In this document: piece after piece, positions 1-64,000 of the stretch | Position numbering within the stretch: position 1 is the first letter of the stretch | Layout of the letters: each line of letters starts with the position of its first letter | Assembly: GCF_016616885.1 (NCBI RefSeq) | Contig: NZ_CP067102.1 | Coordinates: forward strand, 1,640,501-1,704,500 | Origin: Bradyrhizobium diazoefficiens | Lineage (GTDB): Bacteria > Pseudomonadota > Alphaproteobacteria > Rhizobiales > Xanthobacteraceae | Length of the DNA: 64,000 nt | Reading direction: 5' to 3' | Notes under the pieces: generated by a model | Databases searched by the model: none | What the model saw: only the letters and a program-made list of their open reading frames with translations | What the model was told of the DNA's origin: nothing | Position numbers and translations under genes: made by a program

Positions 1-46
1 CCGATTAGTCGCGCAGGCGCATCGATCGGAAGGAGAATGCAAAGTT

Positions 47-1156
47 ATGAGCAACGTCATCAAGGCTCCCACATCAGCCGCAGCGGGCCGCGCAGCAACG
101 AAGAAGCAGTTGCCGGATCGGTTCAAAGGCTACAAACATGTCTGGGTCTTCGTCGAGCAGGAGCGCGGACAAGTGCATCCCGTCTCCTGGGAGCTGATGG
201 GGGCGGGCCGCAAACTCGCCGACAGGCTCAAGGTTAAGCTCGCGGCTATTGTCGTCGGCCCTGAGGGCGAGGCCACACGCAACGCCGCGCTCGAAGCCTT
301 CTGTTACGGCGCCGATTTGACTTATCTCGTGGCCGACAATGTGCTCTCGGATTATCGTAACGAGTCCTACACCAAGGCGCTGTCCGAGCTCGTGGAGATC
401 TACAAGCCCGAGATCTTGCTGTTAGGAGCAACAACGCTCGGCCGCGATCTTGCGGGCTCGGTCGCCACCACACTGCTGACTGGTCTTACCGCCGACTGCA
501 CCGAACTCGACGTCGATGCGGATGGCTCGCTTGCGGCGACCCGTCCGACCTTTGGCGGCTCGCTGCTCTGCACGATCTACACGTTGAATTACCGGCCACA
601 GATGGCAACCGTCCGCCCGCGCGTGATGCCGATGCCGGAGCGTGTCGCGCGCGATCCCGGCCGCATCATCGTCCATCCGCTCGGCCTGGTGGAAGACGAT
701 ATCGTGACCAAGGTTCTGTCGTTCATCCCCGACCGTGATTCGGCCAAATCCAATCTTGCGTACGCCGACGTCGTGGTCGCCGGTGGGCTTGGGCTCGGTT
801 CTCAAGAAAACTTTCAGCTTGTGCGGCAGCTGGCCGGCGTGCTCGGTGCCGAGTATGGCTGTTCCCGGCCCCTCGTGCAAAAGGGATGGGTCACCTATGA
901 CCGACAGATCGGCCAGACGGGCAAGACGATCAGGCCAAAGCTCTATATCGCCGCGGGCGTGTCCGGCGCGATCCAGCATCGGGTCGGCGTCGAGGGCGCC
1001 GATCTGATCGTCGCCATCAATACCGACAAGAACGCGCCGATCTTCGACTTTGCCCATATCGCCATCGTCAGCGACGCCATGCACCTGTTGCCGGCGCTGA
1101 CGGACGCGTTTCGGGCGCGGCTCTCGCCACATTCGCGCGACCGGATCGCGAGCTAA
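47..1156 (+). CDS. fixB: FixB, electron-transfer flavoprotein alpha-type subunit
   Basis: This 369-residue protein is the ETF-alpha homologue of the FixABCX complex, which moves electrons from NADH toward the low-potential ferredoxin/flavodoxin that feeds nitrogenase. The N-terminal half is the ETF adenine-nucleotide-like domain ([10 protein letters not shown] near residue 28). The C-terminal half carries the FAD-binding ETF-alpha signature: [11 protein letters not shown] near 245, SRPLVQKGW near 275, QIGQTGKTI near 288, SGAIQHRVG near 308 and [13 protein letters not shown] near 325. Length is normal for FixB. The ATG is preceded by AAGGAG at 31-36. It is followed 11 bases later by fixC and then by fixX, so the three form an operon. 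The upstream promoter lies outside the window, and no fixA is present here, as in bradyrhizobia where fixA sits apart. Confidence 0.97.
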
Positions 1157-1167
1157 AGGAGACTATC

Positions 1168-2475
1168 ATGATCGAGGAAAGGTTCGATGCAATCGTTGTC
1201 GGCGCCGGCATGGCGGGCAATGCGGCGGCACTGACCATGGCCAGGAAAGGCATGAAGGTGCTGCAGCTCGAGCGCGGCGAATATGCCGGATCGAAGAACG
1301 TTCAGGGCGCAATACTTTATGCCGACATGTTGGAAAAGCTGATCCCGGAGTTCCGGGAGGACGCACCGCTTGAGCGACATCTGGTCGAACAACGGTTCTG
1401 GATCATGGATGATCGCTCCCATGTTGGGCTGCATTACCGCTCGGAGGATTTCAATGAGGAGCGGGCTAACCGGTACACGATTATCCGGGCCCAGTTCGAT
1501 AGCTGGTTCTCCTCAAAAGTGCGCGAGGCAGGCGCGACCGTGCTGTGCGAGACCACCGTCACCGATCTTGCGCAGGATGCCTATGGCAGAGTCATCGGTG
1601 TTCGTACAGATCGCCAGGACGGCGAGATCCACGCAGATGTCGTGGTGCTGGCCGAGGGCGTGAACGGCCTGCTCGGCACGCGTGCGCGCCTGCGAGACCG
1701 CCCCAAACCTAACAAGGTGGCCCTCGCGGTAAAGGAAATGCACTTTTTGCCGCGCGAGACCATCGAAGCGCGTTTCAATCTGAGCGGCGACGAAGGCGTT
1801 GTGATCGAAGCTGCGGGTACCATTTCCGGCGGTATGACGGGGATGGGCTTCATCTACGCCAATAAGGAATGCATTTCGCTCGGGATCGGGTGTCTTGTCG
1901 CAGACTTCCAACGCACCGGACGGACACCCTACGAGCTGCTCGACCACTTCAAGCGCCACCCGTCGGTCGCGCCCCTGATCGAGGGGTCGGAGGTCAAGGA
2001 ATATTCAGCGCACCTCATCCCGGAGGGCGGCTACAAGGCAATCCCGCAGCTCTACGGAGACGGCTGGGTCGTGGTCGGTGACGCGGCGCAGCTCAACAAC
2101 GCCATTCATCGCGAGGGGTCCAACCTTGCGATGACGTCCGGACGGATCGCGGCCGAAGCGATCTTCCAGGTGAAATCGCGCCGGCTTGGCATGACCGCGG
2201 AAAATCTCGCGCTCTACAAGAGGATGCTGGATCGCTCCTTCGTCTTGAAGGACATGAAGAAGTACAAGGACATGCCGAGGCTGATGCATACCAACTCGCA
2301 AAACTTCTTTCTGACCTACCCCCAGCTCATCTCCAAGGCGATGCAGACCTACCTTCGGGTTGACGGTACGCCAAAGTCTGAGAAACAGAAGTCGACGCTG
2401 AAATCCTTTGTCAATGCGCGGTCCTGGACCGGGCTGTTCGGCGACGCATTCCGCTTCGCCCGCGCCTGGCGCTAA
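1168..2475 (+). CDS. fixC: FixC, FAD-dependent ETF:quinone oxidoreductase-like flavoprotein
   Basis: FixC (435 residues) is the flavoprotein of the FixABCX electron-bifurcating complex, related to ETF-quinone oxidoreductase. The N terminus has the Rossmann dinucleotide motif [12 protein letters not shown] (residues about 10-21) followed by an acidic strand end (LQLERGE). A second FAD motif, [15 protein letters not shown], lies near residue 300. The MTGMGF and [10 protein letters not shown] segments are typical of the FixC/ETF-QO family. The start has a strong site (AAAGGAG) 10 bases after the fixB stop. Length and motifs are intact and there is no sign of decay. Translation is likely coupled with fixB and fixX. 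Confidence 0.97.
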
Positions 2476-2511
2476 TTCTTTGAAACACAACTCGAATCAA
2501 CGAGGCTGAAT

Positions 2512-2808
2512 ATGAAAATCGAGCGATCAGTGCGTGTCGAAGACAAATTGTTTTGCAACCGCTATCTTGTGGACGCCGGACGTCCCCACATCAAGGTGCG
2601 TGCGCATACCAGGCCTTCGCCGCAGCTTCTTGCGCTTTTGAGAGCCTGCCCCGCGCGCTGCTATGACCTTAATGACAAGGGGCAGGTCGAGGTCACCGTC
2701 GACGGCTGCATGGAGTGCGGCACCTGCCGCGTCATCGGCGAGCCCACCGGCGACATCGAATGGGGCTATCCGCGTGGCGGATATGGGGTGTTGTTCAAGT
2801 TCGGGTGA
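2512..2808 (+). CDS. fixX: FixX, ferredoxin-like protein
   Basis: This 98-residue ferredoxin-like protein provides the iron-sulfur clusters of the FixABCX complex. The cysteines are in ACPARCYDL (about residue 45) and [11 protein letters not shown] (about residue 70). The C terminus ([16 protein letters not shown]) is the characteristic FixX ending. It lies 36 bases after fixC on the same strand and completes the operon. The ribosome site is weak (GAGGCTGA before the ATG). Family and length match well, with no alternative identity. Confidence 0.97.
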
Positions 2809-3019
2809 GGGCAGTTATGATTGCCGCCGTGTTATCCGCCCGGCGGAGAAGATCTCGCGGCGGAGCTAGATCGCCGTAGCTTGCGTGCGCCAGACGAAAG
2901 TCGACCAACGCCCGAATATTTGGCCGTGAGAGCGCTTTCGGCGAACTCAGCTCCTGGATATGGGCTTCCACGTCGACCATGCCCGGAGAAGAGGGGCAAA
3001 AGGTGCAAAAAGGTGGACT

Positions 3020-3557
3020 ACTCGGCCCCTTGCGGGTGCCATGCCGTGCCGCCTCGATCGCAACGGCAACTGAATGCACGATCACGGCAAAGCGCACGGC
3101 CGTTTGAATTGCGTCCAAGCTGACACCGGATTGCCGCAGCGCCTTTTCATGGGCGGTCCATGCAGGCACCGCACCCATTGATTGCGCTTACCGCCAGTGC
3201 CAACACCTTGAAATCGGCTCTGTCTACTTGAGATCGCCCAACACGTTCATGCGCAGCCGAGCAGGCATTGTCTTGTTTTCCGGGTTGGAGGCTAGGTGAG
3301 TGAAGCGGTACCAGACGGTGTTCATCGCCATGACGGATGCTATGGATTTCGCCGCCTCGACCGCCGCTGCGTCATCACCACGCCTGCGGCGGCTTATATT
3401 GCGGCCGTCACGATCGGATTGCGCGGCGATCGCGCTCGCCAGCAGCAATCCATGTTTGCTCTATGGTGACAGGGTTCGTCCGCCGTCATCGACGCCACGT
3501 TGAGCCTGACATCCTTGGCGAAATCGGGAATCTGCCTTGCAGCTGGTCGATGGACAT
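3020..3557 (-). pseudogene. Broken ahpD-like alkylhydroperoxidase (copy 1)
   Basis: Reading the minus strand from 3557, the peptide begins MSIDQLQ and then continues in other frames as IPDFAKDVRLNVASM, AAAVEAAKSIASVMAMN, YRFTHLASN, MNVLGDLK, VLALAVSAINGCGACM and AHEKALRQSGV. This is the AhpD order. The catalytic CxxC (CGAC) survives, but the frame breaks immediately after it (one extra base near 3165), and at least two further frameshifts lie upstream. The start codon is only 6 bases past the ahpC stop, so this was the second gene of an ahpCD operon. AhpD normally re-reduces AhpC, so the intact AhpC here probably uses another reductant. The 3' limit is approximate. A second broken copy lies at 31.4-33.2 kb. 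Confidence 0.85.
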
Positions 3558-3563
3558 GTCCCC

Positions 3564-4118
3564 TCAAGCGACTTTCAACGTCTCCCCGCCGATCTCGCGG
3601 TTGCAGGGGCAGAGCTCGTCAGTCTGCAGGGCATCCAAGACGCGCAGCGTGTCCTTCGGGCTGCGACCGACATTGAGATTAGTGGCATAGACATGCTGGA
3701 TGGTATTCTCAGGATCGACAATAAAGGTCGTGCGATGGGCAACGCCATCGGCCGAGCGGCCGCCAAGACCGTCGACGAGCGCGCCGTCCGTGTCGGCAAA
3801 CTGCCAAATCGGCAGATGGTGCAGGTCCTTGTGCTCGCGCCGCCAGGCAAGCTTGCAGAACTCGTTGTCAGTCGAGCCGCCCAGCACGACCGCATCGCGG
3901 TCGGCGAAATCCTTCGCCAGGCGGGCGAATTCGGCGATCTCGGTCGGGCAGACAAAGGTGAAATCCTTAGGGTAAAAGAAGATGATCTTCCATTTCCCAG
4001 GAAAGCTCCCTTCGGTCAGCGTCTCGAATGCGCTCTGTCCCTTCTCTTCATGCAAGTGAAAGCCGGGCTTTACCCCGGTGATTTGGAACGACGGCAACTT
4101 ACTTCCAATTCCAAGCAT
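3564..4118 (-). CDS. ahpC: AhpC-type peroxiredoxin
   Basis: This 2-Cys peroxiredoxin of the AhpC/AhpE type reduces hydrogen peroxide and organic hydroperoxides in the cytoplasm. The peroxidatic cysteine is in KDFTFVCPTEIAEF (about residue 47), and the resolving cysteine is in the C-terminal ELCPCNREIGGETL. I chose the ATG at 4118 (MLGIGSKLPSF, 184 residues), which matches the family start; the frame stays open 16 codons further upstream. An RpoN-type promoter lies on the same strand at 4173-4188, giving a leader of about 45 bases. Downstream, 6 bases away, is the ruined ahpD. A peroxidase would suit the oxidative load of a microaerobic nitrogen-fixing cell, which is inference. Confidence 0.95.
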   Translation of the reverse strand: MLGIGSKLPSFQITGVKPGFHLHEEKGQSAFETLTEGSFPGKWKIIFFYPKDFTFVCPTEIAEFARLAKDFADRDAVVLGGSTDNEFCKLAWRREHKDLHHLPIWQFADTDGALVDGLGGRSADGVAHRTTFIVDPENTIQHVYATNLNVGRSPKDTLRVLDALQTDELCPCNREIGGETLKVA

Positions 4119-4172
4119 TGTGTCCCCACTGTGTACTTCGGGCGAAGCCCTCTGATCTCGCGCCATCAGCGA

Positions 4173-4188
4173 AGCAAGCGATGTGCCA
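4173..4188 (-). promoter_or_regulatory. RpoN (-24/-12) promoter of ahpC
   Basis: On the minus strand the site reads TGGCACATCGCTTGCT. It matches the sigma-54 consensus (TGGCAC-N5-TTGCW, invariant GG and GC ten bases apart) and ends about 55 bases before the ahpC start. A partial NifA-like site (TGT-N10-ACC) lies 70-85 bases upstream at 4258-4273. A perfect TGT-N10-ACA at 4208-4223 is only about 20 bases upstream, which is unusually close. Confidence 0.7.
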
Positions 4189-6472
4189 TGAGATCGCTCG
4201 GCTTAACTGTCGCTCCTACAACATTCCTTTCGTGGTTATGACGGGTTCAAGCCATGCTGTGACATCAAAGACCGCGGCTCCTGAATTCAAACCGTCTTGG
4301 ACCAGCAGATCCGGAGAACGAAGATCTATAGCAAGCTCCGTCGACAGCACGCGACCAACAAGACAGGTGCCCGACCCCGATCCGTGAGCAGGTCCGCGAC
4401 GATGTCCACGGCGAGAAACAGAATAAGGCTGGAAGCAAGGTCCTGAGCTTGACCACAGCAAGCACTACGGCTCGAGTTGCAGCCCAGGGCAGGGAGTTGT
4501 GACCGCAACTAGTCCTCGGCGCGATCGAGGTCTCTCGGCGCTGGGCACCTGGGGTTTGGGCTGCAATACACCGTCAAGTCGCGCGGTTGAATGAAGCGGT
4601 GCATCGTCGTCTGCTTGGCCTGCAAATCACCATCAAGCGATTTTTCGATAAGGCTTTCCTCCGGAGCGTCTGGGCGGAGCTGGAGGGAATGATCCCGTTC
4701 CTGTGGGAACAGGAAGTGCTACCGACTAAGCTCAGGCCAATAGGCATGCCCTTTGCTGTTGACGGTGAGCGATACACGTCGAGTCCACTGCGATGAGGGC
4801 GCATTGTATCTCATTCATTATTCCCGCTGGGCAATGCACTTGGCCTGGTCCGAATGAGCCTGCCCATACCCCAGCCCAAACCAAATGCCGCGCAGTGAGC
4901 GCTATCAGCATAGGAATCAGGAGACCAGATGATCAAGGCCAGGAAGGAAAGAGTCCGCGAACTAATTCGGTCGCTCGAAACGGTCCAAATGCGAAGTCAG
5001 GCTCTCGGCAAAGAAGTGAGTACGCTCGAAGGCAGGTCGTCCTCCCTGACCGGGACCGGGACTGGTAAGAACGATGCAGCGCATTCCCGGCGCGAAGCCA
5101 GCGACGACATCCAGAACGCCATCGATCACATGAGGGTCGCTGTCGGTGATGACAGCCATGTCGGAACCTAAGGCAGCACCCAAGCCGCACCAATCATTGC
5201 TGCCCTGTCAGGCTCTCGCCCAGGCGCTCCTCATGGAACGCTGGTGAGCAGCCGTGGCTAGAACGGCACGCTCCGGCGCCCCGCGCGGCTGGCGATTGAC
5301 GCTACGGGCAACAGGCGCTTGATCTGCCGCCAGGTTTGGCCGTGCGATGCACACTGCCAGAGAACGACAGTGAACGACGTATTGACCCACCCGTTGACGG
5401 CGGTTCCTTTTGAGACGCGACAAGTTTTTCAGGGGAGAAGCGATCGACGGCAGCCCGGTTGATGTTGGTAAATCACCCTTTATCGCCACGCGATAGTCCG
5501 CGAGTTCCACCGCGAACGAACGGCAGCGCACGCGCAGTACAGCCGATCGAAGCTGAGATCACATTGGCTATCGTTTGGCTGTCGACGATGTGGCCGACCC
5601 GCTACTCATGTTCGGAGTCGCAACAGAGACTTGGCCGCAAGGGAGTAGAACCTGCCGCTGCGGGGCAGCTGACAACGCTCGAGGGAGACCGGCGCTCGCG
5701 TCGGCGATTGTGGAGCACTGTTGGGGAAGCGAGGTTAGGCGCGGGAACTGCTATGACGCCAATGGCTATGGCGTTGCTGTTCTCGTCGCCGTGCTCACCG
5801 GCGTACCTTCAAGCGGAATGACCTGGTGACTAGCCGCCAGAATCCCGCGAGTCCACCAGCTAGCCTTTTCTTGAGAATGGTCCAGATCTTGCGAACCCGT
5901 GAATTGCCCCGCTCGTCATTGTGTCTTCCAGAACCTCGGGGCGATGTCGACGACCTGAAGCGATCTCGGTGAAACGTAAATATACTTATGAGTTGTGAGA
6001 CCCTCGCATGTCCAGTTCGACGATGAAGTCCCGGGATAGAGTTGCGTGCATGACGAGTCCGATATGTTCGCGACTCTTGGTCCGCAGGCGCAGCGGGAGC
6101 CGATGGGATCCGACAGCACTGTGCCCGCAATGCATATTAGGCGGGCGACGGCGCCCAGATGTGGCTCAGGGCGTCGATAGTCGCCGTGGCGGTGGTCGGG
6201 GGCCTCGGAGCAGCGAAAATGCTGGCCTCAATCCGGGTGGGCTTTCATTGCGGAACGGCCTCGCCCACACAGAATACGGGTTGGCCCGCCTGTCCTCCGA
6301 TCTGATTGTCTGGGCGCGATCAGTGGAAATCACGAGTCTGGCTCAAACCTTGCAACAGGCGAGACGAAGCCGGACACATGGTACGGCGCTCGGTGCTAAG
6401 CCCCGCCGGTCACGGCGGCGGCCGTCTGCGCTCATGGAAGCTCGAGTCTGAGCACTGTTGGAGATTGTGAAA
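4189..6472. other. Long stretch without a recognised gene
   Basis: I recognise no gene family in this 2.3 kb apart from the short candidate at 4929-5171. Open frames are short, occur on both strands and carry no family motif. A minus-strand frame at 4962-5183 has a protein-like run (GSDMAVITDSDPHVIDGVLD) that might be a gene remnant, but I cannot name it. The stretch looks like eroded island DNA. Confidence 0.5.
4929..5171 (+). CDS. Possible small coiled-coil protein, unrecognised
   Basis: This 80-residue open frame starts at an ATG with a good ribosome site (AGGAG at about 4919-4923). Its first half (RKERVRELIRSLETVQMR, then ALGKEVSTLEG) has heptad-like spacing consistent with a short coiled coil. 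I know no homologue. It is overlapped on the minus strand by another open frame with protein-like composition, so it may be spurious. Confidence 0.25.
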   Translation: MIKARKERVRELIRSLETVQMRSQALGKEVSTLEGRSSSLTGTGTGKNDAAHSRREASDDIQNAIDHMRVAVGDDSHVGT

Positions 6473-6679
6473 GTGGCGATAGGCTTTGTGAAGTGGTTCA
6501 ATCCTGAAAAGGGGTACGGATTCATCAGGCCCGAGGACGGCACCGCTGACGTCTTCGTTCATATATCGGCGGTTCAAAAGGCGGGATATACAACTTTAGC
6601 TGAGGGCTCGCGCGTAAACTACGAGCTCGTCCCCGGCCGCTCCGGCAAGATGTCGGCTGAAAACCTTAGCGTTGGCTGA
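6473..6679 (+). CDS. Cold-shock-domain (CspA-type) protein
   Basis: This single cold-shock domain of about 68 residues binds single-stranded RNA or DNA. It starts AIGFVKWFNPEKGYGFI (RNP1 motif KGYGFI) followed by VFVHISAV (RNP2 motif). The GTG at 6473 gives the usual family N terminus (M-A-I-G-x-V-K-W-F), with GGAG about 9 bases upstream. The frame also opens at a TTG at 6458, which is less likely. It stands alone between non-coding stretches. Which stress it answers to cannot be told. Confidence 0.9.
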   Translation: MAIGFVKWFNPEKGYGFIRPEDGTADVFVHISAVQKAGYTTLAEGSRVNYELVPGRSGKMSAENLSVG

Positions 6680-7344
6680 AGCGGGACTTCTGCCGTTGTT
6701 GGGCCAGCGCATCGGGAGGAGAGCCTAGTGTGCCACCCGTTCAGTTCAACTGACGTGTACGTCAGGCCCCTTGGACATCTGAAGCTGCTCGATGATCCAT
6801 CCTCATGAAATTCCGGGAGCCTCAGCTCGTCCAGCCATTCGCGTTGGTCGATTGACCAACGCGGCAAGAAGCCGCCTTCGATCGTACGCGGCGTACGCCG
6901 GTGTCGAGCGCACCGAGAAAGTGATCGTGATGCGGGCGCTTCGGCGTACCTTTGAAGCAGCATCCAGCTTCCATCGCATTGGTCGAAGTGCAGCTTGAAC
7001 GAGCAGCGCTGAGTGCTGAGCCGTAAGCAGGTTAGCTTGACCGCTCCAGTTAAGGCGATCGGAGAGGTCCGCCGACGGTCGCAGGTAAAGCTTCAGTATT
7101 TTCGGTATTATAGATAAGAAGACTCGAACGAGTTTGGCCTTGAGGATGGGGAATGCCATTGCATCGCGCCTCCTCTTGGAGATTGGGCCGATCAGAGCGA
7201 CACCCGATCGATCGCGCGAGGGTCTGAGCTAAGTCCGTAGGCAATCGAGATCATGTTCCAGACGGTCGAGAATTGCCTCGACGGAATTGGAGGCGGTGCA
7301 CGCGAGGTTGGCCATCCAGATCTTGATTTTCTTACTGGCTAATT
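6680..7344. other. Gap with no recognised gene
   Basis: No recognised gene. A minus-strand ATG at 7159 has a strong Shine-Dalgarno-like GGAGG upstream and opens a 118-codon frame (starting MAFPILKAKLVRVFLS), but it has no known family and its later half looks like random high-GC sequence. I do not call it. Confidence 0.4.
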
Positions 7345-8511
7345 TTAAGCAGCGACGCTTGCCTGTCCGGCATCTCCTGCTGACGTGGAGGATTCTGGGG
7401 CTTGCGATGGCGCTTCAGAGGCCGAGACCAGCGAGACGTGCTTGAGCTGGGCGTATACGTCCATTCCGTCCTTGAGCCGTAGCGTATCAAACGCGTAACG
7501 CGTGATGCGCGCCAAAATGTTCGTACCTGAGCCGCCGGTGCCAAGCGCAAGAACCAGAGTGATCTCGGACGCGCCAAGCGGCAAACAAGCTTTAATCCGC
7601 GCCGGAAAGACATTGAGGATGGTGCTTGAGCGCGGAGCTTCGCGCGAGACGCTGACGTCGGTGGCTGCGATGCGCAGCCGCTGGTGTACGCCGGGTGCAA
7701 GCGGCGCCGCCGGCACCAACAGCCGCGCACCTTTGAGGCGGAGGATGAGCAGCCCATAGCGCCCGTCATAGCCGCCGACCATGGCATCAAGGCTGACGGC
7801 GGCTTCGTGGCTCGCCGCAAGGGGCAGCGCTGGATCGCTCTGCAGGATATGCAACGGCCCGGCTGCGGTGATCGTGCCACGCTCCATCATCACGAGGTGA
7901 TCGGCGAGATGTTCGATTTCGGCTATGTCATGGCTGAGGTAGATCGTCGGCACGGCGAGCTTATTATTCAGGCGCTTAAGACATGGCAAAATCTCACTCT
8001 TGGCGCAGCGATCCAGGGTGGCAAGCGGTTCGTCCATCAGAAGAACTCTTGGCTGAGATAACAGCGCGCGGCCGATAGCGACGCGCTGCCGCTCGCCGGC
8101 GGAGAGATGCGCTGGTGAGCGGTCGAGCAGTGGCGCTATACCAAGCCATTCGACCACTTCATCAAACGCAATCGACCTCGACATAGGTTTGGGCGCGGCG
8201 TATAGCAAGTTGCGCCTGATCGACAAATGCGGAAAGAGGCACGGCTCCTTAAGGACATAGCCGATCGGACGAAGATGTGGCGCGCGGAACGTCGTCTCGT
8301 CCTGCCACAGCTCGCCATCGATAGCGCAAAAGCCGGTCGACAAACGCTCGAGTCCCGCAATGCAGCGCGCCACCGTGGTCTTGCCGCAACCTGGCGCCCC
8401 GAAAATCCCTGCCACGCCTTTGGCCGGTATGCTGAACTGCGTATTCAGCGGGAAGCGAGCGCGCTTCTCGCTGAACGCGACTTCGATCCGGCCCGGTGTG
8501 GCTGTCCTCAC
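7345..8511 (-). CDS. modC: ModC-like molybdate ABC transporter ATPase
   Basis: This is the ATP-binding subunit of a molybdate importer, 388 residues. Walker A is GAPGCGKTT (about residue 38), the ABC signature is LSAGERQR (about 135), Walker B is RVLLMDEPLATLD (about 155) and the H-loop is YLSHDIAE (about 190). The C-terminal third (from about 280) contains the TOBE/molybdate-binding region, as in ModC. It starts with a GTG that overlaps the modB stop (GTGA), so the two are translationally coupled. It ends in a short Ala/Ser-rich tail. Molybdenum is needed for the nitrogenase cofactor, and a NifA-type promoter lies upstream of this operon. Confidence 0.92.
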   Translation of the reverse strand: MRTATPGRIEVAFSEKRARFPLNTQFSIPAKGVAGIFGAPGCGKTTVARCIAGLERLSTGFCAIDGELWQDETTFRAPHLRPIGYVLKEPCLFPHLSIRRNLLYAAPKPMSRSIAFDEVVEWLGIAPLLDRSPAHLSAGERQRVAIGRALLSQPRVLLMDEPLATLDRCAKSEILPCLKRLNNKLAVPTIYLSHDIAEIEHLADHLVMMERGTITAAGPLHILQSDPALPLAASHEAAVSLDAMVGGYDGRYGLLILRLKGARLLVPAAPLAPGVHQRLRIAATDVSVSREAPRSSTILNVFPARIKACLPLGASEITLVLALGTGGSGTNILARITRYAFDTLRLKDGMDVYAQLKHVSLVSASEAPSQAPESSTSAGDAGQASVAA

Positions 8512-9191
8512 GTGCTCCTCCGTCCGAGGTATTTATCGATTAAGGTCAAGATCAGGATGACGGCAAAGGCGAACATCAACATGCCGCCGGCAACCAAGCT
8601 TGCCTCGTGCCAGCGTGATGCTTTGATATATTCGAAGAGAAAGGCGGACAGTACTTTGGTACGGCCAGGAATGCTGCCGCCAATCATCAGCACGATCCCG
8701 AATGCGGCGACTGTATGCGCGAAGCCAAGCACGGCGGCGGTAAGAAAAGCCGGTCGCGCCAAAGGTAGTGCGACCGTAAGGAAGGCATATGACGGAGAGG
8801 CGCGCAGAGTGGCCGCAACTTCCAGCGGTCTGTCGCCCATGGTAGTGAAGGCGTTGCAGATAGGCTGCACGACAACAGGCAGCGCGCTCAATACCGATCC
8901 GATAACGAGCCCTGCGAAGGCGAACGCAAGCGTGCGCTCGCCCCAGAGAGAGGCGAGCAGGCCGCCCGGACCGGTCGGGCCGAGCAAGGCCAGCAGATAG
9001 AAGCCGAGCACCGGTTGCGGCAGCATTGGTGGCAGTACGATGATCGTCGCCACGGCCTCGCTCCACGTGCTCTTCGAACGCGCTAGCCACCACGAAAGCG
9101 GCGTACCAAGTATCAAGAGGATCACGGTCGTGATACTCGCGAGCTCGATTGTTAGTCTGACCGACACCCAGATCTCTGAAAGGCCTTCCAT
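8508..9191 (-). CDS. modB: ModB-like molybdate ABC transporter permease
   Basis: This inner-membrane permease (about 227 residues, 5-6 hydrophobic segments) forms the molybdate channel. The family start MEGLSEIWVSVRLTIELAS at 9191 was chosen; the open frame runs further upstream only because it enters the decayed end of modA. The cytoplasmic loop that contacts ModC (RPLEVAATLRASP, about residue 125, with the following PLARPAFL) is present. Its last bases overlap the modC GTG. It appears intact although its binding-protein gene is broken. Confidence 0.92.
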   Translation of the reverse strand: MEGLSEIWVSVRLTIELASITTVILLILGTPLSWWLARSKSTWSEAVATIIVLPPMLPQPVLGFYLLALLGPTGPGGLLASLWGERTLAFAFAGLVIGSVLSALPVVVQPICNAFTTMGDRPLEVAATLRASPSYAFLTVALPLARPAFLTAAVLGFAHTVAAFGIVLMIGGSIPGRTKVLSAFLFEYIKASRWHEASLVAGGMLMFAFAVILILTLIDKYLGRRST

Positions 9192-9927
9192 GCGTGTCAA
9201 CTTTACGATTGCCGCACGGAACCGCGGCGCGCGATGCCTGCGTCCTTTGAGAAGATCGATGAGGGCGGGTCTACCCTTTAAGCCAGTCGCCAAAAGCGGC
9301 GTGCTGCCGGAGAGGATCAGGAGACTCCTGCGGTCCCAACCAGCAAGCGCCGGTTCCGCCATCCGTAAGCTCCGAAAGCGCGACGAATGTCGGCTTGACA
9401 TTGGCAGTCGCGGTAAATTGATTGGATTGCGTGTTCGTCGTCTCGACCCGCGCTTGTTGCATCGCTTCACGAACGCCGAGCGCTTTGATCTCTCTCGGTG
9501 GAGTTGGCTCAGGACACGGTGCGGCCGGATTGCAGGTACATGGTTTTGTCAAACAGGGGTTCTTCAGCGTCTTCGCACGACCCACAAAATCTACACTCGA
9601 TATCCACGGTAGGAAGCAGCTGGGCGCTTCTGTGAGGCAGCCGTCGGAATCCGCAAGATCGTTCTCAATCAATTTGCAAAGACAGAAGCGATTACTTGAG
9701 AGAAATTCCTGCAATGAGACGGTTTGTGTGATCTGCCTGAAAGACTCTTCGCTCGCGCCACAGCACACGATCGTCTCGTGCCGGCTCTTCGTTAGTGCCG
9801 TTCCAATCTCTTTGGTCTGCATCGGCGCATCCGTGGCGTGCGCCATGGTGATGTTCGCAGCTTCCGGATTTCCAACCACCAGAAGCATCGGAATGGAACT
9901 AATGAGGGAAAACCGGGCAAGCGTCAT
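9192..9927 (-). pseudogene. modA: Broken modA (molybdate-binding protein)
   Basis: The minus strand from 9927 gives a signal-peptide-like start (MTLARFSLISSIPMLLVVG), then degenerate ModA blocks: DAPMQTKEIGTAL, GASEESFRQIT, KLIENDLAD, ALGVREAMQQA, QFTATANVKPTFVALSEL. The sequence continues after a frameshift near 9300 as RPALIDLLKG, the usual ModA C terminus. Many substitutions and the frameshift indicate loss of function. The start has a good ribosome site (AGGAG 7 bases upstream) and lies about 55 bases after an RpoN promoter. It abuts modB, so the operon order was modABC. Confidence 0.8.
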
Positions 9928-9990
9928 TGCAGACTCCTGAGATGGGGCCGCTGCGACCACGCTGGCAACGGCGATTCTTTGCTCCATTCC

Positions 9991-10006
9991 AGCAAGCGGC
10001 GTGCCG
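9991..10006 (-). promoter_or_regulatory. RpoN (-24/-12) promoter of the mod operon
   Basis: On the minus strand this reads CGGCACGCCGCTTGCT, one base from the sigma-54 consensus TGGCACG-N4-TTGCW with correct GG-N10-GC spacing. Transcription would start about 50 bases before the modA start codon. A NifA-type activator site lies 85-100 bases upstream. Confidence 0.8.
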
Positions 10007-10090
10007 CCCGCGGAGTATGGTTCTGTGCGCTGCTTAAGATGTGAACCAAGTGCTAGTACAAGCTAGGCCCCGTGAAGCGATGAGTTGCCT

Positions 10091-10106
10091 TGTCAGGTTT
10101 CCGACA
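10091..10106 (-). promoter_or_regulatory. NifA upstream activator site for the mod operon
   Basis: The sequence TGT-CAGGTTTCCG-ACA fits the NifA site TGT-N4-T-N5-ACA (T rule satisfied on the plus strand). It sits about 85 bases upstream of the -24 element at 10006, the usual distance for NifA looping. Confidence 0.75.
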
Positions 10107-11846
10107 TCGGCGGCTTCAACCAAACGCCGACGGCGGGCAAGATGGAGGCTGAAGATGATAACGGCTTCCTCCTGATTGTGTGAACGTCTGCTTGGAGATG
10201 ACGTGCCCCATGATGACCTCCAAACCGAAGCGTTTAGCCTCCGGCGTGCGGGCGCTTGCTGGAGATTGTGGTAGCCATGTCCTTCCACTGAATCAGCGAT
10301 GAAGGGAAAGCTGCCGGTATGGGGTGGATCGCCTCGGAGGAACCCGGGATGCGCCAAATGATGGGCCGATAGGCCTTGGCAGAACCGATCTTCGCCAAAC
10401 ATGAGGCTGGCGATGAATGCAGAGGATTGGGCGACGGCGCTTTTCGGCGTTCGAGGAGGCCGTCGCGGCGGTTCCGGAGCGAGTCCAATTTCCGCGTGGT
10501 CCGCGCGGATCGCGGATCTGGTGCTCCTTAAAATGCACGACACGCGGTCCGGCTTGCCATTCGTGCACGAATTTCGGGACGCGATCGACCAAAAATCAAC
10601 GGTTCGGACGGCGGCGGCCATGCGCCGACTCTTCGATCCGGCAAGGGACAACGTTCTTGCCGAGGCCTTTGCGATGGCAAGGTGTTGTCAAGACACATCC
10701 TGGCCTTGGATCCTTCGCAAAAAGCCGACTGCCCCAAGTTCGTGTCCTATGGATCGGTCCCGCAGTACTACTACGAGAGCGGCAAAAACGGTTCGCGCGA
10801 TCAAGTTGGTTGAGCTGAAAACGACGTCCCTGGACGGTGCGGAGCTTATCGCGGACGAAACAGAACAGCCTGTTCCGGTCCTCATTGCTCCAGTCACGGC
10901 CATCTACAACAGCGAAGTGGCTTTTGACAGCGGTTTCTATGCGGTGCAAAACGAGTCATAGAAAAGCTTAAAGCGCAGTTGGAGCAGGAGGAAAACATGA
11001 AGAGGAGCGATGCTCGAAATCTGTCTATCGTCCAATTCGTCCGTCGCCTCTGCCGAACCTCGAAAGTGGAGCCCACACAATACAGCGGTGGATTGTTTGC
11101 GGCAACTTGCAGGTCCGGACCTTGCCGGCGCCTCGATCCTGATGTCGCCCTTTTTGCCTATCCTCGCGCAGACGTTCGAGTTCTGCCTCGAGAGGAAGTA
11201 GTCGTTGTTAGACGGCCTGTGTTGTCTGTTGTCGTATTCAGCCAAGTCCAGTTGAGACTTTATGTGTGACAGGGGCGGCTGCATGCGGCGCCTGTCTGAA
11301 GTGCGGAACACGTGGAAAACCACCTTGTGCTGATCCATTGTGTGCTCGAACGGCGCATGGCGGAGTGCAGCATATCGGGGATCGCGACAAGCGTGCAAAT
11401 AGTGATTTCGATCAAGGGGCAGAATGGCGCATCTGAACCCCGCTCTTCCGTGTTTTCTGCCTTGCAATTGCATAGGCACTCGCGGTTAATCTGCCGCCTT
11501 AAGGCGAAGAATTATTCAAAGATCAGCTCGCGCGTGCAGCCGAAATCGTCATTCACCGGGGTGACAAGTAATCACGATGTCGCACAGCATAGTCCGCCAA
11601 ACCAGACACCGGCCTAATGCCATCGGCTGCAACGATAATGGCGGCCGAGACATTCTCACTGCATGAATCAACTCCCCAAGTTTGGGAGTTGCATGTCAAG
11701 TCTTTGTATGAAATTTCACTTGAAGACGAACTTATCAATGCGCAGCTTGCCCGCGCTAGAACCTGGTCCGCCATGCCGTCTCGAAGTGTGAGACAGTGTT
11801 GGATCGCGACCGGGCGGGAGAACAGTGCCGCAGGTAAGGAGCTTGC
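10107..11846. other. Long stretch with only gene debris
   Basis: No intact gene is recognised in this 1.7 kb. At about 10660-10814 the plus strand gives a coherent, low-complexity-free run (including VLSRHILALDPSQ and KFVSYGSVPQYYYESGKNG) that ends at a stop and looks like a gene fragment of unknown family. A hairpin lies at 11669-11691. Other open frames on both strands show no family motif. Confidence 0.45.
11669..11691. repeat. Perfect inverted repeat upstream of acyl-CoA dehydrogenase
   Basis: CAACTCCC and GGGAGTTG form a perfect 8-bp stem around a 7-base loop, about 155 bases before the dehydrogenase start at 11847. It could be an operator or the leader hairpin. No run of T follows, so a classical terminator is unlikely. 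Confidence 0.5.
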
Positions 11847-13082
11847 ATGGATTTCACGGTATCGGCGAAACAGAAGGAATGGCTCGAGCGCGTGCAGTCC
11901 TTCATGACCAAGCACGTGCGTCCAGCAGTGCCAATCTATAACGAGCAGGACAAGAGCGGCGACCGCTGGAAGGTCATTCCGGTCCTCGAAGACCTCAAGA
12001 AGAAGGCGAAGGCCGAGGGCCTATGGAACATGTTCATGCCGCCGAACGAGCATGAAGATGATGAATTCCGCGGCGCGGGATTGACCAACCTCGAATACGC
12101 GCTGCTGTCGGAGGAGATGGGCCACATCTCCTGGGCCTCGGAAGTGTTCAACTGCTCCGCGCCCGACACCGGCAACATGGAGGTGTTCATGCGCTACGGC
12201 TCCAAGGAGCAGAAGCGCAAATGGCTGCGTCCGCTGATGGACGGCGAGATCCGCTCTGCCTTCCTGATGACGGAGCCGGCTGTCGCGTCGTCCGACGCGA
12301 CCAATATCGAGACCCGCATCGAGAAGGATGGCGATCACTACGTCATCAACGGCCGCAAATGGTGGTCGTCCGGCGTCGGCGATCCCCGCTGCAAGATCGC
12401 GATCCTGATGGGCAAGACCGATTTCAGCGCCGCAAAACATCAGCAGCAGTCGCAGATCCTGGTTCCGCTCGACACCCCCGGCATAAAGGTCGAGAAGATG
12501 CTGCCGGTGTTCGGCTTCGACGACGCGCCGCATGGCCATGCCCAGGTGCTGCTCGAGAACGTACGCGTGCCGAAGGAGAACATCCTGCTCGGCGAGGGTC
12601 GCGGCTTCGAGATCGCGCAGGGCCGCCTCGGACCGGGTCGTATCCACCACTGCATGCGCACCATCGGCAAGGCCGAGGAAGCGCTGGAGAAGATGGTGAA
12701 GCGTCTGATGTCGCGCACCGCCTTCGGCAAGAAGATCGTCGAGCATTCGGTGTGGGAGCAGCGCATCGGCGAGGCCCGCACCAACATCGAGATGACGCGT
12801 CTGCTCTGCCTCAAAGCCGCCGACATGATGGACAAGGTCGGCAACAAGACCGCGCAGGCCGAAATCGCCATGATCAAGGTCGCAGCTCCCAACATGGCGC
12901 TGAAGATCATCGACGAGGCGATCCAGGCGTTCGGTGGCGCCGGCGTTTCCGACGAAGCAGGGCTCGCGCGCGACTACGCGTCGGCGCGCACCATGCGTTT
13001 TGCAGATGGTCCCGATGAAGTGCATTACCGCGCTATAGCCAGATTTGAACTTCGCAAGTATGCCAACGGGTCGGTGAAATAG
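11847..13082 (+). CDS. Acyl-CoA dehydrogenase, ACAD10/11-like
   Basis: This FAD-dependent acyl-CoA dehydrogenase (411 residues) oxidises an acyl-CoA to the enoyl-CoA and passes electrons to an ETF. The N-terminal helical domain is followed by the FAD/substrate loop [18 protein letters not shown] (about residue 135), then [10 protein letters not shown] (about 168), the arginine-containing helix [12 protein letters not shown] (about 290) and the C-terminal [19 protein letters not shown]...DGPDEVH. The DGPDEVH ending is typical of the ACAD10/11 branch. The start has AAGGAG 9 bases upstream. It stands alone. Substrate is unknown; short- or branched-chain acyl-CoA is possible. Nearby hydratase, thioesterase and FixBCX genes suggest a shared acyl-CoA/ETF role, which is inference. 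Confidence 0.93.
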
Positions 13083-13401
13083 GTTCCTATGGGACCCCGA
13101 GAAACAGTCGGGGGCCCCACGTTGGCTGACGATATCTACAAGGACAAGGAGTGCTCAGCCAGAGGGGCTCACTCATTGTCACGCGGCCGAGCGCGGTGTT
13201 CTCTCGCTCTCGGTCTAAGCCAACCACGCCGGCCAGCGCAAGGTCCGACAAATGTTGTTTGTCGCTCGGGCGCGTGACGCTTCAATGGCTGTGACGAGTA
13301 ACAGCTCGTCTGATTACACGCCCGCGATGCATAGGGGGAAGTCGCAAACCGGACATGCGTCCTCAGGCGAATAACGCGCGTCCGATCATCAGTTGGCTTG
13401 C

Positions 13402-13417
13402 TGGCACGCGACTTGCC
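13402..13417 (+). promoter_or_regulatory. RpoN (-24/-12) promoter before MaoC-type gene
   Basis: TGGCACGCGACTTGCC matches the sigma-54 consensus at 15 of 16 positions with correct spacing, about 95 bases before the start at 13512. I searched 13180-13400 by eye for TGT-N10-ACA and found none, so the activator is uncertain. Confidence 0.7.
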
Positions 13418-13511
13418 GGCGAGTATGACGGCAGCAAGGCCGCCCGCTAGCACGAGAGCGGAGGCGCAACAAGGACCACTGTCAATGGGACTCGGAGAGG
13501 AGGTGTGAAGG

Positions 13512-14372
13512 ATGCCGATCAACTACAAACAGCTCATGGCCATGAAGAGGCTCGATCAGAGATACAGTTATGGGGACCGCGAGGCGATGCTCTACGCTTA
13601 TGCTATCGGCATGGGGGCCGATCCGCTAGATGAGAAGGAGCTTGCTTTTGTGAACGAGGCGAGAGCAACAGCGCGACCGCTGATGGTGGTGCCGACCTTC
13701 GCCTCGGTAGCTGCTTGGGGCGCGCGGCCCGGCGAAATGAATCTCACCCGCATGACGGTGGTCGATGGCGAGCGCGACATCACCTTTCACAGACCGCTTG
13801 CAATCGCGGCGGACATCACCGCGGATTCCTCGGTGCTTGCGGTGTTCGACAAGGGCAAAGACAAGGGCGCCGTGATCCGGCACCAGACCGTGCTGAAGAG
13901 CGCCGGCGGCGAATTGCTAGCGACGGTTGTCGCCTCAGTCTTCGCACGAGGCGATGGAGGATTCGGTGGGCCGTCGGAAGGCCAGCCCGAGCCGCATCAG
14001 GTTCCAACGCGCGCGCCTGACATAACATTTGATATTCCGACCCGACCCGATCAGGCACTCATCTACCGCTTGTGCGGCGACCGCAACCCGCTGCACTCGG
14101 ATCCGGAGTTCGCCAAACGCGCCGGCTTTCCCAGACCGATTCTGCACGGCATGTGCACCTATGGGATTACCTGCCGCGGCGTTTTGCAAAGTTACGCCGA
14201 TTACGACCCTGCTGCGTTCAAACGCCACGCGGCGCGGTTTTCCTCGCCGGTGTTTCCCGGCGAGACTGTGACACTGGAGTTGTGGAGGGATCGTGACGTG
14301 ATCTCGTTCGAGGCCAAGGTGAAAGCGCGCGGCGTCACGGTAGTCAAGAACGGCATGACGTTGCTCGGCTAG
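13512..14372 (+). CDS. MaoC-family (R)-specific enoyl-CoA hydratase, type 2-like
   Basis: This double hot-dog-fold protein (286 residues) probably adds water to an enoyl-CoA. The C-terminal half has the hydratase-2 signature: ALIYRLCGDRNPLHSDPEFA (catalytic Asp and His, about residues 180-200) and FPRPILHGMCTYG. The N-terminal half (about 10-130) is the second, non-catalytic hot-dog. The ATG has an AGGAGG site about 9 bases upstream. It lies 430 bases after the ACAD10/11-like gene on the same strand and has its own RpoN-type promoter. An enoyl-CoA hydratase beside acyl-CoA dehydrogenases fits beta-oxidation-like turnover. Confidence 0.9.
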   Translation: MPINYKQLMAMKRLDQRYSYGDREAMLYAYAIGMGADPLDEKELAFVNEARATARPLMVVPTFASVAAWGARPGEMNLTRMTVVDGERDITFHRPLAIAADITADSSVLAVFDKGKDKGAVIRHQTVLKSAGGELLATVVASVFARGDGGFGGPSEGQPEPHQVPTRAPDITFDIPTRPDQALIYRLCGDRNPLHSDPEFAKRAGFPRPILHGMCTYGITCRGVLQSYADYDPAAFKRHAARFSSPVFPGETVTLELWRDRDVISFEAKVKARGVTVVKNGMTLLG

Positions 14373-15242
14373 ACGGCGGACGTGGTTGGTGACCACAGGA
14401 TCGAGATCCTATCTCTAGCGACTCATCCCTTAGCAAATCGCGAGGCAGGTAAGGCCGAGCCCAGCTCACGCCGCGGATGGAGGTGAGCCGTGCGCAAAGC
14501 TGCTCGGCGCGAGAGCGCGTCTGTCGTGGTCAACGATCTCAGGAGGCCATAGGTCCGCCGCGGAGGCGCAGCTGACGGCGAACATGGTCGAGGCGATCAA
14601 CCCAAGAGTGGCCATGTTGTTGCCAATGGCGGAGAGACCAACGCCGAAGACGTCTGTGTTCCAACCATGCGATCAGACATTCGGCGCGGCGAGATGTCAA
14701 CGAGTTGGGTTCCCGGCAATCAGAGCTGTGATCTCACTGCCCATCACTCCTTGGGAGTGCGACGCTTTTAATATGCTCTGCCCTGAGATCTGCGCGCGCG
14801 GACCGAGCTTTGAACGCAGCTTCCCTGATCTGGTCGGGGGAGACCTCCGTAGAGACATATTATTGGCCTATTGAGCTTTCAGGAGCGCGAAGCGCGCAGC
14901 TCGCTCAGACGGCCAAAGTAGAACAAATCAGCGACTACTTGACCGTGAGTGTCCGTCAACACAGCGCTGCACTGTTCCGGTTGCCTCACGCACATTTCGG
15001 CGCTACTCGCAACTCTTTGCTGCAGCGCCATCCCGGCGATGTATGGAGTCGCTCCCCCAACATCCCGCAGCCAATCTTGTGCGACTGGCCGCGCCGCATG
15101 TTCTTTCCGGAAGCGCACGTGGCGGTTCGCGTCGAAGTTCCGACATTCGGTACAGGGCCGTCAGGTTCGAGACACCGGACGCTCTGAAGAGTTGTAGGAG
15201 TTTACAAAGCGCAATCAGTCGCCTAATGCGCGCTGATGCTGC
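14373..15242. other. Gap with no recognised gene
   Basis: About 870 bases without a recognisable coding region. Short inverted repeats follow the MaoC gene (GTGGT-TGGTG-ACCAC near 14380 and AGGATC-GA-GATCCT near 14398) and could help end transcription, though no T tract follows. Confidence 0.45.
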
Positions 15243-15258
15243 TGGCACGGTCGTTGCT
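15243..15258 (+). promoter_or_regulatory. RpoN (-24/-12) promoter before the M24/M20 gene pair
   Basis: TGGCACGGTCGTTGCT is a full consensus sigma-54 promoter. Its -12 region is part of an inverted repeat, CGTTGCTA (15252-15259) and TAGCAACG (15268-15275). It lies about 250 bases before the start at 15509. The only nearby TGT/ACA pair (15189) has an 8-base spacer, so no clear NifA site was found. Confidence 0.75.
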
Positions 15259-15508
15259 ATTGAGATGTAGCAACGCAGGGTGAGGCCGAGTGCGCGTAAG
15301 CGCGCAAGACTAGTATGCTCTTCTTTGAACCCGTGCCTGCTTCTGACAGAGAGGGATGATCGCGCATAAAGTTGTGCAACTTTTGGCAGTAGCTTTTGGA
15401 GAGCAACTTGGCGCTGTGCATCGGGTCCCTGACTTGGTCGATTGAGGTGGACAGCTGGCTGCGTGGAGAGCGTAAGTCTAATCTCGCCGGAAGCAATGGA
15501 GGTGAGTT

Positions 15509-16672
15509 GTGGCCATGACAACATTCTCCGCGAATACCTTGACCATTGTCCCATTCCCGCCCTCGGAGTACGAGCGCCGGCATCAGAAAGTGCTCGAGGC
15601 GGTGGATCGCGCTAAACTCGACGCTCTCTTGGTCACCGCGCACGGTCACCTCAGATACCTCACCGGATATCACGGATTTGGAGGGTACTTCGCGCCGTTC
15701 CCGTTGATCCTCGCGCCGGGGCGGCCGCCGACATACGTTGTCCGAGAATACGACGTGGAGGCGGTTCGCGCGGAGGGGTGCGTCGGCGAGATCGTCCCGT
15801 ACACCCACGAGAACGAGTTTGCGAAGGTCTGTAGTGATGTCCTTCGGCGGTATGGACTGCAGGTCCAGAGGGTAGGCCTCGAGCTCGGCTGCTGGAATCT
15901 CGCGCCGGCCGATGTGAGTGCACTTCGTGTGCAACTTCCCGACTTGAAGATCGCTGATGCGAGTCGTCTGGTAGCGTCGGTAGCAGCCGTAAAAAGCGAG
16001 CTGGAGCTCAAGGTGATGCGCGAAGCGATGACCATGACCGATCTAGCCGTGCGCACGTTTCAGAACTCACTGCACGAGGGCGTCACCGAGACAGAAATCT
16101 ACACGACCATTGTGGGAGAAGTGAGCAAGGTTGGCGGTGAACTTTGGCGGTCTTCTACCTTGGTATTCGGCGAGCGGACGAAGGTGCCGCACGGCAGTCC
16201 GATGCGCCATCCGATCCGAAGCAATGAGCCTGCGATGGTGGAAATCGGCGGCCTGAAGCACGGGTACGCCGCAGGGCTGGTCCGAGGCGCGGTGCTTGGT
16301 CGGCATCTTGAGACCGAATCTCTGCACGCCCTATCAGAGGAAGCCCTGGAAGCGGCAATTGCCGCGATCAAACCGGGCGTAGCCGCCGGTGCGGTGGACG
16401 CCGCCGCGCGTCAGGTGATCGAACGGGCTGGCCGCTCGCGGAGCTTTCGCCACCGCGCCGGATACCAAACTGGCATCCATTGGACGGAACGCGGTAACCT
16501 GAGCCTGGAGCCAGGAGCGGAAGACATTCTCGAGGCCGGTATGACCTTCCACATGCCATTCATTCTGTTCGGGGAAAGCGGCTACTTAAATGGGTGCAGC
16601 GAACACGTCGTGGTGACGGAGCGCGGCGCAGAAATACTCAGCAATACACCACATACCCTCTATCGCGCTTGA
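15509..16672 (+). CDS. Creatinase/ectoine-hydrolase-like M24 (pita-bread fold) hydrolase
   Basis: This 387-residue protein has an N-terminal creatinase domain (about 20-150, with LLVTAHGHLRYLTGYHG) and a C-terminal pita-bread domain (about 165-385). In metallopeptidases of this fold the metal ligands include two Asp in a DxG...GYxxDxTR pattern; here the segment is VEIGGLKHGYAAGLVRG, so both are missing. The RAGYQTGIHW and MTFHMPFILF blocks resemble creatinase and ectoine hydrolase (DoeA/EutD), which work without metal. A C-N hydrolase on a small guanidino, cyclic amidine or similar compound is therefore more likely than a peptidase. The GTG at 15509 has GGAGG 6 bases upstream. An M20 amidohydrolase follows 9 bases after the stop, so both probably act in one pathway under the RpoN promoter at 15243. 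Confidence 0.85.
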   Translation: MAMTTFSANTLTIVPFPPSEYERRHQKVLEAVDRAKLDALLVTAHGHLRYLTGYHGFGGYFAPFPLILAPGRPPTYVVREYDVEAVRAEGCVGEIVPYTHENEFAKVCSDVLRRYGLQVQRVGLELGCWNLAPADVSALRVQLPDLKIADASRLVASVAAVKSELELKVMREAMTMTDLAVRTFQNSLHEGVTETEIYTTIVGEVSKVGGELWRSSTLVFGERTKVPHGSPMRHPIRSNEPAMVEIGGLKHGYAAGLVRGAVLGRHLETESLHALSEEALEAAIAAIKPGVAAGAVDAAARQVIERAGRSRSFRHRAGYQTGIHWTERGNLSLEPGAEDILEAGMTFHMPFILFGESGYLNGCSEHVVVTERGAEILSNTPHTLYRA

Positions 16673-16681
16673 GTTCTAAGG

Positions 16682-17854
16682 GTGGCAGCCTTGCACAGCG
16701 TTGAAGCTTTTCGGCATTTGCAGCTCGAGGCAGTCGAGTGGCGCCGCTACCTGCACGAAAATCCCGAGCTCGACTATCGGCTATACAACACCGCGAGCTT
16801 TGTGGCAGCCAAGTTATCTTCGTTTGGTATTAGCTATATCGAAACGGGAATAGGGATAACCGGTATCGTCGCACTAATTCAAGGCAAAGGCGGAGAAGGA
16901 CGCACGATTGGGTTGAGGGCCGACATGGATGCCTTACCAATCATTGAAGCGTCAAATAGACCGTGGTCATCAAAAATTCCTGGCAAAATGCACGCATGCG
17001 GCCATGACGGTCACACGGCCATGCTGCTGGGCGCAGCAAAATACCTAGCGAACACCCGCAACTTCAAAGGCGCCGTTGCCTTGATCTTTCAGCCCGCGGA
17101 AGAAGATGGACTGGGCGGCCAAAGGATGGTCCAGGAAGGGATCATGGACCGTTTCGGTATCTCGCAGGTTTTTGGCATGCACAACGCGCCGGGCATGGAG
17201 GTAGGCAAGTTCGGTATTTGCGATGGGCCAATTCTGGCGGCGCTTGATGAGTTCGACCTAGTCGTGAAGGGCAGGGGTGGACATGCCGCGAAGCCGCAGG
17301 AGACGGTCGATCCGGTAGTGATTGCAGCACAAATCATTCTCGGCCTACAAATCTTGGTCTCGCGCAACACGAGCCCGATTGAGGCGCTCGTGATCTCTAT
17401 CACCAAGTTAAACGCGGCTCAGGCCTACAACATCATTCCCGATCACGTGGAAATGGCCGGCTGCGTTAGGACCCTCGTACCCGAACTGCGGGACTTCGCC
17501 GAAACACAGATTTTGGCATCCGCTCAAGGTATTGCGCGCGGATTTGGCGCGGATGTCGAGTTCAAGTACTGTCGATCCGGACCGGTCACCTTCAATCACA
17601 CGGAAGAGACCAATATGGCGATCAACGCGGCACGTAAGATCGTGGGGCCTGCCGGCGTGGACGACAAGATCAAACCGCGAATGGGCTCGGAGGATTTCGC
17701 CTATATGCTTGAGGCACGGCCGGGCGCCTTTATTTTTATTGGTAATGGATCGGCCGCCGGCTTGCATCACCCGGCATATGATTTCAACGACGAAGCCCTG
17801 CCTTATGGAATTGGTTATTGGGTGAACCTGGTCGAGACGGCACTCGCCGCATGA
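16682..17854 (+). CDS. M20-family amidohydrolase (hippurate / N-acyl-amino-acid hydrolase-like)
   Basis: This zinc amidohydrolase (390 residues) of the HipO/IAA-amino-acid hydrolase group cleaves N-acyl groups from amino acids or similar. Metal-binding motifs are intact: GLRADMDALP (about 78), HACGHDGHTAMLL (about 101), FQPAEED (about 138), FGMHNAP (about 165) and GSEDFAYML near the end. The dimerisation domain contains GRGGHAAKPQ (about 198). The GTG start at 16682 is 9 bases after the M24 gene stop, so the two are co-transcribed. Together they could hydrolyse a ring or guanidino compound and then deacylate the product, as ectoine breakdown does with different second enzymes. The substrate is unknown. 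Confidence 0.92.
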   Translation: MAALHSVEAFRHLQLEAVEWRRYLHENPELDYRLYNTASFVAAKLSSFGISYIETGIGITGIVALIQGKGGEGRTIGLRADMDALPIIEASNRPWSSKIPGKMHACGHDGHTAMLLGAAKYLANTRNFKGAVALIFQPAEEDGLGGQRMVQEGIMDRFGISQVFGMHNAPGMEVGKFGICDGPILAALDEFDLVVKGRGGHAAKPQETVDPVVIAAQIILGLQILVSRNTSPIEALVISITKLNAAQAYNIIPDHVEMAGCVRTLVPELRDFAETQILASAQGIARGFGADVEFKYCRSGPVTFNHTEETNMAINAARKIVGPAGVDDKIKPRMGSEDFAYMLEARPGAFIFIGNGSAAGLHHPAYDFNDEALPYGIGYWVNLVETALAA

Positions 17855-18497
17855 AGCCGAGTCGGGCGGAGTGGCCACATGCTTGATCCTCCCAAATTGT
17901 GCAGAGGCGCAAGAACGGCGCGTAGTTACAAAATCACGGCGTAAAGTTTTAAAAATGGTGCGGCTTCGGCTGGGACCGCTACTAGTTGACACTGTTGCGC
18001 ACCATCCTAAGAACTAGGCGCGCGAACTCGAACCGACCAAACGCCGGTCAGCGAAAAATCTGGGGGAAACGACCCGCTCGGCATAGTTCGGCGGCGGCAT
18101 GAACCGCCAAGCTCAATAGCATCGCCCCACAGGCTTGGCTTGCCGACGTGCTGGCGCACCTATCGGATCCTCCTGCCAAGCACATTCACGAACTGCTCCC
18201 TTGGAGTTGGCAGCCTCAAAGCATCGTCTATTCGGTGCTCGACGCGCGATATGCCCCCTGCGATGGCCCCAGCCGCCACCGCCCCAGCCGCCATGGCCGA
18301 AACCGCGCGGCTGAAGCCGCAGAGTGAGCGGCAACTTCCTCAGAAAGTTGCGGGCTCACGCCGCTTAAGCGCGATCGACCTTCCGCCAAAAACGGTCTAG
18401 CCGGGGGCCGTCGTCGGATGCGTACGTAGAGGCATGGCTGCGCGATATGAATCAAATGGCTTCCGTCTGTTCGGGCAGGGCTCGCACCGCTTCTTTA
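17855..18497. other. Gap with a strong hairpin
   Basis: No gene is recognised. The stretch holds a long hairpin at 18324-18359 (listed separately). Confidence 0.45.
18324..18359. repeat. Long imperfect hairpin
   Basis: GTGAGC pairs with GCTCAC, and inside it GCAACTT pairs with AAGTTGC around a 7-base loop, giving 13 paired bases. It is well downstream of the M20 gene. It may be a terminator, an end of a lost mobile element, or a dispersed palindrome. Confidence 0.5.
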
Positions 18498-18513
18498 CGG
18501 CACGCCGATTGCT
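18498..18513 (+). promoter_or_regulatory. RpoN (-24/-12) promoter before tesB-like gene
   Basis: CGGCACGCCGATTGCT matches the sigma-54 consensus except the first base, with correct GG-N10-GC spacing. It lies about 275 bases before the thioesterase start. No TGT-N10-ACA was seen between 18350 and 18490. Confidence 0.6.
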
Positions 18514-18787
18514 TGGGGGGTGGTGCCCCCGTTATGGCAATGGCGGCATCAGTCCTCGACCCAAGAGTTCAAAATGAAATTTCTCGCGAATCAATGCGAT
18601 CGACGCAAACTATTGATCGCGGACCGTTGACTCAGAGTGGGTGGAGACGGTGATAGCGAAACAGATGGAAGGCAAGGGTCCAAACCCGCCGACGCCGTTA
18701 AACCGGGGCGGCCCCCAATAGAGGCGCTCCTCAGATTCACGTTCGTGGCTTTGCCTGGACCAAGCCCGAAGAAACCGAACAAAGTAA

Positions 18788-19648
18788 ATGCCAAAAGCCA
18801 TCATCGACCTACTCTCCATTCTCGACCTTGAACCGGTCGAAGTGAACCTCTTTCGCGGTACCAATCCGAACACCAGCTCGCAAAGGGTGTTCGGTGGCCA
18901 AGTGATCGGACAGGCCATAGCCGCGACATGCCGCACGGTGGAAGGGAGGCTGCCGCATTCGCTGCACTGCTATTTCATCCAACCCGGTGATCCACAGGTG
19001 CCCATCATCTACCAAGTCGAACGCCTGCGCGACGGCAAGAGCTATTCGACCCGGCGCGCTACTGCGATGCAGCATGGGAGAGCGATCTTCTCGATCATGG
19101 TCTCATTCCACGCCGACGAGGAGGGCGCCTTCAATCACCAGGACAAGATGCCGGAAGTCGAGCCGCCTGAAAAATTCTCGGCAGAGGAACTCTCCAGACA
19201 GCGAGTATTTTCCGAGATGCCGGAAATCATTCGCCGCTATTATGAACCTGACCGTCCAGTCGAATTGCGCCCGGTGGAGATTGGCCGCTATTTCGGTGAG
19301 AGTATCCACGACGGCCGCATTCACATCTGGATGAAGACCGCAGCGAAGCTGCCGGACGATCCGGCGTTGCACATATGCGCGTTGGCTTATGCCTCGGACT
19401 TATCACTGCTCGATGCGGTGATGGCGCGCTATGGCCGCACGCTGTTCGACGGGCGTATACTGTCGGGAAGCCTTGACCACGCCATGTGGTTTCATCGGAC
19501 ATTCCGCGCCGACGAGTGGCTGCTCTACGCGAAGGAGTCGCCAAGCGCTCAGGGCGGACGCGGCCTCACGCGTGGCCTGATCTTCAAACCCGACGGCACA
19601 CTGGTCGCTTCCGTCGCCCAGGAAGGCTCGGTACGCGAGCGACGTTAA
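18788..19648 (+). CDS. tesB: Acyl-CoA thioesterase II (TesB-like)
   Basis: This cytoplasmic double-hot-dog thioesterase (286 residues) releases free acids from acyl-CoA. TesB blocks present are LFRGTNPNTSSQRVFGGQVIGQA (about 22-44), LHCYFIQPGDP (about 60), the catalytic-Asp region ALAYASDLSLLDAVM (about 200), SLDHAMWFHR (about 225) and the C-terminal GLIFKPDGTLVASVAQEG with the family Gln. The length equals the E. coli TesB family length. The ribosome site is weak. Sitting between RpoN promoters and acyl-CoA dehydrogenases, it could recycle CoA during the same acyl-CoA metabolism. Confidence 0.93.
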   Translation: MPKAIIDLLSILDLEPVEVNLFRGTNPNTSSQRVFGGQVIGQAIAATCRTVEGRLPHSLHCYFIQPGDPQVPIIYQVERLRDGKSYSTRRATAMQHGRAIFSIMVSFHADEEGAFNHQDKMPEVEPPEKFSAEELSRQRVFSEMPEIIRRYYEPDRPVELRPVEIGRYFGESIHDGRIHIWMKTAAKLPDDPALHICALAYASDLSLLDAVMARYGRTLFDGRILSGSLDHAMWFHRTFRADEWLLYAKESPSAQGGRGLTRGLIFKPDGTLVASVAQEGSVRERR

Positions 19649-19953
19649 GCTTTCGCGCGCGTAAAAGTTACCGCTTCTACAGTCGCGCTCGTGGTTGCTA
19701 AGGCAGCCACGCTGCGCCCGTAGGCAATGCACAATTGCCTTTCTGAGCACAACAAACAAGGGTGCCGCGGATCGAGCCTGTCAGGTAAGTGGATTCCGAG
19801 AATGCATCTCGGATTTGGACTTGAAGAGTGGTGCAGGTTAGTCGAGATCTCCTTGCGTTGAGCGCGTCTCGCAGCTAACGGAAGTTCCGCCGCGCCTCCA
19901 CTTGCGCCAATATCTGCACCTATAGTGTTTTGCGGAATCCGACCGCTGATCCT

Positions 19954-19969
19954 TGTCCGATTTCGAACA
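19954..19969 (+). promoter_or_regulatory. NifA upstream activator site
   Basis: TGT-CCGATTTCGA-ACA fits TGT-N4-T-N5-ACA exactly. It is 100 bases upstream of the RpoN promoter at 20069, the standard NifA arrangement. Confidence 0.8.
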
Positions 19970-20068
19970 GCGGGCAATACCGCTGCAGAGTTCAAAACAA
20001 TGGTGCCATTTCTCGCATTCAAACTGTTTTCGAAGTGAATCAAGAGCTTTATGCTTTTTGAATGCGGT

Positions 20069-20084
20069 TGGCACGGCCGTTGCT
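20069..20084 (+). promoter_or_regulatory. RpoN (-24/-12) promoter before the acyl-CoA dehydrogenase pair
   Basis: TGGCACGGCCGTTGCT is a full consensus sigma-54 promoter with a NifA site 100 bases upstream. Its -12 region pairs with GCAACG at 20096-20101, at the same spacing as the repeat at the 15243 promoter. The first gene starts about 500 bases downstream. Confidence 0.85.
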
Positions 20085-20591
20085 ATTGAGAGGCGGCAAC
20101 GCCGAGTGAGGGGCCGAAATGCATTCGAACGTGCAGGACCAGCGACACTCTCGTCCTGCAGGGCTTCTCGTTTGAAAGAGAGCCGCACGCGAGGGAGCGG
20201 CCGCGCACGCTTTGTCAATCCGTTGATGGAGAGCAGCAACATGCTTTCAGCCAGAGAAATCGCGCTCTGTCGCAGAAATGCTAGAGAGAAATCGTACGCT
20301 TCCCAGGGCACGGGAATGGGATCGGCCGAGAAGGGCGCAAGATACTGTTGTATCGCGGGGATCTCTGGACGGGTTCGATGCTTTGCATCGGCCCGAAAAG
20401 ATGTTCGAAAATTTTACACGCGTCCTTTGCCCTTCGCCAGCCCTCGGCGGTACACTCCCCAGTTTGATTACATTGAGGCGGCCGCAATGGGCGATCCACA
20501 GCGCTTTCCGGCCGATCTCACCGCCGGTTTCGTACGCCTTAAATTTGCGATCTCGATGCTTCGGTATTGAAACTGCTCACAGGAGAATCTG

Positions 20592-21782
20592 GTGGATCTT
20601 GCGTTCACAAGGCAGGAGCAGGCGTTTCGTGAAGAAGTGCGGCAATTCCTGCGCGACAACGTGTCGCCGGAGATGCGGCGCAAGATGGTCGAGGGCCGCC
20701 ATGTCTCGAAAGAGGAGATGGTCGCCTGGTGGCGCATTCTCAATAAGAAGGGCTGGGGTGTCAGTCACTGGCCGAAGGAGTATGGCGGCACGGACTGGAG
20801 CTCGGTGCAGAACTACATCTTCAAGGAAGAACTGCAGATGTATCCAGCGCCAGTGCCGCTCGCCTTCGGCGTCAGCATGGTCGGCCCGGTCATCTACACC
20901 TTCGGTAACAAGGAGCAGAAGGAGAAGTACCTACCCCGCATCGCCAATGTCGAGGACTGGTGGTGCCAGGGGTTCTCGGAGCCCGGCGCCGGCTCGGACC
21001 TCGCTTCGCTGAAGACCAAGGCGGAGCGCAAGGGCGACAGGTGGATCATCAACGGCCAGAAGACCTGGACGACGCTCGCCCAGCACGCCGACATGATGTT
21101 CTCCCTCTGCCGCACCGATCCGTCGGCGAAGAAGCAGATGGGCATCTCCTTCATCGTCTTCAGCATGAAGTCGAAGGGCGTCACCGTACGTCCGATTCAG
21201 ACCATCGACGGCGGCCACGAGGTCAACGAAGTCTTCTTGGACAACGTCGAGGTGCCCGTCGAGAACCTGATCGGCGAGGAGAACAAGGGCTGGGACTACG
21301 CAAAGTTCCTGCTCGGCAATGAGCGTACCGGGATTGCGCGGGTCGGCGTCTCCAAGGAGCGGCTGCACCGCATCAAGGAGCTGGCCTCGAAGGTCGAGTC
21401 CGCTGGCCGCCCGATCATCCAGGACGCCGCCTTTCGCGAGAAGCTGGCGGCCTGCGAGATTGAGCTCAAGGCGTTGGAATTGACCCAGCTCCGCGTCATC
21501 GCGCAGGAAGGCAAGCACGGAATCGGCAAGCCCAATCCGGCGTCCTCGGTCCTCAAGATCAAGGGCTCGGAGATCCAGCAGACCACGACCGAGCTTCTCA
21601 TGGAAGTGATCGGCCCGTTTGCCGCGCCTTACGACATCCATAGCGACGACGGTACGAACGAGACCATGGACTGGACCGCCCAGATCGCGCCGAGCTATTT
21701 CAACAACCGCAAGGTCTCGATCTACGGCGGCTCCAACGAGATCCAGCGCAACATCATCGCCAAGGCGGTGCTGGGGTTGTGA
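20592..21782 (+). CDS. Acyl-CoA dehydrogenase, large-subunit type (PimC-like)
   Basis: This FAD-dependent acyl-CoA dehydrogenase (396 residues) resembles the large subunit of two-component enzymes such as pimeloyl-CoA dehydrogenase (PimC). Motifs are GFSEPGAGSDLASLKTKA (about 126), INGQKTWTTLAQHAD (about 153), NVEVPVENLIGEENKGW (about 218) and the C-terminal IYGGSNEIQRNIIAKAVLGL. The GTG start follows AGGAG by about 7 bases. A partner small subunit follows after a palindromic repeat at 21789-21882. A NifA-type promoter lies upstream at 20069. The likely substrate is a dicarboxylic or medium-chain acyl-CoA by family analogy. Electrons would pass to an ETF, and the nearby FixB is of that type (inference). 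Confidence 0.93.
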   Translation: MDLAFTRQEQAFREEVRQFLRDNVSPEMRRKMVEGRHVSKEEMVAWWRILNKKGWGVSHWPKEYGGTDWSSVQNYIFKEELQMYPAPVPLAFGVSMVGPVIYTFGNKEQKEKYLPRIANVEDWWCQGFSEPGAGSDLASLKTKAERKGDRWIINGQKTWTTLAQHADMMFSLCRTDPSAKKQMGISFIVFSMKSKGVTVRPIQTIDGGHEVNEVFLDNVEVPVENLIGEENKGWDYAKFLLGNERTGIARVGVSKERLHRIKELASKVESAGRPIIQDAAFREKLAACEIELKALELTQLRVIAQEGKHGIGKPNPASSVLKIKGSEIQQTTTELLMEVIGPFAAPYDIHSDDGTNETMDWTAQIAPSYFNNRKVSIYGGSNEIQRNIIAKAVLGL

Positions 21783-21788
21783 TGCGCT

Positions 21789-21882
21789 GTCATTCCGGGG
21801 CCCGCGGCAGCGCGAACCCGGAATCTCGCGCCGTCACCTGTGGATTCCGGGTCCACGCGCCAAGGCGCGCATCCGGAATGAC
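21789..21882. repeat. Bradyrhizobium-type repetitive palindromic element
   Basis: The 94-base element begins GTCATTCCGG and ends with its complement CCGGAATGAC, with internal GAACCCGGAATC and GATTCCGGGTCC also inverted. This is the appearance of the palindromic intergenic repeats frequent in bradyrhizobial genomes. It sits between the two dehydrogenase subunit genes and could form a stable RNA hairpin that alters their relative expression. Confidence 0.8.
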
Positions 21883-21917
21883 GGAACAAAAGTTTTGGGT
21901 ACGAGGAAGCAAAGAAC

Positions 21918-23060
21918 ATGGATTTTGATTTGAACGAGGAGCAGAGGCTCCTGAAGGACAGCATCGACGGCCTGCTGACCGATTGCTACGATTTCGAGAG
22001 CCGCAAGAAGTACATGGCGGAGAAGGGCGGCTGGAGCAAGGCCGTCTGGGGCAAGCTCGCGGAGCAAGGCCTGCTCGGCCTGCCCTTCGCGGAGGCCGAC
22101 GGCGGCTTCGGCGGCGGCGGCGTTGAGATCATGATCGTGATGGAAGCGCTTGGCAAGGCGCTGGTGCTCGAGCCGTATCTCGCAACTGTCGTAATCGGCG
22201 GCGGCTTCCTGCGGCATGCCGGCTCGGATGCGCAGAAATCGGCACATCTGCCGGGCATCATCGACGGCAGCAAGACGCTCGCATTTGCCCAGCTCGAGAA
22301 GAACTCGCGCTATGATCTCTTCGACGTCACCACGACCGCGAAGAAGAAGGGCGATGGCTGGGTCATCGACGGCGAAAAGTTCGTCGTGCTCAACGGCGAG
22401 AACGCCGACACGTTGATCGTCACCGCGCGCACCAAGGGCGACCATCGCGATCGTAATGGCATCGGTGTGTTCCTGGTCCCCGCCAACGCCGAGGGCCTGA
22501 AGAAAAAGTCATATCCGACCCAGGATGGCCTGCGCGCCGCCGACATCTCCTATTCGGGCGTCGAGGTCGGCGGGGAGTCGGCAATCGATGACCCCCAGGA
22601 TTCGCTCGCGCTGATCGAGCGCGTGGTGGATGGCGCCCGTGTCGCGCTGTGCGCGGAGGCGGTCGGGGCGATGGACGAGTCGCTCAAAACGACCGTCGAA
22701 TACATCAAGATGCGCAACCAGTTCGGGGTGGCGATTGGCTCCTTCCAGAGCGTGCAGCACCGCGCCTCCGACATGTTCGTGGCACTGGAGCAGGCGCGCT
22801 CGATGTCGATACTTGCGACGATGGCCGCCGATTTCGACGATCCCACCGAACGCTCGAAGGCGGTCGCCGCGGCCAAGGTGCAGATCAGCAAGTCGGGTAA
22901 ATTCATCGGGCAGCAGTCGATACAGCTCCATGGCGGCATTGGCGTGACCATGGAGGCCAAGATAGGCCACTATTTCAAGCGGCTCGCGATGATTGAAAAT
23001 ACCTTTGGTGATGCCAGTTATCATCTCCGTCACGTTGGTGCGAGCGGCACTCTGGTCTGA
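21918..23060 (+). CDS. Acyl-CoA dehydrogenase, small-subunit type (PimD-like)
   Basis: This 380-residue acyl-CoA dehydrogenase homologue resembles the PimD small subunit. It has FAQLEKNSRYDLFDV where full-length enzymes have the TEPxAGSD loop (about 122), WVIDGEKFVVLNGENAD (about 148), a helix region RNQFGVAIGSFQSVQHRASDMF (about 265) and QLHGGIGVTMEAKIGHYFKRL near the C terminus. The altered loop suggests it works as a heterodimer with the preceding gene. The start follows the palindromic element, with AGGAAG upstream. Expression from the 20069 promoter with the large subunit is likely. Confidence 0.92.
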   Translation: MDFDLNEEQRLLKDSIDGLLTDCYDFESRKKYMAEKGGWSKAVWGKLAEQGLLGLPFAEADGGFGGGGVEIMIVMEALGKALVLEPYLATVVIGGGFLRHAGSDAQKSAHLPGIIDGSKTLAFAQLEKNSRYDLFDVTTTAKKKGDGWVIDGEKFVVLNGENADTLIVTARTKGDHRDRNGIGVFLVPANAEGLKKKSYPTQDGLRAADISYSGVEVGGESAIDDPQDSLALIERVVDGARVALCAEAVGAMDESLKTTVEYIKMRNQFGVAIGSFQSVQHRASDMFVALEQARSMSILATMAADFDDPTERSKAVAAAKVQISKSGKFIGQQSIQLHGGIGVTMEAKIGHYFKRLAMIENTFGDASYHLRHVGASGTLV

Positions 23061-23914
23061 TCGGTGTTGCCGCTAGTGCAAAACCAGATTGCCGTTGATC
23101 TGAACGGCTTGCGGCTCGCCTCCGATCGTACGCCGTTTTCGGCACCGTAATGGATTCCAGTCTCGCACTATCACCGGATGCGCCGCTGCGATCGCAGCCG
23201 CCAAGTTCTGAACCAGAGAGGAATTCAAGGGATGGTGGCACTAGTTCAATATCGATGCGGCCGAGATTGTAGCGGCGGTGCCGTCTTTCCTCTGCCCGCT
23301 TTCGCCACCTACACAATAATCTTTCATTGCGCCCACAGGTCCATTTTGAGACATCGTGCAACACACGACGGTCGATCGCGGCAAGTCATCGAGCCGCGCG
23401 GCTGAATGGACGACTTGGTCTTCCTACATGTCTGGCGGTTCCGGCGAAATTCTGGACTACGGGTCGCGCCGGAATACGTCGCGCTCTTTGATCTTCCTCT
23501 AGCGATCGCCGACGATCTGCAAGAGATGGCGCTGGAGGAGAAACATGGTGATGCAAATGCAGGGCAGATGAAGCTGACGTAGGTTCTTTCAGTATCAACC
23601 TTAAATGTCCTGCGCGCATGAGCCCTGTGTGTCGCAGGCACATCAGATCATCACGGCAGTGCTCCGCCTCGCCTGAGGACGAGAAGAGCACAACTGACCT
23701 CAGGTTTATACTGGTAGAGCAAACTCCCTCGGAAAGCCGACTTGGCAGTTATGCGCCGATCATGTGTGTTGCCCCTCGTAGTAGGCCCAACGGTCTGGTC
23801 GTCTCTCGACCTGCGTTTGTCATATCCACGACAACATCAGCAGGTCCATTTTCGCACCCACAAGGTTCCCTATCGCTGCCCGGATAGGCTATTTCATGAG
23901 AAGAATGATGATGT
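23061..23914. other. Gap with no recognised gene
   Basis: About 850 bases with only short frames on both strands and no family motif. Confidence 0.45.
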
Positions 23915-24892
23915 GACGCCCGGTTTTCGCGACTCGCACGGCCATTGCTGGGGCGCGGTGCGCGTCGGCAATCAGGAATATCAAGCTGTCAGGCGATTTG
24001 CCGAACCAGACGATCGCTGCAATTAATGGCTTGGTACTCAAGCACAAGGTCAACTTCTTTCGCGACCAGGGTCTTAATGATTCCGATCAGGAGCGGTTTG
24101 CTCTTCGCTTGGGAAAACCTGTCCCGCACCGACGCTCAGTGTCGCTGAGGGAATGGCCTCAATCCTCGTTATCGATTTGACCCGTGGCGGTAGGCGGTCC
24201 GATATATGGCATACGGATGCGAGCTTCGTTGACGCGCCTATCCTAGGATTGCGGTACTGCGAGGCATTGTGATCCCACCATTCGGGTGGCGATACGGTCT
24301 GGTCGAACGCTGCGGCCGCCTATCTCGACCTGCCGCCGCCGCTCCAACGGCTCGCCGACGAGCTATGGGCCGTTCACAGCAACGCCTTCGACGCCACCGT
24401 AATGCCCCGCTTAGGCGAAGCCGAAAGGAAGTTTGTTGATGAGATCTACGCCAGAACTACATATGAAACCGAGCATTCGATTGTGCGCGTCCACCCCGAG
24501 ATCCGAGTGCGACGTAGTGCGTAGCGGCTAGGGGACGTGCCCGACGACTAGGCGCGTCCCAAATGTTGGTGCTCGGCGCTTTGGTGCAGCGTTTTGTTGG
24601 TATCCCGAATATGACGGCGAAAAGCTGTTCGATCTATTCCAGTCTCATGTCACTGCGTCCGAAAACGCGGTGCACTAGGCAGGAAGGAAGGAGAGTCGCG
24701 ATTTGGGACAACCGCGCTACGCAACATTATGCGCTCAACGATTACGGCGACCAACATCGCGATGTTCGCTGCGCCACAATCGATGGTGACGTGCCGACCA
24801 GCGTCGACGGCAGGCGCAGCGTAATGCGAATTAGGGCCACCAAACAGCCGCCGGTGAAAGTCGATTGGCGTTCACAAATTCACGAGATCTAG
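23915..24892 (+). pseudogene. Broken TauD/TfdA-type dioxygenase (copy A)
   Basis: Pieces in different frames align in order with the intact dioxygenase at 46058-47044: IRNIKLSGDLPNQTIAAINGL, KVNFFRDQGLNDSDQERFALR, WHTDASF, GLRYCEAL, TIHRNA-like debris, then [18 protein letters not shown] and [12 protein letters not shown]. The catalytic HxD survives as HTD, but several frameshifts and stops separate the blocks. It is convergent with the MFS gene that follows. The 5' limit is approximate. Confidence 0.85.
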
Positions 24893-25056
24893 CATGCAGA
24901 CCTTGCCTTATCTCTTGCTTGTATTCGCAGCTCCAACGACAATCTCGGCGCTTCTGCTCGGTGTCCGATGCGAGGCATGTTCGCCGGAGGGCAGACTAAA
25001 GCGCTGCAGCCCAGCGCCAGTGGCCTGCATGCGCGCTTGGTCCTTGCTCGCGACTA

Positions 25057-26742
25057 TTACTGGATCCCGTCGTGCTTCAAATTAACGGGCAGTACTTTGC
25101 TCGCGGCGGGATCCGGCACATCGTCCATCCAACGCACCGATCCGAACGGGCGCTCGAGCATCCGGCGGACGCGCACGGGGCCGGGGCCGATGTGGAAAGC
25201 GCCCGCCCGATTATCCAGCGCGCGCTCTGACTGAGTCCCGCGGTTGCGCTGGCGCAAATAATCGAGCCACGTCGGGCAGTGATAGCGCTCCGTCCATAGC
25301 TCAGGATCAGCGATATCGCGCGCAATCGACCAACTATAGGCTCCGTTGCGCTGTCGGTACAGCTGTACATTTTGCATAACATTGTGAAAGGCCCGCGCAT
25401 TTTCCGGCGCGACGCGATATTCGATCTCCACCACCAGCGGTCCGCTGCGGTAGCTAATCGGGAGCCGCACCTGTGGATCCGCCAGCGGCTCGGCGTCCTC
25501 GCCGTGTGAACTGATGCGCGGCATGCGGAGCCAGAGACCAAGCACTGGCGACAGCAGCATCAATACGGCGGAAACAAGCAGCGCAATCCGAACACCAGCG
25601 GCATCGGTGAAGCGGCCCCAGCCCCAGCTACCAATCGCGATACCGCCGGAGATTGCAACCTGCCAGGCGGCAAGCGAGCGGCCAGCGACCCAGCGCGGAG
25701 CTGAAAGCTGTACGCCGATGTTGAACAGCATCCATGTTATCGTCCAGACGGCGCCGGCCAGGATCAGGGCGACAGCTGTCAAAATCGGCTCACGGCTCAA
25801 AGCAATCGCCGTGATCGCGCCGCCCATCGACAGCGCGCAAGCGCGCACCGCAGCCTCGCCGCTCATGCGCCTACGCACCTCGCCAATGTAAAGCGCCCCA
25901 ATTACTGAGCCAAAGCCGAGCGCGCCGAGCATGATGCCGTAGGTCTGCGCTCCGCCATGTAACAGGTCGCGGGCGACCAGCGGCATGAGCGCCGACACCG
26001 AACCGCCGATCACGCCTGTTACCATGGTACGAGTCAGCACGATCTTGATGGATGGCGAATTGGTGATGTAGCGCACGCCCGAGATGATGGCGCGGCTCAG
26101 TCGTTCGCGCGGCAGCCGCGACGACTCAGCCTCGCGTTTCCACAGGAACAGCGTGACAATCAGCGGCAGATACAAAAGCGCGTTGAGCGCAAAGGCTGCG
26201 ACTGCGCCTGCAATCGCTACCACAATGCCGCCAATGGCGGGCCCGAAGCTACGGGCAATATTGTAGCTGATGCCGTTAAGCGTCACCGCCGCCGGCAGGG
26301 AGTCGGCCGGCACCTGCTCACGGACAGATGATTGCCAAGCCGGGCTCATCAATGCCATACCACTGCCGACCACAAAACAAAACATCAACAACAGATTCGG
26401 CGTGGTAAGGCCCAACCAATCGATCACGGTCAGCCCCGTCGCGCCGCAAAACGCGATGGAAAGTGCAACCAGCGCCACGACACGGCGATCGTACATGTCC
26501 GCAATGGCACCCGCCGGCATCGCAATCAGCATCACGGGAAGCATCAACGCCGTCTGGACCAGCGCGATCTTGTCAGCCGACGAAGTCAGCTCGGTCATGG
26601 CCCAAGCCGCACCGACGCCCTGGATCAGAATGCCGAGATTGGACAACAAGCTAGCCAACCATATACGCCGGAAGGTGGCATAACGCAGCGGAGCTGTGAT
26701 GCCGTTGACTTTCAAGGGGGCGGGTTCGGACGCTTCGGTCAT
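25057..26742 (-). CDS. MFS exporter (MFS_3/EntS-type) with C-terminal soluble domain
   Basis: This 561-residue protein has an N-terminal 12-helix major facilitator domain of the transmembrane secretion effector (MFS_3) type: FRRIWLASLLSNLGILIQGVGAAWAM near residue 25, the loop-2/3 motif GAIADMYDRR near 85, SPAWQSSVREQVP near 135. From about residue 430 a soluble tail begins (PLVVEIEYRVAPENARAFHNVM, then WTERYHCPTWLDYLRQ), as in this subfamily. I chose MTEASEPAPLKV at 26742; the frame runs 138 codons further upstream, but that part looks non-coding. A perfect 20-base palindrome lies 73 bases upstream. Cargo is unknown. Confidence 0.88.
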   Translation of the reverse strand: MTEASEPAPLKVNGITAPLRYATFRRIWLASLLSNLGILIQGVGAAWAMTELTSSADKIALVQTALMLPVMLIAMPAGAIADMYDRRVVALVALSIAFCGATGLTVIDWLGLTTPNLLLMFCFVVGSGMALMSPAWQSSVREQVPADSLPAAVTLNGISYNIARSFGPAIGGIVVAIAGAVAAFALNALLYLPLIVTLFLWKREAESSRLPRERLSRAIISGVRYITNSPSIKIVLTRTMVTGVIGGSVSALMPLVARDLLHGGAQTYGIMLGALGFGSVIGALYIGEVRRRMSGEAAVRACALSMGGAITAIALSREPILTAVALILAGAVWTITWMLFNIGVQLSAPRWVAGRSLAAWQVAISGGIAIGSWGWGRFTDAAGVRIALLVSAVLMLLSPVLGLWLRMPRISSHGEDAEPLADPQVRLPISYRSGPLVVEIEYRVAPENARAFHNVMQNVQLYRQRNGAYSWSIARDIADPELWTERYHCPTWLDYLRQRNRGTQSERALDNRAGAFHIGPGPVRVRRMLERPFGSVRWMDDVPDPAASKVLPVNLKHDGIQ

Positions 26743-27769
26743 GTCGGAGTCTGCCTCGCTTGTGACGGCTTGAAATTGGACAACATCGGTGACGGTCTGA
26801 AAATTAGGTGCTAGAAAGTGGCAAGCGCCACTTTGAACCACGTCTACTTTGGACACTTTGCGCGCGCAGGCACTGTTAGTTCCCCCAATGTCGCGACGCA
26901 CGCATGTCAATTTGTATTTCCCGCCTCCCGCTCGAAAAGCCGCCTCTCGTCCACAAAGGGTGAGCGTCAGGCAACGCGCGTCTCGCTCTCTCAATTTCGG
27001 CAACATAGCAAGGCCATCACCCGCCCTGGCGTAATGATCGCCGTCCCAGATTGGGCTAGGGCGAGGTACTGCACGTCGTGTTCGACCACGATCTCGATCG
27101 CCAGCTTGTTGGCCGAACCAGCAACGTTGCATTAAGGTCATAGTCGCCTGAAGCACGGTATTGCGTCATGAGCTGACCCTGAGACGGACGTCTTGAACTC
27201 CAATTCCTGAGCTTTCCATGATCTCGGCAGAATGGATGGATCACGTGACTTGATTGAGAAACTCGGGCGGAAGGTGCAGCTCTGATTTGGAGAACCCTCA
27301 AATGTTGTGAGCACTCTTCAGTGTTGCTGTAGGCAACATCGAACGCATTGGCCGTTTATCCGAACAATGCAGTTTTCGCGAAGCACTCGAGCGGCGTTAG
27401 CCAGAAATGAAATAGACTGCGGCACGCTGCAAGCGATCACAGTTTCCATAACGTTAAGCTGCAGCTGGTTGCCTCTGACGCCAACCTTATCGTCAAGTCA
27501 GCACCAATGGCCTTGGCCGCGTTCAAGGGCACCCGTGTCCCGCTACCAACTAGTTCGCAAACAGAGCCCGCAATGAGCCAGGCGCGACATTCAAGAACCT
27601 AAATTTTGATTGAAGATACATCCGCCAACGACCTCTCGTGAATGCAAGCGCGACAGCACTACAGACTAGAGGAGCGACAGTGCGGGTTTCTCGCATTCTA
27701 AGCGTGTACGCGCCGAAAAAGAGCGCAACGACATGGGTCGGCAGCGTGAGACACCGCCGCTTGTCTACA
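26743..27769. other. Gap between MFS exporter and Lrp/AsnC gene
   Basis: No intact gene. It contains a palindrome at 26815-26834. A minus-strand run near 27040-27120 (KLAIEIVVEHDVQYLALAQ) vaguely recalls the D-loop region of an ABC ATPase, but it is too short to call. Confidence 0.4.
26815..26834. promoter_or_regulatory. Palindrome upstream of the MFS exporter
   Basis: AAAGTGGC and GCCACTTT form a perfect 8-base inverted repeat around a 4-base spacer, 73 bases upstream of the MFS start on the minus strand. It is a candidate operator; no regulator gene lies next to it. Confidence 0.5.
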
Positions 27770-28246
27770 TCAATCTTCGTGCGGAATCTCTACGGGAATC
27801 GCAAAGCCTGCCTTCACGCGGTCCATCACGACCATCGTCTTAAACCCTTTGATGTCCGGATTCTCATAGAAGAAACGTCGAGTGAACTGCTCATAATCTT
27901 CCATGGTGCGCGCTGTAATATATAGGACGAAGTCAGCGTCGCCTGTGACGTAAAATCCATTCACGACTTCGGCTGACCCCTTGATAGCTTTCTTGAACCT
28001 GTCGATGATGTCTGCACGCTCCCTCTCCAGGCTCACGAGCACAAGCATTTGAATAGGTCGTCCTACCGCCTTCGCCGAAACGATTGAGACGTCGGCCTCG
28101 ATGATGCCTTCCGAGCGAAGCCTCTTCAGTCGTCGTTGGCAGGCGGTAGCAGAAAGCCCCGCAAGTTCGCCGATGATCTCGGAAGTCAGGCGGTTGTTCT
28201 TCTGCACGATCTCGAGGATCCGGGCGTCTGTTCGGTCATATTGCAT
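27770..28246 (-). CDS. Lrp/AsnC-family transcriptional regulator
   Basis: This 158-residue regulator has an N-terminal helix-turn-helix (DARILEIVQKNNRLTSEIIGELAGLSATACQRRLKRL, about 6-42) and a C-terminal RAM/AsnC ligand-binding domain (about 65-150, with VVNGFYVTGDADFVLYI). I chose MQYDRTDARIL at 28246 because it matches the family start; the frame opens 27 codons earlier. It is divergent from an aldehyde dehydrogenase-aminotransferase operon, and a perfect palindrome lies between them. It probably senses an amino acid or amine handled by those enzymes. Confidence 0.93.
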   Translation of the reverse strand: MQYDRTDARILEIVQKNNRLTSEIIGELAGLSATACQRRLKRLRSEGIIEADVSIVSAKAVGRPIQMLVLVSLERERADIIDRFKKAIKGSAEVVNGFYVTGDADFVLYITARTMEDYEQFTRRFFYENPDIKGFKTMVVMDRVKAGFAIPVEIPHED

Positions 28247-28320
28247 AATCGAGCTCCAGGTGAATTTCGCCGCAAAGTGGCTCTGGGGTGCAGGAAACCG
28301 CCTAGGCGACAGCGAAATGC

Positions 28321-28340
28321 GACGCAAATCTATTTGCGTC
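28321..28340. promoter_or_regulatory. Probable Lrp/AsnC operator palindrome
   Basis: GACGCAAAT and ATTTGCGTC form a perfect 9-base inverted repeat with a 2-base centre. It lies 51 bases before the aldehyde dehydrogenase start and 74 bases before the divergent Lrp/AsnC gene, the expected place for a site controlling both. Confidence 0.75.
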
Positions 28341-28391
28341 CTAAGTATCCTGAATGCTCAGTGAATTTCAACATGACTGCGGAACTTTCAA

Positions 28392-29906
28392 ATGGTCTTT
28401 CAATCTGTGCGGCACAAAAGCCCGGATTTGGTCGGTCTTGCTGCGAGGCACTTGGAGGGCCTGCGCCGCCGCGATTTTCTGGCGGGGGCGGCGCTCGTCG
28501 ATGGCCGCTGGGTTGCAAGCCAGCAAAGAGACGTTGTCATCGATCCCGCTACCGGGGAGGAGATCGCGGATGTTGCGCGTTGCTCTCCTGCGGATATGGA
28601 GTTGGCGATCACTGCAGCTGAACGCTCGTTTGCTGCATGGCGAGAACTATTGCCAGCTAGGCGCGGGGCGATCCTTAAAGCGTGGGCGTCATTGATGCTC
28701 GACCATTCGGAGGAGCTCGCGATCCTGGTAACGAGCGAGCAGGGCAAGCCACTCGCTGAGGCCCGTTATGAAATTTCGTACGGTGCTGGATTTCTCGAGT
28801 GGTTCGCTGCAGAGGGGGAGCGAACTTACGGAGAGACGATACCCAGCCATAAGCCGGGAAGTCTGCTCCAGGTCAGAAAGCAGCCGGTCGGCGTTGCCGC
28901 GGCGATCACTCCCTGGAATTTTCCTGTCGCCATGATTGCGCGAAAGGCGGGGGCCGCTCTTGCGGCCGGTTGTCCGGTCATTGTGAAACCTGCCCCGGAG
29001 ACGCCGCTCTCTGCCCTTGCCCTAGCTCGTTTGGCTGAAGAGGCGGGGATCCCGCGCGGCGTGTTTCAAGTGCTCGTCGGTGATCCGATCGAACTTTCCG
29101 CGCCTCTGTTGCGCGATACGAGAATACGCGCTCTTTCCTTCACAGGTTCTACCCAAGTTGGGCGTCTCCTGCTGGAGGGGGCCGCGCGGACAGTGAAGAA
29201 AGTGTCGCTCGAACTTGGGGGGCATGCCCCCTTCCTTGTCTTTGACGACGTCGATCTGGACAAGGCGGTCAAAGGGGCGATGGCCGCCAAGTTCGCTACG
29301 TCGGGACAAGATTGCTTGGCAGCGAACCGCATCTACGTGCAGAGAAGCATCTATACTGCCTTTGTCGACGCGTTTGCTGCGGCAATGGCTCCGCTCAAGG
29401 TCGGCCACGGCCTGGAGCCTGCAACAGATGTCGGGCCAATGACGAAGTTGTCGGTGGCCACTAAGTGCAGGGCTCAAATCGACGATGCGGCAGCAAAGGG
29501 AGCGCGGGTCATTTCCGCGAAAGCAGACAAAGCGCTGGGGCAAAACTTCGTTCTTCCAACACTGCTGAGTGATGTCACGGACGACATGCTTATCGCGTGT
29601 GAGGAGACGTTTGGCCCGGTAGCTGCAATACTTCCCTTCGACTCTGAGGAAGAAGCTCTCGCTCGGGCCAATACCAGTGAGATGGGGTTAGCCGCGTACG
29701 TCTATACGGACAGCCTGCGTCGAGCGCTCCGACTTTCTGAGGGCATCGAGTACGGTATGGTCGGTATCAATACAGCTTCATTCACGGGGCCGCCAATTCC
29801 GTTTGGAGGATGGAAGCAATCCGGTATCGGTCGCGAAGGCTCGCGACACGGCATCGAGGAATACATGGAAATGAAATACGTCTGCTTCGGCGATTTGGCG
29901 ACTTAG
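28392..29906 (+). CDS. NAD(P)-dependent aldehyde dehydrogenase (succinate-semialdehyde dehydrogenase-like)
   Basis: This 504-residue ALDH-superfamily enzyme oxidises an aldehyde, probably a semialdehyde, to the acid. Motifs are AAITPWNFPVAMIARKAGAALAAGC (cofactor binding, about 175-200), FTGSTQVGRLL (about 250), LELGGHAPFLVF (catalytic Glu, about 275) and SGQDCLAANRIYV (catalytic Cys, about 308). EETFGPVAAILPF and GWKQSGIGREGS close the fold. It resembles the GabD branch. The next gene, an aminotransferase, begins 13 bases after the stop, so the pair could deaminate an amine to a semialdehyde and oxidise it. The start lacks a clear ribosome site. Confidence 0.93.
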   Translation: MVFQSVRHKSPDLVGLAARHLEGLRRRDFLAGAALVDGRWVASQQRDVVIDPATGEEIADVARCSPADMELAITAAERSFAAWRELLPARRGAILKAWASLMLDHSEELAILVTSEQGKPLAEARYEISYGAGFLEWFAAEGERTYGETIPSHKPGSLLQVRKQPVGVAAAITPWNFPVAMIARKAGAALAAGCPVIVKPAPETPLSALALARLAEEAGIPRGVFQVLVGDPIELSAPLLRDTRIRALSFTGSTQVGRLLLEGAARTVKKVSLELGGHAPFLVFDDVDLDKAVKGAMAAKFATSGQDCLAANRIYVQRSIYTAFVDAFAAAMAPLKVGHGLEPATDVGPMTKLSVATKCRAQIDDAAAKGARVISAKADKALGQNFVLPTLLSDVTDDMLIACEETFGPVAAILPFDSEEEALARANTSEMGLAAYVYTDSLRRALRLSEGIEYGMVGINTASFTGPPIPFGGWKQSGIGREGSRHGIEEYMEMKYVCFGDLAT

Positions 29907-29919
29907 GAGAAGAAAACAT

Positions 29920-31326
29920 ATGAACGATATTAGAACCATTGCTGAACGAGATCGCTCAAGTGTTCTGCATCCTTTTACCCAACTTAAGGAATTCGCTACT
30001 GGTAAAGCTGGTGATCCGACGATCGTCACCGGGGGAAAAGGCATTCGCGTCGAAGACGCGAAGGGGCGTAGTTACATAGACGGCTTTGCTGGCCTTTACT
30101 GTGTAAATATTGGATACGGTCGGACCGAGGTGGCGGAGGCGATCGCGCGGCAAGCCTACAACCTTGCTTACTATCATACTTACGCAGCCCACACGACCGA
30201 AGCGCTGGCAACCTTGGCGGATCGTCTGGTGCGAATGGCGCCGGGCAAGCCCAGCAAAGTATTTTTTGGGCTATCCGGATCAGACGCCAACGAGACTCAA
30301 GCAAAGCTCGTTTGGTACTACAACAATCTCCGTGGCCAGCCTAAGAAGAAGAAGATCATTTCGCGCGAGCGTGGCTACCATGGCTGCTCAGTAATCTCCG
30401 GTTCGATGACGGGTATGTCGTTCTATCATGATCACATGGACCTTCCCTTTCCAGGCATTCTGCACACGGGCACACCTCATCACTATTGGGGCGCGGAACC
30501 AGGCGAGACGGAGGAGGCGTTCTCTCGCCGCCGTGCAGCTGAGCTCGAAGAGCTGATCGTGCGAGAGGGGCCCGAAACAATCGGTGCCTTCATTGCTGAG
30601 CCGGTGCTGGGTACGGGCGGTATCACGCCGCCGCCGGCGGGCTATTGGCCTGAAATTCAGACCGTGCTCAGGCGCTACGATGTTCTGCTGATCGCCGACG
30701 AGGTGATTTGTGGATTCGGTCGAACTGGCGCTGACTTCGGCAGCACGTTGTACGGGATCGAGCCTGACTTGGTGACTGTGGCCAAAGGTCTGACGTCGGG
30801 CTACGTGCCGCTTTCCGGAGCTATCGTTGGTGAGCGAGTTTATGCGGTGATGGAGGAGGCAGCCGATCGCGTAGGCGCATTCTCGCATGGATATACCTAT
30901 TCCGGACATCCGATTGCGGCCGCTGCCGCCAACGCAGTCCTCGATATTGTCGAGAAGGAGAGGCTGAGCGATCGCGCGAGGACAGTCGGCTCGCACTTTC
31001 AAAAGCGACTCAAGGAACGCTTTGCACAGCTAGAAATCGTTGGTGAGGTCCGAGGCGTGGGCTTGCTCGGCGCAATCGAGTTTGTGGCCGATCGCCAGAC
31101 AAAATGCCGATTTGATCCGCAGCTCAAGGTGGGCGCTCGCATTTCGAAGGCTGCTCGTGATCGGGGCCTTATCGCCCGAGCGATGCCGCACGGCGACATT
31201 CTTGGTTTCGCCCCACCTCTCATTGTATCCGAGTCTGAAATAGACGAGATCGTTGACTTGGCGTATCGGGCGACTAAGCAGGTAATGGATGAGCTTGCGA
31301 AAGAGACGACAATCACTCGAAAGTGA
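29920..31326 (+). CDS. Class III PLP-dependent omega-aminotransferase
   Basis: This 468-residue class III aminotransferase transfers an omega-amino group (GABA, beta-alanine, diamine or similar) to a keto acid. Visible motifs are FGLSGSDANETQAKLVWYYNN (PLP phosphate site, about 120-140), ERGYHGCSVISGSMTG (about 160), IADEVICGFGRTG (PLP-binding Asp, about 255) and the Schiff-base lysine in TVAKGLTSGYVPLSG (about 288). AGGAGAAG precedes the ATG. It forms an operon with the aldehyde dehydrogenase, probably under the divergent Lrp/AsnC regulator. Confidence 0.94.
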   Translation: MNDIRTIAERDRSSVLHPFTQLKEFATGKAGDPTIVTGGKGIRVEDAKGRSYIDGFAGLYCVNIGYGRTEVAEAIARQAYNLAYYHTYAAHTTEALATLADRLVRMAPGKPSKVFFGLSGSDANETQAKLVWYYNNLRGQPKKKKIISRERGYHGCSVISGSMTGMSFYHDHMDLPFPGILHTGTPHHYWGAEPGETEEAFSRRRAAELEELIVREGPETIGAFIAEPVLGTGGITPPPAGYWPEIQTVLRRYDVLLIADEVICGFGRTGADFGSTLYGIEPDLVTVAKGLTSGYVPLSGAIVGERVYAVMEEAADRVGAFSHGYTYSGHPIAAAAANAVLDIVEKERLSDRARTVGSHFQKRLKERFAQLEIVGEVRGVGLLGAIEFVADRQTKCRFDPQLKVGARISKAARDRGLIARAMPHGDILGFAPPLIVSESEIDEIVDLAYRATKQVMDELAKETTITRK

Positions 31327-31403
31327 TTCTTGCCTTCTAGATCCACGATTGCTGACTGGCTAGTCCGCCGCCGTTTGCGCGGACGCCAAAAGCCTACGCG
31401 CAT

Positions 31404-31620
31404 GTGATGTCGACGTTCGAGGCGCCCGCGGCCGAGAAGCTGACGGCGACGGCGATCGCGGCCGAAGGCGGCTGCCTCTGTGATGGCAATGAACAACATC
31501 ACTATCGCTTCGTGCACCTTGCCTCGAACAAGGAGTGCGGAGCGATGTCGTCACGGCCGCGCATGAACGTGATCGGCAATCCCGGCTGGGTGCCGTGGCG
31601 GGAGTGTTGGAAAATGAAGG
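31404..31620 (+). pseudogene. Broken ahpD-like gene (copy 2), N-terminal part
   Basis: The plus strand reads AAEKLTATAIAAEGG, then HYRFVHLASNKECGAM and RMNVIGNPG, the middle of AhpD. The match stops at about 31585. The C-terminal part resumes at 33010 after a decayed IS256 element, so the transposon appears to have split this gene. The N-terminal end is eroded. Confidence 0.75.
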
Positions 31621-31685
31621 CGGCGTAATCTCCAGCTTGGACCAATACGCGATTCCGGCGTTTCAGCGCCGGTGGGGATCACGCC

Positions 31686-32953
31686 ATGATGAAGACTATC
31701 ACGACGCCTTGCCTGCCGCGTGCCGAAATCGAGACGACGGCGTTGTTTTTCGACAACTGGTTCGACCCGATCGAAGCCGGCCTTCGTAAGCGAATCTGAG
31801 AATTCCTGCAAGCGATGTTCGACGCTGAGTTCGACGAGGTGCTAGCGCGCTCGCTATGCCCAACGGGCGAGGCAGGCGAGCGGCGATTCGGAGGTCACGC
31901 CCGCCGCCACCGGTCATCGCCACGGGCATCGGTCGCGGCCACTGCTGGGCACGTTCGGGAAAGTGGAGATCGCAGTGCCGCGCGCCCGGTTGAATACGTC
32001 CGAAGGCAAGACGACCGAGTGGAAAAGCGGCGCACTGCGGGCCTACTAACGTCGCACATTGGCCGCCGACGCGCCAATCGCCGGCTGTTACCTGGCAGGC
32101 CCACACGCGCCGTGTGCGCCGCGCGCTAGGGGCGTTGTTCGGCGGCGCGATCGGCAAGGACACGGTGAGCCGGGTGTGGTGCAAAGTGAAAGAGCGACTG
32201 GGATGCGTGGAATGACCAATCGCTGGCCGAGGAGCCGATCGTGCGGCCGATCCTCGAAGGCACCGTGTGCGGGTGCGGCTCGACCGCAAGGCCATATCGA
32301 TCTCACTGCTCGTTGTCGTCGGCATGCGCGCGGAGGGCCAGAAGATCTTGCTCGCGGTCAAGGCGATGGGCAGCGAGAGCACCGAATCTTGGCGGACGGT
32401 GCTTGACGATCTTATCAGGCGCGGCCTGCGGTGGCCCGAGTTCCTCATCGTGGACGGCGCGCCTGAGCTCGAAAGCGCGATCGCCGCCGTGTGGGACGGC
32501 GTACCAGTGGAGCGCTGCACGGTCCACAAGCACGCAACCTGTTGGGTATGCGCCGGAGCGCCTGCACGAGGAGGTCACCGCCGATCACAACGACATGATC
32601 TACGCGGCGACGTGCGAGGAGATCGAGGCGCGGCGCAAAGCCCTTGATCCGCAAATGGCGGCTCAAGCATCCGGCGGTGGCCGACAGCCTGCAGGAAGCC
32701 GGTGACAGTCTCTTCACGCGTCTTCCGCCGAGCCAGTGGAAGAGCGCGCGTACCACCAATCCCATCGAGCGGCTGCACGAGGAGTTCTAGCGACGGATCA
32801 AGACGCAGACCGTGCCGCCATCGGCTGACAAACACGGAAGCGATCCTGTTCCGGACGCTGCTCGACTCGGGTCAAATCAACATGTGAAAGTCGATGGCTG
32901 GAAAGAGCTCGCCACAAAGCCCATCGATCAGCCAAATCCACCTCGCCGCATGA
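31686..32953 (+). mobile_element. Decayed IS256-family transposase inserted in ahpD copy 2
   Basis: The mutator/IS256 transposase can be followed across frames: WFDPIEAGLRKRI then a TGA stop, EFLQAMFDAEFDEVLARS, LLGTFGKVEIAVPRARLNT, VRLDRKAISISLLVVVGMRAEGQKILLAVKAMG, FLIVDGAPELESAIAAVWDGVPVERCTVHKH and SQWKSARTTNPIERLHEEF. Several stops and frameshifts make it inactive. The DDE-bearing blocks (LDRKA, VDGAPELE) are partly preserved. Terminal repeats were not resolved. Confidence 0.85.
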
Positions 32954-33009
32954 TCAGATAACTTCGCGTTGCTGGAGATCGCGCCACGAATCCCAATCAC
33001 ATTCCGGGC

Positions 33010-33185
33010 GGCGCTGCCAGCGTGGCCAAGTCGGACTTCGAACTGTGGTCACTGGCGGTCTCCGCCATCAACGGCTAGGGCGCCTGCATCGATGCACATG
33101 AAAAGGTTCTGCAGGACGCAGGCGTCGCAGCAAGCACGATCCAGACCGCGGCGCGCTTTGCAACGATCACCAGTCCGTGGCAGCA
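33010..33185 (+). pseudogene. Broken ahpD-like gene (copy 2), C-terminal part
   Basis: SVAKSDFELWSLAVSAING is followed by a TAG stop exactly where the first Cys of the catalytic CxxC should be, then GACIDAHEKVLQDAGVAASTIQTAARFATI. The CxxC is therefore destroyed. Together with 31404-31620 it makes one interrupted ahpD. Confidence 0.8.
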
Positions 33186-33624
33186 ACCATCAAGTCCCGC
33201 GCATCGACGTAAAGTCGTTATCGGCAGAGTGGCGTCGCCAGATTTATGTGCCTCTCACGAGAAGCTGCGGGAACTCAAATTGGCGCCTCCGCCACTAACG
33301 CGGACTACTGTTCCGCATTTCCGTTTGGTTCAATGCTGGTAGGCAGCTTGGTAAAAGGGCGCAGCACAACAGTTCCTGTGACTTCTTAAGACAGCATTTT
33401 ATTAGAGCTGTTGGATAGGTGGTGAAGGCCCTGGAATTCATTGTTCCATCCACCCGATGCTTTCACGTGAGATGACAGCAACCTCTAACCGCTTCTCGGA
33501 CATCGCCCGCCGGTAATATTCTGCTTTTGCAGAATTTAAACGCCTGCCGCCGGCTTTACGCTGCATTCGGACTCGTTTCTGGCTTTACGGTTACGTTATA
33601 TGAAGGCGCGAGAAGGAGGCGTCC
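33186..33624. other. Gap upstream of the CmcJ-type gene
   Basis: No gene is recognised. It holds a perfect inverted repeat (33518-33535) and two copies of GGCTTTACG (about 33548 and 33579) just before the next gene. No RpoN-type promoter with correct spacing was found. Confidence 0.45.
33518..33535. repeat. Small perfect hairpin
   Basis: ATTCTGC and GCAGAAT flank a TTTT loop, about 90 bases before the gene at 33625. It may be an operator or part of a leader. Confidence 0.4.
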
Positions 33625-34470
33625 ATGGCAAATGCAGCACGAGCTTTGTCGACGGTGCGAGTAAACCGTGATCAACTCGAGTTCGTACAAGGCCAAATTG
33701 CCTTCGCCCGGCGCACTTCCGACGAAAAGGCTCCCGAGGTCCATCTGCCCAGATATCAGATGCCCATGGTCAGCTACGACGTGACTATTCGCAATGCGCG
33801 TCCGATCGTGGGAGAGCTATCCCTCGATAGAGAAGGCTTCACTCTGGTTCAACATAAGGCCGCCTGCCTGAACGAAGCTGATTCGGAAGTTCTGTGTGCC
33901 CAGTATCTGAAGGAAATGATTCCATTCATCAAGAGCTGCTTCAACGCCTCGCGGGTCGTGGCCCGCCGAGAAAGCGTCATTGTTCGCTCGGCCGGCGAGA
34001 ACTCCACTCCCGGCGTAAGGGGGCCGGGCGGGATGGCTCATATTGACTATGCACCGCTTGATTGTCCCGTGCTTGCCGCGCGTGAGAACCAACTGCAGGG
34101 TATTCCGATCGAACCGTATTCTCGGTTGTTGCTCATTCAAGCGTGGCGTGCTCTTTCACCATCTCCGCAGGATTTCCCCTTGGCACTCTGCGATAACAAC
34201 TCGTTGCTCGAGACCGATGTTATGGTGCATGACTACACATCAGATGTCGGTTCCAAATTTAACAGTTGCGTCCTTCACTACAACCCCCTTGAGCGTTGGT
34301 ACTACTTCCCTGATATGAGCCCAAGCGATCTCATTCTGTTCAAGGGCTACGATTCGGATGAGAATTCTAATGCAAGGGCGGCTCACGCGGCATTCGATAA
34401 TCGTCGGGCAGATCCTGACGCAAAGCAGCGTAGGAGCATCGAAGCTCGCTTCTTCGTCTACTTCGACTGA
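33625..34470 (+). CDS. CmcJ/NvfI-family oxidoreductase (AsaB / GA4-desaturase type)
   Basis: This 281-residue protein belongs to a family of iron/2-oxoglutarate-type oxidoreductases that includes CmcJ, AsaB and fungal desaturases acting on small secondary metabolites. It shows the family order: a small N-terminal beta domain with YDVTIRNARP (about 50), AHIDYAP (an HxD-like metal motif, about 138), IQAWRALSPSPQDFPLALCDNNSL (about 171-194), ERWYYFPDMSPSDLILFKGYDSD (about 225) and the C-terminal HAAFDN...RRSIEARFFVYFD. The start has an excellent site (AAGGAGG). It stands alone beside IS remnants, which suggests acquisition by transfer. The substrate is unknown. Confidence 0.82.
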   Translation: MANAARALSTVRVNRDQLEFVQGQIAFARRTSDEKAPEVHLPRYQMPMVSYDVTIRNARPIVGELSLDREGFTLVQHKAACLNEADSEVLCAQYLKEMIPFIKSCFNASRVVARRESVIVRSAGENSTPGVRGPGGMAHIDYAPLDCPVLAARENQLQGIPIEPYSRLLLIQAWRALSPSPQDFPLALCDNNSLLETDVMVHDYTSDVGSKFNSCVLHYNPLERWYYFPDMSPSDLILFKGYDSDENSNARAAHAAFDNRRADPDAKQRRSIEARFFVYFD

Positions 34471-34609
34471 GCGACAGAGGTCGCTCTCGGTCCAATGCTC
34501 ATCGCCTACGCGCTGCACGATAACTTAAGGCGCAGCTCTTAGAAGAGGCTGGCGGTGGCCAACTCGTTAGACAGCCAGTGCGTGCTTGCGAAAGGCGACT
34601 GATTGTATT

Positions 34610-34800
34610 CCCGAGAAGGAATTTCTGATCGCTCACGCAGTCGAGCAATGGTGTGCCGGGAGACCGGTAACGAGTTGATGGCGCAAGTCCATTACGATGA
34701 AGGTGTAGCGAACCACATCGGTCCCGAGTCGTGCGCAGGCATCCGCAAGGATGCCGGCGAAGCGTCGGTAGGGAAGCATGCAGGCCAGCCATTAAGCCGC
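34610..34800 (+). other. Possible group II intron 5'-region remnant
   Basis: A short frame reads MAQVHYDEGVANHIGPESCAG...AGQPLSRE. Such conceptual peptides recur just upstream of reverse-transcriptase genes of bacterial group II introns in my memory of rhizobial genomes. No reverse transcriptase follows here; an IS701 transposase starts at about 34887 instead. If the reading is right, this is a truncated intron end. Confidence 0.3.
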
Positions 34801-34886
34801 GAAAGAATGTTTTCCCGCGTGTCGACACTGTCAACGTTAGCACTACAGTTGCATTTTTATCGAGAGTCTAAATTCCACCGGCGACC

Positions 34887-35859
34887 ATGATTCGGGATCT
34901 GATGATTGGTGGTGCGTCGGCTGAGGATACCCTGACCCTGCGGGCTTCGTCGTTGCGAGATGTAAAGCAGCGCATCCGTCGACTGTTTACGCAGGAGCGG
35001 GTCGCGACCTCGGCGGGGCAGTTTCTCGACGGACTATTGGGCTACGAGCCGTACGAGACGGGTTGGATGTCGGCGGAAGCAGCCGGCGATCTAGGCCCGT
35101 CGCGCCAGCAGGCAGTCCTGGGTCGGGGGCGGTGGGGCGCCGTTGAGCTGCGCGACATTGCAAGTGAGTAGGCGATGAGGACGCAATTCTGGTCATCGAT
35201 GAGACCGGCTTCTCAAAATAGGGCAAGGCTGCATGCGGCGTCGCGGGCCAGTACCCCGGCTCGGCGGGCAAGATCACCAATTGCCAGATCGGTGTGTTCG
35301 CCGCCTACGTGTCGCGGCATGGCTATGCCTTCATCGATCGGGCACTCTACTTGCCAAAGGAATGGACGGACGACCCCGCTCGCCTGAAGGCAGCGCATGT
35401 CCCGGGAGCGCATGTCCCGGGCGATGCGGGCCTTGCGACGAAGCCCAAGGTCGCGCCTCGAATGATCGCTCGCGCGATCGCCGCAAAGGTGCCGTTCTTG
35501 TTCGTAGCGGCGGACAGCGTGTATAGCACGGGCAAGATCGAAATTCTGCTGCGTAAGGCGGGGCTATGTGTTCTGGGTGTCGCTTCCAATCACGTGTTCC
35601 GTTCCTGGGGCAAGCAGCAGCCTGTCGCCGGCACGCCTCCGCGATAGCCCAGAGCCTCCCAAGAAGGCCTGACGCCTCCTGCCGTCCGGCGACGAGATCA
35701 AAGGGCCGTGCTGGCACGACTGGGCCTATCTCAAGCTGGCCGATCTTAAGGCCAGTGAATACAACGACGCGCCCTTGTCGGCGAATGGACGCGGAGTCTT
35801 CTGATCCGCTGCAACATTGCCGACGGCAGCTTGACCTTCTTCACCGCATGGTGCTCCTA
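34887..35859 (+). pseudogene. IS701-family transposase, N-terminal part (interrupted)
   Basis: Blocks in order are LFTQERVATSAGQFLDGLLG, ETGWMSAEAAGDLGPSRQQAVLGRGRW, AILVIDETGFSK followed by a TAG stop, then SAGKITNCQIGVFAAYVSRHGYAFIDRALYLPKEWTDD and PFLFVAADSVYSTG. It carries internal stops, a frameshift near 35170 and a 15-base tandem duplication (HVPG repeated, about 35393-35422). It ends in FFTAWC where an IS630 element is inserted; the C-terminal part resumes at 36977. Confidence 0.85.
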
Positions 35860-36976
35860 GTACCCGGAATCATAGCCGGGTGATACGGCGGCCCTTGAAG
35901 GGGCGCTGGCGGACCTTTTTCTTGGTCCAGACGAATGGCTCGGCTTTGTCGTTGTAGGCGTTGATGTAGGCATCGATGTGCTGCTCGAGCTGTTTGAGAC
36001 TTGTGAATGAGGCGCCGGTCAACGACTGCCCCTGCAAGATCGAAAACCACACCTCGACCTGATTGAGCCAGGACGCGCTGGTGGGCGTGAAATGAAATTT
36101 CACGTTGGGATGTGCCTTGAGCCATTCCTCGTTCTTTTTATGGGTGCTGAGATTGTCGAGAACGACGTGAAGCTGGCGGTTCGGAAATGCTGCGGTGACG
36201 CGATCCATGAAGTCGAGAAACTCGACCCACGACGTCGTTTCGAATGCGCCGCAAGGATCTTCCCGGTGGCGACTTCCAGCGCTGCAAACAGCGTGGTCGT
36301 GCCGTGCCGCTTGTAGTCGTGACTTTGCCCGGTCAGGGATCTGCCGTTGGGCAGTTTCAGATAGCCCTGCGCTCGTTCCAGGGCCTGGATCGAGGGCTTT
36401 TCGTCCACGCATAGGACGATGGCCTTCTTGGGCGGGGCGACGTAGAGGCCAACCACGTCGGCGGCTTTGGCCGTAAACTGCGGGTCGTTGCTCTCGCACC
36501 AGGACTTGCGAGCCGCCAGATCGATCTTGTTGCTGCGCAAGAACCGCCAGACATATTGCACGTCGACATCACCAAGTTCCTCAGCCAGCAGAGGCCCAGT
36601 CCAGCGCGCGTATCCCGCGGGAGGCGGCTTATCGAGCAATTTTAAAATCCGCTTGTCGGTGGCCTTCGTATAGATCGGCTGCTTGCCCGGCAGCGGCTTG
36701 CTTTGCAGACCTTCAAGACCATGATCCGCATAGCGATGCCGCCAAAGGCTGACAATCCGCGGCTGGACCCCAACCTCCTTGGCAATCGATCGGGTGCTGC
36801 GCCCATCCGCCGCCAAAAGAACGATCCGCGCCCGCTTCAAATCGCGCTGCAACGTCACCGGTGAGCGGCAACGTTCCTCAAGCACCTTGCGATCTTTCCT
36901 CGAAAGGTGGACTTCTCTTGCTTCGGGTATCATCCCGATGTTGAATCATGACTCACTTCCCAGGGAAAGTGGGTAC
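35860..36976 (-). mobile_element. IS630-family insertion sequence with TA target duplication
   Basis: The element starts GTACCC and ends GGGTAC (inverted tips) and is flanked on both sides by CTAG, so the target TA is duplicated (35858-35859 and 36977-36978). It is 1117 bases long with one transposase gene on the minus strand. It interrupts the IS701 transposase exactly between FFTAWC and GTSMPKLL. Confidence 0.88.
35870..36933 (-). pseudogene. IS630-family transposase with one frameshift
   Basis: The N-terminal part (MIPEAREVHLSRKDRKVLEE...) has the helix-turn-helix STRSIAKEVGVQPRIVSLWRHRY and DDE blocks VLCVDEKPSIQALER and, after the shift, HVVLDNLSTHKKNEEWLKAHP and FTPTSASWLNQVEVWFSILQ. 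The frame changes once near 36235 between HSKRRR and VEFLDFMDR, by a single base. The rest is intact, so the loss may be recent, or it may be a sequencing error or a programmed shift. Confidence 0.85.
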
Positions 36977-37387
36977 TAGGGCACCTCCATGCCGAAGCTC
37001 CTGTCCGTGGAAGGTCATCGCTGGGCCATCGTGGACAGCTTCGAAAGCACCAAGAACGAACTCGGCCTTGATCACAACGAAACCCGCTCCCTGCATGGCT
37101 GGCATCGCCATGTCTCACTCGTCATGCTTGCTTTCGCCATGATGGCCGTCATCCGTCATCGGACCGTCGCTCAAAAAAACGCGGCCGCGGCTTCGACCGA
37201 AGCATCGTTCTTGATCCGCTGGCTGATCCAGAAATCCGCCGCATCGCCATCAGGCTTGCCTAGCGGCGCCTCCCGCACGCCCACATCCTCGTATAGTCGT
37301 CCCGGCGCAGGGCTCATCGGGCAACGCTCGCAAGTCCATCGCGGGAGCAAAAATTGCAACCGTAATGCTAGCGACTTACTACCGTGA
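36977..37387 (+). pseudogene. IS701-family transposase, C-terminal part
   Basis: Continuation of the interrupted transposase: SVEGHRWAIVDSFESTKNELGLDHNETRSLHGWHRHVSLVMLAFAMMAVIRH. This includes the third acidic residue region of IS701 enzymes (FESTKNELGLDHNE). It then drifts out of frame before the normal end. Confidence 0.85.
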
Positions 37388-38509
37388 ATACGGACGCCCG
37401 AGCACAACAACCACCTGGCGCTTGTTGGTTCGGCGCCCCAATGTTTGAACAGTAGCCGGTTTCAGTTCAGTGCATGGTGCGGTATCTTCCGCGTAGGCTG
37501 AGTTCAATAATCCTTTGCTAGTCGAGTGCTGCACGCTCGGCTTGCAACTCATCTTCGAATGCCACCCCCTGGGCCGTCGACATTCTGCCTTGCGTCGACA
37601 CAGAAATCCGAAACAAACTGTCATCGGGAATGAGACGGACGCGGTGCGGGGAGCGAACGAGGCGCGGCAGTAGGTGCGATCATCGCGCAAGAGCGGGCGA
37701 TAGCCAGAAGCCCGCGTGCTCGTGTGCGCTCAGGGCAGCGAAAGCCTGCATCTTACTTTAGCGAGCGCGCGGAGCTCTTTTATCTATCTACGGCCGACAA
37801 GGCGGTTGCGACCCCGCTCGTTAGCTCGAAGGCCCGCTCAACTGTTGATGGCCTTCCTCATGATGATCCGCGCCAGGTTGGCCTCGTTTCGTTATGCTTC
37901 CCGGAAGGCACTGAGGAGCTTTGAGTAGGCCGTGCGGGCTCATGCAAGCAAACCGCGAATTTGGTGAAATCTTATGCATCACCGGCCGATTTCGCTCGAT
38001 TTCGCCGGATTCGGGCCGATTTTTGCATTTTTAGGGCGCAGGCACGCTTTACACTTTTCCGTGTCCGACTAGTCGAGGTCTCCTCCGCCTCAAGACGAAA
38101 GTTTGTAGAATGCTGCCGCAGTTCGAAATGCACCACAAGCCATCCACGCAGCATGGGGCTGGGGTCCTGCGGATTGGCGCGATCCGGAGGTGACAAATCA
38201 CAATGGCTGTTACGAGCCCGACGAAGCTGATGTCAGCGAAAGGGCGATGTCGCATGTCGAGCGCCTCCCCGGACGAACCATTTCGAAACGTGGCCATCGC
38301 GTCCGTGCGGTAACCCGCATAGCCGGCCTATGTTCGTATGGCTGAGTAGATGGCCGGCTGTGTTCATGCGGGCGGTATCCCGGGGAACCCTCACCGTGCG
38401 GATCATGGTCCTTGAAGCGTGTTCAAGGTTGCGGGCTACTGGTACTTCATCCAGCTTTGGTGATCATTCCATGCAGCAAGCCAGTTCTGCATAACAAAGG
38501 GGGAAGGTT
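37388..38509. other. Gap with no recognised gene
   Basis: About 1.1 kb between the IS701 end and the ABC transporter. At 37980-38020 the motif GATTTCG recurs several times (CCGATTTCGCTCGATTTCGCC). I see no gene family and no correctly spaced RpoN promoter before 38510. Confidence 0.4.
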
Positions 38510-39649
38510 ATGACCAAGCAGCATCCTGGTGATCGTTCACTCGGTTGCCTGAGCCGCCGCTCAGTGCTTCAGTCAACGGCGGGCTTACTAAGTGTGCCAT
38601 TCGTCGCCAAAGCCACCGCAGCTGGGGCGCAGGAAAAGCTCGCTGGCAGTGGTGAAGTCGTGGCTTTCAGCTGGGGTGGCCCTTACACTGATGGCATGCG
38701 GCGAGCTGTCTACGAGCCGTTTACGGAGGCAACTGGCATCAAGGTGCTCGATGTGATCGCCGATAATGCCGAGCCCCAGGTCAAGGCGATGAACCAGGCG
38801 GGCCGCGTCGATTGGGACATTGCTTACCTCCAACTACAGAACTATCCAGCAATGCATGAAGCCGGAATGTTCGTGCCGATCGATTACAGTCTCTGGGATC
38901 AAGAGTCGCTAGAGGGCGTGCCGTCCGACGCTCGTCTCAAAGAAACAGTTGCAGTTGTTCAATGGGCAGAGGTGCTCGCTTATAATCAACGCGCCTTTCT
39001 GAAGGGCGGGCCGCAAAACTGGGTGGATTTCTGGGACGTCAAGAGGTTTCCGGGGCCGCGGGGGCTCGAGGCTGTCCTCGGCAGACATGCCATCCAGTTT
39101 GCGCTGCTTGCCGCCGGTGTCGCAGCCAAGGATATCTGGCCCCTTACCGATGACAAGCTCGATCGCGCCTTCGCAAAACTTAACGAGATCAAGCCACACA
39201 TTTCGAAGTGGTGGAGCTCCGGCGGAGAATCGGCCCAGCTCCTGGTCAACCGAGAATACGTGATGACCGCCGCGTTCGACGGCCGTTTGGTCGGCCTGAT
39301 CCGTCAGGGCGTGCCGATCAAACTGGTCTGGGAGGGGGCCTATCTGGGTCGTACCCATGCGGCGATTCTGAAAGGTGGCCCGAACTCAGCGAACGCGCAA
39401 AAGTTGATCGCCTTTATGAACCGCGCGCAGATTGCGGCCGCCTTTACGCAGGCAACCGGCTATGCGGGGCCGAATACAAATCAGCTCAAGCACCTGCCAG
39501 CCGACTTGATTCCGCTACTCAACGTAAACCCGGAAAACGCTGCGAAGACCATCAGCGAGAATTTCACGTGGCTCGCGGCGAAGCGCCCAGACGGCAAACC
39601 CAACGGAGATCACATTCAGGAGCGTTGGCAGGCATGGAGGACGCAATGA
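38510..39649 (+). CDS. Polyamine/opine-type ABC transporter, substrate-binding protein
   Basis: This periplasmic binding protein (379 residues, PotD/SBP_bac_8-like) captures a small cationic or amine solute. The N terminus is a Tat-like signal, LSRRSVLQSTAGLLSVPFVAKA (about 14-36), ending in AAGAQ. The mature part begins GEVVAFSWGGPYTDGMRRAVYEPFTEATGIKV, typical of this family. The ATG follows GGGGGAAGG. Its stop overlaps the start of the permease gene (ATGA), so the genes are coupled. A second unlinked paralogue operates at 57.9 kb. The ligand cannot be deduced. Confidence 0.92.
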   Translation: MTKQHPGDRSLGCLSRRSVLQSTAGLLSVPFVAKATAAGAQEKLAGSGEVVAFSWGGPYTDGMRRAVYEPFTEATGIKVLDVIADNAEPQVKAMNQAGRVDWDIAYLQLQNYPAMHEAGMFVPIDYSLWDQESLEGVPSDARLKETVAVVQWAEVLAYNQRAFLKGGPQNWVDFWDVKRFPGPRGLEAVLGRHAIQFALLAAGVAAKDIWPLTDDKLDRAFAKLNEIKPHISKWWSSGGESAQLLVNREYVMTAAFDGRLVGLIRQGVPIKLVWEGAYLGRTHAAILKGGPNSANAQKLIAFMNRAQIAAAFTQATGYAGPNTNQLKHLPADLIPLLNVNPENAAKTISENFTWLAAKRPDGKPNGDHIQERWQAWRTQ

Positions 39650-41400
39650 GCTCCATCGTAATCCACGGCCGGGCGAAGTCCTCGGCTTCGTCATCGCCCG
39701 GGCCCACACAGTGGGCATGGCTGCTTCTGCCTGGAAGCATCTTCCTTGCGGTGCTCTTTATCATGCCGCTCACGGAGCTTTTGTTGCTTTCATTTGGGAT
39801 GCCAAACTGGACGTTGGCAAATTTCCTACGCATCAGCGAGAACCCTGCCTACATCGTCATATTGCGCACCACGCTAGAGATCAGCATTTCGGTGACTGCG
39901 CTCGCCTTCGTGCTTGGCTACCCCATCGCCTATGCCCTCACGACGGGCGGAGCGATGCTGCGTACCTTCCTACTCATCGCGGTTGTGCTGCCGTATTTCA
40001 CGAGCGTTCTGGCGCGAACCTTCGCGTGGGTTGTCCTGCTTGGGCGCAGTGGGGTCATTAACGAGATTCTGCTTCAGCTCGGCTTGGTGTCCCAGCCGGT
40101 CACCATGCTCTACAACCGGTTCGGCGTCATCGTCGGCATGACGCACATCGCCCTGCCGCTCATGATCCTGCCGATGTACACAGTCATGTCCAGAATCGAC
40201 CGGAGGTTGCTGCGTGCCGCGAGGGCCAACGGCGCGAGCCCGCTTGCCGCGTTCCTCACGATATTTCTGCCGCTCAGCCTGCCGGGACTTATTGCGGGAG
40301 TCCTGCTCGTCTTCATCTACTGTCTCGGCTTCTACATCACACCTGCATTGATGGGTGGGTTATCTGACCTCACAATTACGATGGAGATCAGCTCCCAAGT
40401 CGTGGAACGACTCAATTGGAACTTCGGCTCAGCCCTCTCCGTGGTCCTCTTGGTAACTGTCTTCGGAATATTGTGGATCGGCTCCCGCTTTTTTCCCATT
40501 GAGCAGCTTCTGGGAATGTCCGATAGCAACGTCGTTTCGGAAACCCTCACCCGCCGACAAATGGGAACCCAATGGCTGATGCGTGTCGGCTCCGCGTCAA
40601 ATGCACTCGACCGCTGGCTCCCTTCGATGGGAGGCCGCGGTATCCCGATCCTGGCGAGCTTCCTGGCGGTGCTTCTCCTCCTGCCGGTACTGATCGTCGC
40701 GTACCTTTCGTTCAGCGATTCGGCTTACTTTGTCTTCCCCTTGCCAGGCTATTCGCTGCGCAACTACCAAGCCTATTTTTCCTATCCAATGTGGATAGGC
40801 GCAACCGTCGCTAGCATCCGCGTTGCCTTAATGGCGGCCGGCATGGCCACCGTGCTCGGCAGTATGCTTGCCTTTGGCTTATCGCGCGGCAACATCCGCG
40901 GTCGCGGAGCAATGGTCGCCCTTGTGCTCTCGCCGATCATCATGCCGAGCATTATAGCGGCGGTCGCGACTTACTTCCTGCTTGCGCGGCTGGGCCTTCA
41001 GGGCACCGAATTCGGCTTGGCACTTGGTCACGCGGTCCACGCAATCCCGTACGTGGTGGTGATCGTGGTCGCCAATCTGCGCGACCTGAACCCGTCGTAC
41101 GAGCGTGCGGCCCGCAGCCTTGGCGCAGGGCCTCTCGTGACCTTCCGCACGATCATCGCGCCGCTCGTTATGCCAGCCCTCATCGTCGCCAGCTTCTTTG
41201 CGTTCCTGAGTTCGTTTGACGACGTCGTCTACGTGCTGTTCCTCGGCATCGGAAAGATCACCACCTTGCCGATGCGCATGTGGGAAGGGATTAAGCAGGA
41301 TATCAATCCCACCATTGCGGCCGTGGCCACGTTGCAGATGCTTTTCGCGGGGACAGTTATCTTCGTCGCCGCCGTGTTGAGGCGCCGGAAGAACACCTGA
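39646..41400 (+). CDS. Fused PotB-PotC-type ABC transporter permease
   Basis: This 584-residue protein joins two binding-protein-dependent permease domains in one chain. Domain 1 (about 25-280) has the EAA-like loop LLRAARANGASPLAAFLTIFLPLSLPG; domain 2 (about 330-580) has YERAARSLGAGPLVTFRTIIAPLVMPA. Each domain has about six membrane segments. The frame is open from 39208, but that stretch overlaps the binding-protein gene. The ATG at 39646 has GGAGG 5 bases upstream and overlaps the previous stop. In the other transporter of this window the two permeases are separate genes. Confidence 0.92.
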   Translation: MSSIVIHGRAKSSASSSPGPTQWAWLLLPGSIFLAVLFIMPLTELLLLSFGMPNWTLANFLRISENPAYIVILRTTLEISISVTALAFVLGYPIAYALTTGGAMLRTFLLIAVVLPYFTSVLARTFAWVVLLGRSGVINEILLQLGLVSQPVTMLYNRFGVIVGMTHIALPLMILPMYTVMSRIDRRLLRAARANGASPLAAFLTIFLPLSLPGLIAGVLLVFIYCLGFYITPALMGGLSDLTITMEISSQVVERLNWNFGSALSVVLLVTVFGILWIGSRFFPIEQLLGMSDSNVVSETLTRRQMGTQWLMRVGSASNALDRWLPSMGGRGIPILASFLAVLLLLPVLIVAYLSFSDSAYFVFPLPGYSLRNYQAYFSYPMWIGATVASIRVALMAAGMATVLGSMLAFGLSRGNIRGRGAMVALVLSPIIMPSIIAAVATYFLLARLGLQGTEFGLALGHAVHAIPYVVVIVVANLRDLNPSYERAARSLGAGPLVTFRTIIAPLVMPALIVASFFAFLSSFDDVVYVLFLGIGKITTLPMRMWEGIKQDINPTIAAVATLQMLFAGTVIFVAAVLRRRKNT

Positions 41401-41463
41401 CCGATCGAACTCAAACGCAGGTTTTGCGATAACTAAGTACTTAAACGACTCTAGGGAGCTGAA

Positions 41464-42549
41464 ATGTTGATGAGAGCTAGCTTGAGCCGCACCGATGTGA
41501 AAAGCGGTGGCATTGCGCTGCATAACTTGCAAAAAAGTTACGGCGGTGCAACGGCCGTTGACGATGTCAGTCTTTCCATCTCGCCTGGAGAGTTTATTTC
41601 GTTGCTCGGGCCCAGCGGATCGGGAAAGACGACAACTCTGATGATGATCGCTGGTTTCGAGCTGCCAGACAGCGGTCAAGTGCTATTGGATGACAAGGAC
41701 ATCACGCGCCTGCCGCCCCACCGTCGCGAACTCGGGGTGATCTTCCAGAACTATGCGCTTTTCCCGCACATGACGGTTGCCGAGAACGTGGCATATCCGC
41801 TTCGTATGCGGCGTATGGCCAGAGCGGATATCGAAGATCGCGTGCGTCGCGTTCTTGACCAAGTGCACCTCGGTACTTTGGCCTCACGCTATCCCCACCA
41901 GATGTCCGGCGGTCAGCAGCAGAGAGTGGCCATCGCACGGGCACTGGTTTTCGATCCGCCCGTTCTTCTTCTCGACGAGCCGCTGGGCGCGCTGGACAGG
42001 AAGTTGCGCGAGCATCTCAGAAACGAGATCAAGAACTTGCATAAGCAGGTCGGCAAGACTATGGTCTACGTCACGCACGATCAGGATGAGGCGCTCGCCA
42101 TGTCCGATCGGGTGGCCGTCATGCATGAGGGCCGGATCCGACAGGTGTCTGCGCCGCACGACATCTATCGCCGGCCGGCGGACTTGTTCGTCGCGAGTTT
42201 CGTCGGTGAGGTCAACCTCATACCTGCGACGATCAAATCTGGCGTCGCTCTCAATGCTGCAGGCGAAAGATTGCCCGCGGAGCGATGGACTGGCGCGGAC
42301 ACCAATGCAACGCTTTGCGTGCGACCCGAACATTCGCGTTTTGATAGTATCCAAACCTCAGGGGGAATTCAGGGGCGCATTGTCGACATGACATTCGTTG
42401 GAGACGCGACGATCTTGGAATTCCGCAGCGACTCCGGATTGCAGCTCAAGTCGAAAGTGCTGAACGTGTCGGCTGAAGCCATGCTCGAGATTGGTTGCCC
42501 CTGTGTCGCCTCGTGGCATGCAACCGACGCGACCATTCTGACCGAGTAG
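41464..42549 (+). CDS. Polyamine/opine-type ABC transporter ATPase (PotA-like)
   Basis: This 361-residue ATPase drives the preceding importer. Walker A is [11 protein letters not shown] (about 45), the Q-loop GVIFQNYALFPHMTV (about 95), signature MSGGQQQR (about 147), Walker [14 protein letters not shown] (about 167) and H-loop YVTHDQDEA (about 200). A C-terminal TOBE domain follows (about 285-355). GGGAG precedes the ATG, 63 bases after the permease stop. Confidence 0.94.
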   Translation: MLMRASLSRTDVKSGGIALHNLQKSYGGATAVDDVSLSISPGEFISLLGPSGSGKTTTLMMIAGFELPDSGQVLLDDKDITRLPPHRRELGVIFQNYALFPHMTVAENVAYPLRMRRMARADIEDRVRRVLDQVHLGTLASRYPHQMSGGQQQRVAIARALVFDPPVLLLDEPLGALDRKLREHLRNEIKNLHKQVGKTMVYVTHDQDEALAMSDRVAVMHEGRIRQVSAPHDIYRRPADLFVASFVGEVNLIPATIKSGVALNAAGERLPAERWTGADTNATLCVRPEHSRFDSIQTSGGIQGRIVDMTFVGDATILEFRSDSGLQLKSKVLNVSAEAMLEIGCPCVASWHATDATILTE

Positions 42550-43127
42550 ATTTGCCGGCACGGGCTATACGCATCGGTGACGCCTGCCGTTCATTTGAAT
42601 AATGAGCAGCGCTGCCCGGCTCTTTGCGCTAGAGATAAACAGAACGAGCTGGAGCCAGCGCCCTACTCAAGTAAGTAGCTAATCGCGAGTGGCTCGAGTC
42701 GCTGGTCCGGGACAGGAACACAGCACAAAAGGTGGCGTAGCTGGCGCATAAGGGGCTGTCGGCGAGCGTTGGCTTGAGGGCGGGTGTGATCAGATATTTC
42801 CCATCGGCGTAGATTCGCCCCTTCGCGTCGATTTGGGAATCGTATGTCAGCAACAGAACATTGGTCTGGGGTGGAGCAGATAGCCGCACGGCTGCATTTG
42901 GAGCCGTCAGTCGTTTTTTACAGTCTGAGAAGCCACTCGTATCTTGCAGGACCAAATTGGAGTGGTTTTCCGGATTGATGCTGGATAGCCCGTACCCTGC
43001 ATGAATCCTGCGATTTCCGCCCGGTTCAAAAAGACGTCTGCTTCTGAGCGTTTTCAGTATTGGGTGACCTTCCACTGCGTATTTCCTCCGGATGAAGCTC
43101 GAGTCCGGCCTGACGAAGAACGGACAG
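42550..43127. other. Gap between transporter and IS remnants
   Basis: No gene is recognised. A long minus-strand frame (42629-43219) overlaps the IS3 remnant and has no family motif. Confidence 0.4.
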
Positions 43128-43363
43128 ATGAAGTCAGCAAGGTTCACGGAAGAGCAGATTATCGCGGTGTTGAAGGAGCATGAGGCCGGGCAAAGACGGC
43201 CGACCTGGCTCGCAAGCACGGGAGCTCCGAGGCGACGATCTACAATTGGAAGTCCAAATTCGGCGGCATGGACGTTTCCGAGGCGAAGCGGTTGAAGGCC
43301 TTGGAGGACGAGAACGCGAAGCTGAAGAAGCTTCTGGCCGAGCAGATGCTCGATAGTAAGACC
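43128..43363 (+). pseudogene. IS3-family OrfA fragment
   Basis: MKSARFTEEQIIAVLKEHEAG, a one-base frameshift near 43190, then AKTADLARKHG, ATIYNWKSKFGGMDVSEAKRLK and ALEDENAKLKKLLAEQMLD. This is the helix-turn-helix plus leucine-zipper OrfA of IS3 elements. It stops where an IS110 element begins, and no OrfB follows. Confidence 0.85.
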
Positions 43364-43461
43364 GTATGTCCGCCTCTGCCGATGAGATGGCTCGCCCTAC
43401 ACTGAGGGTCCGAGGGTTGCTCGGGTGGACCGAGCCGATCCTCATCACAGGAGGACGAGCC

Positions 43462-44484
43462 GTGGCAGATTATAGGGAAGCATTCGTCGGAATCGATGTA
43501 GCCAAGCTCAGAAACGCAGTCGCGAAGCGGACGCAGGCCGCCACGGGGAGGTTCGCTTTTTCGGTAAGGTCGATGCTTCGGCCACCAACATGCGCCGCGT
43601 CTTTGGGCGGATCGCCAACCGCTTTGACCGTGTCCACTTCTGTTACGAAGCCGGCCCGACTGGCTATGGTCTTTATCGCCTGATCCGGTTCCTCGGCTAC
43701 AAATGCACGGTAGTGGCGCCATCGCTAATCCCAAGGAAGCCGGGCGATCGTGTGGAGACGAACCGTCGGGACGCCGTTTCTCTCGCGCGGCTATTGCGCG
43801 CCGGCGAGTTGACAGCTGTGTGGGTTCCCGATGAAGGTCATGAAGCGATACGCGACCTGGTTCGAGCCCAATCGGCAGCGGTTGAGACGCTGCGGATCCA
43901 TCGGCAGCAGGTGAGTGCCTTCATGCTCAAGCATGGCCGCACCTATCCCCGCAAAAAAGGCTGGACGATGCGCTATTTGCGTTGGCTCCAGGAACAGCAG
44001 TTCATCGAAGTTCGTCTCGGCCTGGTCTCTGGAGCCGCTCGTGCGGGCGCTCCAAACATTGCGCGGCGTCGGTCTGGTCGTCGCGGTGACGTTCGCGACC
44101 GAGGTTGGTGACGTGAGCCGTTTTGAGAGCCCACGTCAACTTATGGGTTACCTCGGCCTGGTGCCAAGCGACCGATCGACGGGAGAGTCTGTCAGACGTG
44201 GCGGCATCATCAAGGCCGGCAACGGCCGTGTTCGCCACATGTTGGTCGAGAGCGCCTGGACATATCGACACCCGCCGAAGATCGGCAAGATAAAGCTATA
44301 CCGGCTGCTCGAGCAGACGTCGCCAGCCGTGCGAGAGATTGCCTGGAAGGCGCAGAGCCGTTTGACGGCCCGCTACCCGAAGCTGGCTGCGCGCCGCAAA
44401 CGAACAACGGTGGTCTGCACCGCTATCGCCCGTGCACTGGTCGGGTTCATGTGGGCAGTCGCCAAGCAAGTGCAGACAGCCTGA
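43462..44484 (+). pseudogene. IS110-family transposase, frameshifted and internally deleted
   Basis: Starts DYREAFVGIDVAKLRNAVA (DEDD-type catalytic Asp), shifts frame, then FDRVHFCYEAGPTGYGLYRLIR, SLIPRKPGDRVETNRRDAVSLARLLRAGEL and KKGWTMRYLRWLQEQQF. About 50 codons are missing before WSLEPLVRALQTLRGVGLVVAVTFATEVGD, then QLMGYLGLVPSDRSTG and RVRHMLVESAWTYRHPP. The element lies directly after the truncated IS3 OrfA. Confidence 0.85.
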
Positions 44485-44745
44485 TTGGGCGCTCTTCTAG
44501 TCATCGTGCACGGGCGGAGGCAGGACCACGGCAGAGGGAATGCCCGTCAGACGCTTTGTGGCCGGCAAGAGCGCCGACGCCTGCAGTAAGATAGGAGCAG
44601 ACCTCGGACGCACAATCGGGAATGCGGTCGCCAACCCGCGCATCAGAGCTTGATCACCGACGTCCTTCGGTTGCGCCTCCACCTATGCACGACCATCTCT
44701 ATGAACAGCCGATCGACGATCGGACGATGCCCTGCGTTCTAATCC
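44485..44745. other. Short spacer in the IS cluster
   Basis: No gene is recognised between the IS110 remnant and the recombinase fragment. Confidence 0.4.
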
Positions 44746-45131
44746 TTGAGCGAACGCGGCCTCGCCAATCATGAACCGCGGCCGATCTTCGTCGGGGTCC
44801 ACAACGAGCGCCTGACGCGTTTCGGCGCAACACACATCGTGCCGCGTGCCGCCTCCCAGGCCGCGTCCACGAGGCCAAGCTTGGAGGGCAAGCCGATATC
44901 GCCGCACATCTTCCGGCATTCCCTCGCCATGAAGCTTCTCCAGTCGGGCGTGGACCTCCTGACGATCCAGGCTTGGCTTGGCCATGCTCAGGTCGCCACA
45001 ACCCACCGGTACGCCGCTGCGGATGTCGAGATGATGCGCCGAGGACTCTCGAGAAGGCGGGCGTCTCAGGCGACCGCAGCGCGCGCTTCCGGCCGAACGA
45101 CACGATCCTGCGGCTGCTGGCCAGCATCTGA
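44746..45131 (+). pseudogene. Tyrosine recombinase (XerC/RIT-type), C-terminal fragment
   Basis: The fragment holds the C-terminal catalytic half of a tyrosine recombinase: ISPHIFRHSLAMKLLQSG (HxxR), then WLGHAQVATTHRY (second His and the nucleophile Tyr). The frame shifts after MMRRGL and ends LEKAGVSGDRSAR...RLLASI at 45131. The N-terminal half is missing. It is immediately followed by a set of inverted repeats, as for recombinases that act on their own ends. Confidence 0.82.
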
Positions 45132-45133
45132 TT

Positions 45134-45258
45134 ATTATGTGGCAGAGGAATCTAGCCGTGGCTGGCGTTAGGGCGCCTCCGCCACATAATCTCGCCCGAC
45201 ACATAAGAATGTGTTGTGTTGCGTGCAACATAACCATTCTCGGGCGCTGTTTATGTGT
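45134..45258. repeat. Nested inverted repeats after the recombinase fragment
   Basis: ATTATGTGGC (45134-45143) pairs with GCCACATAAT (45181-45190). ACACATAA (45199-45206) pairs with TTATGTGT (45251-45258), and CGCCCGA (45193-45199) with TCGGGCG (45240-45246). A CATAA/TTATG core recurs in each arm. The layout suggests recombinase binding sites at an element end. Confidence 0.6.
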
Positions 45259-45261
45259 TCC

Positions 45262-45478
45262 GTGTCCAAGCGCGGATCGGATCAAGTTGATCTTCTGGGA
45301 CGGGACAGGTTTGTGCCTGTTCGCCAAGCGGCTCGAGGAAGGCATCTTCCTCTGACCGAAGATCGAGGATGGCGTGATGCGTTTGTCGGCGGCGGAATTG
45401 TCGGCGCGGCTCGAAGGGCTTGATCGGCGGCGCGTCCACGAGGCACGAGATACGGTCGTCCCGACGCAAGCCGGATAA
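45262..45478 (+). pseudogene. IS66-family TnpB (Orf2) C-terminal fragment
   Basis: Reads DRIKLIFWDGTGLCLFAKRLEEGIF, then a stop (TGA in place of Trp), PKIEDGVMRLSAAELSA and DRRRVHEARDTVVPTQAG. This is the typical IS66 TnpB C terminus. The 5' part has been replaced by the recombinase-end repeats. Confidence 0.85.
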
Positions 45479-45576
45479 TTGTGGGCCGCCCTGCGGCGAA
45501 GTGAATCAGGGGCATCTAGGTGTTTAGTCCCAGGCTTTGATGGTGCATTCTTATCGCACGATTCGAAGGATGCGAC

Positions 45577-45715
45577 ATGGGACAAATTCTACACGGCTGC
45601 GCAACCACGACGGACGCAGTCCGTCGAGCAATACAAAGTCAAGAGAGCCTGAGAACGCTCGCCAAGCGCTACGGGATCAACCAGACGACTGTCGCGAAGT
45701 GGAAGGAGCGCAAGA
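45577..45715 (+). pseudogene. IS481-type transposase N-terminal fragment
   Basis: MGQILHGCATTTDAVRRAIQ and ESLRTLAKRYGINQTTVAKWKER match the start and helix-turn-helix of IS481-type transposases. It breaks off into an unrelated IS5-type C terminus. Confidence 0.75.
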
Positions 45716-45719
45716 GAGC

Positions 45720-45980
45720 GCGGTGTCTTCGGTATCATCAAGCGCGAACTGCGCTGCCTCTCCGCCATCGAGCCCATCATCGGCACCTGGTCACCTCGGC
45801 CTGCTGCTACCTCAAACGCCGCGCCGGCGACACCGCCAAGTCATCCTCTCAGCCGTCGGCCACAACTTCCGCCGCATCCTCGCCTGGCTCAGGACTCTTT
45901 GGTGCCTCTTCCTGACGGCCTCATCGCAGCCGTCCACGCCCCCCCACCGCTTGAAGCGGTTTTTTGAACGGACGACTCGT
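45720..45980 (+). pseudogene. IS5-family transposase C-terminal fragment
   Basis: Pieces in changing frames read GVFGIIKRELRCLSAIEPIIG, CYLKRRAGDTA and VILSAVGHNFRRILAWLRTLWCLF, the normal IS5-type ending. It is joined directly to the IS481 fragment. Confidence 0.75.
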
Positions 45981-46057
45981 GATGATCACGCGAAAGCGGG
46001 AGCTGCTCCAGCCGCCGGTCGTCCGATCATCGTTATCCAAGCCGGAATAAGTCGAGG

Positions 46058-47044
46058 TCAAGTTCCTGACTGCGCGAGAAGGCTTTCTTTGACGACATTC
46101 GCGGGGGGCGGCTTGATGACCTTGACGCGCGCCACACTGCGTCGGCCGTCGGTGCTGACGGGCACCTCGCCCTCGATGGTTGCGCGACGAACAATACGAG
46201 GCTTATCGCCGTAGTCATTGGCCGCATAATGAATCGTGGCGCGGTTGTCCCAGATAGCGACATCACCCTGCTTCCATTTCCAGCGGACTGTGTTTTCTGG
46301 CTTGGTGATATGAGATTCAAATAGATCGGTTAGCCTCTGGCCGTCACATTTCGAGACGTCAACAAGACGTCTCACATAAGAGCCAAGAACCAGCGTGCGC
46401 TCTCCAGTCTCGGGGTGGACCCGTACGACGGGATGTTCGGTCTCGAACCTCGCTCCAGTAAGGGCGTCGTCATAAAGAGTCTTATCGGCATCGGTAGGGC
46501 GGCCAACCACGGCGAAGCTGTGAATAGCCCAGAGGTCGTCGGCAAGCCGTCGCAGCGGAGTGGGCAAGTCCAGATATGCGGTCGCGGTGTTTGCCCACAC
46601 GGTGTCGCCGCCGATTGGTGGGATCACAATGCCTCGCAGCACCGAAATCTTTGGATAGGCGTCCATGCAGGACCAGTCGATGTGCCAGTTGTCAGTTGAG
46701 AAAGGTGGGTATACGGAATGAATTTCGACGACCGACGTCGTCCCCTTGGTAGCGGCGAACGTCGGATTCGGCGCAAGCTTCCCAAAACGCATGGCGAAGC
46801 GCTCCTGCTCGACATCGTCCAGATGACCCTGGTCGCGGAAGAAGATGACCTTGTGCTCAAGCAACAGACCATTGATCGCAGCGATGGTCTGATCTGGCAA
46901 ATCGGCCGACAGCCGGATATTCCTGATTTCAGCGCCGATGCGCACCGTGCGTTTGACGATGTCGGTACGCGGAATGATGTTACCCATCAAGACCATTTCA
47001 CTCACGGCAGAATTCTCCAAGATTGTGGCGTTCTCGCCAGACAA
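46058..47044 (-). CDS. TauD/TfdA-family 2-oxoglutarate dioxygenase
   Basis: This Fe(II)/2-oxoglutarate dioxygenase (328 residues) is of the TauD/TfdA type. The metal-binding facial triad is visible as WHIDWS (HxD, about residue 121) and the distal His in RATIHYAANDYGD (about 270), with the 2-OG-binding Arg in RIVRRATIEGE (about 285). Other family blocks are HKVIFFRDQG (about 68) and GGDTVWANTATAY (about 147). The substrate may be a sulfonate, aryloxyalkanoate or other small acid. A decayed paralogue lies at 23.9-24.9 kb. A scrap of the MFS gene that accompanies that paralogue is found 180 bases upstream here. Confidence 0.92.
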   Translation of the reverse strand: MSGENATILENSAVSEMVLMGNIIPRTDIVKRTVRIGAEIRNIRLSADLPDQTIAAINGLLLEHKVIFFRDQGHLDDVEQERFAMRFGKLAPNPTFAATKGTTSVVEIHSVYPPFSTDNWHIDWSCMDAYPKISVLRGIVIPPIGGDTVWANTATAYLDLPTPLRRLADDLWAIHSFAVVGRPTDADKTLYDDALTGARFETEHPVVRVHPETGERTLVLGSYVRRLVDVSKCDGQRLTDLFESHITKPENTVRWKWKQGDVAIWDNRATIHYAANDYGDKPRIVRRATIEGEVPVSTDGRRSVARVKVIKPPPANVVKESLLAQSGT

Positions 47045-47269
47045 AACGATTTAGATGTGACACGAAAGGCATTGAAGACATTTCCGGACATCAAGGTTAG
47101 CGCCTCTCGATGGCTGGTTATCGCTTGCTTCATCGATATTCGATATCGCCTCCTGTTTGCTAGAGACTAGTGTTGCATATCTTCATTGCCACCGTACCTA
47201 CATCTTCTGGTGGGGTTGATCTCACCCGATCGAGGTCGGCGCCGAGGTCACAAGATAACCTCGATCGCT

Positions 47270-47390
47270 TCGCCAGCGGTACGCCGCTGCTCGTGGCAAG
47301 GCGGCCGCGGTCAGAATTGGCTGACGGCTCAAGGCAAGTGCGGCAATCGCTCCGCCCAAGGACAGTGTGCAGGCGTGGATCGCTCCCTCG
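47270..47390 (-). pseudogene. Scrap of an MFS_3-type exporter gene
   Basis: On the minus strand, AIHACTLSLGGAIAALALSR followed by QPILTAAAL matches AVRACALSMGGAITAIALSR followed by EPILTAVAL in the intact exporter at 25057-26742 (about 21 of 29 residues identical). The rest of the gene is gone or unrecognisable. Confidence 0.7.
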
Positions 47391-47507
47391 GCACCATGGG
47401 GCCAGAAATATTCGAAGGTTGGACCGATCTTCATCGCTCGCCAATTTCAAAGAGTGCCAACTGAAACGCTACCACGATATCGTTCGGAGACTTCTCAGTC
47501 GTTAGGG

Positions 47508-47555
47508 ATTTCTTGTCCGACATCAACTTCCCCTAGGGTTGCCCACACGTCGATC
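47508..47555. repeat. 48-base dispersed repeat, copy 1
   Basis: Matches 62081-62128 with two mismatches (core CGACATCAACTTCCCCTAGG then TTGCCCACACGTCGATC). Both copies lie near IS debris, so it is probably one end of a lost mobile element. Confidence 0.7.
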
Positions 47556-47902
47556 ACATTTGGGAAGGCTACAGAGCGCCGAATCATACTCAGGCACTGT
47601 CTGGTTGAACAGATTGAACGGCCGTACGTGTGTTGGAAGGCGAGAATTGCCGCCGTCGCGAAGACGAATGCTGCGGGATAGAAGAAAGAATCATGTGCGA
47701 TCGAAGCCTGCGACTGGTGCGAAATCCAGAGCTATGAAGTCAGAGCTTGTGATTTTTTGCATCGCATGTCGATCGGGAGCGTGGCGGGCTTTTGCTGTGA
47801 GGTTTCCGGCAACAATCGTTTGTTTTGTCAGCGCTGGCGCTTGGGGCACACGGTGAGGCAACCGTGAGTTGAGGGTGTGACGTCGAAGCGCTGGGCCTCG
47901 GC

Positions 47903-48896
47903 TCAGGCGGCGGCAGCCATCCGTCTCAGCCGCGCGCCTTGGAGGATGTTGTTGGCCACGGCGTACCAGGTGAGCACGATGGTGGCGTTGGCTCGGCCGC
48001 GTACGGTGAGTTGCACCAGGCCGCACTGCCGGAACCGGGCATTGCTGCATTCATGGATCGAGCGCTTCCGATAGGTCGCCTTGCCGCTGTCGCTGTTCAT
48101 CCGTTTCCGCCACGCGCTCACGCCCGGTCCGTCGTCGGGTCGCGGCGCGAACGGGTCGGTGTTGCGTTTGTTCACGATCGGCGGGCAATGCATGGCCACG
48201 TTGGCGCCGTGCGCCCATTCGATTTCGTCATTCTTGGTGAAGCCGCCGTCGATCAAATGCTGTTTCGGCAGTGCCCCGTAGGTCGCGTCGATCTGCTCCA
48301 GCATCGGTCGGGCCAAACCGCGATCCGAACTGCTGGTGGAGACCTCAACCGCCACCACGATCTGCTCCCCGGCGACGCTCGCAATCTGCATGTTGTAGGC
48401 CGGACGAAACCCGCCATCGGCCATCTTCACCACCCGTGCGTCGGGGTCGGTGGTCGAGGCACGCGGGTTCTTTGTGCCGCGCCTGAGCGCTTGTCGAAGA
48501 CTTGCCGTCTGGGGAGTCGTCGTCCGGAAGCGCGGGTTGTGGCTTACGCTTGGGCTGCTGCGCTTCGATCTCCGCAACCTTGGCCACCGCCGCCTCCAGC
48601 CGGGACAGCCGTTCCGCGGCCCGCTGCGTCCGCCGTTTCCGCAGCCGTTTCTCGTTGGCCACAGGGTCGCTCCCCACCTCCTTGGCAAGCTCCGCCAGAA
48701 TCGCCTTCACGTCGGCAATCCGCTGTTCCAGCCGCGCCCGCCGGCCAAACGACGAGGCCCCGGCCGAGGCCCGTACCCGAACCCCATCCTGCGCCAACAT
48801 CGCCAAGTCGATCAATCCTTCCGCCGCCAGCGCCGTGACGCTCTGTGCCAACAGCCGGTTCAACAGCTCTCCGTGATCCAGGGTGCGGTGGTTCAC
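47903..48896 (-). pseudogene. IS1182-family transposase, truncated and frameshifted
   Basis: The minus strand begins MNHRTLDHGELLNRLLAQSV and LIDLAMLAQDGVRVRASAGASSFGRRARLE, then shifts frame near 48480 and continues ASTTDPDARVVKMADGGFRPAYNMQIAS, KQHLIDGGFTKNDEIEWA and VRGRANATIVLTWYAVANNIL. The usual N-terminal domain is absent; IS5-type sequence on the opposite strand adjoins it. Confidence 0.82.
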
Positions 48897-48904
48897 CCCG
48901 ACCC

Positions 48905-49310
48905 CGCCCGCGCGGCCAGTTCGTGCTGCATGCCAAGGCGCTGCCGGGCAACGAATAGGACGGCCACACGCTCCGCGGTGTCATCGAGGCTACCGTATGA
49001 CAAGGGCTATCGCGGCCACAAAACGGAAAACCCGCGCCGCGTCATTGCCTCCGGCCAGAGGCGTAGCGTCTTCGACGCCATCAAACGCTAGCTCAGCGCC
49101 GCTCAGCCATCAAGCCCGTGATCGGTCACATGAACACGACGGACACCTCGCCGCTGCTATCTCAGAAGTCGGGAGGGCGATGCGGCCGCCGTCCGCCACA
49201 ACCTGCGCCTCGTCCCCGCCTGGCTAAGGATTCCGTTGCGCCTAATCATGAACGCCTTGTTTCGGCTGCTCGCCGTTCCGCCCGCGCTCAAATCAGCTTC
49301 TTAACGGGCG
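48905..49310 (+). pseudogene. IS5-family transposase C-terminal fragment
   Basis: Pieces read FVLHAKALPGNE, a stop, then YDKGYRGHKTENPRRVIASGQRR, VFDAIKR, YLRSREGDAA and NLRLVPAWLRIPLRLIMNALF. The DDE-bearing N-terminal part is missing. It is abutted by the IS1182 remnant on the opposite strand. Confidence 0.78.
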
Positions 49311-49789
49311 ACCAATCCGGACTCGCTGCAGTTCTAAGATCGTCGCATCTCAACAGATGTGATGTCGGCAATGCGCCCCCCGATTCTCACCAGAGATCGC
49401 TGCGGCTCTCATTTGGAGCCGCAGTGTTCGGGGTGGATGCAAAGAGTTGCATCCGTGTTTGCGTCAGTCCATTGCGGCGCAGACAACTTCTCGCCTGCAG
49501 GACTGTGAACAACGCCCGATATGAGCGTGATGGGGTATCAGATTGACCTCACTGATCAAGCTCGCCACGAACAAGTCCGCCGACCTGCGATAGATGTCGT
49601 GCGGCGAAGTAAAACATCAATACCTCGTCTATCCGCGCAGACTTACTGCATTCACCTGCGCAAATTAGTGAAAATGCTTTGGTCGGTTGAATCATAATAG
49701 CAGCGCAAGGGCAATCAGGCTGGAGCGATTGGCAATGCACTCGGTTGCTTATTCAGCGCGCCTGAGTTTATGACGAGGGACAATCCACG
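49311..49789. other. Gap upstream of the FrhB-family gene
   Basis: No gene is recognised. TTGGCA and TTGCT occur near 49730-49750 but are spaced too far apart for an RpoN promoter. Confidence 0.4.
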
Positions 49790-51058
49790 GTGGATAAACA
49801 GAATGGTGTACACCGGTCCCGCATGGCGCAGGCCGAGACGATCGAGGAGGTGGTCGGCTCGGGCCTTTGCACGGGCTGCGGACTATGCGCCAGCATCGCT
49901 GGCCCCGCCATCTCCATGGGCATCAATATAGAAGGGAATATGCGGCCCCTCGTCAGACAGGAAATCGGGAGGGACAAAAACGCGCAGATCATGGCCACCT
50001 GCCCAGGCGTGTCAGTACAAGGACCCGGCAAACCCGAAGGGGTCACCACCCATCCTGTGTGGGGACCGATGCGTGAGATCCATAGGTCATGGTCGAGCGA
50101 TCCGGTCGTCCGTCACAAGGCCGCAGCCGGTGGCACCTTGACGGCGCTCGGTCGATATCTTCTGGCCAGTGGTCGTGTCGAAGCGGTGTTGCATGTACGT
50201 GCCGACGATCAAAAGCCATGGCTTACAACGTCCACAATTTCGAGAACGCCCGACGATGTGCTAGGTGCGGCTCAGTCGCGCTATGGCCCATCGTCGCCTC
50301 TCGTCAATGTGCACAGATTGCTCGACGAGGGCAAACGCTTTGCGGTGATCGCTAAACCTTGCGACATCTCGGCTATTCGCGCCCTTGGGCGTGTCGATCC
50401 TCGGGTCGGGCAGCTTATCCCCTACATGTTGACCATTTTCTGTGGCGGGGTTTTCTCCGCTCACGTTGCTAAGGCGGTGTTGCGCCACCATAGCATCGAT
50501 GAGCAAAACGTTGCCTTGTATCGATATCGCGGGGAGGGGTGGCCTGGCCCGCTCCGCGTCCAGACACACGACGGGGCTATTTACGACTTGCTCTATCCGG
50601 GAGCCTACCAAACAGGGAAGTTCTCCTACGAACTTCAGTTTCGCTGTAAGGTTTGTCCTGACCAAGTCGGAGAGGTGGCGGATATTTCTGCGCCCGACGG
50701 CTGGATACTGCGGGACGGCCGGCCAATTCACGAGGAGGCGCCGGGAACGAACGTGGCTATCGTTCGCACGTCAGCCGGCCAAGAGTTGCTGCAGGCCGCC
50801 GTCGCGGAAGGTTATCTCGAAGTTGCACCTGTCTCAGTAGAAGAAATCGACCAGATGCATGCAGAGAAAATAATTCGAAAAGCGGCCGCCTCCGCCGCAT
50901 TTTTCGCCCTTCGACTTATGGGCCAGAAGACGATCAAGGTTTCTGGCTACCGCACCGCAACCGGTCTGATGCGTGCTGGCTTGCGCGGCATTTTTCGGCA
51001 ATTTGCAGGTACAGTTAGGCGGGTGAAGGCCGGAGAGAACCGAGAACACCTTATTTGA
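49790..51058 (+). CDS. Coenzyme F420 hydrogenase/dehydrogenase beta-subunit (FrhB) family protein
   Basis: This 422-residue flavin- and iron-sulfur-type oxidoreductase is of the FrhB family. An N-terminal cluster motif reads GLCTGCGLCASIAGP (about 26-40). The FrhB core has HKAAAGGTLTALGRYLLASGRVEAVL (about 105-130), AAQSRYGPSSPL, FAVIAKPCDISAIRALGRVDP (about 190) and the second Cys group FRCKVCPDQVGEVADI (about 282). The GTG start has GAGGGA about 10 bases upstream. In bacteria without F420 hydrogenase, family members act as flavin-dependent reductases on assorted substrates, often beside biosynthetic or degradative genes. The next genes are a racemase-type and a MocA-type protein; a common pathway is plausible but unproven. 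Confidence 0.88.
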   Translation: MDKQNGVHRSRMAQAETIEEVVGSGLCTGCGLCASIAGPAISMGINIEGNMRPLVRQEIGRDKNAQIMATCPGVSVQGPGKPEGVTTHPVWGPMREIHRSWSSDPVVRHKAAAGGTLTALGRYLLASGRVEAVLHVRADDQKPWLTTSTISRTPDDVLGAAQSRYGPSSPLVNVHRLLDEGKRFAVIAKPCDISAIRALGRVDPRVGQLIPYMLTIFCGGVFSAHVAKAVLRHHSIDEQNVALYRYRGEGWPGPLRVQTHDGAIYDLLYPGAYQTGKFSYELQFRCKVCPDQVGEVADISAPDGWILRDGRPIHEEAPGTNVAIVRTSAGQELLQAAVAEGYLEVAPVSVEEIDQMHAEKIIRKAAASAAFFALRLMGQKTIKVSGYRTATGLMRAGLRGIFRQFAGTVRRVKAGENREHLI

Positions 51059-51207
51059 TGCCCGTTTCGTGTGCCACTGTTTTGGCAATTCGCCATTCCC
51101 GGACCGGTTCAAGGGAACGGGCTTGAGGTTTGGTTCAGGGGGCGGAGAACAATGGAATCTTTTCGGACACCGCTTCCGGTGAATGATTTTCTGGAGGCAT
51201 TGACACT

Positions 51208-51996
51208 ATGTCGCAACTGCATCAACAGCGTCTTGGGTTCCTATACCCTGGTAACGGAGGTCGGTCCGTGGGTGGGGCCGATAACGACTACCCTCGCCTA
51301 GTTAACGATCTCTTTCCCGACGGCTCCGTGATTGCTGATATTGCCTACACGACTTACGCCGAGGCTAACAACGTCCATACCATCGAGGCGCTCATCGACA
51401 CTGGGGCTCGATGGCGGCTTGGCGACGGAGCGATTACTTTGAAGAGCCGAGACGCTGATGTCGCGGTGTGGGCCTGCACGAGCGGGAGCTTCGTGTTCGG
51501 TCTTAACGGAGCGCAGCGACAGGTCGACGAGCTTGCGGAGGACTTCGGAGGTCCCGCATCTAGCACGTCGCTTGCGTTCGTCAGAGCGCTCGATGCTTTA
51601 GATATCGATGAAGTTGCGGTTGCAGCGTCGTATCCCGAAGGGCTCACCCGGCCCTTTCTGGATCTCCTTCAAGAGGCAGGCCATCATGTGGTGGGTGGGC
51701 AAAGTCATGGCATCATGTCTGGGCCCGAGGTCAGTCTCTTGTCCGAAGACGAGGTTCTGGAGTTCGTTCGGGCCGCGGATCACCCGCGGGCCAAGGCGAT
51801 CTTGGTGCCAGATACAGCCATGCGCACTGTCGGCGGAATTGCGCGTTTCGAGGCCGCAGTGGCCAAGCCTGTACTGACAGCCAACCAAGTCACTGTGTGG
51901 GAGGCGCTTCGGCTATTGGGTGCCGTGCCGTACCGCGAAGGAGCGGGTTCCTTGTTCACTGGAACGCCGCCGGCTTCATCGAACGTGCACCGGTGA
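51208..51996 (+). CDS. Asp/Glu racemase-superfamily protein (maleate isomerase / arylmalonate decarboxylase-like)
   Basis: This 262-residue protein has the fold used by maleate isomerase, arylmalonate decarboxylase and Asp/Glu racemases. The N terminus is RLGFLYPGNGG...NDYPRLV, and the first catalytic Cys lies in VAVWACTSGSFVFGLNG (about 90). The second half has DALDIDEVAVAASYPEGLTRPF and ILVPDTAMRTVGGIARFE, where racemases have their second Cys; here it is Asp (VPDTAM). Loss of the second Cys favours a decarboxylase-type or one-base mechanism over a two-base racemase or maleate isomerase. The end is typical: KPVLTANQVTVWEALRLLG. GGAGG lies about 10 bases before the ATG. Confidence 0.85.
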   Translation: MSQLHQQRLGFLYPGNGGRSVGGADNDYPRLVNDLFPDGSVIADIAYTTYAEANNVHTIEALIDTGARWRLGDGAITLKSRDADVAVWACTSGSFVFGLNGAQRQVDELAEDFGGPASSTSLAFVRALDALDIDEVAVAASYPEGLTRPFLDLLQEAGHHVVGGQSHGIMSGPEVSLLSEDEVLEFVRAADHPRAKAILVPDTAMRTVGGIARFEAAVAKPVLTANQVTVWEALRLLGAVPYREGAGSLFTGTPPASSNVHR

Positions 51997-52384
51997 CAAT
52001 CGTAGAGGTGGAGGGCCGTCACTGATCGCGATCCGTTGCCTGACGGACTTTCATACGGGCCGGGTTGGGCTGGCTCACCACGGTGACGGGATGATCTTCA
52101 TCCGTCGCGGCTTCGCCGCGTCCATAGGCCTCACCAAACGACTGCATGCCCAGGCGCGTTTCGCCGGCCACGCGACCGGGGGCCGTGATGCGCCCTTTGC
52201 CCTTGCCCGACAAGATAGCGCGCGAAATTGTCGGCCTGATCGGTCAACTGCTGCATCAGGGGTGGGACCCGCCTGGGTCGGCGCCAGCAGAAGCGCACGG
52301 TTGCCCGCTGCACTACGCCGATCGACATAGTGCAAGACACTCAGTACTTCGCCGATGCGCTGCTGGTTCTTGCGGGCCAACAGG
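51997..52384. other. Gap with no recognised gene
   Basis: Minus- and plus-strand frames overlap here without a family motif. Confidence 0.4.
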
Positions 52385-52530
52385 ATTGGACTTGGTGAAC
52401 TTACGCCAATTGGGCGTTCTCTAGGACATTGGTGCTACTCGATGGTCAACCCGTTGTACCGTCGAGCATCGCCGGTGCCGTTGACCTTTCTACTATTCCG
52501 AGCTCGCTGGTCGAGCGCGTTGAACTTAAA
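52385..52530 (+). pseudogene. TonB-dependent receptor plug-domain scrap
   Basis: LVNLRQLG, a frameshift, then RTLVLLDGQPVVPSS, GAVDLSTIPSSLVERVEL is the conserved core of TonB-dependent receptor plug domains. Only about 45 residues remain. It is directly upstream of the MocA-type gene. Confidence 0.75.
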
Positions 52531-52543
52531 GGGAGAAACATCC

Positions 52544-53599
52544 ATGACTACAGAGCCCTTGCGCGTCGGCATCATCGGCGCTGGCGCCAACATGCGGCTC
52601 AAGCATATTCCGGGTCTGCGCGCGCAGAACGGCGTTGAACTCGTCGGCCTCGCCAATCGCCGCGAGGACTCGAGCAAAAAGGCCGCCAAAGAGCTGAATA
52701 TTCCGAAGGTCTACGCCAACTGGACCGAGATCGTCGCCGATCCTTCGATCGACGCGGTGTGCATCGGCACGTGGCCTTACATGCACGCGCAAATGACGAT
52801 CGCGGCACTCGAGGCTGGAAAGCATGTCTTGTGCGAGGCGCGGATGGCGATGAACGCTCGCGAGGCGCATGCAATGCTCGCCGCCTCGCGGCGCAATCCG
52901 CAGCTTGTTGCGCAGATTGTGCCCGCACCGTACGCGCTTCCCGTGGACCGAACCATCGCCGACACCATTGCGAGTGACGCTATTGGCAATCTCATCGCCG
53001 TCGACCTCCGCGTCTCCAGCAGCGGCAATCCGATCGCGGATACACCGCTGCACTGGCTGCATAGCCGCGACCTTTGCGGCAATAACATCATGGCGCTCGG
53101 AGGCTGGTATGAGCAGATAATGCGCTGGGTCGGCCCTGCGGCAAGCGCGTTCGCGGTGGGCCAGGTGGTGGTGAGGCATCGGAAGGATGCAGCCGGCAAC
53201 CGCGTGCCGATGACGATCCCGGATCACATCGATGTTACAGGATACTTGCAGCAGGGCGGCCAGTATCGTCTCATCGTGTCATCGACTATTGGCCACACGA
53301 CGAGCAGAAGCGAGGCTTGGTTCCACGGCGAGAAGGGCACACTGGCCTACTGCATTCCGCACGAAGGCGAACCTTACCTTCAGGTGGCGAAAATGGGGGG
53401 CGCGATAGGACCGCTAGCCATCGACCCGGCCAAGCGCGGCGCCTGGCGCGTAGAGGAAGAGTTCGTCAACGCTGTGCGCGGTTGCGAACAGGTGACGCAC
53501 ACTGATTTCCTAACCGGCGTGAAGTATATGGAATGGACCGACGCCGTAAACCTCTCCTTATGCGAACGCCGTGAAGTGCAACTGCCGCTACATCTGTGA
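52544..53599 (+). CDS. Gfo/Idh/MocA-family NAD(P)-dependent oxidoreductase
   Basis: This 351-residue enzyme of the glucose-fructose oxidoreductase/inositol dehydrogenase/MocA family oxidises a polyol or sugar derivative. The N-terminal Rossmann motif is RVGIIGAGANMRLKHIPGL (about 7-25), and the EKP-type motif appears as AGKHVLCEARMAMNAREAH (about 88-106), with EAR in place of the usual EKP; the missing catalytic Lys is unusual. The substrate domain contains PLHWLHSRDLCGNNIMALGGWY (about 168-189). The start was set at the ATG with GGGAGA upstream; the frame extends 63 codons into the TonB-receptor scrap. MocA-type enzymes act in rhizopine breakdown, but that role here is only a possibility. 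Confidence 0.88.
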   Translation: MTTEPLRVGIIGAGANMRLKHIPGLRAQNGVELVGLANRREDSSKKAAKELNIPKVYANWTEIVADPSIDAVCIGTWPYMHAQMTIAALEAGKHVLCEARMAMNAREAHAMLAASRRNPQLVAQIVPAPYALPVDRTIADTIASDAIGNLIAVDLRVSSSGNPIADTPLHWLHSRDLCGNNIMALGGWYEQIMRWVGPAASAFAVGQVVVRHRKDAAGNRVPMTIPDHIDVTGYLQQGGQYRLIVSSTIGHTTSRSEAWFHGEKGTLAYCIPHEGEPYLQVAKMGGAIGPLAIDPAKRGAWRVEEEFVNAVRGCEQVTHTDFLTGVKYMEWTDAVNLSLCERREVQLPLHL

Positions 53600-53993
53600 G
53601 GGCTCCGAGGTCCCCCGGTATGCAGCAGGGGAAGCGCATGTAAGATCGGCGACAGTCCTAGTCATATCCGCGGCGGCCCTCCTTCAGCCATGATTCGCTT
53701 TTTCGCGATCTTGGCTTTGTCAAAAGGCGTGCATCTCCGAGCATCCCGCGTTCGGGTCAGAGACATGCAGTCCCGTATGCTTTGCCTGTCAAGACCAGAG
53801 CAGAAATATCTGGCCTTGATGCTTTCAAAACTGCAACATCTGCAATGTATCGCTTAGGCTCGGCGTAGGGGATCGCGACGCTTGACTGGTCGCCATCGGG
53901 ATGGTTCTTCATTTCAAAGCAAGATAGCGCCATGCGTTCCCATATTTGGCTTGCGCATCCATCACTTTCCGATGCTCTTCGGCGGAGAAGTCT
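53600..53993. other. Gap between MocA-type gene and broken dioxygenase
   Basis: No gene recognised; no clear terminator. Confidence 0.4.
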
Positions 53994-54758
53994 TTAAGGC
54001 TCATGGGCGTGGGTCTTCCGCGTAAACGTTATTGCCAGAACGTCCCGGATGACGGCCGTTTTGTCTTCCAAGGGGGTGACTGGGGTCACGCCATGGAAGA
54101 CGCGCGCATCATCCAGAAAGACGGCGTCGCCGGGATCGGTCAGCGTGAAGCTTCCCAAAGGCGCGCCTTGTGGGTCAAAGATTTGGGTGGTGCCGCTGAC
54201 GACATTGCTGCGGCAGATCAGCATGACAAAAGCCCCGTCCACGCCATCGCGATGAATACCTTCGGGTGCCGGCAGGCCATACTCGCCCGCCGCCGCTTCA
54301 ATGCGGAATTGATGCAGTTCGACATGCCACGCTGGCACGGTGCCGGGGGCCAACATAACTGCCTCTCAAATGTCGTCGCCAGGCCCCAATAAGCGTTCGA
54401 ACGATCGGATGTTGGCCAATCTCAGGTAAGACCGGCTCAAACCAGCGCTCGAGACCACCATTGAGGCGGTTATAGACCTTGGCCTGGTAGTGCGGTTGCC
54501 GATTAATGCTGCCCTTGGTTACCTCGAAAACCGTGTATCGCCGGCGGCGATAGCGCCCCCCGTCCGACATATGTGTTGATCTTCGCCAAGGCCGTTCCGG
54601 CTCGCGGCAAATCCGCGCCAGTCTTGCCACGGCGATTGTAGCCACGCTAGCAGCGCCGCGCCCGAGCGGATCGCATAGCCCTTGATGCGTAGTTCGCTTT
54701 GCAGGTGGTCCATCAGGCCGAATTCGCGCCCAAGCCCGCCGAATTGCCTTCTTACCAT
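53994..54758 (-). pseudogene. Broken 2OG-Fe dioxygenase (PF10014 / amino-acid hydroxylase-like)
   Basis: Three frames join in order on the minus strand. They are MDHLQSELRIKGYAIRSGAAL with WQDWRGFAASRNGL (54758 to about 54570); then YTVFEVTKGSINRQPHYQAK, NRLNGGLERWFEPVLPEIGQHPIV (to about 54370); then PAWHVELHQFRIEAA, PEGIHRDGVDGAFVMLI, FTLTDPGDAVFLDD, RVFHGVTPVTP. The metal motif HRDGVD survives. This is the layout of the 2OG-Fe dioxygenase family that includes L-isoleucine 4-hydroxylase. Two frameshifts inactivate it. Confidence 0.8.
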
Positions 54759-54938
54759 TTGGTCGCGCGCGCCGGTTGTGCAACACGCTGCGGCGCATGG
54801 CTGGTTGTGCCGGCCGAGTTCTAGGGAGCCTCCGAACCGCCTGGAAGGACGGAGCTATGCGCCCGACGGATCGGCCAATCATGAAAAGCGAAAAGAGGCC
54901 GGCGTCGTCCCGAGCCGATCATCCGGGCAACGCCAGAT

Positions 54939-55127
54939 TTGCGAAAATGGTTTGAAGCCGAGCCCTGGCGGACTGGTAGCGAACTGCTCTCCCGGTTGCA
55001 GGTGGAATATCCTGGAGCCTATCCGGACAAGCTTCTTCGAACGCTTCAACGTCGGCTCAAATCCTGGCGCAGCGAGCAAGCGAACGCGTTACTGGGTCGT
55101 GTCCCCGGTGATGGTGTAGCTCGGTAG
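54939..55127 (+). pseudogene. Transposase fragment with TLQRRxKxWR motif
   Basis: KWFEAEPWRTGSELLSRLQVEYPGAYPDKLLRTLQRRLKSWRSEQANAL is the DNA-binding end of an IS21- or ISNCY-type transposase. No catalytic domain accompanies it. Confidence 0.55.
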
Positions 55128-55250
55128 AGCAAAGCCGCCCGTACGCGCGCCTCACATAGCGCCGTAGCGGGCGGGCGGCTTTGCGGTGGTCATCGATGAT
55201 TCGTCGGTAAGGTTTGGGTTGCGACACCAACCTGATTCGAGGAACCACCG

Positions 55251-55970
55251 ATGACCCACGACATGATGAACCTACGCTCGCTCGTGGAGAAGACCCCTGA
55301 TGCCGATCTGTTGCGCGAGATGATCGGCTTTGCGGCCCAGCGCTTGATGGAGCTGGAGGTTGAAAGCCAGACCGGGCGGCGTACGGCGAGAAGACCCCCG
55401 AGCGTCTGGCCCAGCGCAACGGTGACCTTCGACCGGATCTGGGAGACCCGGGCCGGCGCGGTCGAACTGCGCATCCCCAAGCTGCGCAAGTGCTCCTACT
55501 TCCCGGGCTTCCTGGAGCCGCGCCGCCTGGCCGAGAAGGCGCTCACCGCCGTGGTTCAGGAAGCCTATGTGCAGGGCGTCTCGACCCGCTCGGTCGACGA
55601 TCTGGTGCAGGCTATGGGCATGACCGGCATCCAGGTGAGCCGGCTGTGCGGCGAGATCGACGACAAGGTGAAGGCCTTTCTCGGCCGCCCGATCGAGGGC
55701 GACTGGCCGTATCTGTGGATCGACGCCACCTACGTGAAGGTGCGCCAGCAGGGGCGCATCGTCTCAGTCGCAGTGATCATCGCGGTCGGCGTCAACAGCG
55801 ATGGCCGGCGCGAAGTTCTCGGTATGGATATCGGCCCCTCGGAGGCTGAGACGTTCTGGACGGCCTTCCTGCGCAAGCTCGCCCGTCGCGGACTGCGCGG
55901 CGTCAAGCTGGTCGTGTCCGACGCCCATGAAGGCATCAAGGCCACCGTCGATAAGGTGGAAATCGTATCC
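55251..55970 (+). pseudogene. IS256-family transposase, C-terminally truncated
   Basis: About 240 residues of a mutator-type transposase: [23 protein letters not shown], a short out-of-frame patch near 55380-55430, [56 protein letters not shown], and the DDE blocks [15 protein letters not shown] and [12 protein letters not shown]. It stops near residue 240, where an IS21 fragment on the opposite strand begins. It is not the same copy or orientation type as the remnant at 31.7-33.0 kb. Confidence 0.85.
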
Positions 55971-56065
55971 CGGCTCAGCCCGAAAACCTTCGCCGCTTCT
56001 CGCCAGCTTCTCCCTTCGACAAAAATAAACCGGCGTACCGCCGCATAAGTCTCCACCGCGAACAT
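55962..56065 (-). pseudogene. IS21-family IstA N-terminal fragment
   Basis: [36 protein letters not shown] is the N terminus and helix-turn-helix of an IS21 IstA protein. The match ends exactly where the truncated IS256 transposase ends, so one element cut the other. Confidence 0.75.
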
Positions 56066-56201
56066 CCCCGACCGCCCTTCCGACTCAAATCAGAAAAGGG
56101 TCAACCTCAAAAGTGGCCGGGTTTTACGCCGCCACGCAGCCGCAAAGTGCCGCCGCTCCGTGGCCTACTATTGCTCCGCCGCCTACAGTGCGGCCCGTCC
56201 T

Positions 56202-57440
56202 TCAATAACCTTGCAAATAGCCTTTAAAATCAACCCTACTGGCGTCAGGCCTACTGTAGGTTATCGGCTTGGGATCCAGCCATTGGACTACCTTATCCTT
56301 GATCGCAAAAGCGAAGAAATGATTTCCATGCGGATTGTAATGTCCAATCAGATACTCTTTCTGATAGTTTTCCCAGTTTAGGCGATATTTTGCAAAATCC
56401 TGCAGATGGGCCTGATTGATATCAATATATTGTTGCTCAGTTAATTTCAAATAATCGACAGTCTCTTGGTCTCGACGTGGGGCGTTCTTATGCATTTCCT
56501 GCATGGCGCCGTAAGGGTCGAAAAGCACGAAAAGAATCTTCTTCCCGTAGCGCTTGGCGAAGGAGCGAAGCTTCTCCAACGTGAAGATGTTCGCACGTTG
56601 AGAAAAACGGTTCAGCAGAGCTGCGGCCTGTGCCTGCATAGCTGTGCGCGGAGCGACCCTTCGAGTTATAGCGATAGGGTTCGCTAACATGCCTCCACTA
56701 GGATCGGCGCTCCAATCGAATGGAAAGTTGAGTATGTTGGCAAGCTTGTCGATCGACTTGCGATCAAGATCATCGATGAGTCCTTCTGAATAGGTCATCA
56801 ATTGGAGCGCAAGATCGTCCTTTAGCTGCGACTCCATCCAGTCCGGATCTGTCATTTTGTAAAGCGATTCCCGCGTTGTCAGGGGATTTCCTTTTTCGAC
56901 GAAAAGCCCAGTATTCAGATCCATTTCAATATGAGCCCAGGGATTTCCGTGGAAATTCTCGGCAAGACCGCCCCTGGCCCTAAACCACGCGTAGAAGGCG
57001 CAATGTTGCATGCGCATGAGGCTACTCGTTGGGTCATCTCCCCATACATAGAAGATGAGATGTTCAGCTCCGTGTTCCGTCTGCTCCTGCCGGATCAATC
57101 TCCGGTATGCTTGATAGACGCCATATGATTCTATGCCATAGTTGCCGATCGGTTCGCCGATATGCGCTGCCAGATATTCCTGCCACGTCTCCCACTGACC
57201 TGTTCCCCTTCTGTGAAACTATCTCCATAACCGTTGATGCGCGGCTTTCTGTTGGCGTACAGGAACGATGTGCGCGCCCCATGGGGTCTGAATGTGTAAA
57301 CAGAGGCGGCGCCATCAATGCCATCTTGGCGGACGAAATTGGCCTGTAAGTAGCCCAACTCAGGATCGAATTTCGCCCATGCCGGTCCCTTCAGGAAACC
57401 GTCGATCACATTTCGAGAGACCGCGCACCCCTGATATAGC
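56202..57440 (-). pseudogene. SGNH/GDSL hydrolase-like gene, frameshifted
   Basis: The minus strand gives GFLKGPAWAKFDPELGYLQANFVRQDGIDGA, then the GDS motif INGYGDSFTEGEQVS. A single frameshift near 57200 leads to ETWQEYLAAHIGEPIGNYGI, LIFYVWGDDPTSSLMRMQHCAFYAWF and, near the end, GHYNPHGNHFFAFAI, which carries the C-terminal catalytic His. These are SGNH-hydrolase landmarks. The long 3' part (56202-57098) is open and well conserved, so inactivation may be recent. The N terminus is also cut (a stop lies just before LYQGCAVSRN). Membrane or envelope polysaccharide esterase is a possible role. Confidence 0.75.
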
Positions 57441-57902
57441 TCTTAAACGACATAGTGCCGGTCTCCTCTACATGGCGACATATGGATCTACATGGCGACA
57501 TGTGGACGAGTTTGGATGCCGGAATACCGCAAGTTCAGCCCTGGATCGCAGGAATTTCGCAAGGCAAAACGCCGGCCGCCTTAATCCGCCAGTTCATGTA
57601 AGCGGCGCCACGTGCGCAGCTACGAGCACACCGCCTGCGTGCTTCACGATTTGAAGCGGATGCGCGGCCGGCTGTAGGTTGGCATCAGCAATACCCAAAA
57701 GTCGCATCAAAGCTTCGCATTTCTCCCATCAGGCGCAGAATCCCAATGGCAGTAGCTGTTGATTTAGCGAATTTCGCCTTCAGGCGTCTGGTAACGTCAA
57801 CTATTAAACCGGATTTCGGCCGAGCGGGATCACCAAATAAAAATGTGGGAGCCGCGGGCGGACGGTAGGGGCCATTTCGGCAAAAAATGGGAGGACCAGT
57901 CC
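57441..57902. other. Gap containing a tandem repeat
   Basis: No gene is recognised. A 2 x 20-base tandem repeat lies at 57467-57506. No RpoN promoter with correct spacing was found before 57903. Confidence 0.4.
57467..57506. repeat. Tandem 20-base repeat (two copies)
   Basis: TCTACATGGCGACATATGGA is followed directly by TCTACATGGCGACATGTGGA, one mismatch. It lies just upstream of the broken SGNH gene. Confidence 0.7.
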
Positions 57903-58961
57903 ATGAAGAATAGTATTTCCACGGCTTCGCGCCGTTCTTTTCTTGCCGGCGTAGCCGGTATCATTGCGGCGCCGATTGTGCTCCGAGCCTCGCGCGCCGA
58001 AGCCAACTCCGATTCGGTCACGATCGTAAGTTATGGTGGCTCTTATCAAGAAGCCCATATCAAGACGATATCCAATCCATTCACCCAGGAAACTGGAATC
58101 AAGGTCGAGTACTTGCCTTCCCCGGGACTCGACAAAATTAAGGCCATGCAACTCACGGGCAATGTCCAAATAGACATTTGGACCAGCGATGGTCCATCGA
58201 CCGCTTCCGGATCCAAGCAGGGTTTTTGGGAGAAGCTGGATCTGTCCATGTTTGATCTCAAGGACCTGACGATTCAGCCGGCGGGCGACTACGTTGCGAA
58301 TGAAGTCTTTCCCGGAGGGGTAGTGTGGGATCCGAAAAAATATGGCCCGGGAAAGCATCCGGCCTCCTTTGCCGAATTCTTCAACCTGGCGAAATTCCCA
58401 GGGCGTCGTGCGATGCGTCCTAACCCCAACCTGACTCTGGAAATAGCGCTGCTCGCCGATGGCGTTGCGCCAAAGGACATTTATCCTTTGGATTTGGATC
58501 GCGCGTTCAAATCGCTCGACCGGATCAAGTCGAATACCGTATGGCCAGCGGGGCTTCCGCAATCAATTTCCTACGTACAGACCGGCGAGGTCGATTTCGC
58601 CATAAATTACTCTAATCGCGTCAAAGGAACGACCGAGATGGGTGGTGGGGTGCCTCTGGCTTTTTCCTTTGAGCAGAACCTGATTGGCGTCGATGCCGTC
58701 GCAATCGTCAAGGGCGCGCCGCGGAAGAAAAATGCGATGAGACTTATCGCCTATATGCTGAAGCCGGAGGTCCAGGCGCGGTTTTATGATCTGGTCGGCC
58801 TCGTGCCGGTATCAAAGAAAGCTGCCACGATGTTGTCGCCCGAGGCGCGCAAATGGCAGCCGGACTTCAATAATCCCAATAACGTCATCGTAAGCAACGA
58901 GTACTGGGCGGACAATTTGGAGTCGGTAGGCTTGCGTTTCAAGGAATGGATAAAGACCTGA
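57903..58961 (+). CDS. Polyamine/opine-type ABC transporter, substrate-binding protein (second system)
   Basis: This periplasmic binding protein of the PotD/SBP_bac_8 type (352 residues) has a Tat-like signal peptide, ASRRSFLAGVAGIIAAPIVLRASRAEA (about 8-34). The mature part begins SVTIVSYGGSYQEAHIKTISNPFTQETGIKVEY. I set the start at 57903 (MKNSISTASRR) with GGGAGGA upstream; the frame is open 20 codons earlier. Its 3' end overlaps the first permease. It is a paralogue of the 38510 protein but not closely alike, so the ligands may differ. Confidence 0.93.
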   Translation: MKNSISTASRRSFLAGVAGIIAAPIVLRASRAEANSDSVTIVSYGGSYQEAHIKTISNPFTQETGIKVEYLPSPGLDKIKAMQLTGNVQIDIWTSDGPSTASGSKQGFWEKLDLSMFDLKDLTIQPAGDYVANEVFPGGVVWDPKKYGPGKHPASFAEFFNLAKFPGRRAMRPNPNLTLEIALLADGVAPKDIYPLDLDRAFKSLDRIKSNTVWPAGLPQSISYVQTGEVDFAINYSNRVKGTTEMGGGVPLAFSFEQNLIGVDAVAIVKGAPRKKNAMRLIAYMLKPEVQARFYDLVGLVPVSKKAATMLSPEARKWQPDFNNPNNVIVSNEYWADNLESVGLRFKEWIKT

Positions 58962-59881
58962 TTGCGCTTTCGCCGTGGGGGACAGGTCCGTTGGGCCTCT
59001 CCCCCACGGAGCGATCACGCTTAACTCCATCTCCCTTCGAACCGCCCGGCTATCCCATGACCCCAACAAGCAGCTTGCGCGCGCAGGCCATCTTCATGTC
59101 GCCGGCCACATTGATAGCAGCCGGGATCGTGTTGCCGCCGCTTTTGTTCGTCTTCTATACTAGCGTCCATGGCCTCGCGCTGTCGCCGGTCTCTTTCAGT
59201 GCGGTTCTAACCAGCACATTGTTCAGGCAAACGCTGAGCACGACGCTCTATATTGCCGGTTTGTCTTCCTTGCTGAGCTTGTTTCTGGGATTTGTCGTCG
59301 CGTTGCATCTTGCCCGTCAGCCGGCGCGGCGTAGAGGTTTCTTGATGATCCTGGTGCTGCTACCGTTCTGGACTAACGTTCTGGTCAAGACCTTTGCCTT
59401 CATGATCATCCTGGGGCGCGACGGGCTCATAAATTCGCTCCTGAGCTGGATATTCCAAACGAAGATCGAGCTGCCGCTCGTGCTCAATCTTTTCGGCGTC
59501 CTTGTCGGCATGACCAGCTATCTCGTTCCGCTGGTCGTCCTGCCAATTCTCGCCAGCCTCCTCGCGATCGACCGCGCGATTTACCGCGCGGCCGCCATCA
59601 TGGGTGCAAGACCAGCTCGTATCTTCTGGACGGTCACCATTCCCATGAGCCTGCCGGGCGTATTCGCCGGCCTATTGAGCGCCTTTGTGCTGTCGCTCGG
59701 CGCTTTCGTCATCCCGGCGCTGCTGGGCGGGCCGCGGGATGCCATGCTGTCGAACCTGGTCGATTTCTATAACCGGGAGGTCCTGAACTGGCCCATGGCC
59801 TCAGCGATTGGTGTGCTTCTGCTCGGCATGGCGTTCTTTTTCGCAGCGCCCTTGGCACTTTGGCGCCGTCGCAAAATCTAG
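58946..59881 (+). CDS. ABC transporter permease 1 (PotB-like)
   Basis: This inner-membrane permease has about six hydrophobic segments from residue 50. The EAA loop is YRAAAIMGARPARIFWTVTIPMSLPGVFAG (about 212-241). The frame starts at 58946, overlapping the binding-protein gene by 16 bases; an internal ATG at 59057 (MTPTSSLRAQAIF) would remove a Pro/Ser-rich, poorly conserved leader and is a real alternative. The next permease follows after 9 bases. Confidence 0.9.
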   Translation: MDKDLIALSPWGTGPLGLSPTERSRLTPSPFEPPGYPMTPTSSLRAQAIFMSPATLIAAGIVLPPLLFVFYTSVHGLALSPVSFSAVLTSTLFRQTLSTTLYIAGLSSLLSLFLGFVVALHLARQPARRRGFLMILVLLPFWTNVLVKTFAFMIILGRDGLINSLLSWIFQTKIELPLVLNLFGVLVGMTSYLVPLVVLPILASLLAIDRAIYRAAAIMGARPARIFWTVTIPMSLPGVFAGLLSAFVLSLGAFVIPALLGGPRDAMLSNLVDFYNREVLNWPMASAIGVLLLGMAFFFAAPLALWRRRKI

Positions 59882-59890
59882 GAGGCGCCC

Positions 59891-60703
59891 ATGTCCGATA
59901 TCATTCATGACCCGCAGGCGCGTCGTCACCGCGTTGTGGGCACCGCGCTGGCAGTGACCGTTTATCTGTTTCTCTTGGCTCCGTTCCTGGTCACCATCCC
60001 CATGGCATTCGGCCCGGCGAATTCATTAACCTTCCCGCCAGCGAATTACTCTTTCGACCTGTTCAGGATGTTCTTCCGTTCTCCCGGCTGGCTGAATCCA
60101 CTGTTCGAGAGCCTCAAGGTCGCGGGGGCGGTCATGGCGGTGGCGATGTTCGCCGGTGCTCCGGCGGGCTACTGGATCGCGCGCCATGAATTCGCCGGCA
60201 AGGGGCTTCTGACTGGACTCATCATGAGCCCGCTCGTCGTCCCTACCATCGTGGCGGCGCTTGGCCTGTATTTCTACTTTTCCTATTTGAGGATCGATGC
60301 GACGACGCTCTCCATAGTACTGGGTCATCTCATGGTCAGTCTACCCTATGTCATCGTCATGGTGCTGGCGGGCGTCAACAAGCTGGACCGCAATCTCGAA
60401 TTCGGCGCGGAACTGATGGGGGCCGGACCCCTACGCATGTTCGTGACGGTGGTCATACCGCAGCTCATTCCAACGCTGGTCAGCGCTGCACTTTTCGCCT
60501 TTCTCCTGTCCTTCGACGAAGTGATCATTTCTTGGTTCTTGGCCGGTCCGGACACGATCACCCTGCCCGTGAAGATGTATACCGATCTCATATTTGAGGT
60601 CTCGCCAGTGATCGCCGCGGTGTCGGCCTTGTTGACGGCGATTTCCCTGCTGGTCACCATCGCCGCGATCGTATTGAGAAAAGGAGCACCGGTCGATACC
60701 TAA
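59891..60703 (+). CDS. ABC transporter permease 2 (PotC-like)
   Basis: This second inner-membrane permease of the system has 270 residues and about six segments. The EAA loop is LEFGAELMGAGPLRMFVTVVIPQLIPTLVSAAL (about 175-207). GGAGG is 5 bases before the ATG. In the other transporter (39646) the equivalent domain is fused to permease 1. Confidence 0.93.
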   Translation: MSDIIHDPQARRHRVVGTALAVTVYLFLLAPFLVTIPMAFGPANSLTFPPANYSFDLFRMFFRSPGWLNPLFESLKVAGAVMAVAMFAGAPAGYWIARHEFAGKGLLTGLIMSPLVVPTIVAALGLYFYFSYLRIDATTLSIVLGHLMVSLPYVIVMVLAGVNKLDRNLEFGAELMGAGPLRMFVTVVIPQLIPTLVSAALFAFLLSFDEVIISWFLAGPDTITLPVKMYTDLIFEVSPVIAAVSALLTAISLLVTIAAIVLRKGAPVDT

Positions 60704-60858
60704 CCTGTATGACTCGGTAATCCGATGCATATCATCCCACAACGGGGGATTCAGTTCCGCAAGATGCGTCGAATGGAAAGGAACCCATTGAAGACATTCA
60801 GCGACATGATCGGACGTTCGCGCGCCGCCCGAAACGTTCCGACGAAGGAGTGATCCGG

Positions 60859-61959
60859 ATGCACGACAACACCGTTCTCGGCGGCCAGATCGCGCACGCG
60901 ATCGCGTTGAAAGGCATATCCAAAACATACGGTCCGGTGACGGCTCTGCATCCCACCAATCTCAGCGTGGAGAGGGGTGAATTCCTGACCCTGCTTGGTC
61001 CGTCCGGCTCCGGCAAGACGACCTTGCTGAATCTGATTGCGGGGGCGACCGGACCGACAACGGGCGCCATCTTGCTGGACGGGCGCGATATCACCCGCAC
61101 GCCGCCGCGCGAGCGGGGGATCGGCATGGTGTTCCAGAACTACGCGCTGATGCCGCACATGACTGTGTTCGACAACGTGGCCTATCCACTGCGTGCGCGC
61201 CGCGAACAGGCAAAGACGATCCGCGCCAAAGTGAAGGAGGCGCTCGAACGTGTCGGCCTGAGCGGCTTTGAGGATCGCAAGCCGCGCCAATTATCCGGCG
61301 GCCAGCAGCAGCGCGTTGGCATCGCGCGCTGCATCGTCTATTCGCCTACCATCATTATGATGGATGAGCCGCTTGGCGCGCTGGACAAGAATCTGCGCGA
61401 GCAGATGCAGGGCGAGATTAAACGTCTCCACAAGGAGCTGGGCACGACCTTCATCTACGTCACCCACGATCAGGAAGAAGCGCTCAACATGTCCGACCGC
61501 ATCTGCCTGATGAGCGCGGGCCAGATCGCTCAGCTCGGGACGCCGGACGAATTGTATTTTCAACCACGCAACCGCTTCGTGGCGGAGTTCATCGGCGAAT
61601 CGAACCTCATCGGCGGGCAAGCGAGTGACGGCGGGCGGTTGGCGATCGTCGGAAACAAATCCATCGCCATTCCGGCCGGCGCATGGACCGAGGGGGCGGA
61701 GCTCCTCGTCATGATCCGGCCCGAGAGAATGCGCATCTTCAGGATCGACGATCCATTCGCGGCGAGCGGCAATGTCCTGAGCGGCGAAGTCACCAGCGTC
61801 TCGTTTGTTGGCGGCATGACCCGCGTGACCATCCAGGCGGAGAACAGCATGACCATTACTGCCAAGATGATGTCCCAGCGTGCCGAAACGCGGCTCAAAC
61901 CCGGCGCGCGCGTGCGGCTTTGCTGGGCGCCGTCCGATATGGTCGTCCTCGAAAAATGA
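60859..61959 (+). CDS. ABC transporter ATPase (PotA-like, second system)
   Basis: This ATPase of about 366 residues has Walker [14 protein letters not shown] (about 45), Q-loop [15 protein letters not shown] (about 92), signature LSGGQQQR (about 145), Walker [13 protein letters not shown] (about 166), H-loop YVTHDQEEA (about 200) and a TOBE domain from about 285. I prefer the ATG at 60859, 8 bases after AAGGAG; the GTG at 60850 overlaps that site. It is 155 bases after permease 2. Confidence 0.94.
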
Positions 61960-62245
61960 TGCTGCCGCCGGACCTGCCGTGATCAGAGGACATCGGAGTG
62001 TGTTCAGCCACGTTTACGGCATTGTGACCTACCGCTGCGCTCTTCCAACAGAAGCTGTTAGAGTCCGGGGCGGGAGAAGAATTTCTTGTTCGACATCAAC
62101 TTCCCCTAGGATTGCCCACACGTCGATCCTTCAGCGATCGCCCGCGACGGGAGCTTGTAGCTCAATGGTCGAAGCACGGCCTCTCATAACGTATTCCTCC
62201 GGCGTAGCTTTCAATTACCCACAAATTCTCCTCCGGCCATGACAC
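61960..62245. other. Short gap with repeat copy and a tRNA-like fragment
   Basis: Holds the second copy of the 48-base repeat (62081-62128) and, at 62149-62191, a sequence resembling the 5' half of a tRNA (acceptor-like GGGAGCTT, D-arm-like TAGCTCAATGGTCGAAGC). The anticodon stem does not pair and no T-arm follows. Confidence 0.45.
62081..62128. repeat. 48-base dispersed repeat, copy 2
   Basis: Same orientation and sequence as 47508-47555 except for two bases. It lies 118 bases from the end of an IS4-type remnant. Confidence 0.7.
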
Positions 62246-63560
62246 CTACGCTATGTCGGTGAGACGTGACAGCCGGCGCCACATGACGGTATTGCCGGGC
62301 GGCGGATCGCTGGCGCGGGCGAGATAACCGCCGAACCGGGCGACCTTGATCAGATAGTGCGACAGCGTTTTCCGTCTTGCTTTTGGTCTGTCGTTCACGA
62401 GGCGATCGAGCACGCCGATTTCAGTCGCGGTCAACGCGAGGGTTGGCGGCGCGTCTGGAGCCGAACGGTTGAGCATCGTCATCCAAAAGACCCGCCAACT
62501 CAGAATGCAAAAGAGCGAGATCAGATTGGTCAGACGCTGGGCGGCCCTGAGCTTTGACTCCTCAGCTTTGCAGCCTGATTTGAGGATCTTGTGGAACACC
62601 TCGATCTTCCATCTCAAAGCATACCATTCGAGCTTCAATGGTGTCGGTGCGGGAGCTAACAGGCTGATTTGTGATTAGCTTCCTCTCGATTTTCTTTCTA
62701 TTCTTCGGCGTCAGGCGTTCTTCGGCATGGATCACCGTCAATGTCAGCGCGGGATAGCGCTTCTGCTTTCCGATCGGCGGCAGGACGCGAAGCTTGCAAT
62801 ATCTGATCTCGAGGACGGCTTCATCGGGATCGCCGTTGTTGTTTCTGACGTTGATGCGATGCAGTCCTTTGACGGCAACCTCGTCCATTTCGTCGGCGAT
62901 CGTGTGATTTCCATCCCCGGCCAAACCAACGCAAGTCCTCGCCCAGCAGCTCTGTGGATTGACGGACATTGTCCAGCCACCGAATGCTCTACTTCTTCTC
63001 GATGGGAACCCGCCTCGGATTGATCTTCTTCTCAAGCGCGGCAGTCCCCTTGAATTTCTTCCGGGTCCAGAATTTGCCGCCGTCGGTCCAAGCGGCTGCC
63101 CTTCGGTTGTCACCGCCAGGCTCGAGTGCCTCAGGATGCCGCAGACCGTGTGCGACCTCAGGCGAGCCGCCTTGTCGCGCCCGCTGTTTATGCTCTTGGT
63201 GATCCCGATCGCGTCTGAGTTCTCTCTTTGATAACTGAACTCGGTCGTATCGTGGAGCACTAGAATAGGCCCGTCGGTGGCAATCGTGCGCTCACGGTCG
63301 ATTGAAAGTGGCCGGCCAGAATGCCCGCCTCACCGACTCGGTCGTTGGAGAAAAAACGATACCCGGCCTTGGTATTAGCCAGTCCTGGCACACCAGCGGA
63401 ATGCTTTCTACCATCCGATCGCTCTTTCTCAGACGCGAATCGCCAAGGCCGCAGGCTTCTAGAGCAAGGTAGCGATCACGCAATAGTCGTTGAGCGGCCC
63501 GAGATCAGCGGTTCAGGCGGCAGATTGAGCCCCAGGGACACTCGCCGGAATGGCGGCCCA
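62246..63560 (-). pseudogene. IS4-family transposase, frameshifted
   Basis: The minus strand carries, in changing frames, PLVCQDW, LVLHDTTEFSYQRENSDAIGITKSINSGRDKAARLRSHTVCGIL, LAGDGNHTIADEMDEVAVKGLHRINV, KQKRYPALTLTVIHAEERLTPKNRKKIE, then LEWYALRWKIEVFHKILKSGCKAEESKLRAAQRLTNLISLFCILSWRVFW, NTVMWRRLSRLTDI. This is the Tn5/IS50-like IS4 order, including YxxRWxIExFHK. Two or more frameshifts and an internal deletion inactivate it. Confidence 0.85.
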
Positions 63561-64000
63561 TGTTGTGGCACACTCGTTTGCCAAGCGTAGGTAGCGAGGG
63601 AGGCCGCTTCAGTAGCGGCGGTGGATCATGCCTGCCAGTGCCTTTAGCGTAAGCGTAGCTCTGAGGCCCATTTGATTGGCGCTTGACGTCTATTTTGAGC
63701 GCGTGGTGCGCCGGCGTGTCATTCGGCCTGCAATATTGGGTCTGACTCACTTCCGATGATTTTCGCTGGCGACCTCGGATTCTCCAATGGGGAATCAACG
63801 CCATGCGAACTGGCCTTCGAATTTCGTCACTTGTGCCTCCTGGGTTAGCGTTTGACAGCGTAAGTGATTCAACGGACTCGATAATTTTGACAGTGCGTTC
63901 GGAGATGGTGGCCGCCGATTGTCCGTTGTGCGGGATAGTTTCGCGCCGAATTCACAGTCGCTACCTTCGACAGGTTGCCGATCTGCCCAGCGCCGGCAAG
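63561..64000. other. Window end without recognised gene
   Basis: A 99-codon minus-strand frame (63505-63804) spans the IS4 edge but has no family motif that I recognise. A TGGCAC...TTGCC pair near 63545 has one base too many between its halves for an RpoN promoter. Confidence 0.4.

Follow-up and report, generated by a model that had tools for sequence, protein, structure and literature searches.

Acyl-CoA genes of a Bradyrhizobium symbiosis island and their probable recruitment into the NifA/sigma-54 regulon

Why do genes of acyl-CoA metabolism stand near fixBCX, behind promoters of the -24/-12 type, in the symbiosis island of Bradyrhizobium diazoefficiens? The window, that is, the whole 64,000-nucleotide stretch of DNA analysed here, carries them in its first part. 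A preliminary description proposed an acyl-CoA oxidation module induced with nitrogen fixation, which could feed the Fix electron-transfer flavoprotein (ETF) or compete for it. The regulatory half of this proposal is strengthened by recurring promoter-gene pairs and by the nifH-type descent of two promoters; the electron-transfer half is not. At the level of sequence, a NifA/RpoN regulon of acyl-CoA genes is thus well supported. The explanation as a whole, which is considered likely, is that duplicated housekeeping acyl-CoA genes (pimCD, tesB) were recruited into the NifA/sigma-54 regulon of the Bradyrhizobium symbiosis island, together with a gene for a MaoC hydratase and an M24-M20 hydrolase pair.

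Genes and -24/-12 sites of the locus

Pfam and NCBIfam profiles (Table 1) bear out the names first given to ahpC, the MaoC hydratase, M24, M20, TesB, PimC, PimD and FixB, FixC and FixX; "modA" has to be given up for a degenerate ORF. That ORF (9271-9987) matched nothing in Pfam or NCBIfam at E 0.001 and stayed under the cut-off of the ModA profile (E 0.2, 13.3 of 62.5 bits). The genome's unambiguous modA lies elsewhere, at 7.69 Mb. PimC and PimD are NCBIfam equivalogs, both above cut-off, with pimeloyl-CoA oxidation as the predicted activity. TesB did not reach the cut-off of PRK10526 (281.7 of 481 bits). The true start of ahpC probably lies further in, because the promoter core stops 6 bp before the ORF start. 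The redoxin remnant gave protein matches of 34-35% (E 1e-17 and 1e-15, overlapping stretches). Ectoine catabolism by the M24-M20 pair (DoeA/DoeB, EutD/EutE) was considered and rejected, with scores below the family cut-offs (144 of 575, 122 of 613; 321 of 550 bits). An M20 relative on plasmid p172_1 adjoins eutBC. No Rfam family matched window positions 1-24000 at gathering scores.

Table 1. Features of the locus; positions are those of the window unless stated otherwise.
Feature	Position	Strand	Evidence or sequence
fixB	47-1156	+	Pfam ETF/ETF_alpha
fixC	1168-2475	+	Pfam FAD oxidoreductase
fixX	2512-2808	+	Pfam Fer4_ETF_QO; PRK15449 76.7 bits, below its cut-off of 166
ahpC-type peroxiredoxin	3564-4166	-	PF00578, 88.7 bits
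ahpC -24/-12 site	4189-4173	-	ATGGCACATCGCTTGCT
modC	7345-8511	-	ABC_tran+TOBE
modB	8508-9470	-	BPD_transp_1
ORF in modA position, degenerate or highly divergent	9271-9987	-	
modA -24/-12 site, weak (CGGCACG), NifA site at -101	10007-9991	-	GCGGCACGCCGCTTGCT
Redoxin gene, 3'-part remnant	10294-10994	+	DNA match E 1e-13
Acyl-CoA dehydrogenase (acad), without -24/-12 site of its own	11847-13082	+	PF00441/02770/02771
maoC -24/-12 site	13401-13417	+	CTGGCACGCGACTTGCC
MaoC-type two-domain hydratase	13512-14372	+	PF01575, PF22622
Copied nifH-type promoter and 5' leader before M24	15118-15412, core 15242-15258	+	nifH 5' profile E 6e-33
Same region as redoxin gene 5' end (activator region, promoter, leader, SD, start, about 20 codons)	15104-15466	+	aligns with redoxin loci from other genomes (E 1e-46, 267/369 identities)
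M24 -24/-12 site	15242-15258	+	CTGGCACGGTCGTTGCT
M24 peptidase-fold hydrolase, ectoine-hydrolase-like but below family cut-off	15509-16672	+	PF00557, PF01321; TIGR02993 122 of 613 bits
M20 amidohydrolase	16682-17854	+	PF01546; TIGR01891 342.8 of 153.75 bits
tesB -24/-12 site	18497-18513	+	ACGGCACGCCGATTGCT
tesB, acyl-CoA thioesterase II	18788-19648	+	TIGR00189 293.5 of 292.85 bits, above cut-off
Decayed nifH 5' end before pimC (NifA site, core 20068-20084, leader, SD, ATG, first codons)	19939-20358	+	nifH 5' profile E 2e-40
pimC -24/-12 site	20068-20084	+	TTGGCACGGCCGTTGCT
pimC, pimeloyl-CoA dehydrogenase large subunit	20592-21782	+	TIGR03204 842 of 623.85 bits
pimD, pimeloyl-CoA dehydrogenase small subunit	21918-23060	+	TIGR03203 744.8 of 652.7 bits
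etfB copy	1.7385 Mb of genome		

All six -24/-12 sites claimed earlier are present. The M24 and pimC sites have the full consensus, and CGG replaces TGG at the modA and tesB sites. The pattern TGGCACGNNNNTTGCW, with at most one mismatch, was searched over the 8.085 Mb genome, the same pattern read backwards serving as control (118 matches against 82). Window positions 1-24000 hold seven matches where 0.35 are expected, which is a 20-fold local excess. The seventh match, at 23934, could be tied to no gene. Mechanically called ORFs of at least 200 amino acids were also scored for a site within 550 bp, with 320 kb of sampled chromosome as background. A score of at least 11 was found at 7 of 14 ORFs in the first 24.5 kb, whereas the chromosome sample had 5 of 206 and the remaining island 20 of 317; for a score of at least 12 the counts were 3/14, 2/206 and 7/317, respectively.

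The earlier count of two correctly spaced NifA sites was right: TGT-N10-ACA lies at -101 of modA and at -116 of pimC (chance 2.1% per site). About 60-250 bp upstream of the other sites, this motif is degenerate at M24 and absent at maoC, tesB and ahpC. The predicted NifA control is therefore weaker for ahpC, maoC, tesB and M24.

nifH ancestry of the pimC and M24 promoters

The 5' regions of 34 nifH loci were combined into a profile. When the 584 kb island was scanned with it, three strong places were found: nifH itself, the region before pimC and the region before M24-M20. One small nifH coding fragment was the sole further match below E 0.1, and the 320 kb of sampled chromosome gave none up to E 1. 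The region upstream of pimC shares 147 of 212 positions with the organism's own nifH (E 8e-17), while letter-shuffled pimC leaders, used as a control, gave 0/55 matches at E 10. By these alignments, the pimC promoter belongs to a decayed copy of nifH, of which the 5' end is left, from the NifA site through the -24/-12 element, leader and start to about 38 codons. At both pimC and M24 the homology extends past the 16-bp core, through the leader and the start codon.

The M24 promoter is shown in the same manner to be the 5' end of a redoxin gene with a nifH-type promoter. This redoxin gene carries such a promoter in other genomes, and its alignment with the M24 upstream region runs past the start codon. 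For the promoters of maoC, tesB and modA a nifH origin was rejected (E 0.028 for the closest resemblance to a nifH or redoxin leader); the only strong match in that comparison, on the modA side, was the redoxin coding remnant.

The two promoters are recognisable remnants of nifH or of a gene with a nifH promoter, and so the enzymes behind them are probably switched on with nitrogen fixation. The nifH-type ancestry of these two promoters (pimC, M24-M20) is the new result of the present analysis.

Recurrence, constraint and decay

The preliminary description suggested looking for the same promoter-gene pairs in other Bradyrhizobium, and they do recur, pimCD in 14 genomes and the tesB and maoC sites in some relatives. 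In those 14 genomes, a second pimC copy has a sigma-54 site 245-533 bp upstream. The leader is nifH-type at 10 of these copies and of another type at 4; the second type has no match in the island of the window. Among 59 other pimC loci, none reaches a site score of at least 12 (one has 11) and none has the nifH-type leader. The other pimCD pair of this genome (pimC at 1.2475 Mb) lacks such a site. Second pimC copies without a site occur in G015, G060, G067, G185 and G240 (5 of 20 genomes with two PimD matches), and there is one in G031. No named plasmid with pimCD was found (best plasmid match 66%), and with TesB as query no plasmid match exceeded 61%.

The window pimCD is closer to the second copy of its own genome than to other island copies, therefore the history is not one of simple shared inheritance. 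Tests of all island pimCD as one clade gave p 0.31 and 0.35, by which a single origin is neither shown nor rejected. In the trees behind them, six of the 14 copies with a promoter stand as "island" rows; L296 (from G247) is present but labelled "chromosome", and for the other rows that label is our assignment, not checked row by row. As a tentative reading, of somewhat less than even probability, pimCD of Bradyrhizobium islands may have come under nitrogen-fixation control on two or more occasions, each time through capture of an unrelated promoter: a dead nifH 5' end in 10 genomes and the second leader type in 4.

The maoC site is identical in the relative Oc8 and scores 11 in G126. Of the 80 maoC loci compared from named genomes, all but one have a site score of at most 9, and these 79 have no other window gene nearby. 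The 16-bp core of tesB is kept, with at most two changes, in Oc8 and at 3 of 4 other tesB loci, most flanks being unalignable; where tesB adjoins M24-M20 in other genomes, its site reaches a score of only 10. The ahpC site is the same before ahpC in Oc8 and differs by one base in G126. No intact acad, tesB or pimCD was present in the 40 kb of G126 that were compared. Oc8 has no M24-M20 pair, its sole counterpart being a 29% M24 relative. A second tesB of this genome lies at 0.318 Mb (80% DNA identity to the window tesB). No chromosomal copy of which maoC would be a duplicate was found, the own-genome DNA matches being itself and the second tesB (two candidates scored).

Compared with Oc8, the dN/dS values of acad, maoC, tesB, pimC and pimD are 0.08-0.20, with acad at 0.08 and maoC at 0.20 (0.17 against G126); ahpC has 0.13. 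These low values suggest working enzymes. The value for modB is 0.61 with one stop in the Oc8 alignment and 0.24 with two stops in that of G126. The window pimC keeps 285 of 298 positions that are invariant in 58 comparison copies, and pimD 210 of 223 that are invariant in 57.

The promoters could instead be fossils of dead nif-type genes in a decaying island, with the genes downstream as silent cargo. Decay is indeed plentiful nearby, from the degenerate modA, the modB stops in relatives and the redoxin and nifH remnants to a disrupted copy of pimCD (+180.6 to +182.2 kb). However, low dN/dS and the retention of invariant residues speak against silent cargo, as do the pimC and M24 cores, which keep the full consensus although their leaders have diverged to about 70%. 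The core is also kept in the 14 promoter-bearing pimC copies, a set chosen by having it. This alternative is regarded as unlikely, and recruitment into the regulon is preferred.

Activator, electron acceptor and biological meaning

Sigma-54 might transcribe these genes with an enhancer-binding protein other than NifA. The genome has seven sigma-54 activator domains (E below 1e-50), and four of the six promoters lack an intact NifA site. The nifH ancestry of two promoters is against such an activator, and so is the NifA site at the window pimC, as are those that some other genomes have near their pimC or ABC cores; we consider it improbable.

Acyl-CoA dehydrogenases need an ETF, and FixABCX is an NADH-driven bifurcating complex. 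It is very unlikely that the island dehydrogenases feed the Fix ETF (FixAB) or compete for it, thereby touching the electron supply of nitrogenase directly. The fixBCX genes do lie in the same island, 9 to 20 kb away, and FixB is an ETF-alpha by Pfam. The dehydrogenase docking loop was looked for in FixA and is absent: chromosomal EtfB has PRYASLPNIM where FixA has IRRGAMADAL. The recognition loop of human ETF-beta reads PRYATLPNIM, and its place in the protein follows PMC4148887. Furthermore, another PimCD-like pair of the same island adjoins a copied conventional etfB (with an internal stop), near a copied etfA. The earlier suggestion of a link to the Fix ETF is thus not supported, and nearness to fixBCX is better explained by membership of one symbiosis island.

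That the six sites are chance matches is scarcely credible: the one-mismatch pattern is mostly noise genome-wide, but the local excess, the homology to nifH leaders and the recurrence in relatives oppose it, and in our view chance already looks refuted for the pimC, M24 and maoC sites.

Under the preferred explanation, intact acyl-CoA genes with low dN/dS stand behind recurring sigma-54 sites, and in bacteroids NifA and RpoN would switch them on. Medium-chain or dicarboxylic acyl-CoA would then be oxidised, hydrated and released by PimCD, the additional dehydrogenase, MaoC and TesB. The electrons would presumably pass not to FixAB but to EtfAB and ETF-quinone oxidoreductase, the housekeeping route.

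Reiterated nifH promoters before other genes are known from work of the 1980s on Sinorhizobium meliloti and Rhizobium trifolii, where the copies reportedly preceded nif/fix or unknown genes. The pim operon of Rhodopseudomonas palustris, to which PimC and PimD are linked as NCBIfam equivalogs, serves dicarboxylate degradation; in the present case, there is only pimCD, as a second, island copy behind a NifA-type promoter. Mesorhizobium loti offers a precedent with measured expression for the promoter capture. In PMC3538637, "nifH frag, msi321-320" gave 319.8 Miller units in the wild type; the last column of the table, taken here to be the nifA2 mutant, has 11.7. According to that paper, expression in nifA mutants fits direct NifA-RpoN activation. 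There, too, a nif gene fragment with its -24/-12 promoter precedes genes of accessory metabolism in a symbiosis island. Those genes are for a methyltransferase and P450 in another genus, and the main text lacks the words acyl-CoA, thioesterase and dehydrogenase; in the present case, the nifH fragment is found before pimCD in 10 genomes, and 4 more have a second promoter there that is not of nifH type.

The Bradyrhizobium NifA+sigma-54 regulon likewise includes ahpCD and modA/modABC (Hauser 2007 as cited in PMC6515984; predictions in PMC4999443), whereas "acyl-CoA" and "thioesterase" are absent from the main texts of PMC6515984 and PMC4999443. Strict word combinations in open-licence PMC found no paper on pimeloyl-CoA dehydrogenase in Bradyrhizobium bacteroids and none on acyl-CoA dehydrogenase with thioesterase under NifA in nodules; the DOA9 paper has "pimeloyl" in its reference list only.

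If pimCD was indeed captured more than once, this would be a convergent "promoter hijacking", with acyl-CoA dehydrogenation needed in bacteroids exactly when nitrogenase is made, and probably a shared acyl substrate derived from the plant or from membranes. Acyl-CoA metabolism would be pointed to as a recurrent NifA target in Bradyrhizobium. A symbiosis island may thus have a route to housekeeping metabolism, in which a duplicated chromosomal gene placed downstream of a dead nif gene inherits its nodule-specific switch. Hidden NifA targets may then be found by scanning islands for fossils of the nifH leader, not for the 16-bp core.

Sites of the -24/-12 type beside fixBCX

The window (G000:C1:1640501-1704500) belongs to an 8.09-Mb genome in a single contig, and its initial 23 kb carry fixBCX, ahpC, modCB, a degenerate ORF in the modA position, an acyl-CoA dehydrogenase gene (acad), a MaoC hydratase gene, an M24-M20 hydrolase pair, tesB, pimC and pimD. 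The gene names of the preliminary description hold for fixBCX, ahpC, maoC, M24-M20, tesB and pimCD; modA does not stand. All six -24/-12 promoters that it named are present in the sequence, and pimC and modA, with no others, have the correctly spaced NifA sites (TGT-N10-ACA) that it assigned to two of them (chance 2.1% each). The upstream NifA site of the M24 promoter is degenerate, with CGT instead of TGT.

Single -24/-12 sites mean little, since the consensus with one mismatch has 118 matches genome-wide versus 82 in a backwards control. The first 24 kb of the window contain seven such sites versus 0.35 expected. On a 13-point score, five sites of at least 12 and four of 11 were found in these first 24 kb, four and 20 in 320 kb of sampled chromosome, and 17 and 60 in the remaining 560 kb of the symbiosis island. 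ORFs with a site of at least 11 within 550 bp number 7/14, 5/206 and 20/317, respectively. A further -24/-12-like site, CTGGCTCAAACCTTGCA, lies about 120 bp upstream of a small ORF which we take to be cold-shock-like; Oc8 (Bradyrhizobium sp. Oc8) and the genome G126 carry near-identical sites.

nifH-type promoters of pimC and M24

The M24 and pimC promoter cores have 42 of 50 bases in common. The one other island sequence to which both align lies 5.2 kb to the left of the window and is the nifH promoter, with two NifA sites; one full nifH copy (encoding 294 aa) was seen in the island. The pimC upstream region aligns with nifH (147/212) across the leader, ribosome-binding region, ATG and first codons, and the same place in Oc8 retains more of the nifH coding start (48/62 bases, about codons 15-35). 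A nifH 5' profile from 34 of the 35 collected nifH loci was run against 584 kb of the island and a further 320 kb of chromosome outside it. In the island it recovered nifH itself (E 5e-187), the upstream regions of pimC (E 2e-40) and M24 (E 6e-33), a short piece of nifH coding sequence (E 2e-5) and one further match at E 0.58. The sampled chromosome gave no match up to E 1, and none of 55 letter-shuffled pimC leaders matched at E 10.

Of 20 loci fetched from other genomes that have the nifH promoter and leader, 13 have them upstream of a redoxin and seven upstream of nifH. This redoxin, named from its sequence, is thioredoxin-like, about 400 aa long and a plausible NifA target there; its reading frame is apparently broken at locus L250. 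Because the M24 upstream region aligns with the redoxin loci (267/369, E 1e-46) from the activator region to about redoxin codon 20, and a broken remnant of the redoxin 3' part lies in the window, the M24-M20 pair most likely lies downstream of a redoxin 5' end cut off from the rest of its gene.

Coordinates and loci of the features
Feature	Genome or contig	Position or locus
-24/-12-like site	window	6338-6354
modABC	window	7345-9987
Redoxin 3' remnant	window	10.3-11.0 kb
M24 upstream region matching nifH	window	15118-15412
pimC upstream region matching nifH	window	19939-20358
PimCD-like pair 1	G000:C1, outside window	+95292..+97658
PimCD-like pair 2	G000:C1, outside window	+119964..+122330
PimCD-like pair 3	G000:C1, outside window	+185236..+187602
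etfB copy (L260)	same island	+97.9..+98.6 kb
etfA copy (L264)	same island	+103.0..+104.0 kb
Broken true pimCD copy	same island	+180610..+182215
nifH coding fragment	same island	+196 kb
ABC transporter gene, nifH-derived promoter	G079:C72	64209
ABC transporter gene, nifH-derived promoter	G034:C64 (+80000)	30499
ABC transporter gene, nifH-derived promoter	G080:C14	96542
Redoxin with nifH promoter and leader (13 fetched loci)	other Bradyrhizobium genomes	L240-L242, L247-L256
Site-bearing pimC	window, Oc8, G034, G059, G079, G080, G088, G096, G124, G129, G145, G154, G199, G247	

Recurrence and integrity of the genes in Bradyrhizobium

At least 20 of 265 genomes contain a pair of PimD matches with E values of 1e-150 or lower, a lower bound because just seven candidates per genome were scored. 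Among 73 distinct pimC upstream regions of fetched loci (duplicates and loci with fewer than 300 bases upstream excluded), 14 genomes have a pimC copy with a site of 12-13 located 245 to 533 bp upstream; sites in the remaining 59 all score below 12, with a single 11. Site presence in 14/14 is no independent test of the association, since the set was recognised by its sites. The nifH leader is such a test: the profile matches 10 of the 14 at E 2e-7 or better and 0/59 of the others at E 1e-3. G059, G124, G154 and G199 share another leader type, 71-91% alike among themselves. Second pimC copies without a site occur in G015, G060, G067, G185, G240 and, from the PimC search, G031; G248 has a single pimC only.

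The same promoter-gene pairs, sought in other Bradyrhizobium islands, were found for ahpC, maoC, tesB and pimCD in some relatives. Oc8 keeps the window's order (ahpC, modCBA-position genes, acad, maoC, tesB, pimC, pimD), with ahpC and maoC sites identical to the window's and a full-consensus pimC site; it is without the M24-M20 pair, its sole M24 relative being at 29%. G126 has fixBCX, ahpC, modCB and maoC (site score 11), acad as remnants only, and no tesB or pimCD within the 40 kb fetched. Among maoC loci from the protein search, a site of at least 10 occurs in Oc8 alone (1/80). G034, G079 and G080 (GC about 0.58) each have sites of 12-13 at a tesB and at pimCD, and G154 has one of 12 upstream of pimCD; maoC, tesB, M24 and M20 are clustered together in all four. 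The 16-bp tesB core, with up to two changes, is present in the window, Oc8 and three of these four M24-M20 clusters, although most of the flanks are unalignable; it scores just 10 in those three clusters and is absent in the fourth. Three of the four genomes also have an ABC transporter gene whose promoter is derived from nifH (E 1e-13 to 7e-12). This gene and a FAD-oxidase-like gene point away from each other in at least two of G079, G034 and G080, and tesB and pimC in that group are separated by a mandelate-racemase-like gene, both names being judged from sequence appearance. On plasmid p172_1 of Bradyrhizobium sp. 172 (L365), an unannotated M20 relative (82%) adjoins the ectoine-utilisation genes eutBC.

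Against Oc8, dN/dS is 0.08 for acad, 0.20 for maoC, 0.13 for tesB, 0.12 for pimC and 0.18 for pimD; against the genome's own second copies it is 0.14 for pimC, 0.16 for pimD and 0.11 for tesB. Of the positions that do not vary among 58 (PimC) and 57 (PimD) comparison copies, the window proteins retain 285/298 and 210/223, respectively. For modB, in contrast, dN/dS is 0.61 with one stop in the Oc8 alignment and 0.24 with two stops in that of G126; because of these stops and the degenerate modA, modABC looks to be decaying in the three islands. At the level of sequence, the descent of the pimC and M24 promoters from nifH-type promoters, the recurrence of promoter sites in relatives and the intactness of the genes are established.

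PimC in the window has 89% identity with the second copy in the same genome but 81% with the Oc8 island copy, even though maoC and acad close by reach 96% between these islands. In trees of mixed support, the window's pimCD groups among relatives of that second copy and other island copies fall elsewhere, and a single origin of island pimCD was not rejected (p 0.31 and 0.35). Replacement by a chromosomal type is possible, as is separate recruitment.

Predicted function, electron acceptor and precedents

In bacteroids, NifA and RpoN would activate the set. Enoyl-CoA would be formed by PimCD and by acad, the second dehydrogenase, and hydrated by MaoC, and TesB would release acyl chains from CoA. 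A medium-chain or dicarboxylic acyl-CoA is a guess at the substrate, drawn from the name PimCD and from work on the pim operon. Electrons would pass to a conventional ETF; the proposed link of the acyl-CoA dehydrogenases to the Fix ETF found no support. The recognition loop of human ETF-beta, Pro189-Met198 (PMC4148887), is matched in chromosomal EtfB (PRYASLPNIM) versus IRRGAMADAL in FixA. Three more PimCD-like pairs, 55-60% identical to the window's, lie further right in the island, along with a broken true pimCD copy; among the sites listed, the closest with a score of at least 12 lies 4 kb away from the third pair. After the first pair come an etfB copy, which has an internal stop and 97.6% identity to chromosomal etfB over residues 1-205, and an etfA copy 90% identical to the housekeeping gene.

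Both ahpCD and modA are members of the B. diazoefficiens NifA and RpoN regulon (PMC6515984), and ahpC and modABC are predicted members (PMC4999443). The closest precedent for promoter capture is a table entry for M. loti R7A, 'nifH frag, msi321-320', whose -24/-12 sequence is the same as that of nifHDKENX; msi321::lacZ falls from 319.8 to 11.7 units, the table's last column being taken as the nifA2 mutant (PMC3538637). Promoter capture as a kind is already known because of this entry. As far as the searches of open-licence papers reach, the recurrence of nifH-type promoter capture at acyl-CoA genes in Bradyrhizobium is new, as is a second promoter type at the same genes (pimCD). On sequence grounds, a NifA/RpoN-dependent acyl-CoA regulon is a well-supported prediction for this organism.
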